A stretch of DNA of 64,000 bases from Astropecten irregularis (taxonomy: Eukaryota > Echinodermata > Asteroidea > Paxillosida > Astropectinidae), in the NCBI GenBank assembly GCA_963971285.1, contig OZ020244.1, forward strand, positions 33,418,001 through 33,482,000, read 5' to 3'. The position numbers were made by a program, and so were the translations under genes. The notes under the pieces are model-generated. The model had not been told where the DNA came from. It made no database searches and saw only the letters and a list, made by a program, of their open reading frames with translations. Below are positions 1-64,000 of the stretch, one piece after another (positions within the stretch are counted from its first letter, which is position 1; every line of letters starts with the position of its first letter).

Positions 1-24
1 TTCGTATGACCTAGGATGCCTTGC

Positions 25-86
25 AGCCCTACGTAGGGTACGATGGGTTATCCTTCTTAACTCGAGTTACGATCGATCGTAAGGCT
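25..86. repeat. Palindrome-dense module, phase 25-86 (shown in U1)
   Basis: Three perfect palindromes lie in 62 bp: CCCTACGTAGGG (27-38), TAACTCGAGTTA (58-69) and TACGATCGATCGTA (68-81). In addition AGCCCTACG (25-33) is the exact reverse complement of CGTAGGGCT (78-86), closing the module as one stem; U1 itself has a mismatch at 82 (A for G), while nearly all other units keep the stem. It could extrude as a cruciform, fold in RNA, or bind a dimeric protein. No function is shown by the sequence alone. Confidence 0.8.
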
Positions 87-116
87 TCGTGAAGTCGACC
101 CTAGTGTGAATCGCAG

Positions 117-147
117 AAAAAAAAATTCCATTAAAAAAATATATATG
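117..147. promoter_or_regulatory. A-run and TATATA element, phase 117-147
   Basis: A run of nine A, attcc, a run of seven A, then TATATATG. On the minus strand the order is GC box (169-160), then TATA (about 145-140), then a T9 run, which is the usual order of a promoter pointing left into the preceding unit. On the plus strand the order would be reversed. A-run length and TTAAA/ATAAA differ between units (for example U5, U9, U34, U37 and U42 have the ATAAA form). A plain A/T-rich stretch is an equally simple reading. Confidence 0.35.
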
Positions 148-152
148 TATCT

Positions 153-175
153 GGGAGGGGGGGCGGGGCTTGGGG
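153..175 (+). repeat. G-quadruplex motif and GC box, phase 153-175
   Basis: In U1 the G-tracts are GGG, GGGGGGG, GGGG and GGGG with loops A, C and CTT, a canonical intramolecular quadruplex pattern. The core GGGGCGGGGC (160-169) is also a GC-box (Sp1-type) match. The same block recurs in every unit, so there are 53 sites at about 1.15-kb spacing. The second G-tract varies from 6 to 13 G and explains most of the length difference between units. U30 has the weakest version. Confidence 0.85.
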
Positions 176-252
176 ACGTCTGCCGGGCCCTTTGCAGCAG
201 AAAATTGCATGGGTTGCGTGCATTATTGGCCATTCCAAACTTTGTGTGTTGT

Positions 253-268
253 ACCTGTTCATTTGAAA
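253..268. repeat. Short perfect hairpin, phase 253-268
   Basis: Arms TTGAAA and TTTCAA around TTGG. It is followed by the palindrome TTTGATCAAA (294-303), which runs into CAAAG|GTAAAT, a good match to a plus-strand splice donor. A further palindrome, CCCCATGGGG, is at 333-342. Confidence 0.6.
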
Positions 269-345
269 TTGGTTTCAAGTGGTACCTTGTTCGTTTGATC
301 AAAGGTAAATTTTAGGGCCTAGTTTTGGGGGTCCCCATGGGGTAC

Positions 346-360
346 ATGCAAATTGCAAAT
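346..360. promoter_or_regulatory. Octamer motif with half repeat, phase 346-360
   Basis: ATGCAAAT (346-353) is a perfect octamer motif, the POU/Oct-1 type site found in distal elements of animal snRNA promoters. It is followed at once by TGCAAAT. On the minus strand it lies about 200 bp upstream of the TATATA element at 140-145. Nearly every unit retains it; U44 carries ATGAAAAT instead. The motif is short, so chance occurrence in one ancestral unit is possible. Confidence 0.4.
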
Positions 361-563
361 GGTTCGGCAAATCGAAAAGAAATTGAAAATGGAATTTTTC
401 ATCTTTATTTTGCCGTATTGGTCGATTGCCTCGGAAACTTATATGAGTATTTCTAAGTATTTTGTTAATGGGCCTTTTTGCGTGGGAGCTTGTGGGAAAT
501 ATTTTAGTGGTCTGCACCCACGTACACTGAAAAATACCCCTCACGCCCTTTAACAATGGTCCC

Positions 564-584
564 ATGCACAAACATATGCACAAA
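564..584. repeat. Short direct repeat, phase 564-584
   Basis: ATGCACAAA occurs twice, at 564-572 and 576-584, 12 bp apart. In U44 the spacer gains four bases (cataattatgc for catatgc). A second direct repeat in the unit is GTACCACT-GAA-GTACCACT at phase 905-923; U1 has one mismatch in its first copy. Confidence 0.6.
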
Positions 585-588
585 GTCA

Positions 589-742
589 GGGAACTTGACC
601 GAATGTTACTGGCTATGCCAAACATAATCAATGACCATTTCATGTCACAACTCCTCTTTGTCCGCACAGACCCTACGGGCTTTTTATGAGCGTGACCTGA
701 ACCAGTCGTTTGGCATAGTCAGTGAAAAGCGGTCAAGTTTCC
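589..742. repeat. 35-bp imperfect inverted repeat with 84-nt loop, phase 589-742
   Basis: Arm 1 is 589-623 and arm 2 is 708-742. The reverse complement of arm 2 aligns to arm 1 without gaps at 29 of 35 positions; one of the six mismatches would be a G-U pair in RNA. Because of the inversion, arm 1 on the plus strand and arm 2 on the minus strand read the same short peptide pattern LDR..L.MPN, which I treat as a by-product. The arms could be remnants of an inverted-repeat transposon or form a hairpin in a transcript. U34 has lost arm 2 through an 81-bp deletion. Confidence 0.8.
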
Positions 743-1057
743 AATCTTCGTAGTATGGTTTGTACACGGGCTCATTGCTAAAGCGCGTGAAGATTTTTTT
801 CAGAGTGCACGCGCAAATGTATTGAGTCATTCAACAATTCTGTGCATGTTCGAACTGCCATGCGACAAATCTGTCGAAATTGCAACCCCGAAAAATAATC
901 GTAAGTACGACTGAAGTACCACTTGTTCATCTTTGACACGACTGAGTAGAAACCGGTATAATGTGCTTTTATGGAATCTTTTGACTTGATTTCAGGCATT
1001 TTGGAGGCGATCCGTTTATTTAGTTTAAATACCGCATTGCTTAGCCGGGGACGTTAG
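726..1057 (+). other. Hypothetical two-exon reading frame with a 95-nt intron (shown in U1)
   Basis: Acceptor-like tttttttcag ends at 803, a donor-like gtaagt starts at 901, an acceptor-like gatttcag ends at 995 with a possible branch site ttgac just upstream, and another donor gtaagt starts at 1118 after gcatg. If 901-995 is removed, the frame open from 726 stays open through 900, joins at 996 and stops at TAG 1055-1057, about 78 codons, with no ATG near its start. It has no domain I recognise. No unit introduces a stop in it. My hand tally across units gave about 10 silent to 15 replacement differences. U46 (gtaact) and U47 (gtattg) each damage one donor; U4, U8 and U13 have gtgagt at the first donor. 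It may be a decayed exon pair, part of a spliced noncoding RNA, or chance. Confidence 0.25.
844..863. repeat. Small hairpin around palindrome GTTCGAAC, phase 844-863
   Basis: Arms GCATG (844-848) and CATGC (859-863) enclose a 10-nt loop; GTTCGAAC (848-855) is itself an 8-bp palindrome. It resembles part of a Pol III B box, but the loop is too long for a tRNA T-arm and no A box or tRNA fold surrounds it. Confidence 0.4.
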
Positions 1058-1084
1058 TGCGAAGGATGAAGTAAAAACTCGTCT

Positions 1085-1264
1085 TAAAAAAAGAGCTCTA
1101 ACGACCCAGTAAGCATGGTAAGTGGCACTACGTAACCTCATTTTATTGTTCGTATGACCTAGGATGCCTTGCAGCCCTACGTAGGGTACGATGGGTTATC
1201 CTTCTTAACTCGAGTTACGATCGATCGTAGGGCCTCGTGAAGTCGACCCTAGTGTGAATCGCAG
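1085..1264 (-). ncRNA. Speculative 180-nt minus-strand Pol III-like transcript spanning the U2/U1 join
   Basis: On the minus strand an octamer (1507-1500), a TATATA stretch (1293-1288) and, about 25-30 nt on, position 1264 as a possible start have the spacing of a type 3 Pol III (U6/7SK-like) promoter. From there the minus strand has no run of four T until the T7 at 1091-1085, which would terminate Pol III. The predicted RNA contains the palindrome module of phase 25-86. The A7 run (T7 on the minus strand) is the same length in nearly all units (8 in U35), whereas other homopolymers vary. No proximal sequence element can be recognised, and the T9 run lies between the TATA and the proposed start. 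This is inference only. Confidence 0.15.
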
Positions 1265-2302
1265 AAAAAAAAATTCCATTAAAAAAATATATATGTATCT
1301 GGGAAGGGGGGGGGGGGCGGGGCTTGGGGACGTCTGCCGGGCCCTTTGCAGCAGAAAATTGCATGGGTTGCGTGCATTATTGGCCATTCCAAACTTTGTG
1401 TGTTGTACCTGTTCATTTGAAATTGGTTTCAAGTGGTACCTTGTTCGTTTGATCAAAGGTAAATTTTAGGGCCTAGTTTTGGGGGTCCCCATGGGGTACA
1501 TGCAAATTGCAAATGGTTCGGCAAATCGAAAAGAAATTGAAAATGGAATTTTTCATCTTTATTTTGCCGTATTGGTCGATTGCCTCGGAAACTTATATGA
1601 GTATTTCTAAGTATTTTGTTAATGGGCCTTTTTGCGTGGGAGCTTGTGGGAAATATTTTAGTGGTCTGCACCCACGTACACTGAAAAATACCCCTCACGC
1701 CCTTTAACAATGGTCCCATGCACAAACATATGCACAAAGTCAGGGAACTTGACCGAATGTTACTGGCTATGCCAAACATAATCAATGACCATTTCATGTC
1801 ACAACTCCTCTTTGTCCGCACAGACCCTACGGGCTTTTTATGAGCGTGACCTGAACCAGTCGTTTGGCATAGTCAGTGAAAAGCGGTCAAGTTTCCAATC
1901 TTCGTAGTATGGTTTGTACACGGGCTCATTGCTAAAGCTCGTGAAGATTTTTTTCAGAGTGCACGCGCAAATGTATTGAGTCATTCAACAATTCTGTGCA
2001 TGTCCGAACTGCCATGCGACAAATCTGTCGAAATTGCAACCCCGAAAAATAATCGTAAGTACCACTGAAGTACCACTTGTTCATCTTTGACACGACTGAG
2101 TAGAAACCGGTATAATGTGCTTTTATGGAATCTTTTGACTTGATTTCAGGCATTTTGGAGGCGATCCGTTTATTTAGTTTAAATACCGCATTGCTTAGCC
2201 GGGGACGTTAGTGCGAAGGATGAAGTAAAAACTCGTCTTAAAAAAAGAGCTCTAACGGCCCAGTAAGCATGGTAAGTGGCACTACGTAACCTCATTTTAT
2301 TG
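1149..2302 (+). repeat. Repeat unit U2
   Basis: 1,154 bp, G-run 12 preceded by gggaa. Marks: gggcctcgtg, aagctcgtg and a private gtccgaac. Its left half resembles the left halves of U7 and U11. Confidence 0.95.
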
Positions 2303-3451
2303 TTCGTATGACCTAGGATGCCTTGCAGCCCTACGTAGGGTACGATGGGTTATCCTTCTTAACTCGAGTTACGATCGATCGTAGGGCTTCGTGAAGTCGA
2401 CCCTAGTGTGAATCGCAGAAAAAAAAATTCCATTAAAAAAATATATATGTATCTGGGAGGGGGGGCGGGGCTTGGGGACGTCTGCCGGGCCCTTTGCAGC
2501 AGAAAATTGCATGGGTTGCGTGCATTATTGGCCATTCCAAACTTTGTGTGTTGTACCTGTTCATTTGAAATTGGTTTCAAGTGGTACCTTGTTCGTTTGA
2601 TCAAAGGTAAATTTTAGGGCCTAGTTTTGGGGGTCCCCATGGGGTACATGCAAATTGCAAATGGTTCGGCAAATCGAAAAGAAATTGAAAATGGAATTTT
2701 TCATCTTTATTTTGCCGTATTGGTCGATTGCCTCGGAAACTTATATGAGTATTTCTAAGTATTTTGTTAATGGGCCTTTTTGCGTGGGAGCTTGTGGGAA
2801 ATATTTTAGTGGTCTGCACCCACGTACACTGAAAAATACCCCTCACGCCCTTTAACAATGGTCCCATGCACAAACATATGCACAAAGTCAGGGAACTTGA
2901 CCGAATGTTACTGGCTATGCCAAACATAATCAATGACCATTTCATGTCACAACTCCTCTTTGTCCGCACAGACCCTACGGGCTTTTTTATGAGCGTGACC
3001 TGAACCAGTCGTTTGGCATAGTCAGTGAAAAGCGGTCAAGTTTCCAATCTTCGTAGTATGGTTTGTACACGGGCTCATTGCTAAAGCGCGTGAAGATTTT
3101 TTTCAGAGTGCACGCGCAAATGTATTGAGTCATTCAACAATTCTGTGCATGTTCGAACTGCCATGCGACAAATCTGTCGAAATTGCTACCCCGAAAAATA
3201 ATCGTAAGTACCACTGAAGTACCACTTGTTCATCTTTGACACGACTGAGTAGAAACCGGTATAATGTGCTTTTATGGAATCTTTTGACTTGATTTCAGGC
3301 ATTTTGGAGGCGATCCGTTTATTTAGTTTAAATACCGCATTGCTTAGCCGGGGACGTTAGTGCGAAGGATGAAGTAAAAACTCGTCTTAAAAAAAGAGCT
3401 CTAACGGCCCAGTAAGCATGGTAAGTGGCACTACGTAACCTCATTTTATTG
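2303..3451 (+). repeat. Repeat unit U3
   Basis: 1,149 bp, G-run 7. An extra T (gggcttttttatg) and gctacccc for gcaacccc, both shared with U12. The gctacc change puts a TAG into the 73-codon minus-strand frame. Confidence 0.95.
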
Positions 3452-4602
3452 TTCGTATGACCTAGGATGCCTTGCAGCCCTACGTAGGGTACGATGGGTT
3501 ATCCTTTTTAACTCGAGTTACGATCGATCGTAGGGCTTCGTGAAGTCGACCCTAGTGTGAATCGCAGAAAAAAAAATTCCATTAAAAAAATATATATGTA
3601 TCTGGGAGGGGGGGGGGCGGGGCTTGGGGACGTCTGCCGGGCCCTTTGCAGCAGAAAATTGCATGGGTTGCGTGCATTATTGGCCATTCCAAACTTTGTG
3701 TGTTGTACCTGTTCATTTGAAATTGGTTTCAAGTGGTACCTTGTTCGTTTGATCAAAGGTAAATTTTAGGGCCTAGTTTTGGGGGTCCCCATGGGGTACA
3801 TGCAAATTGCAAATGGTTCGGCAAATCGAAAAGAAATTGAAAATGGAATTTTTCATCTTTATTTTGCCGTATTGGTCGATTGCCTCGGAAACTTATATGA
3901 GTATTTCTAAGTATTTTGTTAATGGGCCTTTTTGCGTGGGAGCTTGTGGGAAATATTTTAGTGGTCTGCACCCACGTACACTGAAAAATACCCCTCACGC
4001 CCTTTAACAATGGTCCCATGCACAAACATATGCACAAAGTCAGGGAACTTGACCGAATGTTACTGGCTATGCCAAACATAATCAATGACCATTTCATGTC
4101 ACAACTCCTCTTTGTCCGCACAGACCCTACGGGCTTTTTATGAGCGTGACCTAAACCAGTCGTTTGGCATAGTCAGTGAAAAGCGGTCAAGTTTCCAATC
4201 TTCGTAGTATGGTTTGTACACGGGCTCATTGCTAAAGCGCGTGAAGATTTTTTTCAGAGTGCACGCGCAAATGTATTGAGTCATTCAACAATTCTGTGCA
4301 TGTTCGAACTGCCATGCGACAAATCTGTCGAAATTGCAACCCCGAAAAATAATCGTGAGTACCACTGAAGTACCACTTGTTCATCTTTGACACGACTGAG
4401 TAGAAACCGGTATAATGTGCTTTTATGGAATCTTTTGACTTGATTTCAGGCATTTTGGAGACGATCCGTTTATTTAGTTTAAATACCGCATTGCTTAGCC
4501 GGGGACGTTAGTGCGAAGGATGAAGTAAAAACTCGTCTTAAAAAAAGAGCTCTAACGGCCCAGTAAGCATGGTAAGTGGCACTACGTAACCTCATTTTAT
4601 TG
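3452..4602 (+). repeat. Repeat unit U4
   Basis: 1,151 bp, G-run 10. Marks: cctttttaac, cctaaacc, donor variant gtgagt and gagacgatcc, all shared with U8 and U13. Confidence 0.95.
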
Positions 4603-5756
4603 TTCGTATGACCTAGGATGCCTTGCAGCCCTACGTAGGGTACGATGGGTTATCCTTCTTAACTCGAGTTACGATCGATCGTAGGGCTTCGTGAAGTCGA
4701 CCCTAGTGTGAATCGCAGAAAAAAAAATTCCATAAAAAAAATATATATGTATCTGGGAGGGGGGGGGGGGGCGGGGCTTGGGGACGTCTGCCGGGCCCTT
4801 TGCAGCAGAAAATTGCATGGGTTGCGTGCATTATTGGCCATTCCAAACTTTGTGTGTTGTACCTGTTCATTTGAAATTGGTTTCAAGTGGTACCTTGTTC
4901 GTTTGATCAAAGGTAAATTTTAGGGCCTAGTTTTGGGGGTCCCCATGGGGTACATGCAAATTGCAAATGGTTCGGCAAATCGAAAAGAAATTGAAAATGG
5001 AATTTTTCATCTTTATTTTGCCGTATTGGTCGATTGCCTCGGAAACTTATTTGAGTATTTCTAAGTATTTTGTTAATGGGCCTTTTTGCGTGGGAGCTTG
5101 TGGGAAATATTTTAGTGGTCTGCACCCACGTACACTGAAAAATACCCCTCACGCCCTTTAACAATGGTCCCATGCACAAACATATGCACAAAGTCAGGGA
5201 ACTTGACCGAATGTTACTGGCTATGCCAAACATAATCAATGACCATTTCATGTCACAACTCCTCTTTGTCCGCACAGACCCTACGGGCTTTTTATGAGCG
5301 TGACCTGAACCAGTCGTTTGGCATAGTCAGTGAAAAGCGGTCAAGTTTCCAATCTTCGTAGTATGGTTTGTACACGGGCTCATTGCTAAAGCGCGTGAAG
5401 ATTTTTTTCAGAGTGCACGCGCAAATGTATTGAGTCATTCAACAATTCTGTGCATGTTCGAACTGCCATGCGACAAATCTGTCGAAATTGCAACCCCGAA
5501 AAATAATCGTAAGTACCACTGAAGTACCACTTGTTCATCTTTGACACGACTGAGTAGAAACCGGTATAATGTGCTTTTATGGAATCTTTTGACTTGATTT
5601 CAGGCATTTTGGAGGCGATCCGTTTATTTAGTTTAAATACCGCATTGCTTAGCCGGGGACGTTAGTGCGAAGGATGAAGTAAAAACTCGTCTTAAAAAAA
5701 GAGCTCTAACGGCCCAGTAAGCATGGTAAGTGGCACTACGTAACCTCATTTTATTG
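4603..5756 (+). repeat. Repeat unit U5
   Basis: 1,154 bp, G-run 13, the longest, matched exactly in U9. Marks: ccataaaa and ttatttgag, shared with U9, U14, U37 and U39. Confidence 0.95.
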
Positions 5757-6905
5757 TTCGTATGACCTAGGATGCCTTGCAGCCCTACGTAGGGTACGAT
5801 GGGTTATCCTTCTTAACTCGAGTTACGATCGATCGTAGGGCTTCGTGAAGTCGACCCTAGTGTGAATCGCAGAAAAAAAAATTCCATTAAAAAAATATAT
5901 ATGTATCTGGGAGGGGGGGGCGGGGCTTGGGGACGTCTGCCGGGCCCTTTGCAGCAGAAAATTGCATGGGTTGCGTGCATTATTGGCCATTCCAAACTTT
6001 GTGTGTTGTACCTGTTCATTTGAAATTGGTTTCAAGTGGTACCTTGTTCGTTTGATCAAAGGTAAATTTTAGGGCCTAGTTTTGGGGGTCCCCATGGGGT
6101 ACATGCAAATTGCAAATGGTTCGGCAAATCGAAAAGAAATTGAAAATGGAATTTTTCATCTTTATTTTGCCGTATTGGTCGATTGCCTCGGAAACTTATA
6201 TGAGTATTTCTAAGTATTTTGTTAATGGGCCTTTTTGCGTGGGAGCTTGTGGGAAATATTTTAGTGGTCTGCACCCACGTACACTGAAAAATACCCCTCA
6301 CGCCCTTTAACAATGGTCCCATGCACAAACATATGCACAAAGTCAGGGAACTTGACCGAATGTTACTGGCTATGCCAAACATAATCAATGACCATTTCAT
6401 GTCACAACTCCTCTTTGTCCGCACAGACCCTACGGGCTTTTTATGAGCGTGACCTGAACCAGTCGTTTGGCATAGTCAGTGAAAAGCGGTCAAGTTTCCA
6501 ATCTTCGTAGTATGGTTTGTACACGGGCTCATTGCTAAAGCGCGTGAAGATTTTTTTCAGAGTGCACGCGCAAATGTATTGAGTCATTCAACAATTCTGT
6601 GCATGTTCGAACTGCCATGCGACAAATCTGTCGAAATTGCAACCCCGAAAAATAATCGTAAGTACGACTGAAGTACCACTTGTTCATCTTTGACACGACT
6701 GAGTAGAAACCGGTATAATGTGCTTTTATGGAATCTTTTGACTTGATTTCAGGCATTTTGGAGGCGATCCGTTTATTTAGTTTAAATACCGCATTGCTTA
6801 GCCGGGGACGTTAGTGCGAAGGATGAAGTAAAAACTCGTCTTAAAAAAAGAGCTCTAACGACCCAGTAAGCATGGTAAGTGGCACTACGTAACCTCATTT
6901 TATTG
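5757..6905 (+). repeat. Repeat unit U6
   Basis: 1,149 bp, G-run 8. Marks: gtacgactg and aacgaccc. Pairs with U10 at an offset of 4,604 bp. Confidence 0.95.
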
Positions 6906-8055
6906 TTCGTATGACCTAGGATGCCTTGCAGCCCTACGTAGGGTACGATGGGTTATCCTTCTTAACTCGAGTTACGATCGATCGTAGGGCCTCGTGAAGT
7001 CGACCCTAGTGTGAATCGCAGAAAAAAAAATTCCATTAAAAAAATATATATGTATCTGGGAAGGGGGGGGCGGGGCTTGGGGACGTCTGCCGGGCCCTTT
7101 GCAGCAGAAAATTGCATGGGTTGCGTGCATTATTGGCCATTCCAAACTTTGTGTGTTGTACCTGTTCATTTGAAATTGGTTTCAAGTGGTACCTTGTTCG
7201 TTTGATCAAAGGTAAATTTTAGGGCCTAGTTTTGGGGGTCCCCATGGGGTACATGCAAATTGCAAATGGTTCGGCAAATCGAAAAGAAATTGAAAATGGA
7301 ATTTTTCATCTTTATTTTGCCGTATTGGTCGATTGCCTCGGAAACTTATATGAGTATTTCTAAGTATTTTGTTAATGGGCCTTTTTGCGTGGGAGCTTGT
7401 GGGAAATATTTTAGTGGTCTGCACCCACGTACACTGAAAAATACCCCTCACGCCCTTTAACAATGGTCCCATGCACAAACATATGCACAAAGTCAGGGAA
7501 CTTGACCGAATGTTACTGGCTATGCCAAACATAATCAATGACCATTTCATGTCACAACTCCTCTTTGTCCGCACAGACCCTACGGGCTTTTTATGAGCGT
7601 GACCTGAACCAGTCGTTTGGCATAGTCAGTGAAAAGCGGTCAAGTTTCCAATCTTCGTAGTATGGTTTGTACACGGGCTCATTGCTAAAGCGCGTGAAGA
7701 TTTTTTTCAGAGTGCACGCGCAAATGTATTGAGTCATTCAACAATTCTGTGCATGTTCGAACTGCCATGCGACAAATCTGTCGAAATTGCTACCCCGAAA
7801 AATAATCGTAAGTACCACTGAAGTACCACTTGTTCATCTTTGACACGACTGAGTAGAAACCGGTATAATGTGCTTTTATGGAATCTTTTGACTTGATTTC
7901 AGGCATTTTGGAGGCGATCCGTTTATTTAGTTTAAATACCGCATTGCTTAGCCGGGGACGTTAGTGCGAAGGATGAAGTAAAAACTCGTCTTAAAAAAAG
8001 AGCTCTAACGGCCCAGTAAGCATGGTAAGTGGCACTACGTAACCTCATTTTATTG
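6906..8055 (+). repeat. Repeat unit U7 (mosaic)
   Basis: 1,150 bp, gggaa plus G-run 8. Left half carries the U2-type gggcctcgtg; right half carries the U3-type gctacccc without U3's extra T. It looks like a recombinant unit. Confidence 0.95.
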
Positions 8056-9206
8056 TTCGTATGACCTAGGATGCCTTGCAGCCCTACGTAGGGTACGATG
8101 GGTTATCCTTTTTAACTCGAGTTACGATCGATCGTAGGGCTTCGTGAAGTCGACCCTAGTGTGAATCGCAGAAAAAAAAATTCCATTAAAAAAATATATA
8201 TGTATCTGGGAGGGGGGGGGGCGGGGCTTGGGGACGTCTGCCGGGCCCTTTGCAGCAGAAAATTGCATGGGTTGCGTGCATTATTGGCCATTCCAAACTT
8301 TGTGTGTTGTACCTGTTCATTTGAAATTGGTTTCAAGTGGTACCTTGTTCGTTTGATCAAAGGTAAATTTTAGGGCCTAGTTTTGGGGGTCCCCATGGGG
8401 TACATGCAAATTGCAAATGGTTCGGCAAATCGAAAAGAAATTGAAAATGGAATTTTTCATCTTTATTTTGCCGTATTGGTCGATTGCCTCGGAAACTTAT
8501 ATGAGTATTTCTAAGTATTTTGTTAATGGGCCTTTTTGCGTGGGAGCTTGTGGGAAATATTTTAGTGGTCTGCACCCACGTACACTGAAAAATACCCCTC
8601 ACGCCCTTTAACAATGGTCCCATGCACAAACATATGCACAAAGTCAGGGAACTTGACCGAATGTTACTGGCTATGCCAAACATAATCAATGACCATTTCA
8701 TGTCACAACTCCTCTTTGTCCGCACAGACCCTACGGGCTTTTTATGAGCGTGACCTAAACCAGTCGTTTGGCATAGTCAGTGAAAAGCGGTCAAGTTTCC
8801 AATCTTCGTAGTATGGTTTGTACACGGGCTCATTGCTAAAGCGCGTGAAGATTTTTTTCAGAGTGCACGCGCAAATGTATTGAGTCATTCAACAATTCTG
8901 TGCATGTTCGAACTGCCATGCGACAAATCTGTCGAAATTGCAACCCCGAAAAATAATCGTGAGTACCACTGAAGTACCACTTGTTCATCTTTGACACGAC
9001 TGAGTAGAAACCGGTATAATGTGCTTTTATGGAATCTTTTGACTTGATTTCAGGCATTTTGGAGACGATCCGTTTATTTAGTTTAAATACCGCATTGCTT
9101 AGCCGGGGACGTTAGTGCGAAGGATGAAGTAAAAACTCGTCTTAAAAAAAGAGCTCTAACGGCCCAGTAAGCATGGTAAGTGGCACTACGTAACCTCATT
9201 TTATTG
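8056..9206 (+). repeat. Repeat unit U8
   Basis: 1,151 bp, G-run 10. Same diagnostic variants and G-run as U4, 4,604 bp away. Confidence 0.95.
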
Positions 9207-10360
9207 TTCGTATGACCTAGGATGCCTTGCAGCCCTACGTAGGGTACGATGGGTTATCCTTCTTAACTCGAGTTACGATCGATCGTAGGGCTTCGTGAAG
9301 TCGACCCTAGTGTGAATCGCAGAAAAAAAAATTCCATAAAAAAAATATATATGTATCTGGGAGGGGGGGGGGGGGCGGGGCTTGGGGACGTCTGCCGGGC
9401 CCTTTGCAGCAGAAAATTGCATGGGTTGCGTGCATTATTGGCCATTCCAAACTTTGTGTGTTGTACCTGTTCATTTGAAATTGGTTTCAAGTGGTACCTT
9501 GTTCGTTTGATCAAAGGTAAATTTTAGGGCCTAGTTTTGGGGGTCCCCATGGGGTACATGCAAATTGCAAATGGTTCGGCAAATCGAAAAGAAATTGAAA
9601 ATGGAATTTTTCATCTTTATTTTGCCGTATTGGTCGATTGCCTCGGAAACTTATTTGAGTATTTCTAAGTATTTTGTTAATGGGCCTTTTTGCGTGGGAG
9701 CTTGTGGGAAATATTTTAGTGGTCTGCACCCACGTACACTGAAAAATACCCCTCACGCCCTTTAACAATGGTCCCATGCACAAACATATGCACAAAGTCA
9801 GGGAACTTGACCGAATGTTACTGGCTATGCCAAACATAATCAATGACCATTTCATGTCACAACTCCTCTTTGTCCGCACAGACCCTACGGGCTTTTTATG
9901 AGCGTGACCTGAACCAGTCGTTTGGCATAGTCAGTGAAAAGCGGTCAAGTTTCCAATCTTCGTAGTATGGTTTGTACACGGGCTCATTGCTAAAGCGCGT
10001 GAAGATTTTTTTCAGAGTGCACGCGCAAATGTATTGAGTCATTCAACAATTCTGTGCATGTTCGAACTGCCATGCGACAAATCTGTCGAAATTGCAACCC
10101 CGAAAAATAATCGTAAGTACCACTGAAGTACCACTTGTTCATCTTTGACACGACTGAGTAGAAACCGGTATAATGTGCTTTTATGGAATCTTTTGACTTG
10201 ATTTCAGGCATTTTGGAGGCGATCCGTTTATTTAGTTTAAATACCGCATTGCTTAGCCGGGGACGTTAGTGCGAAGGATGAAGTAAAAACTCGTCTTAAA
10301 AAAAGAGCTCTAACGGCCCAGTAAGCATGGTAAGTGGCACTACGTAACCTCATTTTATTG
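9207..10360 (+). repeat. Repeat unit U9
   Basis: 1,154 bp, G-run 13. Same diagnostic variants and G-run as U5, 4,604 bp away. Confidence 0.95.
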
Positions 10361-11509
10361 TTCGTATGACCTAGGATGCCTTGCAGCCCTACGTAGGGTA
10401 CGATGGGTTATCCTTCTTAACTCGAGTTACGATCGATCGTAGGGCTTCGTGAAGTCGACCCTAGTGTGAATCGCAGAAAAAAAAATTCCATTAAAAAAAT
10501 ATATATGTATCTGGGAGGGGGGGGCGGGGCTTGGGGACGTCTGCCGGGCCCTTTGCAGCAGAAAATTGCATGGGTTGCGTGCATTATTGGCCATTCCAAA
10601 CTTTGTGTGTTGTACCTGTTCATTTGAAATTGGTTTCAAGTGGTACCTTGTTCGTTTGATCAAAGGTAAATTTTAGGGCCTAGTTTTGGGGGTCCCCATG
10701 GGGTACATGCAAATTGCAAATGGTTCGGCAAATCGAAAAGAAATTGAAAATGGAATTTTTCATCTTTATTTTGCCGTATTGGTCGATTGCCTCGGAAACT
10801 TATATGAGTATTTCTAAGTATTTTGTTAATGGGCCTTTTTGCGTGGGAGCTTGTGGGAAATATTTTAGTGGTCTGCACCCACGTACACTGAAAAATACCC
10901 CTCACGCCCTTTAACAATGGTCCCATGCACAAACATATGCACAAAGTCAGGGAACTTGACCGAATGTTACTGGCTATGCCAAACATAATCAATGACCATT
11001 TCATGTCACAACTCCTCTTTGTCCGCACAGACCCTACGGGCTTTTTATGAGCGTGACCTGAACCAGTCGTTTGGCATAGTCAGTGAAAAGCGGTCAAGTT
11101 TCCAATCTTCGTAGTATGGTTTGTACACGGGCTCATTGCTAAAGCGCGTGAAGATTTTTTTCAGAGTGCACGCGCAAATGTATTGAGTCATTCAACAATT
11201 CTGTGCATGTTCGAACTGCCATGCGACAAATCTGTCGAAATTGCAACCCCGAAAAATAATCGTAAGTACGACTGAAGTACCACTTGTTCATCTTTGACAC
11301 GACTGAGTAGAAACCGGTATAATGTGCTTTTATGGAATCTTTTGACTTGATTTCAGGCATTTTGGAGGCGATCCGTTTATTTAGTTTAAATACCGCATTG
11401 CTTAGCCGGGGACGTTAGTGCGAAGGATGAAGTAAAAACTCGTCTTAAAAAAAGAGCTCTAACGACCCAGTAAGCATGGTAAGTGGCACTACGTAACCTC
11501 ATTTTATTG
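10361..11509 (+). repeat. Repeat unit U10
   Basis: 1,149 bp, G-run 8. Same diagnostic variants and G-run as U6, 4,604 bp away. Confidence 0.95.
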
Positions 11510-12659
11510 TTCGTATGACCTAGGATGCCTTGCAGCCCTACGTAGGGTACGATGGGTTATCCTTCTTAACTCGAGTTACGATCGATCGTAGGGCCTCGTG
11601 AAGTCGACCCTAGTGTGAATCGCAGAAAAAAAAATTCCATTAAAAAAATATATATGTATCTGGGAAGGGGGGGGCGGGGCTTGGGGACGTCTGCCGGGCC
11701 CTTTGCAGCAGAAAATTGCATGGGTTGCGTGCATTATTGGCCATTCCAAACTTTGTGTGTTGTACCTGTTCATTTGAAATTGGTTTCAAGTGGTACCTTG
11801 TTCGTTTGATCAAAGGTAAATTTTAGGGCCTAGTTTTGGGGGTCCCCATGGGGTACATGCAAATTGCAAATGGTTCGGCAAATCGAAAAGAAATTGAAAA
11901 TGGAATTTTTCATCTTTATTTTGCCGTATTGGTCGATTGCCTCGGAAACTTATATGAGTATTTCTAAGTATTTTGTTAATGGGCCTTTTTGCGTGGGAGC
12001 TTGTGGGAAATATTTTAGTGGTCTGCACCCACGTACACTGAAAAATACCCCTCACGCCCTTTAACAATGGTCCCATGCACAAACATATGCACAAAGTCAG
12101 GGAACTTGACCGAATGTTACTGGCTATGCCAAACATAATCAATGACCATTTCATGTCACAACTCCTCTTTGTCCGCACAGACCCTACGGGCTTTTTATGA
12201 GCGTGACCTGAACCAGTCGTTTGGCATAGTCAGTGAAAAGCGGTCAAGTTTCCAATCTTCGTAGTATGGTTTTTACATGGGCTCATTGCTAAAGCGCGTG
12301 AAGATTTTTTTCAGAGTGCACGCGCAAATGTATTGAGTCATTCAACAATTCTGTGCATGTTCGAACTGCCATGCGACAAATCTGTCGAAATTGCAACCCC
12401 GAAAAATAATCGTAAGTACGACTGAAGTACCACTTGTTCATCTTTGACACGACTGAGTAGAAACCGGTATAATGTGCTTTTATGGAATCTTTTGACTTGA
12501 TTTCAGGCATTTTGGAGGCGATCCGTTTATTTAGTTTAAATACCGCTTTGCTTAGCCGGGGACGTTAGTGCGAAGGATGAAGTAAAAACTCGTCTTAAAA
12601 AAAGAGCTCTAACGACCCAGTAAGCATGGTAAGTGGCACTACGTAACCTCATTTTATTG
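11510..12659 (+). repeat. Repeat unit U11 (mosaic)
   Basis: 1,150 bp, gggaa plus G-run 8. Left half matches U7; right half instead has the U1/U6-type gtacgactg and aacgaccc. Private: tttttacatggg and accgctttgc. Confidence 0.95.
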
Positions 12660-13812
12660 TTCGTATGACCTAGGATGCCTTGCAGCCCTACGTAGGGTAC
12701 GATGGGTTATCCTTCTTAACTCGAGTTACGATCGATCGTAGGGCTTCGTGAAGTCGACCCTAGTGTGAATCGCAGAAAAAAAAATTCCATTAAAAAAATA
12801 TATATGTATCTGGGAAGGGGGGGGGGCGGGGCTTGGGGACGTCTGCCGGGCCCTTTGCAGCAGAAAATTGCATGGGTTGCGTGCATTATTGGCCATTCCA
12901 AACTTTGTGTGTTGTACCTGTTCATTTGAAATTGGTTTCAAGTGGTACCTTGTTCGTTTGATCAAAGGTAAATTTTAGGGCCTAGTTTTGGGGGTCCCCA
13001 TGGGGTACATGCAAATTGCAAATGGTTCGGCAAATCGAAAAGAAATTGAAAATGGAATTTTTCATCTTTATTTTGCCGTATTGGTCGATTGCCTCGGAAA
13101 CTTATATGAGTATTTCTAAGTATTTTGTTAATGGGCCTTTTTGCGTGGGAGCTTGTGGGAAATATTTTAGTGGTCTGCACCCACGTACACTGAAAAATAC
13201 CCCTCACGCCCTTTAACAATGGTCCCATGCACAAACATATGCACAAAGTCAGGGAACTTGACCGAATGTTACTGGCTATGCCAAACATAATCAATGACCA
13301 TTTCATGTCACAACTCCTCTTTGTCCGCACAGACCCTACGGGCTTTTTTATGAGCGTGACCTGAACCAGTCGTTTGGCATAGTCAGTGAAAAGCGGTCAA
13401 GTTTCCAATCTTCGTAGTATGGTTTGTACACGGGCTCATTGCTAAAGCGCGTGAAGATTTTTTTCAGAGTGCACGCGCAAATGTATTGAGTCATTCAACA
13501 ATTCTGTGCATGTTCGAACTGCCATGCGACAAATCTGTCGAAATTGCTACCCCGAAAAATAATCGTAAGTACCACTGAAGTACCACTTGTTCATCTTTGA
13601 CACGACTGAGTAGAAACCGGTATAATGTGCTTTTATGGAATCTTTTGACTTGATTTCAGGCATTTTGGAGGCGATCCGTTTATTTAGTTTAAATACCGCA
13701 TTGCTTAGCCGGGGACGTTAGTGCGAAGGATGAAGTAAAAACTCGTCTTAAAAAAAGAGCTCTAACGGCCCAGTAAGCATGGTAAGTGGCACTACGTAAC
13801 CTCATTTTATTG
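12660..13812 (+). repeat. Repeat unit U12
   Basis: 1,153 bp, gggaa plus G-run 10. Extra T and gctacccc as in U3. Confidence 0.95.
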
Positions 13813-14964
13813 TTCGTATGACCTAGGATGCCTTGCAGCCCTACGTAGGGTACGATGGGTTATCCTTTTTAACTCGAGTTACGATCGATCGTAGGGCTTC
13901 GTGAAGTCGACCCTAGTGTGAATCGCAGAAAAAAAAATTCCATTAAAAAAATATATATGTATCTGGGAGGGGGGGGGGGCGGGGCTTGGGGACGTCTGCC
14001 GGGCCCTTTGCAGCAGAAAATTGCATGGGTTGCGTGCATTATTGGCCATTCCAAACTTTGTGTGTTGTACCTGTTCATTTGAAATTGGTTTCAAGTGGTA
14101 CCTTGTTCGTTTGATCAAAGGTAAATTTTAGGGCCTAGTTTTGGGGGTCCCCATGGGGTACATGCAAATTGCAAATGGTTCGGCAAATCGAAAAGAAATT
14201 GAAAATGGAATTTTTCATCTTTATTTTGCCGTATTGGTCGATTGCCTCGGAAACTTATATGAGTATTTCTAAGTATTTTGTTAATGGGCCTTTTTGCGTG
14301 GGAGCTTGTGGGAAATATTTTAGTGGTCTGCACCCACGTACACTGAAAAATACCCCTCACGCCCTTTAACAATGGTCCCATGCACAAACATATGCACAAA
14401 GTCAGGGAACTTGACCGAATGTTACTGGCTATGCCAAACATAATCAATGACCATTTCATGTCACAACTCCTCTTTGTCCGCACAGACCCTACGGGCTTTT
14501 TATGAGCGTGACCTAAACCAGTCGTTTGGCATAGTCAGTGAAAAGCGGTCAAGTTTCCAATCTTCGTAGTATGGTTTGTACACGGGCTCATTGCTAAAGC
14601 GCGTGAAGATTTTTTTCAGAGTGCACGCGCAAATGTATTGAGTCATTCAACAATTCTGTGCATGTTCGAACTGCCATGCGACAAATCTGTCGAAATTGCA
14701 ACCCCGAAAAATAATCGTGAGTACCACTGAAGTACCACTTGTTCATCTTTGACACGACTGAGTAGAAACCGGTATAATGTGCTTTTATGGAATCTTTTGA
14801 CTTGATTTCAGGCATTTTGGAGACGATCCGTTTATTTAGTTTAAATACCGCATTGCTTAGCCGGGGACGTTAGTGCGAAGGATGAAGTAAAAACTCGTCT
14901 TAAAAAAAGAGCTCTAACGGCCCAGTAAGCATGGTAAGTGGCACTACGTAACCTCATTTTATTG
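13813..14964 (+). repeat. Repeat unit U13
   Basis: 1,152 bp, G-run 11. U4/U8-type variants, but one G more, so an older copy of that pair. Confidence 0.95.
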
Positions 14965-16114
14965 TTCGTATGACCTAGGATGCCTTGCAGCCCTACGTAG
15001 GGTACGATGGGTTATCCTTCTTAACTCGAGTTACGATCGATCGTAGGGCTTCGTGAAGTCGACCCTAGTGTGAATCGCAGAAAAAAAAATTCCATAAAAA
15101 AATATATATGTATCTGGGAGGGGGGGGGGCGGGGCTTGGGGACGTCTGCCGGGCCCTTTGCAGCAGAAAATTGCATGGGTTGCGTGCATTATTGGCCATT
15201 CCAAACTTTGTGTGTTGTACCTGTTCATTTGAAATTGGTTTCAAGTGGTACCTTGTTCGTTTGATCAAAGGTAAATTTTAGGGCCTAGTTTTGGGGGTCC
15301 CCATGGGGTACATGCAAATTGCAAATGGTTCGGCAAATCGAAAAGAAATTGAAAATGGAATTTTTCATCTTTATTTTGCCGTATTGGTCGATTGCCTCGG
15401 AAACTTATTTGAGTATTTCTAAGTATTTTGTTAATGGGCCTTTTTGCGTGGGAGCTTGTGGGAAATATTTTAGTGGTCTGCACCCACGTACACTGAAAAA
15501 TACCCCTCACGCCCTTTAACAATGGTCCCATGCACAAACATATGCACAAAGTCAGGGAACTTGACCGAATGTTACTGGCTATGCCAAACATAATCAATGA
15601 CCATTTCATGTCACAACTCCTCTTTGTCCGCACAGACCCTACGGGCTTTTTATGAGCGTGACCTGAACCAGTCGTTTGGCATAGTCAGTGAAAAGCGGTC
15701 AAGTTTCCAATCTTCGTAGTATGGTTTGTACACGGGCTCATTGCTAAAGCGCGTGAAGATTTTTTTCAGAGTGCACGCGCAAATGTATTGAGTCATTCAA
15801 CAATTCTGTGCATGTTCGAACTGCCATGCGACAAATCTGTCGAAATTGCAACCCCGAAAAATAATCGTAAGTACCACTGAAGTACCACTTGTTCATCTTT
15901 GACACGACTGAGTAGAAACCGGTATAATGTGCTTTTATGGAATCTTTTGACTTGATTTCAGGCATTTTGGAGGCGATCCGTTTATTTAGTTTAAATACCG
16001 CATTGCTTAGCCGGGGACGTTAGTGCGAAGGATGAAGTAAAAACTCGTCTTAAAAAAAGAGCTCTAACGGCCCAGTAAGCATGGTAAGTGGCACTACGTA
16101 ACCTCATTTTATTG
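14965..16114 (+). repeat. Repeat unit U14
   Basis: 1,150 bp, G-run 10. U5/U9-type ttatttgag and ccataaaa, with a shorter A-run and G-run. Confidence 0.95.
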
Positions 16115-17262
16115 TTCGTATGACCTAGGATGCCTTGCAGCCCTACGTAGGGTACGATGGGTTATCCTTCTTAACTCGAGTTACGATCGATCGTAGGGCT
16201 TCGTGAAGTCGACCCTAGTGTGAATCGCAGAAAAAAAAATTCCATTAAAAAAATATATATGTATCTGGGAGGGGGGGCGGGGCTTGGGGACGTCTGCCGG
16301 GCCCTTTGCAGCAGAAAATTGCATGGTTTGCGTGCATTATTGGCCATTCCAAACTTTGTGTGTTGTACCTGTTCATTTGAAATTGGTTTCAAGTGGTACC
16401 TTGTTCGTTTGATCAAAGGTAAATTTTAGGGCCTAGTTTTGGGGGTCCCCATGGGGTACATGCAAATTGCAAATGGTTCGGCAAATCGAAAAGAAATTGA
16501 AAATGGAATTTTTCATCTTTATTTTGCCGTATTGGTCGATCGCCTCGGAAACTTATATGAGTAACTCTAAGTATTTTGTTAATGGGCCTTTTTGCGTGGG
16601 AGCTTGTGGGAAATATTTTAGTGGTCTGCACCCACGTACACTGAAAAATACCCCTCACGCCCTTTAACAATGGTCCCATGCACAAACATATGCACAAAGT
16701 CAGGGAACTTGACCGAATGTTACTGGCTATGCCAAACATAATCAATGACCATTTCATGTCACAACTCCTCTTTGTCCGCACAGACCCTACGGGCTTTTTA
16801 TGAGCGTGACCTGAACCAGTCGTTTGGCATAGTCAGTGAAAAGCGGTCAAGTTTCCAATCTTCGTAGTATGGTTTGTACACGGGCTCATTGCTAAAGCGC
16901 GTGAAGATTTTTTTCAGAGTGCACGCGCAAATGTATTGAGTCATTCAACAATTCTGTGCATGTTCGAACTGCCATGCGACAAATCTGTCGAAATTGCAAC
17001 CCCGAAAAATAATCGTAAGTACCACTGAAGTACCACTTGTTCATCTTTGACACGACTGAGTAGAAACCGGTATAATGTGCTTTTATGGAATCTTTTGACT
17101 TGATTTCAGGCATTTTGGAGGCGATCCGTTTATTTAGTTTAAATACCGCATTGCTTAGCCGGGGACGTTAGTGCGAAGGATGAAGTAAAAACTCGTCTTA
17201 AAAAAAGAGCTCTAACGGCCCAGTAAGCATGGTAAGTGGCACTACGTAACCTCATTTTATTG
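16115..17262 (+). repeat. Repeat unit U15
   Basis: 1,148 bp, G-run 7. Private: gcatggtttgcg, gatcgcctcgg and gtaactctaag. Confidence 0.95.
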
Positions 17263-18415
17263 TTCGTATGACCTAGGATGCCTTGCAGCCCTACGTAGGG
17301 TACGATGGGTTATCCTTCTTAACTCGAGTTACGATCGATCGTAGGGCTTCGTGAAGTCGACCCTAGTGTGAATCGCAGAAAAAAGAATTCCATTAAAAAA
17401 ATATATATGTATCTGGGAGGGGGGGGGGGGCGGGGCTTGGGGACGTCTGCCGGGCCCTTTGCAGCAGAAAATTGCATGGGTTGCGTGCATTATTGGCCAT
17501 TCCAAACTTTGTGTGTTGTACCTGTTCATTTGAAATTGGTTTCAAGTGGTACCTTGTTCGTTTGATCAAAGGTAAATTTTAGGGCCTAGTTTTGGGGGTC
17601 CCCATGGGGTACATGCAAATTGCAAATGGTTCGGCAAATCGAAAAGAAATTGAAAATGGAATTTTTCATCTTTATTTTGCCGTATTGGTCGATTGCCTCG
17701 GAAACTTATATGAGTATTTCTAAGTATTTTGTTAATGGGCCTTTTTGCGTGGGAGCTTGTGGGAAATATTTTAGTGGTCTGCACCCACGTACACTGAAAA
17801 ATACCCCTCACGCCCTTTAACAATGGTCCCATGCACAAACATATGCACAAAGTCAGGGAACTTGACCGAATGTTACTGGCTATGCCAAACATAATCAATG
17901 ACCATTTCATGTCACAACTCCTCTTTGTCCGCACAGACCCTACGGGCTTTTTATGAGCGTGACCTGAACCAGTCGTTTGGCATAGTCAGTGAAAAGCGGT
18001 CAAGTTTCCAATCTTCGTAGTATGGTTTGTACACGGGCTCATTGCTAAAGCGCGTGAAGATTTTTTTCAGAGTGCACGCGCAAATGTATTGAGTCATTCA
18101 ACAATTCTGTGCATGTTCGAACTGCCATGCGACAAATCTGTCGAAATTGCAACCCCGAAAAATAATCGTAAGTACCACTGAAGTACCACTTGTTCATCTT
18201 TGACACGACTGAGTAGAAACCGGTATAATGTGCTTTTATGGAATCTTTTGACTTGATTTCAGGCATTTTGGAGGCGATCCGTTTATTTAGTTTAAATACC
18301 GCATTGCTTAGCTGGGGACGTTAGTGCGAAGGATGAAGTAAAAACTCGTCTTAAAAAAAGAGCTCTAACGGCCCAGTAAGCATGGTAAGTGGCACTACGT
18401 AACCTCATTTTATTG
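17263..18415 (+). repeat. Repeat unit U16
   Basis: 1,153 bp, G-run 12. Private: gaaaaaagaattcc and agctgggga. Confidence 0.95.
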
Positions 18416-19565
18416 TTCGTATGACCTAGGATGCCTTGCAGCCCTACGTAGGGTACGATGGGTTATCCTTCTTAACTCGAGTTACGATCGATCGTAGGGC
18501 TTCGTGAAGTCGACCCTAGTGTGAATCGCAGAAAAAAAATTCCATTAAAAAAATATATATGTATCTGGGAGGGGGGGGGGCGGGGCTTGGGGACGTCTGC
18601 CGGGCCCTTTGCAGCAGAAAATTGCATGGGTTGCGTGCATTATTGGCCATTCCAAACTTTGTGTGTTGTACCTGTTCATTTGAAATTGGTTTCAAGTGGT
18701 ACCTTGTTCGTTTGATCAAAGGTAAATTTTAGGGCCTAGTTTTGGGGGTCCCCATGGGGTACATGCAAATTGCAAATGGTTCGGCAAATCGAAAAGAAAT
18801 TGAAAATGGAATTTTTCATCTTTATTTTGCCGTATTGGTCGATTGCCTCGGAAACTTATATGAGTATTTCTAAGTATTTTGTTAATGGGCCTTTTTGCGT
18901 GGGAGCTTGTGGGAAATATTTTAGTGGTCTGCACCCACGTACACTGAAAAATACCCCTCACGCCCTTTAACAATGGTCCCATGCACAAACATATGCACAA
19001 AGTCAGGGAACTTGACCGAATGTTACTGGCTATGCCAAACATAATCAATGACCATTTCATGTCACAACTCCTCTTTGTCCGCACAGACCCTACGGGCTTT
19101 TTATGAGCGTGACCTGAACCAGTCGTTTGGCATAGTCAGTGAAAAGCGGTCAAGTTTCCAATCTTCGTAGTATGGTTTGTACACGGGCTCATTGCTAAAG
19201 CGCGTGAAGATTTTTTTCAGAGTGCACGCGCAAATGTATTGAGTCATTCAACAATTCTGTGCATGTTCGAACTGCCATGCGACAAATCTGTCGAAATTGC
19301 AACCCCGAAAAATAATCGTAAGTACCACTGAAGTACCACTTGTTCATCTTTGACACGACTGAGTAGAAACCGGTATAATGTGCTTTTATGGAATCTTTTG
19401 ACTTGATTTCAGGCATTTTGGAGGCGATCCGTTTATTTAGTTTAAATACCGCATTGCTTAGCCGGGGACGTTAGTGCGAAGGATGAAGTAAAAACTCGTC
19501 TTAAAAAAAGAGCTCTAACGGCCCAGTAAGCATGGTAAGTGGCACTACGTAACCTCATTTTATTG
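18416..19565 (+). repeat. Repeat unit U17
   Basis: 1,150 bp, G-run 10. One A fewer before attcc, shared with neighbour U18 and with U48. Confidence 0.95.
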
Positions 19566-20715
19566 TTCGTATGACCTAGGATGCCTTGCAGCCCTACGTA
19601 GGGTACGATGGGTTATCCTTCTTAACTCGAGTTACGATCGATCGTAGGGCTTCGTGAAGTCGACCCTAGTGTGAATCGCAGAAAAAAAATTCCATTAAAA
19701 AAATATATATGTATCTGGGAGGGGGGGGGGCGGGGCTTGGGGACGTCTGCCGGGCCCTTTGCAGCAGAAAATTGCATGGGTTGCGTGCATTATTGGCCAT
19801 TCCAAACTTTGTGTGTTGTACCTGTTCATTTGAAATTGGTTTCAAGTGGTACCTTGTTCGTTTGATCAAAGGTAAATTGTAGGGCCTAGTTTTGGGGGTC
19901 CCCATGGGGTACATGCAAATTGCAAATGGTTCGGCAAATCGAAAAGAAATTGAAAATGGAATTTTTCATCTTTATTTTGCCGTATTGGTCGATTGCCTCG
20001 GAAACTTATATGAGTATTTCTAAGTATTTTGTTAATGGGCCTTTTTGCGTGGGAGCTTGTGGGAAATATTTTAGTGGTCTGCACCCACGTACACTGAAAA
20101 ATACCCCTCACGCCCTTTAACAATGGTCCCATGCACAAACATATGCACAAAGTCAGGGAACTTGACCGAATGTTACTGGCTATGCCAAACATAATCAATG
20201 ACCATTTCATGTCACAACTCCTCTTTGTCCGCACAGACCCTACGGGCTTTTTATGAGCGTGACCTGAACCAGTCGTTTGGCATAGTCAGTGAAAAGCGGT
20301 CAAGTTTCCAATCTTCGTAGTATGGTTTGTACACGGGCTCATTGCTAAAGCGCGTGAAGATTTTTTTCAGAGTGCACGCGCAAATGTATTGAGTCATTCA
20401 ACAATTCTGTGCATGTTCGAACTGCCATGCGACAAATCTGTCGAAATTGCAACCCCGAAAAATAATCGTAAGTACCACTGAAGTACCACTTGTTCATCTT
20501 TGACACGACTGAGTAGAAACCGGTATAATGTGCTTTTATGGAATCTTTTGACTTGATTTCAGGCATTTTGGAGGCGATCCGTTTATTTAGTTTAAATACC
20601 GCATTGCTTAGCCGGGGACGTTAGTGCGAAGGATGAAGTAAAAACTCGTCTTAAAAAAAGAGCTCTAACGGCCCAGTAAGCATGGTAAGTGGCACTACGT
20701 AACCTCATTTTATTG
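19566..20715 (+). repeat. Repeat unit U18
   Basis: 1,150 bp, G-run 10. Near copy of U17; private gtaaattgtaggg. Confidence 0.95.
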
Positions 20716-21865
20716 TTCGTATGACCTAGGATGCCTTGCAGCCCTACGTAGGGTACGATGGGTTATCCTTCTTAACTCGAGTTACGATCGATCGTAGGGC
20801 TTCGTGAAGTCGACCCTAGTGTGAATCGCAGAAAAAAAAATTCCATTAAAAAAATATATATGTATCTGGGAGGGGGGGGGCGGGGCTTGGGGACGTCTGT
20901 CGGGCCCTTTGCAGCAGAAAATTGCATGGGTTGCGTGCATTATTGGCCATTCCAAACTTTGTGTGTTGTACCTGTTCATTTGAAATTGGTTTCAAGTGGT
21001 ACCTTGTTCGTTTGATCAAAGGTAAATTTTAGGGCCTAGTTTTGGGGGTCCCCATGGGGGACATGCAAATTGCAAATGGTTCGGCAAATCGAAAAGAAAT
21101 TGAAAATGGAATTTTTCATCTTTATTTTGCCGTATTGGTCGATTGCCTCGGAAACTTATATGAGTATTTCTAAGTATTTTGTTAATGGGCCTTTTTGCGT
21201 GGGAGCTTGTGGGAAATATTTTAGTGGTCTGCACCCACGTACACTGAAAAATACCCCTCACGCCCTTTAACAATGGTCCCATGCACAAACATATGCACAA
21301 AGTCAGGGAACTTGACCGAATGTTACTGGCTATGCCAAACATAATCAATGACCATTTCATGTCACAACTCCTCTTTGTCCGCACAGACCCTACGGGCTTT
21401 TTATGAGCGTGACCTGAACCAGTCGTTTGGCATAGTCAGTGAAAAGCGGTCAAGTTTCCAATCTTCGTAGTATGGTTTGTACACGGGCTCATTGCTAAAG
21501 CGCGTGAAGATTTTTTTCAGAGTGCACGCGCAAATGTATTGAGTCATTCAACAATTCTGTGCATGTTCGAACTGCCATGCGACAAATCTGTCGAAATTGC
21601 AACCCCGAAAAATAATCGTAAGTACCACTGAAGTACCACTTGTTCATCTTTGACACGACTGAGTAGAAACCGGTATAATGTGCTTTTATGGAATCTTTTG
21701 ACTTGATTTCAGGCATTTTGGAGGCGATCCGTTTATTTAGTTTAAATACCGCATTGCTTAGCCGGGGACGTTAGTGCGAAGGATGAAGTAAAAACTCGTC
21801 TTAAAAAAAGAGCTCTAACGGCCCAGTAAGCATGGTAAGTGGCACTACGTAACCTCATTTTATTG
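20716..21865 (+). repeat. Repeat unit U19
   Basis: 1,150 bp, G-run 9. catgggggacatg shared with U20; private gtctgtcgggc. Confidence 0.95.
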
Positions 21866-23016
21866 TTCGTATGACCTAGGATGCCTTGCAGCCCTACGTA
21901 GGGTACGATGGGTTATCCTTCTTAACTCGAGTTACGATCGATCGTAGGGCTTCGTGAAGTCGACCCTAGTGTGAATCGCAGAAAAAAAAATTCCATTAAA
22001 AAAATATATATGTATCTGGGAGGGGGGGGGGCGGGGCTTGGGGACGTCTGCCGGGCCCTTTGCAGCAGAAAATTGCATGGGTTGCGTGCATTATTGGCCA
22101 TTCCAAACTTTGTGTGTTGTACCTGTTCATTTGAAATTGGTTTCAAGTGGTACCTTGTTCGTTTGATCAAAGGTAAATTTTAGGGCCTAGTTTTGGGGGT
22201 CCCCATGGGGGACATGCAAATTGCAAATGGTTCGGCAAATCGAAAAGAAATTGAAAATGGAATTTTTCATCTTTATTTTGCCGTATTGGTCGATTGCCTC
22301 GGAAACTTATATGAGTATTTCTAAGTATTTTGTTAATGGGCCTTTTTGCGTGGGAGCTTGTGGGAAATATTTTAGTGGTCTGCACCCACGTACACTGAAA
22401 AATACCCCTCACGCCCTTTAACAATGGTCCCATGCACAAACATATGCACAAAGTCAGGGAACTTGACCGAATGTTACTGGCTATGCCAAACATAATCAAT
22501 GACCATTTCATGTCACAACTCCTCTTTGTCCGCACAGACCCTACGGGCTTTTTATGAGCGTGACCTGAACCAGTCGTTTGGCATAGTCAGTGAAAAGCGG
22601 TCAAGTTTCCAATCTTCGTAGTATGGTTTGTACACGGGCTCATTGCTAAAGCGCGTGAAGATTTTTTTCAGAGTGCACGCGCAAATGTATTGAGTCATTC
22701 AACAATTCTGTGCATGTTCGAACTGCCATGCGACAAATCTGTCGAAATTGCAACCCCGAAAAATAATCGTAAGTACCACTGAAGTACCACTTGTTCATCT
22801 TTGACACGACTGAGTAGAAACCGGTATAATGTGCTTTTATGGAATCTTTTGACTTGATTTCAGGCATTTTGGAGGCGATCCGTTTATTTAGTTTAAATAC
22901 CGCATTGCTTAGCCGGGGACGTTAGTGCGAAGGATGAAGTAAAAACTCGTCTTAAAAAAAGAGCTCTAACGGCCCAGTAAGCATGGTAAGTGGCACTACG
23001 TAACCTCATTTTATTG
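21866..23016 (+). repeat. Repeat unit U20
   Basis: 1,151 bp, G-run 10. catgggggacatg shared with U19. Confidence 0.95.
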
Positions 23017-24168
23017 TTCGTATGACCTAGGATGCCTTGCAGCCCTACGTAGGGTACGATGGGTTATCCTTCTTAACTCGAGTTACGATCGATCGTAGGG
23101 CTTCGTGAAGTCGACCCTAGTGTGAATCGCAGAAAAAAAAATTCCATTAAAAAAATATATATGTATCTGGGAGGGGGGGGGGGCGGGGCTTGGGGACGTC
23201 TGCCGGGCCCTTTGCAGCAGAAAATTGCATGGGTTGCGTGCATTATTGGCCATTCCAAACTTTGTGTGTTGTACCTGTTCATTTGAAATTGGTTTCAAGT
23301 GGTACCTTGTTCGTTTGATCAAAGGTAAATTTTAGGGCCTAGTTTTGGGGGTCCCCATGGGGTACATGCAAATTGCAAATGGTTCGGCAAATCGAAAAGA
23401 AATTGAAAATGGAATTTTTCATCTTTATTTTGCCGTATTGGTCGATTGCCTCGGAAACTTATATGAGTATTTCTAAGTATTTTGTTAATGGGCCTTTTTG
23501 CGTGGGAGCTTGTGGGAAATATTTTAGTGGTCTGAACCCACGTACACTGAAAAATACCCCTCACGCCCTTTAACAATGGTCCCATGCACAAACATATGCA
23601 CAAAGTCAGGGAACTTGACCGAATGTTACTGGCTATGCCAAACATAATCAATGACCATTTCATGTCACAACTCCTCTTTGTCCGCACAGACCCTACGGGC
23701 ATTTTATGAGCGTGACCTGAACCAGTCGTTTGGCATAGTCAGTGAAAAGCGGTCAAGTTTCCAATCTTCGTAGTATGGTTTGTACACGGGCTCATTGCTA
23801 AAGCGCGTGAAGATTTTTTTCAGAGTGCACGCGCAAATGTATTGAGTCATTCAACAATTCTGTGCATGTTCGAACTGCCATGCGACAAATCTGTCGAAAT
23901 TGCAACCCCGAAAAATAATCGTAAGTACCACTGAAGTACCACTTGTTCATCTTTGACACGACTGAGTAGAAACCGGTATAATGTGCTTTTATGGAATCTT
24001 TTGACTTGATTTCAGGCATTTTGGAGGCGATCCGTTTATTTAGTTTAAATACCGCATTGCTTAGCCGGGGACGTTAGTGCGAAGGATGAAGTAAAAACGC
24101 GTCTTAAAAAAAGAGCTCTAACGGCCCAGTAAGCATGGTAAGTGGCACTACGTAACCTCATTTTATTG
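23017..24168 (+). repeat. Repeat unit U21
   Basis: 1,152 bp, G-run 11. Marks: ctgaaccca, gggcatttt and aaaacgcgtc, all repeated in U26 at a 5,751-bp offset. Confidence 0.95.
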
Positions 24169-25318
24169 TTCGTATGACCTAGGATGCCTTGCAGCCCTAC
24201 GTAGGGTACGATGGGTTATCCTTCTTAACTCGAGTTACGATCGATCGTAGGGCTTCGTGAAGTCGACCCTAGTGTGAATCGCAGAAAAAGAAATTCCATT
24301 AAAAAAATATATATGTATCTGGGAGAGGGGGGGCGGGGCTTGGGGACGTCTGCCGGGCCCTTTGCAGCAGAAAATTGCATGGGTTGCGTGCATTATTGGC
24401 CATTCCAAACTTTGTGTGTTGTACCTGTTCATTTGAAATTGGTTTCAAGTGGTACCTTGTTCTTTTGATCAAAGGTAAATTTTAGGGCCTAGTTTTGGGG
24501 GTCCCCATGGGTTACATGCAAATTGCAAATGGTTCGGCAAATCGAAAAGAAATTGAAAATGGAATTTTTCATCTTTATTTTGCCGTATTGGTCGATTGCC
24601 TCGGAAACTTATATGAGTATTTCTAAGTATTTTGTTAATGGGCCTTTTTGCGTGGGAGCTTGTGGGAAATATTTTAGTGGTCTGCACCCACGTACACTGA
24701 AAAATACCCCTCACGCCCTTTAACACTGGTCCCATGCACAAACATATGCACAAAGTCAGGGAACTTGACCGAATGTTACTGGCTATGCCAAACATAATCA
24801 ATGACCATTTCATGTCACAACTCCTCTTTGTCCGCACAGACCCTACGGGCTTTTTATGAGCGTGACCTGAACCAGTCGTTTGGCATAGTCAGTGAAAAGC
24901 GGTCAAGGTTCCAATCTTCGTAGTATGGTTTGTACACGGGCTCATTGCTAAAGCGCGTGAAGATTTTTTTCAGAGTGCACGCGCAAATGTATTGAGTCAT
25001 TCAACAATTCTGTGCATGTTCGAACTGCCATGCGACAAATCTGTCGAAATTGCAACCCCGAAAAATAATCGTAAGTACCACTGAAGTACCACTTGTTCAT
25101 CTTTGACACGACTGAGTAGAAACCGGTATAATGTGCTTTTATGGAATCTTTTGACTTGATTTCAGGCATTTTGGAGGCGATCCGTTTATTTAGTTTAAAT
25201 ACCGCATTGCTTAGCCGGGGACGTTAGTGCGAAGGATGAAGTAAAAACTCGTCTTAAAAAAAGAGCTCTAACGGCCCAGTAAGCATGGTAAGTGGCACTA
25301 CGTAACCTCATTTTATTG
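24169..25318 (+). repeat. Repeat unit U22
   Basis: 1,150 bp, gagagg plus G-run 7 in total. Marks: gaaaaagaaattcc, gttcttttgatc, aacactggtcc and caaggttcc, shared with U27; private catgggttacatg. Confidence 0.95.
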
Positions 25319-26468
25319 TTCGTATGACCTAGGATGCCTTGCAGCCCTACGTAGGGTACGATGGGTTATCCTTCTTAACTCGAGTTACGATCGATCGTAG
25401 GGCTTCGTGAAGTCGACCCTAGTGTGAATCGCAGAAAAAAAAATTCCATTAAAAAAATATATATGTATCTGGGAGGGGGGGGGCGGGGCTTGGGGACGTC
25501 TGCCGGGCCCTTTGCAGCAGAAAATTGCATGGGTTGCGTGCATTATTGGCCATTCCAAACTTTGTGTGTTGTACCTGTTCATTTGAAATTGGTTTCAAGT
25601 GGTACCTTGTTCGTTTGATCAAAGGTACATTTTAGGGCCTAGTTTTGGGGGTCCCCATGGGGTACATGCAAATTGCAAATGGTTCGGCAAATCGAAAAGA
25701 AATTGAAAATGGAATTTTTCATCTTTATTTTGCCGTATTGGTCGATTGCCTCGGAAACTTATATGAGTATTTCTAAGTATTTTGTTAATGGGCCTTTTTG
25801 CGTGGGAGCTTGTGGGAAATATTTTAGTGGTCTGAACCCACGTACACTGAAAAATACCCCTCACGCCCTTTAACAATGGTCCCATGCACAAACATATGCA
25901 CAAAGTCAGGGAACTTGACCGAATGTTACTGGCTATGCCAAACATAATCAATGACCATTTCATGTCACAACTCCTCTTTGTCCGCACAGACCCTACGGGC
26001 TTTTTATGAGCGTGACCTGAACCAGTCGTTTGGCATAGTCAGTGAAAAGCGGTCAAGTTTCCAATCTTCGTAGTATGGTTTGTACACGGGCTCATTGCTA
26101 AAGCGCGTGAAGATTTTTTTCAGAGTGCACGCGCAAATGTATTGAGTCATTCAACAATTCTGTGCATGTTCGAACTGCCATGCGACAAATCTGTCGAAAT
26201 TGCAACCCCGAAAAATAATCGTAAGTACCACTGAAGTACCACTTGTTCATCTTTGACACGACTGAGTAGAAACCGGTATAATGTGCTTTTATGGAATCTT
26301 TTGACTTGATTTCAGGCATTTTGGAGGCGATCCGTTTATTTAGTTTAAATACCGCATTGCTTAGCCGGGGACGTTAGTGCGAAGGATGAAGTAAAAACTC
26401 GTCTTAAAAAAAGAGCTCTAACGGCCCAGTAAGCATGGTAAGTGGCACTACGTAACCTCATTTTATTG
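25319..26468 (+). repeat. Repeat unit U23
   Basis: 1,150 bp, G-run 9. ggtacatttt and ctgaaccca, shared with U24 and U28. Confidence 0.95.
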
Positions 26469-27617
26469 TTCGTATGACCTAGGATGCCTTGCAGCCCTAC
26501 GTAGGGTACGATGGGTTATCCTTCTTAACTCGAGTTACGATCGATCGTAGGGCTTCGTGAAGTCGACCCTAGTGTGAATCGCAGAAAAAAAAATTCCATT
26601 AAAAAAATATATATGTATCTGGGAGGGGGGGGCGGGGCTTGGGGACGTCTGCCGGGCCCTTTGCAGCAGAAAATTGCATGGGTTGCGTGCATTATTGGCC
26701 ATTCCAAACTTTGTGTGTTGTACCTGTTCATTTGAAATTGGTTTCAAGTGGTACCTTGTTCGTTTGATCAAAGGTACATTTTAGGGCCTAGTTTTGGGGG
26801 TCCCCATGGGGTACATGCAAATTGCAAATGGTTCGGCAAATCGAAAAGAAATTGAAAATGGAATTTTTCATCTTTATTTTGCCGTATTGGTCGATTGCCT
26901 CGGAAACTTATATGAGTATTTCTAAGTATTTTGTTAATGGGCCTTTTTGCGAAGGAGCTTGTGGGAAATATTTTAGTGGTCTGAACCCACGTACACTGAA
27001 AAATACCCCTCACGCCCTTTAACAATGGTCCCATGCACAAACATATGCACAAAGTCAGGGAACTTGACCGAATGTTACTGGCTATGCCAAACATAATCAA
27101 TGACCATTTCATGTCACAACTCCTCTTTGTCCGCACAGACCCTACGGGCTTTTTATGAGCGTGACCTGAACCAGTCGTTTGGCATAGTCAGTGAAAAGCG
27201 GTCAAGTTTCCAATCTTCGTAGTATGGTTTGTACACGGGCTCATTGCTAAAGCGCGTGAAGATTTTTTTCAGAGTGCACGCGCAAATGTATTGAGTCATT
27301 CAACAATTCTGTGCATGTTCGAACTGCCATGCGACAAATCTGTCGAAATTGCAACCCCGAAAAATAATCGTAAGTACCACTGAAGTACCACTTGTTCATC
27401 TTTGACACGACTGAGTAGAAACCGGTATAATGTGCTTTTATGGAATCTTTTGACTTGATTTCAGGCATTTTGGAGGCGATCCGTTTATTTAGTTTAAATA
27501 CCGCATTGCTTAGCCGGGGACGTTAGTGCGAAGGATGAAGTAAAATCTCGTCTTAAAAAAAGAGCTCTAACGGCCCAGTAAGCATGGTAAGTGGCACTAC
27601 GTAACCTCATTTTATTG
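26469..27617 (+). repeat. Repeat unit U24
   Basis: 1,149 bp, G-run 8. ggtacatttt and ctgaaccca; private gcgaaggagc and taaaatctcg. Confidence 0.95.
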
Positions 27618-28767
27618 TTCGTATGACCTAGGATGCCTTGCAGCCCTACGTAGGGTACGATGGGTTATCCTTCTTAACTCGAGTTACGATCGATCGTAGG
27701 GCTTCGTGAAGTCGACCCTAGTGTGAATCGCAGAAAAAAAAATTCCATTAAAAAAATATATATGTATCTGGGAGAGGGGGGGCGGGGCTTGGGGACGTCT
27801 GCCGGGCCCTTTGCAGCAGAAAATTGCATGGGTTGCGTGCATTATTGGCCATTCCAAACTTTGTGTGTTGTACCTGTTCATTTGAAATTGGTTTCAAGTG
27901 GTACCTTGTTCGTTTGATCAAAGGTAAATTTTAGGGCCTAGTTTTGGGGGTCCCCATGGGGTACATGCAAATTGCAAATGGTTCGGCAAATCGAAAAGAA
28001 ATTGAAAATGGAATTTTTCATCTTTATTTTGCCGTATTGGTCGATTGCCTCGGAAACTTATATGAGTATTTCTAAGTATTTTGTTAATGGGCCTTTTTGC
28101 GTGGGAGCTTGTGGGAAATATTTTAGTGGTCTGCACCCACGTACACTGAAAAATACCCCTCACGCCCTTTAACACTGGTCCCATGCACAAACATATGCAC
28201 AAAGTCAGGGAACTTGACCGAATGTTACTGGCTATGCCAAACATAATCAATGACCATTTCATGTCACAACTCCTCTTTGTCCGCACAGACCCTACGGGCT
28301 TTTTATGAGCGTGACCTGAACCAGTCGTTTGGCATAGTCAGTGAAAAGCGGTCAAGTTTCCAATCTTCGTAGTATGGTTTGTACACGGGCTCATTGCTAA
28401 AGCGCGTGAAGATTTTTTTCAGAGTGCACGCGCAAATGTATTGAGTCATTCAACAATTCTGTGCATGTTCGAACTGCCATGCGACAAATCTGTCGAAATT
28501 GCAACCCCGAAAAATAATCGTAAGTACCACTGAAGTACCACTTGTTCATCTTTGACACGACTGAGTAGAAACCGGTATAATGTGCTTTTATGGAATCTTT
28601 TGACTTGATTTCAGGCATTTTGGAGGCGATCCGTTTATTTAGTTTAAATACCGCATTGCTTAGCCGGGGACGTTAGTGCGAAGGATGAAGTAAAAACTCG
28701 TCTTAAAAAAAGAGCTCTAACGGCCCAGTAAGCATGGTAAGTGGCACTACGTAACCTCATTTTATTG
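27618..28767 (+). repeat. Repeat unit U25
   Basis: 1,150 bp, gagagg form with G-run 7. aacactggtcc shared with U22, U27, U31 and U32. Confidence 0.95.
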
Positions 28768-29919
28768 TTCGTATGACCTAGGATGCCTTGCAGCCCTACG
28801 TAGGGTACGATGGGTTATCCTTCTTAACTCGAGTTACGATCGATCGTAGGGCTTCGTGAAGTCGACCCTAGTGTGAATCGCAGAAAAAAAAATTCCATTA
28901 AAAAAATATATATGTATCTGGGAGGGGGGGGGGGCGGGGCTTGGGGACGTCTGCCGGGCCCTTTGCAGCAGAAAATTGCATGGGTTGCGTGCATTATTGG
29001 CCATTCCAAACTTTGTGTGTTGTACCTGTTCATTTGAAATTGGTTTCAAGTGGTACCTTGTTCGTTTGATCAAAGGTAAATTTTAGGGCCTAGTTTTGGG
29101 GGTCCCCATGGGGTACATGCAAATTGCAAATGGTTCGGCAAATCGAAAAGAAATTGAAAATGGAATTTTTCATCTTTATTTTGCCGTATTGGTCGATTGC
29201 CTCGGAAACTTATATGAGTATTTCTAAGTATTTTGTTAATGGGCCTTTTTGCGTGGGAGCTTGTGGGAAATATTTTAGTGGTCTGAACCCACGTACACTG
29301 AAAAATACCCCTCACGCCCTTTAACAATGGTCCCATGCACAAACATATGCACAAAGTCAGGGAACTTGACCGAATGTTACTGGCTATGCCAAACATAATC
29401 AATGACCATTTCATGTCACAACTCCTCTTTGTCCGCACAGACCCTACGGGCATTTTATGAGCGTGACCTGAACCAGTCGTTTGGCATAGTCAGTGAAAAG
29501 CGGTCAAGTTTCCAATCTTCGTAGTATGGTTTGTACACGGGCTCATTGCTAAAGCGCGTGAAGATTTTTTTCAGAGTGCACGCGCAAATGTATTGAGTCA
29601 TTCAACAATTCTGTGCATGTTCGAACTGCCATGCGACAAATCTGTCGAAATTGCAACCCCGAAAAATAATCGTAAGTACCACTGAAGTACCACTTGTTCA
29701 TCTTTGACACGACTGAGTAGAAACCGGTATAATGTGCTTTTATGGAATCTTTTGACTTGATTTCAGGCATTTTGGAGGCGATCCGTTTATTTAGTTTAAA
29801 TACCGCATTGCTTAGCCGGGGACGTTAGTGCGAAGGATGAAGTAAAAACGCGTCTTAAAAAAAGAGCTCTAACGGCCCAGTAAGCATGGTAAGTGGCACT
29901 ACGTAACCTCATTTTATTG
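28768..29919 (+). repeat. Repeat unit U26
   Basis: 1,152 bp, G-run 11. Copy of U21: ctgaaccca, gggcatttt and aaaacgcgtc. Confidence 0.95.
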
Positions 29920-31069
29920 TTCGTATGACCTAGGATGCCTTGCAGCCCTACGTAGGGTACGATGGGTTATCCTTCTTAACTCGAGTTACGATCGATCGTA
30001 GGGCTTCGTGAAGTCGACCCTAGTGTGAATCGCAGAAAAAGAAATTCCATTAAAAAAATATATATGTATCTGGGAGAGGGGGGGCGGGGCTTGGGGACGT
30101 CTGCCGGGCCCTTTGCAGCAGAAAATTGCATGGGTTGCGTGCATTATTGGCCATTCCAAACTTTGTGTGTTGTACCTGTTCATTTGAAATTGGTTTCAAG
30201 TGGTACCTTGTTCTTTTGATCAAAGGTAAATTTTAGGGCCTAGTTTTGGGGGTCCCCATGGGGTACATGCAAATTGCAAATGGTTCGGCAAATCGAAAAG
30301 AAATTGAAAATGGAATTTTTCATCTTTATTTTGCCGTATTGGTCGATTGCCTCGGAAACTTATATGAGTATTTCTAAGTATTTTGTTAATGGGCCTTTTT
30401 GCGTGGGAGCTTGTGGGAAATATTTTAGTGGTCTGCACCCACGTACACTGAAAAATACCCCTCACGCCCTTTAACACTGGTCCCATGCACAAACATATGC
30501 ACAAAGTCAGGGAACTTGACCGAATGTTACTGGCTATGCCAAACATAATCAATGACCATTTCATGTCACAACTCCTCTTTGTCCGCACAGACCCTACGGG
30601 CTTTTTATGAGCGTGACCTGAACCAGTCGTTTGGCATAGTCAGTGAAAAGCGGTCAAGGTTCCAATCTTCGTAGTATGGTTTGTACACGGGCTCATTGCT
30701 AAAGCGCGTGAAGATTTTTTTCAGAGTGCACGCGCAAATGTATTGAGTCATTCAACAATTCTGTGCATGTTCGAACTGCCATGCGACAAATCTGTCGAAA
30801 TTGCAACCCCGAAAAATAATCGTAAGTACCACTGAAGTACCACTTGTTCATCTTTGACACGACTGAGTAGAAACCGGTATAATGTGCTTTTATGGAATCT
30901 TTTGACTTGATTTCAGGCATTTTGGAGGCGATCCGTTTATTTAGTTTAAATACCGCATTGCTTAGCCGGGGACGTTAGTGCGAAGGATGAAGTAAAAACT
31001 CGTCTTAAAAAAAGAGCTCTAACGGCCCAGTAAGCATGGTAAGTGGCACTACGTAACCTCATTTTATTG
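29920..31069 (+). repeat. Repeat unit U27
   Basis: 1,150 bp, gagagg form with G-run 7. Copy of U22, without U22's private gttacatg change. Confidence 0.95.
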
Positions 31070-32220
31070 TTCGTATGACCTAGGATGCCTTGCAGCCCTA
31101 CGTAGGGTACGATGGGTTATCCTTCTTAACTCGAGTTACGATCGATCGTAGGGCTTCGTGAAGTCGACCCTAGTGTGAATCGCAGAAAAAAAAATTCCAT
31201 TAAAAAAATATATATGTCTCTGGGAGGGGGGGGGGGCGGGGCTTGGGGACGTCTGCCGGGCCCTTTGCAGCAGAAAATTGCATGGGTTGCGTGCATTATT
31301 GGCCATTCCAAACTTTGTGTGTTGTACCTGTTCATTTGAAATTGGTTTCAAGTGGTACCTTGTTCGTTTGATCAAAGGTACATTTTAGGGCCTAGTTTTG
31401 GGGGTCCCCATGGGGTACATGCAAATTGCAAATGGTTCGGCAAATCGAAAGAAATTGAAAATGGAATTTTTCATCTTTATTTTGCCGTATTGGTCGATTG
31501 CCTCGGAAACTTATATGAGTATTTCTAAGTATTTTGTTAATGGGCCTTTTTGCGTGGGAGCTTGTGGGAAATATTTTAGTGGTCTGAACCCACGTACACT
31601 GAAAAATACCCCTCACGCCCTTTAACAATGGTCCCATGCACAAACATATGCACAAAGTCAGGGAACTTGACCGAATGTTACTGGCTATGCCAAACATAAT
31701 CAATGACCATTTCATGTCACAACTCCTCTTTGTCCGCACAGACCCTACGGGCTTTTTATGAGCGTGACCTGAACCAGTCGTTTGGCATAGTCAGTGAAAA
31801 GCGGTCAAGTTTCCAATCTTCGTAGTATGGTTTGTACACGGGCTCATTGCTAAAGCGCGTGAAGATTTTTTTCAGAGTGCACGCGCAAATGTATTGAGTC
31901 ATTCAACAATTCTGTGCATGTTCGAACTGCCATGCGACAAATCTGTCGAAATTGCAACCCCGAAAAATAATCGTAAGTACCACTGAAGTACCACTTGTTC
32001 ATCTTTGACACGACTGAGTAGAAACCGGTATAATGTGCTTTTATGGAATCTTTTGACTTGATTTCAGGCATTTTGGAGGCGATCCGTTTATTTAGTTTAA
32101 ATACCGCATTGCTTAGCCGGGGACGTTAGTGCGAAGGATGAAGTAAAAACTCGTCTTAAAAAAAGAGCTCTAACGGCCCAGTAAGCATGGTAAGTGGCAC
32201 TACGTAACCTCATTTTATTG
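31070..32220 (+). repeat. Repeat unit U28
   Basis: 1,151 bp, G-run 11. ggtacatttt and ctgaaccca; private tatgtctctggg; one A missing in cgaaagaaattg. Confidence 0.95.
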
Positions 32221-33372
32221 TTCGTATGACCTAGGATGCCTTGCAGCCCTACGTAGGGTACGATGGGTTATCCTTCTTAACTCGAGTTACGATCGATCGT
32301 AGGGCTTCGTGAAGTCGACCCTAGTGTGAATCGCAGAAAAAAAAATTCCATTAAAAAAATATATATGTATCTGGGAGGGGGGGGGGGCGGGGCTTGGGGA
32401 CGTCTGCCGGGCCCTTTGCAGCAGAAAATTGCATGGGTTGCGTGCATTATTGGCCATTCCAAACTTTGTGTGTTGTACCTGTTCATTTGAAATTGGTTTC
32501 AAGTGGTACCTTGTTCGTTTGATCAAAGGTACATTTTAGGGCCTAGTTTTGGGGGTCCCCATGGGGTACATGCAAATTGCAAATGGTTCGGCAAATCGAA
32601 AAGAAATTGAAAATGGAATTTTTCATCTTTATTTTGCCGTATTGGTCGATTGCCTCGGAAACTTATATGAGTATTTCTAAGTATTTTGTTAATGGGCCTT
32701 TTTGCCTGGGAGCTTGTGGGAAATATTTTAGTGGTCTGCACCCACGTACACTGAAAAATACCCCTCACGCCCTTTAACAATGGTCCCATGCAAAAACATA
32801 TGCACAAAGTCAGGGAACTTGACCGAATGTTACTGGCTATGCCAAACATAATCAATGACCATTTCATGTCACAACTCCTCTTTGTCCGCACAGACCCTAC
32901 GGGCTTTTTATGAGCGTGACCTGAACCAGTCGTTTGGCATAGTCAGTGAAAAGCGGTCAAGTTTCCAATCTTCGTAGTATGGTTTGTACACGGGCTCATT
33001 GCTAAAGCGCGTGAAGATTTTGTTCAGAGTGCACGCGCAAATGTATTGAGTCATTCAACAATTCTGTGCATGTTCGAACTGCCATGCGACAAATCTGTCG
33101 AAATTGCAACCCCGAAAAATAATCGTAAGTACCACTGAAGTACCACTTGTTCATCTTTGACACGACTGAGTAGAAACCGGTATAATGTGCTTTTATGGAA
33201 TCTTTTGACTTGATTTCAGGCATTTTGGAGGCGATCCGTTTATTTAGTTTAAATACCGCATTGCTTAGCCGGGGACGTTAGTGCGAAGGATGAAGTAAAA
33301 ACTCGTCTTAAAAAAAGAGCTCTAACGGCCCAGTAAGCATGGTAAGTGGCACTACGTAACCTCATTTTATTG
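32221..33372 (+). repeat. Repeat unit U29
   Basis: 1,152 bp, G-run 11. ggtacatttt, atgcaaaaacat (shared with U30) and gattttgttcag; private gcctgggagc. Confidence 0.95.
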
Positions 33373-34522
33373 TTCGTATGACCTAGGATGCCTTGCAGCC
33401 CTACGTAGGGTACGATGGGTTATCCTTCTTAACTCGAGTTACGATCGATCGTAGGGCTTCGTGAAGTCGACCCTAGTGTGAATCGCAGAAAAAAAAATTC
33501 CATTAAAAAAATATATATGTATCTGGAAGATGGGGGGCGGGGCTTGGGGACGTCTGCCGGGCCCTTTGCAGCAGAAAATTGCATGGGTTGCGTGCATTAT
33601 TGGCCATTCCAAACTTTGTGTGTTGTACCTGTTCATTTGAAATTGGTTTCAAGTGGTACCTTGTTCGTTTGATCAAAGGTAAATTTTAGGGCCTAGTTTT
33701 GGGGGTCCCCATGGGGTACATGCAAATTGCAAATGGTTCGGCAAATCGAAAAGAAATTGAAAATGGAATTTTTCATCTTTATTTTGCCGTATTGGTCGAT
33801 TGCCTCGGAAACTTATATGAGTATTTCTAAGTATTTTGTTAATGGGCCTTTTTGCGTGGGAGCTTGTGGGAAATATTTTAGTGGTCTGCACCCACGTACA
33901 CTGAAAAATACCCCTCACGCCCTTTAACAATGGTCCCATGCAAAAACATATGCACAAAGTCAGGGAACTTGACCGAATGTTACTGGCTATGCCAAACATA
34001 ATCAATGACCATTTCATGTCACAACTCCTCTTTGTCCGCACAGACCCTACGGGCTTTTTATGAGCGTGACCTGAACCAGTCGTTTGGCATAGTCAGTGAA
34101 AAGCGGTCAAGTTTCCAATCTTCGTAGTATGGTTTGTACACGGGCTCATTGCTAAAGCGCGTGAAGATTTTTTTCAGAGTGCACGCGCAAATGTATTGAG
34201 TCATTCAACAATTCTGTGCATGTTCGAACTGCCATGCGACAAATCTGTCGAAATTGCAACCCCGAAAAATAATCGTAAGTACCACTGAAGTACCACTTGT
34301 TCATCTTTGACACGACTGAGTAGAAACCGGTATAATGTGCTTTTATGGAATCTTTTGACTTGATTTCAGGCATTTTGGAGGCGATCCGTTTATTTAGTTT
34401 AAATACCGCATTGCTTAGCCGGGGACGTTAGTGCGAAGGATGAAGTAAAAACTCGTCTTAAAAAAAGAGCTCTAACGGCCCAGTAAGCATGGTAAGTGGC
34501 ACTACGTAACCTCATTTTATTG
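33373..34522 (+). repeat. Repeat unit U30
   Basis: 1,150 bp. The G block reads ctggaagat followed by only six G, so the four-tract quadruplex pattern is lost. atgcaaaaacat shared with U29. Confidence 0.95.
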
Positions 34523-35671
34523 TTCGTATGACCTAGGATGCCTTGCAGCCCTACGTAGGGTACGATGGGTTATCCTTCTTAACTCGAGTTACGATCGATC
34601 GTAGGGCTTCGTGAAGTCGACCCTAGTGTGAATCGCAGAAAAAAAAAATCCATTAAAAAAATATATATGTATCTGGGAGAGGGGGGGCGGGGCTTGGGGA
34701 CGTCTGCCGGGCCCTTTGCAGCAGAAAATTGCATGGGTTGCGTGCATTATTGGCCAATCCAAATTTTGTGTGTTGTACCTGTTCATTTGAAATTGGTTTC
34801 AAGTGGTACCTTGTTCGTTTGATCAAAGGTAAATTTTAGGGCCTAGTTTTGGGGGTCCCCATGGGTACATGCAAATTGCAAATGGTTCGGCAAATCGAAA
34901 AGAAATTGAAAATGGAATTTTTCATCTTTATTTTGCCGTATTGGTCGATTGCCTCGGAAACTTATATGAGTATTTCTAAGTATTTTGTTAATGGGCCTTT
35001 TTGCGTGGGAGCTTGTGGGAAATATTTTAGTGGTCTGCACCCACGTACACTGAAAAATACCCCTCACGCCCTTTAACACTGGTCCCATGCACAAACATAT
35101 GCACAAAGTCAGGGAACTTGACCGAATGTTACTGGCTATGCCAAACATAATCAATGACCATTTCATGTCACAACTCCTCTTTGTCCGCACAGACCCTACG
35201 GGCTTTTTATGAGCGTGACCTGAACCAGTCGTTTGGCATAGTCAGTGAAAAGCGGTCAAGTTTCCAATCTTCGTAGTATGGTTTGTACACGGGCTCATTG
35301 CTAAAGCGCGTGAAGATTTTTTTCAGAGTGCACGCGCAAATGTATTGAGTCATTCAACAATTCTGTGCATGTTCGAACTGCCATGCGACAAATCTGTCGA
35401 AATTGCAACCCCGAAAAATAATCGTAAGTACCACTGAAGTACCACTTGTTCATCTTTGACACGACTGAGTAGAAACCGGTATAATGTGCTTTTATGGAAT
35501 CTTTTGACTTGATTTCAGGCATTTTGGAGGCGATCCGTTTATTTAGTTTAAATACCGCATTGCTTAGCCGGGGACGTTAGTGCGAAGGATGAAGTAAAAA
35601 CTCGTCTTAAAAAAAGAGCTCTAACGGCCCAGTAAGCATGGTAAGTGGCACTACGTAACCTCATTTTATTG
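34523..35671 (+). repeat. Repeat unit U31, last before the interruption
   Basis: 1,149 bp, gagagg form with G-run 7. aacactggtcc; private aaatccatt, ggccaatcc and catgggtacatg (one G fewer). Confidence 0.95.
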
Positions 35672-35682
35672 TTCGTATGACC
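35672..35682 (+). repeat. Start of the next unit, cut at phase 11
   Basis: ttcgtatgacc is the start of a further unit; the following bases no longer match. The array resumes at 38,152 with ctaggatgcc, which is phase 11 onward, so only one C is shared by both sides. Confidence 0.9.
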
Positions 35683-36287
35683 CAGAGTTTTTCGGAACTA
35701 GAGATAGATGCTATGTGTTGCGTCTGGCCAGATGAAAGGAAAGGGGCTACCTGTACATTTTATAGATGTTGTGGCGCATCCTGGAAGGGGGGGGGGGGGT
35801 TGTTGGAAGCATGATGGGTATAGACATGTGCAAATCCTATTATGCGTGGATATCTCAACAATAACGAAAATTATAAATAACTTCCTAGGGCCCTTGGGTT
35901 TTTTGGTACGTGTTTGAATTGTGCTTAAAACAAACGTTTACATGGTGTTCTTGAGGTGAAGGATATGCAGGATGGTAAGAATGTGGATAAGATATCCCTC
36001 CCCGCCAGTGACCAATGACACCATGGACCGTGTGTTGAGTGGCCTGACATAAGAGTAACGTTTATATTTGGAAAAAGTCTGTTGACCTCCGAAGTATTAT
36101 ACAGTATTTAAGATAATTATTATTTTTGTTATCAATGAGGGTCCAAACGTGAAGCATTTGTGGAGGAGTACATGTATGATCCAGCAGGAAGTATACTCCC
36201 CTCGCAATGGCGATTGCTTCAATGACATTTAATTATGTATGCATGTCCTCACTCACAAGTGAAGCAAGTATGGGAGCAAGGGAACAA

Positions 36288-36377
36288 CCTCTCGAGAGGA
36301 GTATAGGGGGAAGTGTCGTGGCAGTATTGGAATGCCCTTATAGGTACACTCCCCTGAAGAGTGTACCTATAAGGGCA
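36288..36377. repeat. Perfect 19-bp hairpin with nearby palindrome
   Basis: The arms 36,333-36,351 and 36,359-36,377 are perfect reverse complements of 19 bp around a 7-nt loop (ccctgaa). A 12-bp palindrome, CCTCTCGAGAGG, lies just upstream at 36,288-36,299. It could be a foldback element remnant or a hairpin RNA; the stem is short for an animal miRNA precursor. Confidence 0.8.
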
Positions 36378-36549
36378 ATGTGAACATCAGAATTCTGCAC
36401 CAGATGCATGCGTATTTACTGTACGTTGTAAATTAATGACCCGAAATTTCCCGATATTTGAGTATCTTTGGCTTTATAAATCAACGTTTTCTCTAAGCAT
36501 GACACAGGCTGCTAAATTTGATACGAGATGTACACGTAGGGTAAAATAG

Positions 36550-36760
36550 CCATGATTCGGACACCTAAGCAATTTTGGATTATTTTGACCTTCTTAATGT
36601 TTGTTTCTCTCAACTATTTTCACTTATGAACAACAAAGTGAAGTTATTATATCCAGGTTGATATTTTATGAAAGTTTTTTGTGTCCTTGAAATGAAATTG
36701 ACTTGAAAAATAACCTTAATTTTAGCCATGATTCGGACACCCTGTCCATGATTCGGACAC
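36550..36760 (+). repeat. 15-bp motif ccatgattcggacac in three copies
   Basis: Exact copies at 36,550-36,564, 36,726-36,740 and 36,746-36,760. The first two share the preceding tag and a following c, and are 176 bp apart, as if bounding a short element or one satellite monomer. The segment between them is A/T-rich with no other structure I can see. Confidence 0.75.
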
Positions 36761-37062
36761 ACATGAAAAAATGCTGAAAAAAACATGCCTTGCAAAATAA
36801 AATAATACCTCATCAATGCAGTGGGCAAATTCTTAAGTTGCCACCATTTATTTTCCCAAAAAAGTGTAATTTGACTGCTCAGAACTCAAAAAAGAAAATT
36901 GGTGCATGGACACATCCAGGACTTATTTTCAGAGTTTTTGAAGGCAATGCCCTGATAAAAACGGGCCATTTCGGCCATATCGTGAAATTGAACTCCATTC
37001 CGTCCGTGCGCTCCCGTGCGCACCACTCTAGTGTGTACAAAAGTCAATGGCGTAGATATTAG

Positions 37063-37106
37063 ACTCCAGCCATTGACGAAATGAACGGCAGTCAATGGAG
37101 TGGAGT
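37063..37106. repeat. Imperfect hairpin built on tcaatgg motifs
   Basis: actccagccattgac (37,063-37,077) pairs with gtcaatggagtggagt (37,091-37,106) with one bulged base. gtcaatggc also occurs upstream near 37,043 and can pair with gccattgac, and tcaatggagtg recurs near 37,211, so several alternative foldbacks are possible. Confidence 0.5.
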
Positions 37107-37606
37107 GTAAATTCGGGAGATGCCGGCATTTCTTCTAAAATGGAACATACACAAGCCACAAAATTATTTTGGCATATTTTTTAGCGACTCTGGGGGCCTG
37201 GGTAGCATAAATCAATGGAGTGTCAGAAATCATGGCACATATACCTTGGCTTCTGGACAAGGAAATTTATGCAAGTTCAAATTGGCAACGCAGCTCTCCA
37301 TAATTTGGACCTTGATGGTATATTGATGAACAGAATATACCAGTTTCATATAAAAAAAAATCCTGTTAAATTTAATGAATTTTCTGTGTTTTTAAATAAT
37401 GCATTTTCTCACAACCCTATTTTTAACAGGGCTCTTAAGTTAAGGATCACACTTTTTTTTTTACTTTTAATCAGAAAATGTGACATTTTATAATAGGAAT
37501 TGGATCATGTAAAGTATGTGGCACCGTTGTTTAGTCTTATAGGCCCTAGTGCACCTATCGGAAAGAATTCCACTGATGACCATAATTTGTGCACAACTCT
37601 ATAGAA

Positions 37607-37620
37607 CCAACAGAGGGCGT
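37607..37620 (+). promoter_or_regulatory. CTCF-like core match
   Basis: ccaacagagggcgt matches 12 of 14 positions of the animal CTCF core CCACYAGRKGGCRC. A match in the opposite orientation is at 38,118-38,131. Similar strings also occur at the ends of animal transposons, so this may instead be an element end. Confidence 0.2.
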
Positions 37621-37801
37621 TTTGAGCAAACTGGCTTTGTACAGTTTGTAGGTAAAAGAACCCTGTAAAACTCACTTTTCAGATATTCTACGCAAGTTTT
37701 CCACCCTTGAATTTGAGGTTTATCATAATTTGTATCCAATAAGTTAACTCTTGGAGGATATAATCCTTTTTCCGTAATGGTGATCAGTGGAATTCTTTCC
37801 C

Positions 37802-37890
37802 ATTTGCATTTGCACATTTCCGAGCATCCGAATGCTTCCGAAAACGTTGCTTCCGAAGACCTGCCGAAGATGACGTTCGTTGTGACGTCA
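37802..37890. promoter_or_regulatory. Cluster of octamer, CCGAA repeats and CRE
   Basis: ATTTGCAT (octamer) at 37,802-37,809, then five close variants of YCCGAA between 37,818 and 37,869, then the palindromic CRE TGACGTCA at 37,883-37,890. Such spacing is typical of promoters or enhancers in animals, but no transcript or TATA element is evident next to it. Confidence 0.35.
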
Positions 37891-38117
37891 CAGGTCATTT
37901 AAATAAAGTAATAAAATCCACTTTTTGGCTCAGGTATATACTGTTTCGTATGTTTTTCAGCGTTTCCAACCCTCTTGAAACCATTCTAAGGCGTTCCATG
38001 CGATACAATGTCAAAATGTTGACTACAACATACATATCTGGGGCATTTTTGGTCATTACCGGATTTTTTTCTACGAAAGTAATTAAGAGTGTTCCGATAA
38101 AGCCCTAGTCGTGTGCA

Positions 38118-38134
38118 GCGCCACCTACCGGTGG
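38118..38134 (-). promoter_or_regulatory. Second CTCF-like match near the right end of the interruption
   Basis: gcgccacctaccgg (38,118-38,131) matches the reverse-complement CTCF core at 12 of 14 positions, opposite in orientation to the copy at 37,607. The same bases form a short palindromic ccacc/ggtgg pair. It lies 18 bp before the array resumes. A transposon terminus is the alternative. Confidence 0.2.
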
Positions 38135-38151
38135 TTCCGGGAACATTGCGT

Positions 38152-39294
38152 CTAGGATGCCTTGCAGCCCTACGTAGGGTACGATGGGTTATCCTTCTTA
38201 ACTCGAGTTACGATCGATCGTAGGGCTTCGTGAAGTCGACCCTAGTGTGAATCGCAGAAAAAAAAATTCCATTAAAAAAATATATATGTATCTGGGAGGG
38301 GGGGGGGGGCGGGGCTTGGGGACGTCTGCCGGGCCCTTTGCAGCAGAAAATTGCATGGGTTGCGTGCATTATTGGCCATTCCAAACTTTGTGTGTTGTAC
38401 CTGTTCATTTGAAATTGGTTTCAAGTGGTACCTTGTTCGTTTGATCAAAGGTAAATTTTAGGGCCTAGTTTTGGGGGTCCCCATGGGGTACATGCAAATT
38501 GCAAATGGTTCGGCAAATCGAAAAGAAATTGAAAATGGAATTTTTCATCTTTATTTTGCCGTATTGGTCGATTGCCTCGGAAACTTATATGAGTATTTCT
38601 AAGTATTTTGTTAATGGGCCTTTTTGCGTGGGAGCTTGTGGGAAATATTTTAGTGGTCTGCACCCACGTACACTGAAAAATACCCCTCACGCCCTTTAAC
38701 ACTGGTCCCATGCACAAACATATGCACAAAGTCAGGGAACTTGACCGAATGTTACTGGCTATGCCAAACATAATCAATGACCATTTCATGTCACAACTCC
38801 TCTTTGTCCGCACAGACCCTACGGGCTTTTTATGAGCGTGACCTGAACCAGTCGTTTGGCATAGTCAGTGAAAAGCGGTCAAGTTTCCAATCTTCGTAGT
38901 ATGGTTTGTACACGGGCTCATTGCTAAAGCGCGTGAAGATTTTTTTCAGAGTGCACGCGCAAATGTATTGAGTCATTCAACAATTCTGTGCATTTTCGAA
39001 CTGCCATGCGACAAATCTGTCGAAATTGCAACCCCGAAAAATAATCGTAAGTACCACTGAAGTACCACTTGTTCATCTTTGACACGACTGAGTAGAAACC
39101 GGTATAATGTGCTTTTATGGAATCTTTTGACTTGATTTCAGGCATTTTGGAGGCGATCCGTTTATTTAGTTTAAATACCGCATTGCTTAGCCGGGGAAGT
39201 TAGTGCGAAGGATGAAGTAAAAACTCGTCTTAAAAAAAGAGCTCTAACGGCCCAGTAAGCATGGTAAGTGGCACTACGTAACCTCATTTTATTG
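38152..39294 (+). repeat. Repeat unit U32, lacking phase 1-10
   Basis: 1,143 bp, G-run 12. aacactggtcc as in U31; private gcattttcg and ggggaagtta. Confidence 0.95.
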
Positions 39295-40446
39295 TTCGTA
39301 TGACCTAGGATGCCTTGCAGCCCTACGTAGGGTACGATGGGTTATCCTTCTTAACTCGAGTTACGATCGATCGTAGGGCTTCGTGAAGTCGACCCTAGTG
39401 TGAATCGCAGAAAAAAAAATTCCATTAAAAAAATATATATGTATCTGGGAGGGGGGGGGGGCGGGGCTTGGGGACGTCTGCCGGGCCCTTTGCAGCAGAA
39501 AATTGCATGGGTTGCGTGCATTATTGGCCATTCCAAACTTTGTGTGTTGTACCTGTTCATTTGAAATTGGTTTCAAGTGGTACCTTGTTCGTTTGATCAA
39601 AGGTAAATTTTAGGGCCTAGTTTTGGGGGTCCCCATGGGGTACATGCAAATTGCAAATGGTTCGGCAAATCGAAAAGAAATTGAAAATGGAATTTTTCAT
39701 CTTTATTTTGCCGTATTTTTCGATTGCCTCGGAAACTTATATGAGTATTTCTAAGTATTTTGTTAATGGGCCTTTTTGCGTGGGAGCTTGTGGGAAATAT
39801 TTTAGTGGTCTGCACCCACGTACACTGAAAAATACCCCTCACGCCCTTTAACAATGGTCCCATGCACAAACATATGCACAAAGTCAGGGAACTTGACCGA
39901 ATGTTACTGGCTATGCCATACATAATCAATGACCATTTCATGTCACAACTCCTCTTTGTCCGCACAGACCCTACGGGCTTTTTATGAGCGTGACCTGAAC
40001 CAGTCGTTTGGCATAGTCAGTGAAAAGCGGTCAAGTTTCCAATCTTCGTAGTATGGTTTGTACACGGGCTCATTGCTAAAGCGCGTGAAGATTTTTTTCA
40101 GAGTGCACGCGCAAATGTATTGAGTCATTCAACAATTCTGTGCATGTTCGAACTGCCATGCGACAAATCTGTCGAAATTGCAACCCCGAAAAATAATCGT
40201 AAGTACCACTGAAGTACCACTTGTTCATCTTTGACACGACTGAGTAGAAACCGGTATAATGTGCTTTTATGGAATCTTTTGACTTGATTTCAGGCATTTT
40301 GGAGGCGATCCGTTTATTTAGTTTAAATACCGCATTGCTTAGCCGGGGACGTTAGTGCGAAGGATGAAGTAAAAACTCGTCTTAAAAAAAGAGCTCTAAC
40401 GGCCCAGTAAGCATGGTAAGTGGCACTACGTAACCTCATTTTATTG
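39295..40446 (+). repeat. Repeat unit U33
   Basis: 1,152 bp, G-run 11. Private: gtatttttcg and gccatacataat. Confidence 0.95.
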
Positions 40447-41512
40447 TTCGTATGACCTAGGATGCCTTGCAGCCCTACGTAGGGTACGATGGGTTATCCT
40501 TCTTAACTCGAGTTACGATCGATCGTAGGGCTTCGTGAAGTCGACCCTAGTGTGAATCGCAGAAAAAAAAATTCCATAAAAAAAATATATATGTATCTGG
40601 GAGGGGGGGCGGGGCTTGGGGACGTCTGCCGGGCCCTTTGCAGCAGAAAATTGCATGGGTTGCGTGCATTATTGGCCATTCCAAATTTTGTGTGTTGTAC
40701 CTGTTCCTTTGAAATTGGTTTCAAGTGGTACCTTGTTCGTTTGATCAAAGGTAAATTTTAGGGCCTAGTTTGGGGGTCCCCATGGGGTACATGCAAATTG
40801 CAAATGGTTCGGCAAATCGAAAAGAAATTGAAAATGGAATTTTTCATCTTTATTTTGCCGTATTGGTCGATTGCCTCGGAAACTTATATGAGTATTTCTA
40901 AGTATTTTGTTAATGGGCCTTTTTGCGTGGGAGCTTGTGGGAAATATTTTAGTGGTCTGCACCCACGTACACTGAAAAATACCCCTCACGCCCTTTAACA
41001 ATGGTCCCATGCACAAACATATGCACAAAGTCAGGGAACTTGACCGAATGTTACTGGCTATGCCAAACATAATCAATGACCATTTCATGTCACAACTCCT
41101 CTTTGTCCGCACAGACCCTACGGGCTTTTTATGAGCGTGACCTGAACCGCGTGAAGATTTTTTTCAGAGTGCACGCGCAAATGTATTGAGTCATTCAACA
41201 ATTCTGTGCATGTTCGAACTGCCATGCGACAAATCTGTCGAAATTGCAACCCCGAAAAATAATCGTAAGTACCACTGAAGTACCACTTGTTCATCTTTGA
41301 CACGACTGAGTAGAAACCGGTATAATGTGCTTTTATGGAATCTTTTGACTTGATTTCAGGCATTTTGGAGGCGATCCGTTTATTTAGTTTAAATACCGCA
41401 TTGCTTAGCCGGGGACGTTAGTGCGAAGGATGAAGTAAAAACTCGTCTTAAAAAAAGAGCTCTAACGGCCCAGTAAGCATGGTAAGTGGCACTACGTAAC
41501 CTCATTTTATTG
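40447..41512 (+). repeat. Repeat unit U34, with an 81-bp internal deletion
   Basis: 1,066 bp, G-run 7. At 41,149 the sequence jumps from ctgaac to cgcgtgaag, removing about phase 702-782, including inverted-repeat arm 2. ccaaattttg, gttcctttg and gtttgggggtcc are shared with U36. Confidence 0.95.
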
Positions 41513-42668
41513 TTCGTATGACCTAGGATGCCTTGCAGCCCTACGTAGGGTACGATGGGTTATCCTTCTTAACTCGAGTTACGATCGATCGTAGGGCTTC
41601 GTGAAGTCGACCCTAGCTAGTGTGAATCGCAGAAAAAAAAATTCCATTAAAAAAATATATATGTATCTGGGAGGGGGGGGGGCGGGGCTTGGGGACGTCT
41701 GCCGGGCCCTTTGCAGCAGAAAATTGCATGGGTTGCGTGCATTATTGGCCATTCCAAACTTTGTGTGTTGTACCTGTTCATTTGAAATTGGTTTCAAGTG
41801 GTACCTTGTTCGTTTGATCAAAGGTAAATTTTAGGGCCTAGTTTTTGGGGTCCCCATGGGGTACATGCAAATTGCAAATGGTTCGGCAAATCGAAAAGAA
41901 ATTGAAAATGGAATTTTTCATCTTTATTTTGCCGTATTGGTCGATTGCCTCGGAAACTTATATGAGTATTTCTAAGTATTTTGTTAATGGGCCTTTTTGC
42001 GTGGGAGCTTGTGGGAAATATTTTAGTGGTCTGCACCCACGTACACTGAAAAATACCCCTCACGCCCTTTAACAATGGTCCCATGCACAAACATATGCAC
42101 AAAGTCAGGGAACTTGACCGAATGTTACTGGCTATGCCAAACATAATCAATGACCATTTCATGTCACAACTCCTCTTTGTCCGCACAGACCCTACGGGCT
42201 TTTTATGAGCGTGACCTGAACCAGTCGTTTGGCATAGTCAGTGAAAAGCGGTCAAGTTTCCAATCTTCGTAGTATGGTTTGTACGCGGGCTCATTGCTAA
42301 AGCGCGTGAAGATTTTTTTCAGAGTGCACGCGCAAATGTATTGAGTCATTCAACAATTCTGTGCATGTTCGAACTACCATGCGACAAATCTGTCGAAATT
42401 GCAACCCCGAAAAATAATCGTAAGTACCACTGAAGTACCACTTGTTCATCTTTGACACGACTGAGTAGAAACCGGTATAATGTGCTTTTATGGAATCTTT
42501 TGACTTGATTTCAGGCATTTTGGAGGCGATCCGTTTATTTAGTTTAAATACCGCATTGCTTAGCCGGGGACGTTAGTGCGAAGGATGAAGTAAAAACTCG
42601 TCTTAAAAAAAAGAGCTCTAACGGCCCAGTAAGCATGGTAAGTGGCACTACGTAACCTCATTTTATTG
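41513..42668 (+). repeat. Repeat unit U35
   Basis: 1,156 bp, G-run 10. ccctagctagtg (4-bp CTAG gain), gtttttggggtcc and gtacgcggg, all shared with U41; private gaactaccatg and an A8 run near the end. Confidence 0.95.
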
Positions 42669-43815
42669 TTCGTATGACCTAGGATGCCTTGCAGCCCTAC
42701 GTAGGGTACGATGGGTTATCCTTCTTAACTCGAGTTACGATCGATCGTAGGGCTTCGTGAAGTCGACCCTAGTGTGAATCGCAGAAAAAAAAATTCCATA
42801 AAAAAAATATATATGTATCTGGGAGGGGGGGCGGGGCTTGGGGACGTCTGCCGGGCCCTTTGCAGCAGAAAATTGCATGGGTTGCGTGCATTATTGGCCA
42901 TTCCAAATTTTGTGTGTTGTACCTGTTCCTTTGAAATTGGTTTCAAGTGGTACCTTGTTCGTTTGATCAAAGGTAAATTTTAGGGCCTAGTTTGGGGGTC
43001 CCCATGGGGTACATGCAAATTGCAAATGGTTCGGCAAATCGAAAAGAAATTGAAAATGGAATTTTTCATCTTTATTTTGCCGTATTGGTCGATTGCCTCG
43101 GAAACTTATATGAGTATTTCTAAGTATTTTGTTAATGGGCCTTTTTGCGTGGGAGCTTGTGGGAAATATTTTAGTGGTCTGCACCCACGTACACTGAAAA
43201 ATACCCCTCACGCCCTTTAACAATGGTCCCATGCACAAACATATGCACAAAGTCAGGGAACTTGACCGAATGTTACTGGCTATGCCAAACATAATCAATG
43301 ACCATTTCATGTCACAACTCCTCTTTGTCCGCACAGACCCTACGGGCTTTTTATGAGCGTGACCTGAACCAGTCGTTTGGCATAGTCAGTGAAAAGCGGT
43401 CAAGTTTCCAATCTTCGTAGTATGGTTTGTACACGGGCTCATTGCTAAAGCGCGTGAAGATTTTTTTCAGAGTGCACGCGCAAATGTATTGAGTCATTCA
43501 ACAATTCTGTGCATGTTCGAACTGCCATGCGACAAATCTGTCGAAATTGCAACCCCGAAAAATAATCGTAAGTACCACTGAAGTACCACTTGTTCATCTT
43601 TGACACGACTGAGTAGAAACCGGTATAATGTGCTTTTATGGAATCTTTTGACTTGATTTCAGGCATTTTGGAGGCGATCCGTTTATTTAGTTTAAATACC
43701 GCATTGCTTAGCCGGGGTAGTTAGTGCGAAGGATGAAGTAAAAACTCGTCTTAAAAAAAGAGCTCTAACGGCCCAGTAAGCATGGTAAGTGGCACTACGT
43801 AACCTCATTTTATTG
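42669..43815 (+). repeat. Repeat unit U36
   Basis: 1,147 bp, G-run 7. Left half as in U34; right half ends with ggggtagtta, as in U38. Confidence 0.95.
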
Positions 43816-44965
43816 TTCGTATGACCTAGGATGCCTTGCAGCCCTACGTAGGGTACGATGGGTTATCCTTCTTAACTCGAGTTACGATCGATCGTAGGGC
43901 TTCGTGAAGTCGACCCTAGTGTGAATCGCAGAAAAAAAAATTCCATAAAAAAAATATATATGTATCTGGGAGGGGGGGGGCGGGGCTTGGGGACGTCTGC
44001 CGGGCCCTTTGCAGCAGAAAATTGCATGGGTTGCGTGCATTATTGGCCATTCCAAACTTTGTGTGTTGTACCTGTTCATTTGAAATTGGTTTCAAGTGGT
44101 ACCTTGTTCGTTTGATCAAAGGTAAATTTTAGGGCCTAGTTTTGGGGGTCCCCATGGGGTACATGCAAATTGCAAATGGTTCGGCAAATCGAAAAGAAAT
44201 TGAAAATGGAATTTTTCATCTTTATTTTGCCGTATTGGTCGATTGCCTCGGAAACTTATTTGAGTATTTCTAAGTATTTTGTTAATGGGCCTTTTTGCGT
44301 GGGAGCTTGTGGGAAATATTTTAGTGGTCTGCACCCACGTACACTGAAAAATACCCCTCACGCCCTTTAACAATGGTCCCATGCACAAACATATGCACAA
44401 AGTCAGGGAACTTGACCGAATGTTACTGGCTATGCCAAACATAATCAATGACCATTTCATGTCACAACTCCTCTTTGTCCGCACAGACCCTACGGGCTTT
44501 TTATGAGCGTGACCTGAACCAGTCGTTTGGCATAGTCAGTGAAAAGCGGTCAAGTTTCCAATCTTCGTAGTATGGTTTGTACACGGGCTCATTGCTAAAG
44601 CGCGTGAAGATTTTTTTCAGAGTTCACGCGCAAATGTATTGAGTCATTCAACAATTCTGTGCATGTTCGAACTGCCATGCGACAAATCTGTCGAATTTGC
44701 AACCCCGAAAAATAATCGTAAGTACCACTGAAGTACCACTTGTTCATCTTTGACACGACTGAGTAGAAACCGGTATAATGTGCTTTTATGGAATCTTTTG
44801 ACTTGATTTCAGGCATTTTGGAGGCGATCCGTTTATTTAGTTTAAATACCGCATTGCTTAGCCGGGGACGTTAGTGCGAAGGATGAAGTAAAAACTCGTC
44901 TTAAAAAAAGAGCTCTAACGGCCCAGTAAGCATGGTAAGTGGCACTACGTAACCTCATTTTATTG
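43816..44965 (+). repeat. Repeat unit U37
   Basis: 1,150 bp, G-run 9. ttatttgag, gagttcacgcg and gaatttgcaacc; same set and G-run in U39. Confidence 0.95.
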
Positions 44966-46113
44966 TTCGTATGACCTAGGATGCCTTGCAGCCCTACGTA
45001 GGGTACGATGGGTTATCCTTCTTAACTCGAGTTACGATCGATCGTAGGGCTTCGTGAAGTCGACCCTAGTGTGAATCGCAGAAAAAAAAATTCCATTAAA
45101 AAAATATATATGTATCTGGGAGGGGGGGCGGGGCTTGGGGACGTCTGCCGGGCCCTTTGCAGCAGAAAATTGCATGGGTTGCGTGCATTATTGGCCATTC
45201 CAAACTTTGTGTGTTGTACCTGTTCATTTGAAATTGGTTTCAAGTGGTACCTTGTTCGTTTGATCAAAGGTAAATTTTAGGGCCTAGTTTTGGGGGTCCC
45301 CATGGGGTACATGCAAATTGCAAATGGTTCGGCAAATCGAAAAGAAATTGAAAATGGAATTTTTCATCTTTATTTTGCCGTATTGGTCGATTGCCTCGGA
45401 AACTTATATGAGTATTTCTAAGTATTTTGTTAATGGGCCTTTTTGCGTGGGAGCTTGTGGGAAATATTTTAGTGGTCTGCACCCACGTACACTGAAAAAT
45501 ACCCCTCACGCCCTTTAACAATGGTCCCATGCACAAACATATGCACAAAGTCAGGGAACTTGACCGAATGTTACTGGCTATGCCAAACATAATCAATGAC
45601 CATTTCATGTCACAACTCCTCTTTGTCCGCACAGACCCTACGGGCTTTTTATGAGCGTGACCTGAACCAGTCGTTTGGCATAGTCAGTGAAAAGCGGTCA
45701 AGTTTCCAATCTTCGTAGTATGGTTTGTACACGGGCTCATTGCTAAAGCGCGTGAAGATTTTTTTCAGAGTGCACGCGCAAATGTATTGAGTCATTCAAC
45801 AATTCTGTGCATGTTCGAACTGCCATGCGACAAATCTGTCGAAATTGCAACCCCGAAAAATAATCGTAAGTACCACTGAAGTACCACTTGTTCATCTTTG
45901 ACACGACTGAGTAGAAACCGGTATAATGTGCTTTTATGGAATCTTTTGACTTGATTTCAGGCATTTTGGAGGCGATCCGTTTATTTAGTTTAAATACCGC
46001 ATTGCTTAGCCGGGGTAGTTAGTGCGAAGGATGAAGTAAAAACTCGTCTTAAAAAAAGAGCTCTAACGGCCCAGTAAGCATGGTAAGTGGCACTACGTAA
46101 CCTCATTTTATTG
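44966..46113 (+). repeat. Repeat unit U38
   Basis: 1,148 bp, G-run 7. ggggtagtta near its end, shared with U36. Confidence 0.95.
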
Positions 46114-47263
46114 TTCGTATGACCTAGGATGCCTTGCAGCCCTACGTAGGGTACGATGGGTTATCCTTCTTAACTCGAGTTACGATCGATCGTAGGGCTT
46201 CGTGAAGTCGACCCTAGTGTGAATCGCAGAAAAAAAAATTCCATAAAAAAAATATATATGTATCTGGGAGGGGGGGGGCGGGGCTTGGGGACGTCTGCCG
46301 GGCCCTTTGCAGCAGAAAATTGCATGGGTTGCGTGCATTATTGGCCATTCCAAACTTTGTGTGTTGTACCTGTTCATTTGAAATTGGTTTCAAGTGGTAC
46401 CTTGTTCGTTTGATCAAAGGTAAATTTTAGGGCCTAGTTTTGGGGGTCCCCATGGGGTACATGCAAATTGCAAATGGTTCGGCAAATCGAAAAGAAATTG
46501 AAAATGGAATTTTTCATCTTTATTTTGCCGTATTGGTCGATTGCCTCGGAAACTTATTTGAGTATTTCTAAGTATTTTGTTAATGGGCCTTTTTGCGTGG
46601 GAGCTTGTGGGAAATATTTTAGTGGTCTGCACCCACGTACACTGAAAAATACCCCTCACGCCCTTTAACAATGGTCCCATGCACAAACATATGCACAAAG
46701 TCAGGGAACTTGACCGAATGTTACTGGCTATGCCAAACATAATCAATGACCATTTCATGTCACAACTCCTCTTTGTCCGCACAGACCCTACGGGCTTTTT
46801 ATGAGCGTGACCTGAACCAGTCGTTTGGCATAGTCAGTGAAAAGCGGTCAAGTTTCCAATCTTCGTAGTATGGTTTGTACACGGGCTCATTGCTAAAGCG
46901 CGTGAAGATTTTTTTCAGAGTTCACGCGCAAATGTATTGAGTCATTCAACAATTCTGTGCATGTTCGAACTGCCATGCGACAAATCTGTCGAATTTGCAA
47001 CCCCGAAAAATAATCGTAAGTACCACTGAAGTACCACTTGTTCATCTTTGACACGACTGAGTAGAAACCGGTATAATGTGCTTTTATGGAATCTTTTGAC
47101 TTGATTTCAGGCATTTTGGAGGCGATCCGTTTATTTAGTTTAAATACCGCATTGCTTAGCCGGGGACGTTAGTGCGAAGGATGAAGTAAAAACTCGTCTT
47201 AAAAAAAGAGCTCTAACGGCCCAGTAAGCATGGTAAGTGGCACTACGTAACCTCATTTTATTG
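46114..47263 (+). repeat. Repeat unit U39
   Basis: 1,150 bp, G-run 9. Copy of U37 at a 2,298-bp offset. Confidence 0.95.
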
Positions 47264-48411
47264 TTCGTATGACCTAGGATGCCTTGCAGCCCTACGTAGG
47301 GTACGATGGGTTATCCTTCTTAACTCGAGTTACGATCGATCGTAGGGCTTCGTGAAGTCGACCCTAGTGTGAATCGCAGAAAAAAAAATTCCATTAAAAA
47401 AATATATATGTATCTGGGAGGGGGGGCGGGGCTTGGGGACGTCTGCCGGGCCCTTTGCAGCAGAAAATTGCATGGGTTGCGTGCATTATTGGCCATTCCA
47501 AACTTTGTGTGTTGTACCTGTTCATTTGAAATTGGTTTCAAGTGGTACCTTGTTCGTTTGATCAAAGGTAAATTTTAGGGCCTAGTTTTGGGGGTCCCCA
47601 TGGGGTACATGCAAATTGCAAATGGTTCGGCAAATCGAAAAGAAATTGAAAATGGAATTTTTCATCTTTATTTTGCCGTATTGGTCGATTGCCTCGGAAA
47701 CTTATATGAGTATTTCTAAGTATTTTGTTAATGGGCCTTTTTGCGTGGGAGCTTGTGGGAAATATTTTAGTGGTCTGCACCCACGTACACTGAAAAATAC
47801 CCCTCACGCCCTTTAACAATGGTCCCATGCACAAACATATGCACAAAGTCAGGGAACTTGACCGAATGTTACTGGCTATGCCAAACATAATCAATGACCA
47901 TTTCATGTCACAACTCCTCTTTGTCCGCACAGACCCTACGGGCTTTTTATGAGCGTGACCTGAACCAGTCGTTTGGCATAGTCAGTGAAAAGCGGTCAAG
48001 TTTCCAATCTTCGTAGTATGGTTTGTACACGGGCTCATTGCTAAAGCGCGTGAAGATTTTTTTCAGAGTGCACGCGCAAATGTATTGAGTCATTCAACAA
48101 TTCTGTGCATGTTCGAACTGCCATGCGACAAATCTGTCGAAATTGCAACCCCGAAAAATAATCGTAAGTACCACTGAAGTACCACTTGTTCATCTTTGAC
48201 ACGACTGAGTAGAAACCGGTATAATGTGCTTTTATGGAATCTTTTGACTTGATTTCAGGCATTTTGGAGGCGATCCGTTTATTTAGTTTAAATACCGCAT
48301 TGCTTAGCCGGGGACGTTAGTGCGAAGGATGAAGTAAAAACTCGTCTTAAAAAAAGAGCTCTAACGGCCCAGTAAGCATGGTAAGTGGCACTACGTAACC
48401 TCATTTTATTG
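47264..48411 (+). repeat. Repeat unit U40
   Basis: 1,148 bp, G-run 7. Close to the consensus; its left part matches U38. Confidence 0.95.
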
Positions 48412-49564
48412 TTCGTATGACCTAGGATGCCTTGCAGCCCTACGTAGGGTACGATGGGTTATCCTTCTTAACTCGAGTTACGATCGATCGTAGGGCTTCG
48501 TGAAGGCGACCCTAGCTAGTGTGAATCGCAGAAAAAAAAATTCCATTAAAAAAATATATGTGTATCTGGGAGGGGGGGGCGGGGCTTGGGGACGTCTGCC
48601 GGGCCCTTTGCAGCAGAAAATTGCATGGGTTGCGTGCATTATTGGCCATTCCAAACTTTGTGTGTTGTACCTGTTCATTTGAAATTGGTTTCAAGTGGTA
48701 CCTTGTTCGTTTGATCAAAGGTAAATTTTAGGGCCTAGTTTTTGGGGTCCCCATGGGGTACATGCAAATTGCAAATGGTTCGGCAAATCGAAAAGAAATT
48801 GAAAATGGAATTTTTCATCTTTATTTTGCCGTATTGGTCGATTGCCTCGGAAACTTATATGAGTATTTCTAAGTATTTTGTTAATGGGCCTTTTTGCGTG
48901 GGAGCTTGTGGGAAATATTTTAATGGTCTGCACCCACGTACACTGAAAAATACCCCTCACGCCCTTTAACAATGGTCCCATGCACAAACATATGCACAAA
49001 GTCAGGGAACTTGACCGAATGTTACTGGCTATGCCAAACATAATCAATGACCATTTCATGTCACAACTCCTCTTTGTCCGCACAGACCCTACGGGCTTTT
49101 TATGAGCGTGACCTGAACCAGTCGTTTGGCATAGTCAGTGAAAAGCGGTCAAGTTTCCAATCTTCGTAGTATGGTTTGTACGCGGGCTCATTGCTAAAGC
49201 GCGTGAAGATTTTTTTCAGAGTGCACGCGCAAATGTATTGAGTCATTCAACAATTCTGTGCATGTTCGAACTGCCATGCGACAAATCTGTCGAAATTGCA
49301 ACCCCGAAAAATAATCGTAAGTACCACTGAAGTACCACTTGTTCATCTTTGACACGACTGAGTAGAAACCGGTATAATGTGCTTTTATGGAATCTTTTGA
49401 CTTGATTTCAGGCATTTTGGAGGCGATCCGTTTATTTAGTTTAAATACCGCATTGCTTAGCCGGGGACGTTAGTGCGAAGGATGAAGTAAAAACTCGTCT
49501 TAAAAAAAGAGCTCTAACGGCCCAGTAAGCATGGTAAGTGGCACTACGTAACCTCATTTTATTG
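48412..49564 (+). repeat. Repeat unit U41
   Basis: 1,153 bp, G-run 8. ccctagctagtg, gtttttggggtcc and gtacgcggg as in U35; private gaaggcgac, atatgtgtat and tttaatggtc. Confidence 0.95.
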
Positions 49565-50712
49565 TTCGTATGACCTAGGATGCCTTGCAGCCCTACGTAG
49601 GGTACGATGGGTTATCCTTCTTAACTCGAGTTACGATCGATCGTAGGGCTTCGTGAAGTCGACCCTAGTGTGAATCGCAGAAAAAAAAATTCCATAAAAA
49701 AAATATATATGTATCTGGGAGGGGGGGCGGGGCTTGGGGACGTCTGCCGGGCCCTTTGCAGCAGAAAATTGCATGGGTTGCGTGCATTATTGGCCATTCC
49801 AAACTTTGTGTGTTGTACCTGTTCATTTGAAATTGGTTTCAAGTGGTACCTTGTTCGTTTGATCAAAGGTAAATTTTAGGGCCTAGTTTTTGGGGTCCCC
49901 ATGGGGTACATGCAAATTGCAAATGGTTCGGCAAATCGAAAAGAAATTGAAAATGGAATTTTTCATCTTTATTTTGCCGTATTGGTCGATTGCCTCGGAA
50001 ACTTATATGAGTATTTCTAAGTATTTTGTTAATGGGCCTTTTTGCGTGGGAGCTTGTGGGAAATATTTTAGTGGTCTGCACCCACGTACACTGAAAAATA
50101 CCCCTCACGCCCTTTAACAATGGTCCCATGCACAAACATATGCACAAAGTCAGGGAACTTGACCGAATGTTACTGGCTATGACAAACATAATCAATGACC
50201 ATTTCATGTCACAACTCCTCTTTGTCCGCACAGACCCTACGGGCTTTTTATGAGCGTGACCTGAACCAGTCGTTTGGCATAGTCAGTGAAAAGCGGTCAA
50301 GTTTCCAATCTTCGTAGTATGGTTTGTACACGGGCTCATTGCTAAAGCGCGTGAAGATTTTTTTCAGAGTGCACGCGCAAATGTATTGAGTCATTCAACA
50401 ATTCTGTGCATGTTCGAACTGCCATGCGACAAATCTGTCGAAATTGCAACCCCGAAAAATAATCGTAAGTACCACTGAAGTACCACTTGTTCATCTTTGA
50501 CACGACTGAGTAGAAACCGGTGTAATGTGCTTTTATGGAATCTTTTGACTTGATTTCAGGCATTTTGGAGGCGATCCGTTTATTTAGTTTAAATACCGCA
50601 TTGCTTAGCCGGGGACGTTAGTGCGAAGGATGAAGTAAAAACTCGTCTTAAAAAAAGAGCTCTAACGGCCCAGTAAGCATGGTAAGTGGCACTACGTAAC
50701 CTCATTTTATTG
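49565..50712 (+). repeat. Repeat unit U42
   Basis: 1,148 bp, G-run 7. gtttttggggtcc; private tatgacaaacat and ccggtgtaatg. Confidence 0.95.
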
Positions 50713-51860
50713 TTCGTATGACCTAGGATGCCTTGCAGCCCTACGTAGGTTACGATGGGTTATCCTTCTTAACTCGAGTTACGATCGATCGTAGGGCTTC
50801 GTGAAGTCGACCCTAGTGTGAATCGCAGAAAAAAAAATTCCATTAAAAAAATATATATGTATCTGGGAGGGGGGGCGGGGCTTGGGGACGTCTGCCGGGC
50901 CCTTTGCAGCAGAAAATTGCATGGGTTGCGTGCATTATTGGCCATTCCAAACTTTGTGTGTTGTACCTGTTCATTTAAAATTGGTTTCAAGTGGTACCTT
51001 GTTCGTTTGATCAAAGGTAAATTCTAGGGCCTAGTTTTGGGGGTCCCCATGGGGTACATGCAAATTGCAAATGGTTCGGCAAATCGAAAAGAAATTGAAA
51101 ATGGAATTTTTCATCTTTATTTTGCCGTATTGGTCGATTGCCTCGGAAACTTATATGAGTATTTCTAAGTATTTTGTTAATGGGCCTTTTTGCGTGGGAG
51201 CTTGTGGGAAATATTTTAGTGGTCTGCACCCACGTACACTGAAAAATACCCCTCACGCCCTTTAACAATGGTCCCATGCACAAACATATGCACAAAGTCA
51301 GGGAACTTGACCGAATGTTACTGGCTATGCCAAACATAATCAATGACCATTTCATGTCACAACTCCTCTTTGTCCGCACAGACCCTACGGGCTTTTTATG
51401 AGCGTGACCTGAACCAGTCGTTTGGCATAGTCAGTGAAAAGCGGTCAAGTTTCCAATCTTCGTAGTATGGTTTGTACGCGGGCTCATTGCTAAAGCGCGT
51501 GAAGATTTTTTTCAGAGTGCACGCGCAAATGTATTGAGTCATTCAACAATTCTGTGCATGTTCGAACTGCCATGCGACAAATCTGTCGAAATTGCAACCC
51601 CGAAAAATAATCGTAAGTACCACTGAAGTACCACTTGTTCATCTTTGACACGACTGAGTAGAAACCGGTATAATGTGCTTTTATGGAATCTTTTGACTTG
51701 ATTTCAGGTATTTTGGAGGCGATCCGTTTATTTAGTTTAAATACCGCATTGCTTAGCCGGGGACGTTAGTGCGAAGGATGAAGTAAAAACTCGTCTTAAA
51801 AAAAGAGCTCTAACGGCCCAGTAAGCATGGTAAGTGGCACTACGTAACCTCATTTTATTG
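50713..51860 (+). repeat. Repeat unit U43
   Basis: 1,148 bp, G-run 7. gtacgcggg; private acgtaggttacg, catttaaaattgg, aaattctaggg and caggtatttt. The last removes the ATG of the 73-codon minus-strand frame. Confidence 0.95.
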
Positions 51861-53012
51861 TTCGTATGACCTAGGATGCCTTGCAGCCCTACGTAGGGTA
51901 CGATGGGTTATCCTTCTTAACTCGAGTTACGATCGATCGTAGGGCTTCGTGAAGTCGACCCTAGTGTGAATCGCAGAAAAAAAAATTCCATAAAAAAAAT
52001 ATATATGTATCTGGGAGGGGGGGCGGGGCTTGGGGACGTCTGCCGGGCCCTTTGCAGCAGAAAATTGCATGGGTTGCGTGCATTATTGGCCATTCCAAAC
52101 TTTGTGTGTTGTACCTGTTCATTTGAAATTGGTTTCAAGTGGTACCTTGTTCGTTTGATCAAAGGTAAATTTTAGGGCCTAGTTTTGGGGGTCCCCATGG
52201 GGTACATGAAAATTGCAAATGGTTCGGCAAATCGAAAAGAAATTGAAAATGGAATTTTTCATCTTTATTTTGCCGTATTGGTCGATTGCCTCGGAAACTT
52301 ATATGAGTATTTCTAAGTATTTTGTTAATGGGCCTTTTTGCGTGGGAGCTTGTGGGAAATATTTTAGTGGTCTGCACCCACGTACACTGAAAAATACCCC
52401 TCACGCCCTTTAACAATGGTCCCATGCACAAACATAATTATGCACAAAGTCAGGGAACTTGACCGAATGTTACTGGCTATGCCAAACATAATCAATGACC
52501 ATTTCATGTCACAACTCCTCTTTGTCCGCACAGACCCTACGGGCTTTTTATGAGCGTGACCTGAACCAGTCGTTTGGCATAGTCAGTGAAAAGCGGTCAA
52601 GTTTCCAATCTTCCTAGTATGGTTTGTTCACGGGCTCATTGCTAAAGCGCGTGACGATTTTTTTCAGAGTGCACGCGCAAATGTATTGAGTCATTCAACA
52701 ATTCTGTGCATGTTCGAACTGCCATGCGACAAATCTGTCGAAATTGCAACCCCGAAAAATAATCGTAAGTACCACTGAAGTACCACTTGTTCATCTTTGA
52801 CACGACTGAGTAGAAACTGGTATAATGTGCTTTTATGGAATCTTTTGACTTGATTTCAGGCATTTTGGAGGCGATCCGTTTATTTAGTTTAAATACTGCA
52901 TTGCTTAGCCGGGGACGTTAGTGCGAAGGATGAAGTAAAAACTCGTCTTAAAAAAAGAGCTCTAACGGCCCAGTAAGCATGGTAAGTGGCACTACGTAAC
53001 CTCATTTTATTG
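51861..53012 (+). repeat. Repeat unit U44
   Basis: 1,152 bp, G-run 7. A 4-bp gain (cataattatgc) breaks the 122-codon minus-strand frame; octamer changed to atgaaaat; private ttcctagtatgg, ttgttcacggg, gtgacgatt and aaactggtat; atactgcatt is shared with U50 and U52. Confidence 0.95.
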
Positions 53013-54163
53013 TTCGTATGACCTAGGATGCCTTGCAGCCCTACGTAGGGTACGATGGGTTATCCTTCTTAACTCGAGTTACGATCGATCGTAGGGCTTC
53101 GTGAAGTCGACCCTAGTGTGAATCGCAGAAAAAAAAATTCCATTAAAAAAATATATATGTATCTGGGAGGGGGGGGGGCGGGGCTTGGGGACGTCTGCCG
53201 GGCCCTTTGCAGCAGAAAATTGCATGGGTTGCGTGCATTATTGGCCATTCCAAACTTTGTGTGTTGTACCTGTTCATTTGAAATTGGTTTCAATTGGTAC
53301 CTTGTTCGTTTGATCAAAGGTAAATTTTAGGGCCTAGTTTTGGGGGTCCCCATGGGGTACATGCAAATTGCAAATGGTTCGGCAAATCGAAAAGAAATTG
53401 AAAATTGAATTTTTCATCTTTATTTTGCCGTATTGGTCGATTGCCTCGGAAACTTATATGAGTATTTCTAAGTATTTTGTTAATGGGCCTTTTTGCGTGG
53501 GAGCTTGTGGGAAATATTTTAGTGGTCTGCACCCACGTACACTGAAAAATACCCCTCACGCCCTTTAACAATGGTCCCATGCACAAACATATGCACAAAG
53601 TCAGGGAACTTGACCGAATGTTACTGGCTATGCCAAACATAATCAATGACCATTTCATGTCACAACTCCTCTTTGTCCGCACAGACCCTACGGGCTTTTT
53701 ATGAGCGTGACCTGAACCAGTCGTTTGGCATAGTCAGTGAAAAGCGGTCAAGTTTCCAATCTTCGTAGTATGGTTTGTACACGGGCTCATTGCTAAAGCG
53801 CGTGAAGATTTTTTTCAGAGTGCACGCGCAAATGTATTGAGTCATTCAACAATTCTGTGCATGTTCGAACTGCCATGCGACAAATCTGTCGAAATTGCAA
53901 CCCCGAAAAATAATCGTAAGTACCACTGAAGTACCACTTGTTCATCTTTGACACGACTGAGTAGAAACCGGTATAATGTGCTTTTATGGAATTTTTTGAC
54001 TTGATTTCAGGCATTTTGGAGGCGATCCGTTTATTTAGTTTAAATACCGCATTGCTTAGCCGGGGACGTTAGTGCGAAGGATGAAGTAAAAACTCGTCTT
54101 AAAAAAAGAGCTCTAACGGCCCAGTAAGCATGGTAAGTGGCACTACGTAACCTCATTTTATTG
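53013..54163 (+). repeat. Repeat unit U45
   Basis: 1,151 bp, G-run 10. caattggtacc (also in U49) and aaaattgaattt (also in U47); private ggaattttttgac. Confidence 0.95.
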
Positions 54164-55313
54164 TTCGTATAACCTAGGATGCCTTGCAGCCCTACGTAGG
54201 GTACGATGGGTTATCCTTCTTAACTCGAGTTACGATCGATCGTAGGGCTTCGTGAAGTCGACCCTAGTGTGAATCGCAGAAAAAAAAATTCCATTAAAAA
54301 ATATATATGTATCTGGGAGGGGGGGGGGCGGGGCTTGGGGACGTCTGCCGGGCCCTTTGCAGCAGAAAATTGCATGGGTTGCGTGCATTATTGGCCATTC
54401 CAAACTTTGTGTGTTGTACCTGTTCATTTGAAATTGGTTTCAAGTGGTACCTTTTTCGTTTGATTAAAGGTAAATTTTAGGGCCTAGTTTTGGGGGTCCC
54501 CATGGGGTACATGCAAATTGCAAATGGTTCGGCAAATCGAAAAGAAATTGAAAATGGAATTTTTCATCTTTATTTTGCCGTATTGGTCGATTGCCTCGGA
54601 AACTTATATGAGTATTTCTAAGTATTTTGTTAATGGGCCTTTTTGCGTGGGAGCTTGTGGGAAATATTTTAGTGGTCTGCACCCACGTACACTGAAAAAT
54701 ACCCCTCACGCCCTTTAACAATGGTCCCATGCACAAACATATGCACAAAGTCAGGGAACTTGACCGAATGTTACTGGCTATGCCAAACATAATCAATGAC
54801 CATTTCATGTCACAACTCCTCTTTGTCCGCACGAACCCTACGGGCTTTTTATGAGCGTGACCTGAACCAGTCGTTTGGCATAGTCAGTGAAAAGCGGTCA
54901 AGTTTCCAATCTTCGTAGTATGGTTTGTACACGGGCTCATTGCTAAAGCGCGTGAAGATTTTTTTCAGAGTGCACGCGCAAATGTATTGAGTCATTCAAC
55001 AATTCTGTGCATGTTCGAACTGCCATGCGACAAATCTGTCGAAATTGCAACCCCGAAAAATAATCGTAACTACCACTGAAGTACCACTTGTTCATCTTTG
55101 ACACGACTGAGTAGAAACCGGTATAATGTGCTTTTATGGAATCTTTTGACTTGATTTCAGGCATTTTGGAGGCGATCCGTTTATTTAGTTTAAATACCGC
55201 ATTGCTTAGCCGGGGACGTTAGTGCGAAGGATGAAGTAAAAACTCGTCTTAAAAAAAGAGCTCTAACGGCCCAGTAAGCATGGTAAGTGGCACTACGTAA
55301 CCTCATGTTATTG
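54164..55313 (+). repeat. Repeat unit U46
   Basis: 1,150 bp, G-run 10. Private: cgtataaccta, ctttttcgtttgattaaagg, cacgaaccc and cctcatgttattg; cgtaactacc destroys the first candidate splice donor. Confidence 0.95.
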
Positions 55314-56463
55314 TTCGTATGACCTAGGATGCCTTGCAGCCCTACGTAGGGTACGATGGGTTATCCTTCTTAACTCGAGTTACGATCGATCGTAGGGCTT
55401 CGTGAAGTCGACCCTAGTGTGAATCGCAGAAAAAAAAATTCCATAAAAAAATATATATGTATCTGGGAGGGGGGGGGGGCGGGGCTTGGGGACGTCTGCC
55501 GGGCCCTTTGCAGCAGAAAATTGCATGGGTTGCGTGCATTATTGGCCATTCCAAACTTTGTGTGTTGTACCTGTTCATTTGAAATTGGTTTCAAGTGGTA
55601 CCTTGTTCGTTTGATCAAAGGTAAATTTTAGGGCCTAGTTTTGGGGGTCCCCATGGGGTACATGCAAATTGCAAATGGTTCGGCAAATCGAAAAGAAATT
55701 GAAAATTGAATTTTTCATCTTTATTTTGCCGAATTGGTCGATTGCCTCGGAAACTTATATGAGTATTTCTAAGTATTTTGTTAATGGGCCTTTTTGCGTG
55801 GGAGCTTGTGGGAAATATTTTAGTGGTCTGCACCCACGTACACTGAAAAATACCCCTCACGCCCTTTAACAATGGTCCCATGCACAAACATATGCACAAA
55901 GTCAGGGAACTTGACCGAATGTTACTGGCTATGCCAAACATAATCAATGACCATTTCATGTCACAACTCCTCTTTGTCCGCACAGACCCTACGGGCTTTT
56001 TATGAGCGTGACCTGAACCAGTCGTTTGGCATAGTCAGTGAAAAGCGGTCAAGTTTCCAATCTTCGTAGTATGGTTTGTACACGGGCTCATTGCTAAAGC
56101 GCGTGAAGATTTTTTTCAGAGTGCACGCGCAAATGTATTGAGTCATTCAACAATTCTGTGCATGTTCGAACTGCCATGCGACAAATCTGTCGAAATTGCA
56201 ACCCCGAAAAATAATCGTAAGTACCACTGAAGTACCACTTGTTCATCTTTGACACGACTGAGTAGAAACCGGTATAATGTGCTTTTATGGAATCTTTTGA
56301 CTTGATTTCAGGCATTTTGGAGGCGATCCGTTTATTTAGTTTAAATACCGCATTGCTTAGCCGGGGACGTTAGTGCGAAGGATGAAGTAAAAACTCGTCT
56401 TAAAAAAAGAGCTCTAACGGCCCAGTAAGCATGGTATTGGCACTACGTAACCTCATTTTATTG
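55314..56463 (+). repeat. Repeat unit U47
   Basis: 1,150 bp, G-run 11. aaaattgaattt; private gccgaattgg; ggtattggcac destroys the second candidate splice donor. Confidence 0.95.
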
Positions 56464-57613
56464 TTCGTATGACCTAGGATGCCTTGCAGCCCTACGTAGG
56501 GTACGATGGGTTATCCTTCTTAACTCGAGTTACGATCGATCGTAGGGCTTCGTGAAGTCGACCCTAGTGTGAATCGCAGAAAAAAAATTCCATTAAAAAA
56601 ATATATATGTATCTGGGAGGGGGGGGGGCGGGGCTTGGGGACGTCTGCCGGGCCCTTTGCAGCAGAAAATTGCATGGGTTGCGTGCATTATTGGCCATTC
56701 CAAACTTTGTGTGTTGTACCTGTTCATTTGAAATTGGTTTCAAGTGGTACCTTGTTCGTTTGATCAAAGGTAAATTTTAGGGCCTAGTTTTGGGGGTCCC
56801 CATGGGGTACATGCAAATTGCAAATGGTTCGGCAAATCGAAAAGAAATTGAAAATGGAATTTTTCATCTTTATTTTGCCGTATTGGTCGATTGCCTCGGA
56901 AACTTATATGAGTATTTCTAAGTATTTTGTTAATGGGCCTTTTTGCGTGGGAGCTTGTGGGAAATATTTTAGTGGTCTGCACCCACGTACACTGAAAAAT
57001 ACCCCTCACGCCCTTTAACAATGGTCCCATGCACAAACATATGCACAAAGTCAGGGAACTTGACCGAATGTTACTGGCTATGCCAAACATAATCAATGAC
57101 CATTTCATGTCACAACTCCTCTTTGTCCGCACAGACCCTACGGGCTTTTTATGAGCGTGACCTGAACCAGTCGTTTGGCATAGTCAGTGAAAAGCGGTCA
57201 AGTTTCCAATCTTCGTAGTATGGTTTGTACACGGGCTCATTGCTAAAGCGCGTGAAGATTTTGTTCAGAGTGCACGCGCAAATGTATTGAGTCATTCAAC
57301 AATTCTGTGCATGTTCGAACTGCCATGCGACAAATCTGTCGAAATTGCAACCCCGAAAAATAATCGTAAGTACCACTGAAGTACCACTTGTTCATCTTTG
57401 ACACGACTGAGTAGAAACCGGTATAATGTGCTTTTATGGAATCTTTTGACTTGATTTCAGGCATTTTGGAGGCGATCCGTTTATTTAGTTTAAATACCGC
57501 ATTGCTTAGCCGGGGACGTTAGTGCGAAGGATGAAGTAAAAACTCGTCTTAAAAAAAGAGCTCTAACGGCCCAGTAAGCATGGTAAGTGGCACTACGTAA
57601 CCTCATTTTATTG
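56464..57613 (+). repeat. Repeat unit U48
   Basis: 1,150 bp, G-run 10. One A fewer before attcc (as in U17 and U18); gattttgttcag as in U29, U50 and U52. Confidence 0.95.
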
Positions 57614-58760
57614 TTCGTATGACCTAGGATGCCTTGCAGCCCTACGTATGGTACGATGGGTTATCCTTCTTAACTCGAGTTACGATCGATCGTAGGGCCT
57701 CGTGAAGTCGACCCTAGTGTGAATCGCAGAAAAAAAAATTCCATAAAAAAAATATATATGTATCCGGTAGGGGGGGCGGGGCTTGGGGACGTCTGCCGGG
57801 CCCTTTGCAGCAGAAAATTGCATGTGTTGCGTGCATTTTTGGCCATTCCAAACTTTGTGTGTTGTACCTGTTCATTTGAAATTGGTTTCAATTGGTACCT
57901 TGTTCGTTTGATCAAAGGTAAATTTTAGGGCCTAGTTTTGGGGGTCCCCATGGGGTACATGCAAATTGCAAATGGTTCGGCAAATCGAAAGAAATTGAAA
58001 ATGGTATTTTTCATCTTTATTTTGCCGTATTGGTCGATTGCCTCGGAAACTTATATGAGTATTTCTAAGTATTTTGTTAATGGGCCTTTTTGCGTGGGAG
58101 CTTGTGGGAAATATTTTAGTGGTCTGCACCCACGTACACTGAAAAATACCCCTCACGCCCTTTAACAATGGTCCCATGCACAAACATATGCACAAAGTCA
58201 GGGAACTTGACCGAATGTTACTGGCTATGCCAAACATAATCAATGACCATTTCATGTCACAACTCCTCTTTGTCCGCACAGACCTTAAGGGCTTTTTATG
58301 AGCGTGACCTGAACCAGTCGTTTGGCATAGTCAGTGAAAAGCGGTCAAGTTTCCAATCTTCGTAGTATGGTTTGTACACGGGCTCATTGCTAAAGCGCGT
58401 GAAGATTTTTTTCAGAGTGCACGCGCAAATGTATTGAGTCATTCAACAATTCTGTGCATGTTCGAACTGCCATGCGACAAATCTGTCGAAATTGCAACCC
58501 CGAAAAATAATCGTAAGTACCACTGAAGTACCACTTGTTCATCTTTGACACGACTGAGTAGAAACCGGTATAATGTGCTTTTATGGAATCTTTTGACTTG
58601 ATTTCAGGCATTTTGGAGGCGATCCGTTTATTTAGTTTAAATACCGCATTGCTTAGCCGGGGACGTTAGTGCGAAGGATGAAGTAAAAACTCGTCTTAAA
58701 AAAAGAGCTCTAACGGCCCAGTAAGCATGGTAAGTGGCACTACGTAACCTCATTTTATTG
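57614..58760 (+). repeat. Repeat unit U49
   Basis: 1,147 bp, G-run 7. Many changes: acgtatggtacg, gggcctcg, atccggtagg, gcatgtgttgcg, gcatttttggcc, caattggtacc, atggtattttt and gaccttaaggg; one A missing in cgaaagaaattg (as in U28). Confidence 0.95.
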
Positions 58761-59909
58761 TTCGTATGACCTAGGATGCCTTGCAGCCCTACGTAGGGTA
58801 CGATGGGTTATCCTTCTTAACTCGAGTTACGATCGATCGTAGGGCTTCGTGAAGTCGACCCTAGTGTGAATCGCAGAAAAAAAAATTCCATGAAAAAAAT
58901 ATATATGTATCTGGGAGGGGGGGGCGGGGCTTGGGGACGTCTGCCGGGCCCTTTGCAGCAGAAAATTGCATGGGTTGCGTGCATTATTGGCCATTCCAAA
59001 CTTTGTGTGTTGTACCTGTTCATTTGAAATTGGTTTCAAGTGGTACCTTGTTCGTTTGATCAAAGGTAAATTTTAGGGCCTAGTTTTGGGGGTCCCCATG
59101 GGGTACATGCAAATTGCAAATGGTTCGGCAAATCGAAAAGAAATTGAAAATGGAATTTTTCATCTTTATTTTGCCGTATTGGTCGATTGCCTCGGAAACT
59201 TATATGAGTATTTCTAAGTATTTTGTTAATGGGCCTTTTTGCGTGGGAGCTTGTGGGAAATATTTTAGTGGTCTGCACCCACGTACACTGAAAAATACCC
59301 CTCACGCCCTTTAACAATGGTCCCATGCACAAACATATGCACAAAGTCAGGGAACTTGACCGAATGTTACTGGCTATGCCAAACATAATCAATGACCATT
59401 TCATGTCACAACTCCTCTTTGTCCGCACAGACCCTACGGGCTTTTTATGAGCGTGACCTGAACCAGTCGTTTGACATAGTCAGTGAAAAGCGGTCAAGTT
59501 TCCAATCTTCGTAGTATGGTTTGTACACGGGCTCATTGCTAAAGCGCGTGAAGATTTTGTTCAGAGTGCACGCGCAAATGTATTGAGTCATTCAACAATT
59601 CTGTGCATGTTCGAACTGCCATGCGACAAATCTGTCGAAATTGCAACCCCGAAAAATAATCGTAAGTACCACTGAAGTACCACTTGTTCATCTTTGACAC
59701 GACTGAGTAGAAACCGGTATAATGTGCTTTTATGGAATCTTTTGACTTGATTTCAGGCATTTTGGAGGCGATCCGTTTATTTAGTTTAAATACTGCATTG
59801 CTTAGCCGGGGACGTTAGTGCGAAGGATGAAGTAAAAACTCGTCTTAAAAAAAGAGCTCTAACGGCCCAGTAAGCATGGTAAGTGGCACTACGTAACCTC
59901 ATTTTATTG
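58761..59909 (+). repeat. Repeat unit U50
   Basis: 1,149 bp, G-run 8. ccatgaaaa (shared with U51), gattttgttcag and atactgcatt; private gtttgacatag. Confidence 0.95.
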
Positions 59910-61057
59910 TTCGTATGACCTAGGATGCCTTGCAGCCCTCCGTAGGGTACGATGGGTTATCCTTCTTAACTCGAGTTACGATCGATCGTAGGGCTTCGTG
60001 AAGTCGACCCTAGTGTGAATCGCAGAAAAAAAAATTCCATGAAAAAAATATATATGTATCTGGGAGGGGGGGCGGGGCTTGGGGACGTCTGCCGGGCCCT
60101 TTGCAGCAGAAAATTGCATGGGTTGCGTGCATTATTGGCCATTCCAAACTTTGTGTGTTGTACCTGTTCATTTGAAATTGGTTTCAAGTGGTACCTTGTT
60201 CGTTTGATCAAAGGTAAATTTTAGGGCCTAGTTTTGGGGGTCCCCATGGGGTACATGCAAATTGCAAATGGTTCGGCAAATCGAAAAGAAATTGAAAATG
60301 GAATTTTTCATCTTTATTTTGCCGTATTGGTCGATTGCCTCGGAAACTTATATGAGTATTTCTAAGTATTTTGTTAATGGGCCTTTTTGCGTGGGAGCTT
60401 GTGGGAAATATTTTAGTGGTCTGCACCCACGTACACTGAAAAATACCCCTCACGCCCTTTAACAATGGTCCCATGCACAAACATATGCACAAAGTCAGGG
60501 AACTTGACCGAATGTTACTGGCTATGCCAAACATAATCAATGACCATTTCATGTCACAACTCCTCTTTGTCCACACAGACCCTACGGGCTTTTTATGAGC
60601 GTGACCTGAACCAGTCGTTTGGCATAGTCAGTGAAAAGCGGTCAAGTTTCCAATCTTCGTAGTATGGTTTGTACACGGGCTCATTGCAAAAGCGCGTGAA
60701 GATTTTTTTCAGAGTGCACGCGCAAATGTATTGAGTCATTCAACAATTCTGTGCATGTTCGAACTGCCATGCGACAAATCTGTCGAAATTGCAACCCCGA
60801 AAAATAATCGTAAGTACCACTGAAGTACCACTTGTTCATCTTTGACACGACTGAGTAGAAACCGGTATAATGTGCTTTTATGGAATCTTTTGACTTGATT
60901 TCAGGCATTTTGGAGGCGATCCGTTTATTTAGTTTAAATACCGCATTGCTTAGCCGGGGACGTTAGTGCGAAGGATGAAATAAAAACTAGTCTTAAAAAA
61001 AGAGCTCTAACGGCCCAGTAAGCATGGTAAGTGGCACTACGTAACCTCATTTTATTG
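59910..61057 (+). repeat. Repeat unit U51
   Basis: 1,148 bp, G-run 7. ccatgaaaa; private agccctccgtaggg (breaks one palindrome), tccacacag, attgcaaaagcg and gatgaaataaaaactag. Confidence 0.95.
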
Positions 61058-62205
61058 TTCGTATGACCTAGGATGCCTTGCAGCCCTACGTAGGGTACGA
61101 TGGGTTATCCTTCTTAACTCGAGTTACGATCGATCGTAGGGCTTCGTGAAGTCGACCCTAGTGTGAATCGAAGAAAAAAAAATTCCATAAACAAAATATA
61201 TATGTATCTGGGAGGGGGGGCGGGGCTTGGGGACGTCTGCCGGGCCCTTTGCAGCAGAAAATTGCATGGGTTGCGTGCATTATTGGCCATTCCAAACTTT
61301 GTCTGTTGTACCTGTTCATTTGAAATTGGTTTCAAGTGGTACCTTGTTCGTTTGATCAAAGGTAAATTTTAGGGCCTAGTTTTGGGGGTCCCCATGGGGT
61401 ACATGCAAATTGCAAATGGTTCGGCAAATCGAAAAGAAATTGAAAATGGAATTTTTCATCTTTATTTTGCCGTATTGGTCGATTGCCTCGGAAACTTATA
61501 TGAGTATTTCTAAGTATTTTGTTAATGGGCCTTTTTGCGTGGGAGCTTGTGGGAAATATTTTAGTGGTCTGCACCCACGTACACTGAAAAATACCCCTCA
61601 CGCCCTTTAACAATGGTCCCATGCACAAACATATGCACAAAGTCAGAGAAATTGACCGAATGTTACTGGCTATGCCAAACATAATCAATGACCATATCAT
61701 GTCACAACTCCTCTTTGTCCGCACAGACCCTACGGGCTTTTTATGAGCGTGACCTGAACCAGTCGTTTGGCATAGTCAGTGAAAAGTGGTCAAGTTTCCA
61801 ATCTTCGTAGTATGGTTTGTACACGGGCTCATTGCTAAAGCGCGTGAAGATTTTGTTCAGAGTGCACGCGCAAATGTATTGAGTCATTCAACAATTCTGT
61901 GCATGTTCGAACTGCCATGCGACAAATCTGTCGAAATTGCAACCCCGAAAAATAATCGTAAGTACCACTGAAGTACCACTTGTTCATCTTTGACACGACT
62001 GAGTAGAAACCGGTATAATGTGCTTTTATGGAATCTTTTGACTTGATTTCAGGCATTTTGGAGGCGATCCGTTTATTTAGTTTAAATACTGCATTGCTTA
62101 GCCGGGGACGTTAGTGCGAAGGATGAAGTAAAAACTCGTCTTAAAAAAAGAGCTCTAACGGCCCAGTAAGCATGGTAAGTGGCACTACGTAACCTCATTT
62201 TATTG
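61058..62205 (+). repeat. Repeat unit U52
   Basis: 1,148 bp, G-run 7. Private: aatcgaagaaa, ccataaacaaaat, ttgtctgttg, cagagaaattg, gaccatatcatg and gaaaagtggtc; also gattttgttcag and atactgcatt. Confidence 0.95.
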
Positions 62206-63043
62206 TTCGTATGACCTAGGATGCCTTGCAGCCCTACGTAGGGTACGATGGGTTATCCTTCTTAACTCGAGTTACGATCGATCGTAGGGCTTCGTGAAGT
62301 CGACCCTAGTGTGAATCGCAGAAAAAAAAATTCCATAAAAAAAATATATATGTATCTGGGAGGGGGGGGGGCGGGGCTTGGGGACGTCTGCCGGGCCCTT
62401 TGCAGCAGAAAATTGCATGGGTTGAGTGCATTATTGGCCATTCCAAACTTTGCGTGTTGTACCTGTTCATTTGAAATTCGTTTCAAGTGGTACCTTGTTC
62501 GTTTGATCACAGGTAAATTTTAGGGCCTAGTTTTGGGGGTCCCCATGGGGTACATGCAAATTGCAAATGGTTCGGCAAATCGAAAAGAAATTGAAAATGG
62601 AATGTTTCATCTTTATTTTGCCGTATTGGTCGATTGCCTCGGAAACTTATATGAGTATTTCTAAGTATTTTGTTAATGGGCCTTTTTGCGTGGGAGCTTG
62701 TGGGAAATATTTTAGTGGTCTGCACCCACGTACACTGAAAAATACCCCTCACGCCCTTTAACAATGGTCCCATGCACAAACATATGCACAAAGTCAGGGA
62801 ACTTGACCGAATGTTACTGGCTATGCCAAACATAATCAATGACCATTTCATGGCACAACTCCTCTTTGTCCGCACAGACCCTACGGGCTTTTTATGAGCG
62901 TGACCTGAACCAGTCGTTTGGCATAGTCAGTGAAAAGCGGTCAAGTTTCCAATCTTCGTAGTATGGTTTGTACACGGGCTCATTGCTAAAGCGCGTGAAG
63001 ATTTTTTTCAGAGTGCACGCGCAAATGTATTGAGTCATTCAAC
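62206..63043 (+). repeat. Repeat unit U53, truncated at phase 838
   Basis: G-run 10. Ends inside cattcaac, then unrelated sequence. Private: gggttgagtgc, ttgcgtgttg, aaattcgtttc, gatcacagg, ggaatgtttc and catggcacaac. This is the right end of the array. Confidence 0.95.
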
Positions 63044-63365
63044 TATCCAAAGCGTGATGACGTAACAGTCGCGTGAAGTCCGTATAATCCTCAGTTTGTT
63101 GTTGGAACCCACGCAGCACAGACCGTCTCTGTCCACGCTCCCGAAGCTGTATCAGCCACACCACCGCCGATGTCTTGACGTCGCCACACCAACCCGCTTG
63201 GCCAACTTCTCGATCTCAACCGTCGTGGATGTAGCAGAGCTACGCCGAACTTCCTCTCCGGCCTACCAGCTCAGAAGAACCGGAAGGATGGTTCTCGATC
63301 ACGCTGTCTACAGAGAGAGGCTTAACCAGCGAAATTCGACAGAATTTATGAGGATCAAATAAATA
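63044..63365 (+). other. Unique right flank, possible element remnant
   Basis: Non-repeat sequence of higher G+C than the rest. An 88-codon frame (63,096-63,362, no ATG at its start) is rich in Arg, Ser and Thr and ends just before the hairpin series. Arg-rich tails of this kind occur at the C-terminus of LTR-retrotransposon polyproteins, and the TATA-bearing segment downstream would fit an LTR, but I see no protease, reverse transcriptase or integrase motif, so this is only a suggestion. Confidence 0.2.
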
Positions 63366-63756
63366 GCATGGCGACGGACCGCCATGCAGGTTAAAAATAT
63401 ATAAATATATAAATAAAAAATAGCATAACAACGGACCGTTATGCAGTAAAAGGTAGAAAAACAGAGCAGATAGCGTAACGATGGACTGTTATGCAGTGTG
63501 AAATATGAGAGCAAATAACATAACGACGGGCTGTTATGCAGTAAAAAGGAAAATGAGATCATAAGCATAACGACGGACTGTTATGCAGAAAAAAGAGAGA
63601 GAAAAAATTAAGAGCAAACAGTATATCGTTAGACTGTAGTATACGCAACAAAACAATAACCAAAAAAACAAAAACAAAAAAAAAAACCCACAAAACAAAA
63701 CACAGCGAGATAGGGAAAGAGAGAAAGCAAATACTCATAACCAGGGACTGTTATGT
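63366..63756 (+). repeat. Series of seven related hairpins at about 50-bp spacing
   Basis: Five clear 22-nt copies start at 63,366, 63,423, 63,473, 63,518 and 63,565, with degenerate ones near 63,621 and at 63,735. Each has 7-bp arms (GCATAAC with GTTATGC in the typical copy) around an 8-nt loop close to GACGGACT. The first copy has GCATGGC with GCCATGC, so two base pairs changed on both sides while pairing was kept. The third has a G-T wobble. Purine-rich A/G spacers separate them. Confidence 0.8.
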
Positions 63757-63900
63757 AGTAAATTAATGGAATTGAGGGCTAATACCGACATCTATGTTCT
63801 GTGGAGAGGGATATACACGTAGGCCCAAATGGTCATGTTTACCGCGGGCCGATCGATGCAGAGGAAAACTTAAAAAACAAACCAAACACCCACTCTCTCA
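63757..63900. other. Spacer between hairpin series and promoter
   Basis: Mostly A-rich sequence with no reading frame or repeat that I can support. A purine-rich and A/C-rich low-complexity stretch (63,650-63,730) lies within the preceding series. Confidence 0.5.
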
Positions 63901-63911
63901 CCTAAAATAGC

Positions 63912-63919
63912 TATAAAAG
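63912..63919 (+). promoter_or_regulatory. TATA box TATAAAAG
   Basis: A strong animal-type TATA box in ctataaaaggg. A Pol II start would be expected about 30 nt downstream, near 63,942, with the transcript running out of the window. Together with the polyprotein-tail-like frame and hairpins upstream it could be the promoter of an LTR; a cellular gene promoter is equally possible. Confidence 0.45.
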
Positions 63920-64000
63920 GGACAACTGCCAATACGTGTTACTGAATATAAAGCATAAGGGGACCTTCTGTTCCAGCATTCTCAGACGACATCGGTTACG

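Follow-up and report, generated by a model that had tools for sequence, protein, structure and literature searches.

Tetris, or TIR-220, of Drosophila virilis is described as a modular fold-back element that occurs in rearranged copies and has internal repeats from which longer satellite arrays arose. In that description the element has no conserved ORFs, its arrays are flanked by element parts, and unequal crossing over is proposed (PMC4079207). The accounts of Xstir and miDNA4 of Xenopus and of HindIII of bivalves concern short non-autonomous inverted-repeat elements that became a monomer, which was then multiplied and homogenised by recombination (PMC12628747, PMC9659126). The DXZ4 macrosatellite is reported to be bound by CTCF and to change chromatin state (PMC3491370, PMC3081327). 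The array analysed here, on contig C1, is reminiscent of Tetris/TIR-220, when compared by description and not by sequence, in its presumed fold-back-like source and in the position of satellite units beside sequence related to that source (PMC4079207). The Tetris unit, as described there, is ~220 bp long, lies within terminal inverted repeats and forms arrays of up to 66 copies, whereas a 1.15-kb unit, made of a fold-back-like core and a short inverted-repeat element, forms one array of ~110 units here. A short inverted-repeat element also contributes to the monomer in the MITE-derived satellites as these are presented (PMC12628747, PMC9659126), but in our unit it accounts for only ~100 of 1148 bp, the remainder being another repeat. 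The likeness to DXZ4, as far as the published outline goes, lies in the kilobase-scale unit and the one large tandem array, and no relationship is claimed (PMC3491370, PMC3081327). We consider it likely that the array is a young, locally amplified satellite derived from old mobile DNA in the manner of Tetris/TIR-220, and that its motifs have no maintained role.

The window, that is the whole stretch of 64,000 nucleotides analysed, comprises the following features.

1 to 63043, forward strand: window share of the satellite array, with 50 full, two nearly complete and one partial units and the insertion at 35683-38151 inside.
35683 to 38151, no strand assigned: 2.47-kb insertion, unrelated to the unit, which enters a unit at position ~11 with a target duplication of at most 1 bp.
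63044 to 64000, forward strand: start (957 bp) of a DIRS-like (tyrosine-recombinase) retrotransposon of 9.64 kb, inserted between unit positions 835 and 836 and followed by more of the array.

A 20-base anchor, with up to three mismatches, occurs 52 times within the window, which together with the unit census bears out the preliminary description of 52 near-complete units and one partial. The unit at 38152-39295 has lost its first 10 bases to the insertion, the unit at 40447-41513 has an internal deletion of ~75 bp, and the last unit (62206-63043) is partial, with 835 unit bases. Intact neighbouring units in the window are spaced by 1147-1156 bp, and its other 49 full units are 98.69-99.83% identical to the first (mean 99.22%). 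The units had been said to fill the window, but the 2.47-kb insertion is unrelated sequence and the last positions belong to the start of the 9.64-kb element. Positions 1 and 63043 had also been taken as the bounds of the array, which in fact starts before position 1 and resumes past the element. The whole array extends from C1:33393115 to C1:33530180, or ~137 kb including insertions, and thus reaches past the window in both directions. A table of 115 unit matches, each exceeding 150 bp, was compiled, from which the 103 full-length units were used. These are arranged head to tail together with partial units and are 98.0-100% identical to unit 1, as expected of a satellite or macrosatellite.

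Within the unit, the features below are given with their positions in unit 1.

Unit 1, 2 to 101, forward strand: remnant of a short inverted-repeat (MITE-like) element of ~144 bp, bearing palindromic motifs.
Unit 1, 153 to 175, forward strand: G-rich run of variable length; bins 101-200 are the most variable part of the unit.
Unit 1, 346 to 353, forward strand: octamer ATGCAAAT, present in 101 of the 103 units.
Unit 1, 369 to 1148, forward strand: core derived from a dispersed repeat, with long matches, 78-92% identical, on contigs C10, C11, C14, C19 and C24.
Unit 1, 524 to 809, forward strand: imperfect palindrome with arms of ~83-100 bp, 75-80% identical, including a 35-bp inverted repeat (590-623 / 708-742).
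Unit 1, 901 to 995, forward strand: splice-like donor GTAAGT (901) and acceptor, its CAG ending near 995, with two low-variation windows.

All motifs named in the preliminary description, namely a palindrome module, a quadruplex/GC box, an octamer, an inverted repeat and splice-type signals, are present in the consensus unit. It harbors TACGTA at 30 and 1129, CTCGAG at 61, CGATCGATCG at 70, the inverted arms at 590-623 and 708-742, GTAAGT at 901 and 1118, and TTTCAGG near 995, and a four-run quadruplex pattern fits the G-run at 153 in 101 of the 103 units. The unit had been judged richer in structure than a simple satellite requires. A simpler account is that the structure arrived with the component repeats, the palindromic motifs with one and the large inverted repeat with the other.

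The first of these parts is the short element. The consensus unit 2-101 and a form deduced from flank copies share 93% identity over 100 bp, and the palindromic motifs at 30-79 fall inside this remnant. When the whole unit was used as query, the 115-kb left flank gave eight matches to unit 2-101 and none to the remainder, among the matches listed; this portion thus appears to be a repeat independent of the core. The deduced 144-bp form gave 10 matches in the left flank, seven of which exceed 80 bp in length; the right flank, 11.8 kb long, gave none. It has 16-bp inverted ends, so that it combines the short length, terminal inverted repeats and many copies of a MITE. An 8-bp target-site duplication, a mark of hAT elements, was not seen by eye in four near-end-to-end copies with approximately placed ends. 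The short repeat has an A-rich end, for which a SINE tail was rejected; the flank copies terminate in an inverted repeat.

The core has dispersed copies on the five other contigs, as expected, like the short element in the left flank, of a transposon-derived satellite. Two of the related loci (L003 and L006) contain two core copies each, ~1.85-1.89 kb apart, and a third (L004) contains four partial or longer cores, so tandem copies exist outside the array. The whole palindrome stretch 524-809 matches L004, inverted, at 70%. Judged by these alignments, the large inverted repeat is part of an older repeat that is dispersed, fold-back-like and presumably once mobile. The label 'fold-back transposon' is based on core copies that are inverted and partial, at two places, the left edge of the array and locus L005, since no complete two-ended parent with a target-site duplication was recovered.

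At the left edge of the array, a copy of unit 836-1086 lies in inverse orientation (84% identical) and stops 7 bp before unit 374. At the right edge, past unit 306, lie ~92-97 bp of a segment that is absent from the unit and shared with L005 (86%) and L007 (89%). Both ends thus run into sequence related to the dispersed repeat, as in a transposon-derived satellite, and the array therefore probably expanded within an old copy of that repeat. The locus clearly illustrates how a kilobase-scale satellite can remain embedded in sequence related to its source repeat, and diverged relatives are available to show which features were inherited. In the history that we propose, a dispersed fold-back-like repeat and a short inverted-repeat element would have been joined at several places in the genome, some as runs of at least two copies. 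A 1.15-kb segment inside one such copy on C1 may then have been duplicated in tandem and expanded to ~110 units through unequal exchange or replication-based amplification, with continued homogenisation by block duplication and later insertions into the array. The hairpin, the palindromes and the splice-like and promoter-like motifs would be inherited or present by chance, without a maintained role.

No Rfam family reached its gathering score in the window, none was found for window positions 1-2400 at E≤5, and a tRNA search found none; known RNA gene clusters were thus set aside. A protein-coding unit was also set aside, as the three frames searched, of the seven unit frames of at least 60 aa, gave only weak Pfam matches below the cut-off. 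The locus had been called a macrosatellite without a recognisable gene, and rightly so. It is unlikely that the units are tandem non-coding RNA genes (spliced-leader, snRNA-like or other), with their own promoter formed by the octamer and a TATA-like box and a transcript with splice-like signals. Such genes, of which the spliced-leader kind was suggested by GTAAGT, would fit the retention across the array of the octamer, of both GTAAGT motifs (98 of 103 units) and of TTTCAGG (all 103). They would also fit the position of two of the least variable windows in the aligned copies, unit 905-949 and 983-1012, near the splice-like signals, and the preservation of the CAG acceptor in all 11 copies. 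However, none of the seven related loci L001-L007 has the octamer in the orientation of the unit, and the donor at 901 is intact in 7 of 11 copies and broken in 4. Within the array, the core is not significantly less variable than the spacer (128/887 vs 34/190 variable sites, p 0.22; unit positions 108-178 were masked for this count, the CpG counts and the comparisons between units), and variation along the unit does not correspond to the pattern seen in the aligned copies (rho 0.18, p 0.39). Core variation among the aligned copies is clustered relative to permuted columns: for the spread of window means, permutation p was 0/3000 with windows of 20, 0.0003 with windows of 30 and 0.006 with windows of 50, and for the lowest window it was only 0.07-0.10. 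This comparison involved 8 of the 13 aligned copies, without L001, L003b, L004b, L006 and L006b (close duplicates or short), and columns with at least six copies. Because core conservation is uneven and clustered among copies, past constraint on the core is possible.

Just as doubtful is a cluster of long hairpin RNAs in which the palindrome would be the working part and which would give rise to endogenous siRNAs or piRNAs. The computed fold of unit window 500-830 reaches -127.8 kcal/mol, with a z of -9.8 against 100 shuffles. Arm identity, however, is 0.841 within and 0.845 between copies (permutation P 0.85), as measured in the 10 of 13 aligned copies with both arms >70 bp, some of them close relatives. 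The compensatory helix changes of a structured RNA gene were not seen in these 10 copies, and in the array itself the two arms (0.80) rank near the bottom in similarity. Each arm changes independently, and a selectively maintained hairpin was thus set aside. Signs of a maintained function are weak, because the arms lack compensatory change, the octamer is missing, in the unit's orientation, from the seven related loci and the donor at 901 is broken in several copies. Caution is warranted before function is assigned to palindromes, quadruplex runs or promoter-like motifs of a satellite unit, since they can be relics.

A centromeric or heterochromatic satellite, with a role in chromosome structure that stems from bulk rather than from sequence, would be compatible with 137 kb of homogeneous tandem DNA. 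We regard it as quite improbable, given a location at 33.4 of the 39.0 Mb of C1 and a genome DNA search that gave only diverged single or few copies elsewhere (seven candidates scored), although this search skipped very common words and did not return the C1 array itself, so that other arrays could escape it. Very improbable, in our view, is a transcribed locus in which ~110 hairpin units with splice-like signals would serve as a host small-RNA pathway's memory of the parent dispersed element. Elsewhere in the genome, a copy of mitochondrial COX1 with 10 internal TGA codons was located on contig C168.

The variation among units over the whole array supports our preferred reading, a locally amplified satellite. 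The 103 full units comprise 83 distinct sequences, one of which occurs nine times at the left end. Mean pairwise differences are 7.25 per 1088 columns, and units differ from the consensus at 0-11 positions. Adjacent units show 6.29 differences, compared with 7.24 in shuffled order, and 0 of 5000 shuffles were as low; neighbouring units are thus homogenised, as in concerted evolution. Similarity follows a gradient along the array, the left end being its most uniform part, and stretches of identical units repeat with a lag of four. Against this reading, the CpG observed/expected ratio is 0.97 and CpG transitions (10/102 sites vs 42/392) are not in excess, so that methylation-linked silencing has left no trace. 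An assembly artefact, in which the assembler inflated a short true array, is highly implausible: the unit sequence found nine times makes the exact unit number uncertain, but the many distinct sequences, two separate insertions, three internally deleted units and the similarity gradient all argue against it.

For the 2.47-kb insertion, the Pfam search covered 2 of the 24 listed frames. The 9.64-kb element at 63044 carries a tyrosine recombinase, with a Phage_integrase match over the cut-off (E 5e-07), and matches to RVT_1 (E 9.6e-06) and RT_RNaseH (E 0.0058) that both lie below the curated cut-off; it appears to be a DIRS-like retrotransposon. The frame with the Phage_integrase match also matches ALOG (E 7.7e-16).

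Within the window, the 1,148-bp unit is arranged head-to-tail as 50 full units, one lacking its first 10 bp, one internally deleted and one partial (835 unit bases), in agreement with the 52 units plus a partial one counted in the preliminary description. The other 49 full units are 98.69-99.83% identical to the first. The window lies at C1:33418001-33482000 in an assembly of 168 contigs (475.7 Mb). Limits were read from the window plus 140 kb leftward and 60 kb rightward. Position 63043, previously taken as the end of the array, is instead the site of an insertion. The features are as follows, with coordinates on the forward strand and bare positions referring to the window.

C1:33393115-33530180: satellite array, from start to end, with 103 full-length units and several partials
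C1:33481044-33490686 (window part 63044-64000): 9.64-kb element splitting one unit between positions 835 and 836
35683-38151: second insertion, 2.47 kb, close to where the short-element remnant begins in one unit
Unit 120-368: spacer, containing an A/T tract and a variable-length G-run
Unit 369-1148: core, a dispersed repeat
Unit 524-809: hairpin, an imperfect palindrome

Long matches to the core, 78-92% identical, were observed on C10, C11, C14, C19 and C24. The genome DNA search behind these copies skipped very common words, scored seven candidates and did not return the array itself, and thus says little on other arrays. Before unit position 369 and after 119, the dispersed copies have further common sequence that is missing from the unit, and two of the loci, L003 and L006, each harbor two cores about 1.85-1.89 kb apart. 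The array unit thus probably arose by shortening of an older and longer repeat. Pieces of the spacer recur in L003, L005, L006 and L007. L003 and L006 (C14:21404138-21415373) lie about 7.5 kb apart and are 91% identical over 3.7 kb, with two core copies each; the pair is a local duplication of an older two-core form.

Both edges of the array still resemble the dispersed repeat. On the left, unit 836-1086 recurs in inverted form (84%), stopping 7 bp short of unit 374. At the right edge, the sequence beyond unit 306 runs for about 92-97 bp into a segment that the unit lacks; in L005 (86%) and L007 (89%), this segment comes after the core. The array therefore most likely grew inside one copy of this repeat. 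Several other dispersed repeats recur in the left flank (C1:33278001-33392875), shared, among the matches listed, with parts of L001, L002, L003, L005, L006 and L007; thus, the array adjoins repeat-rich sequence.

Unit 2-101 is what remains of a short inverted-repeat element. A search of the left flank with the whole unit gave eight matches to this part, seven of them at least 63 bp long and the eighth 34 bp, and no match to any other part of the unit. The deduced form, written out by hand from an alignment of flank copies whose outermost bases differ between single copies, is 144 bp long with 16-bp inverted ends; it matched 10 places in the left flank, seven of them over more than 80 bp, and had no match in the right flank. 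The palindromic motifs of unit 30-79 fall inside the remnant. Like hAT elements, the deduced element begins with CAGGG. It is not assigned to hAT because no 8-bp duplication was visible by eye at four near-end-to-end copies.

The 103 full units comprise 83 distinct sequences. With the low-complexity stretch masked (1,088 columns), units differ pairwise by 7.25 columns on average, and each is 0-11 columns off the consensus in a star-like pattern. Neighboring units show 6.29 differences versus 7.24 in shuffled order (0 of 5,000 shuffles as low). The first ten units from the left are nearly the same (mean 0.6 differences), and diversity is highest in the right part of the array. Runs of identical units recur with a lag of four, and two right-end units, four units apart, have the 799/870 deletion in common. 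The similarity of neighbors, the lag-four runs and the shared deletion are the pattern given by block duplication via unequal exchange; replication-based amplification could equally well have started the array.

The closest described case that we found is Tetris of Drosophila virilis, reported to be a modular fold-back element in which internal repeats of ~220 bp expanded into satellite arrays (PMC4079207). Two reviews list other satellites derived from short inverted-repeat elements (PMC12628747, PMC9659126). The present array is like these in origin. Membership in the Tetris family is not claimed, as element ends and duplications were not seen.

Most tests for a maintained function of the unit came out negative. 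Unit 500-830 folds far better than 100 shuffles (z -9.8). If the hairpin had been kept, arms within one copy should be more alike than arms of different copies; among 10 of 13 copies, some of them close relatives, no compensatory change was found (identity 0.841 within versus 0.845 between copies; permutation P 0.85). Within the array, variable sites do not differ significantly between core (128/887) and spacer (34/190; Fisher p 0.22). The octamer is present in 101 of 103 units. None of the seven dispersed loci has it in the unit's orientation, and L002 and L004 each contain one copy of the reverse word, at a different position. Among 11 aligned copies covering the respective site (array consensus included), GTAAGT at unit 901 is intact in seven and broken in four, and the acceptor CAG is kept in all 11. 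Rfam gave no match, nor did Pfam over its cut-off in the three of seven unit frames that were searched. CpG observed/expected is 0.97, and CpG transitions are not in excess.

Pointing the other way, variation along the cores (8 of the 13 aligned) clusters more strongly than it does when columns are permuted: a spread of window means as large was reached in 0 of 3,000 permutations for windows of 20, with p 0.0003 for 30 and 0.006 for 50. Windows of low variation are unit 400-429, 905-949 and 983-1012, of which the second and third lie close to the splice-like signals; the lowest window of these cores, taken alone, is not unusual (p 0.07-0.10). Possible reasons for the clustering are constraint on the parent repeat before its dispersal, uneven indels or common ancestry of some copies. 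Variation within the array does not follow the core-copy pattern (rho 0.18, p 0.39).

In the 9.64-kb element, a 10-bp sequence found at the left end is repeated in inverted orientation 6 bp from the right end. One frame matches a tyrosine recombinase (Phage_integrase) and an ALOG domain, both over Pfam cut-offs, and a second frame has reverse transcriptase and RNase H matches, both below them. The recombinase, reverse transcriptase and RNase H matches fit a DIRS-type retrotransposon. A ~45-bp tandem repeat lies near its left end (63418-63593). Of the 24 frames listed for the 2.47-kb insertion, two were searched against Pfam, and neither gave a match. Within this insertion, a 19-bp motif occurs in three places (36547, 36723 and, at 84%, 36743), and 36333-36377 forms a perfect 19-bp inverted repeat.

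Elsewhere in the assembly, C131:32162-33484 carries COX1 in an open 552-aa frame with no stops, whereas the C168 copy has 10 TGA codons; C131 may be a contig of bacterial origin, from a symbiont or a contaminant. A further COX1 stretch, with seven TGA codons, lies 9.95 Mb into a large contig (C25:9951047-9952018) and may be mitochondrial DNA copied into the nucleus.
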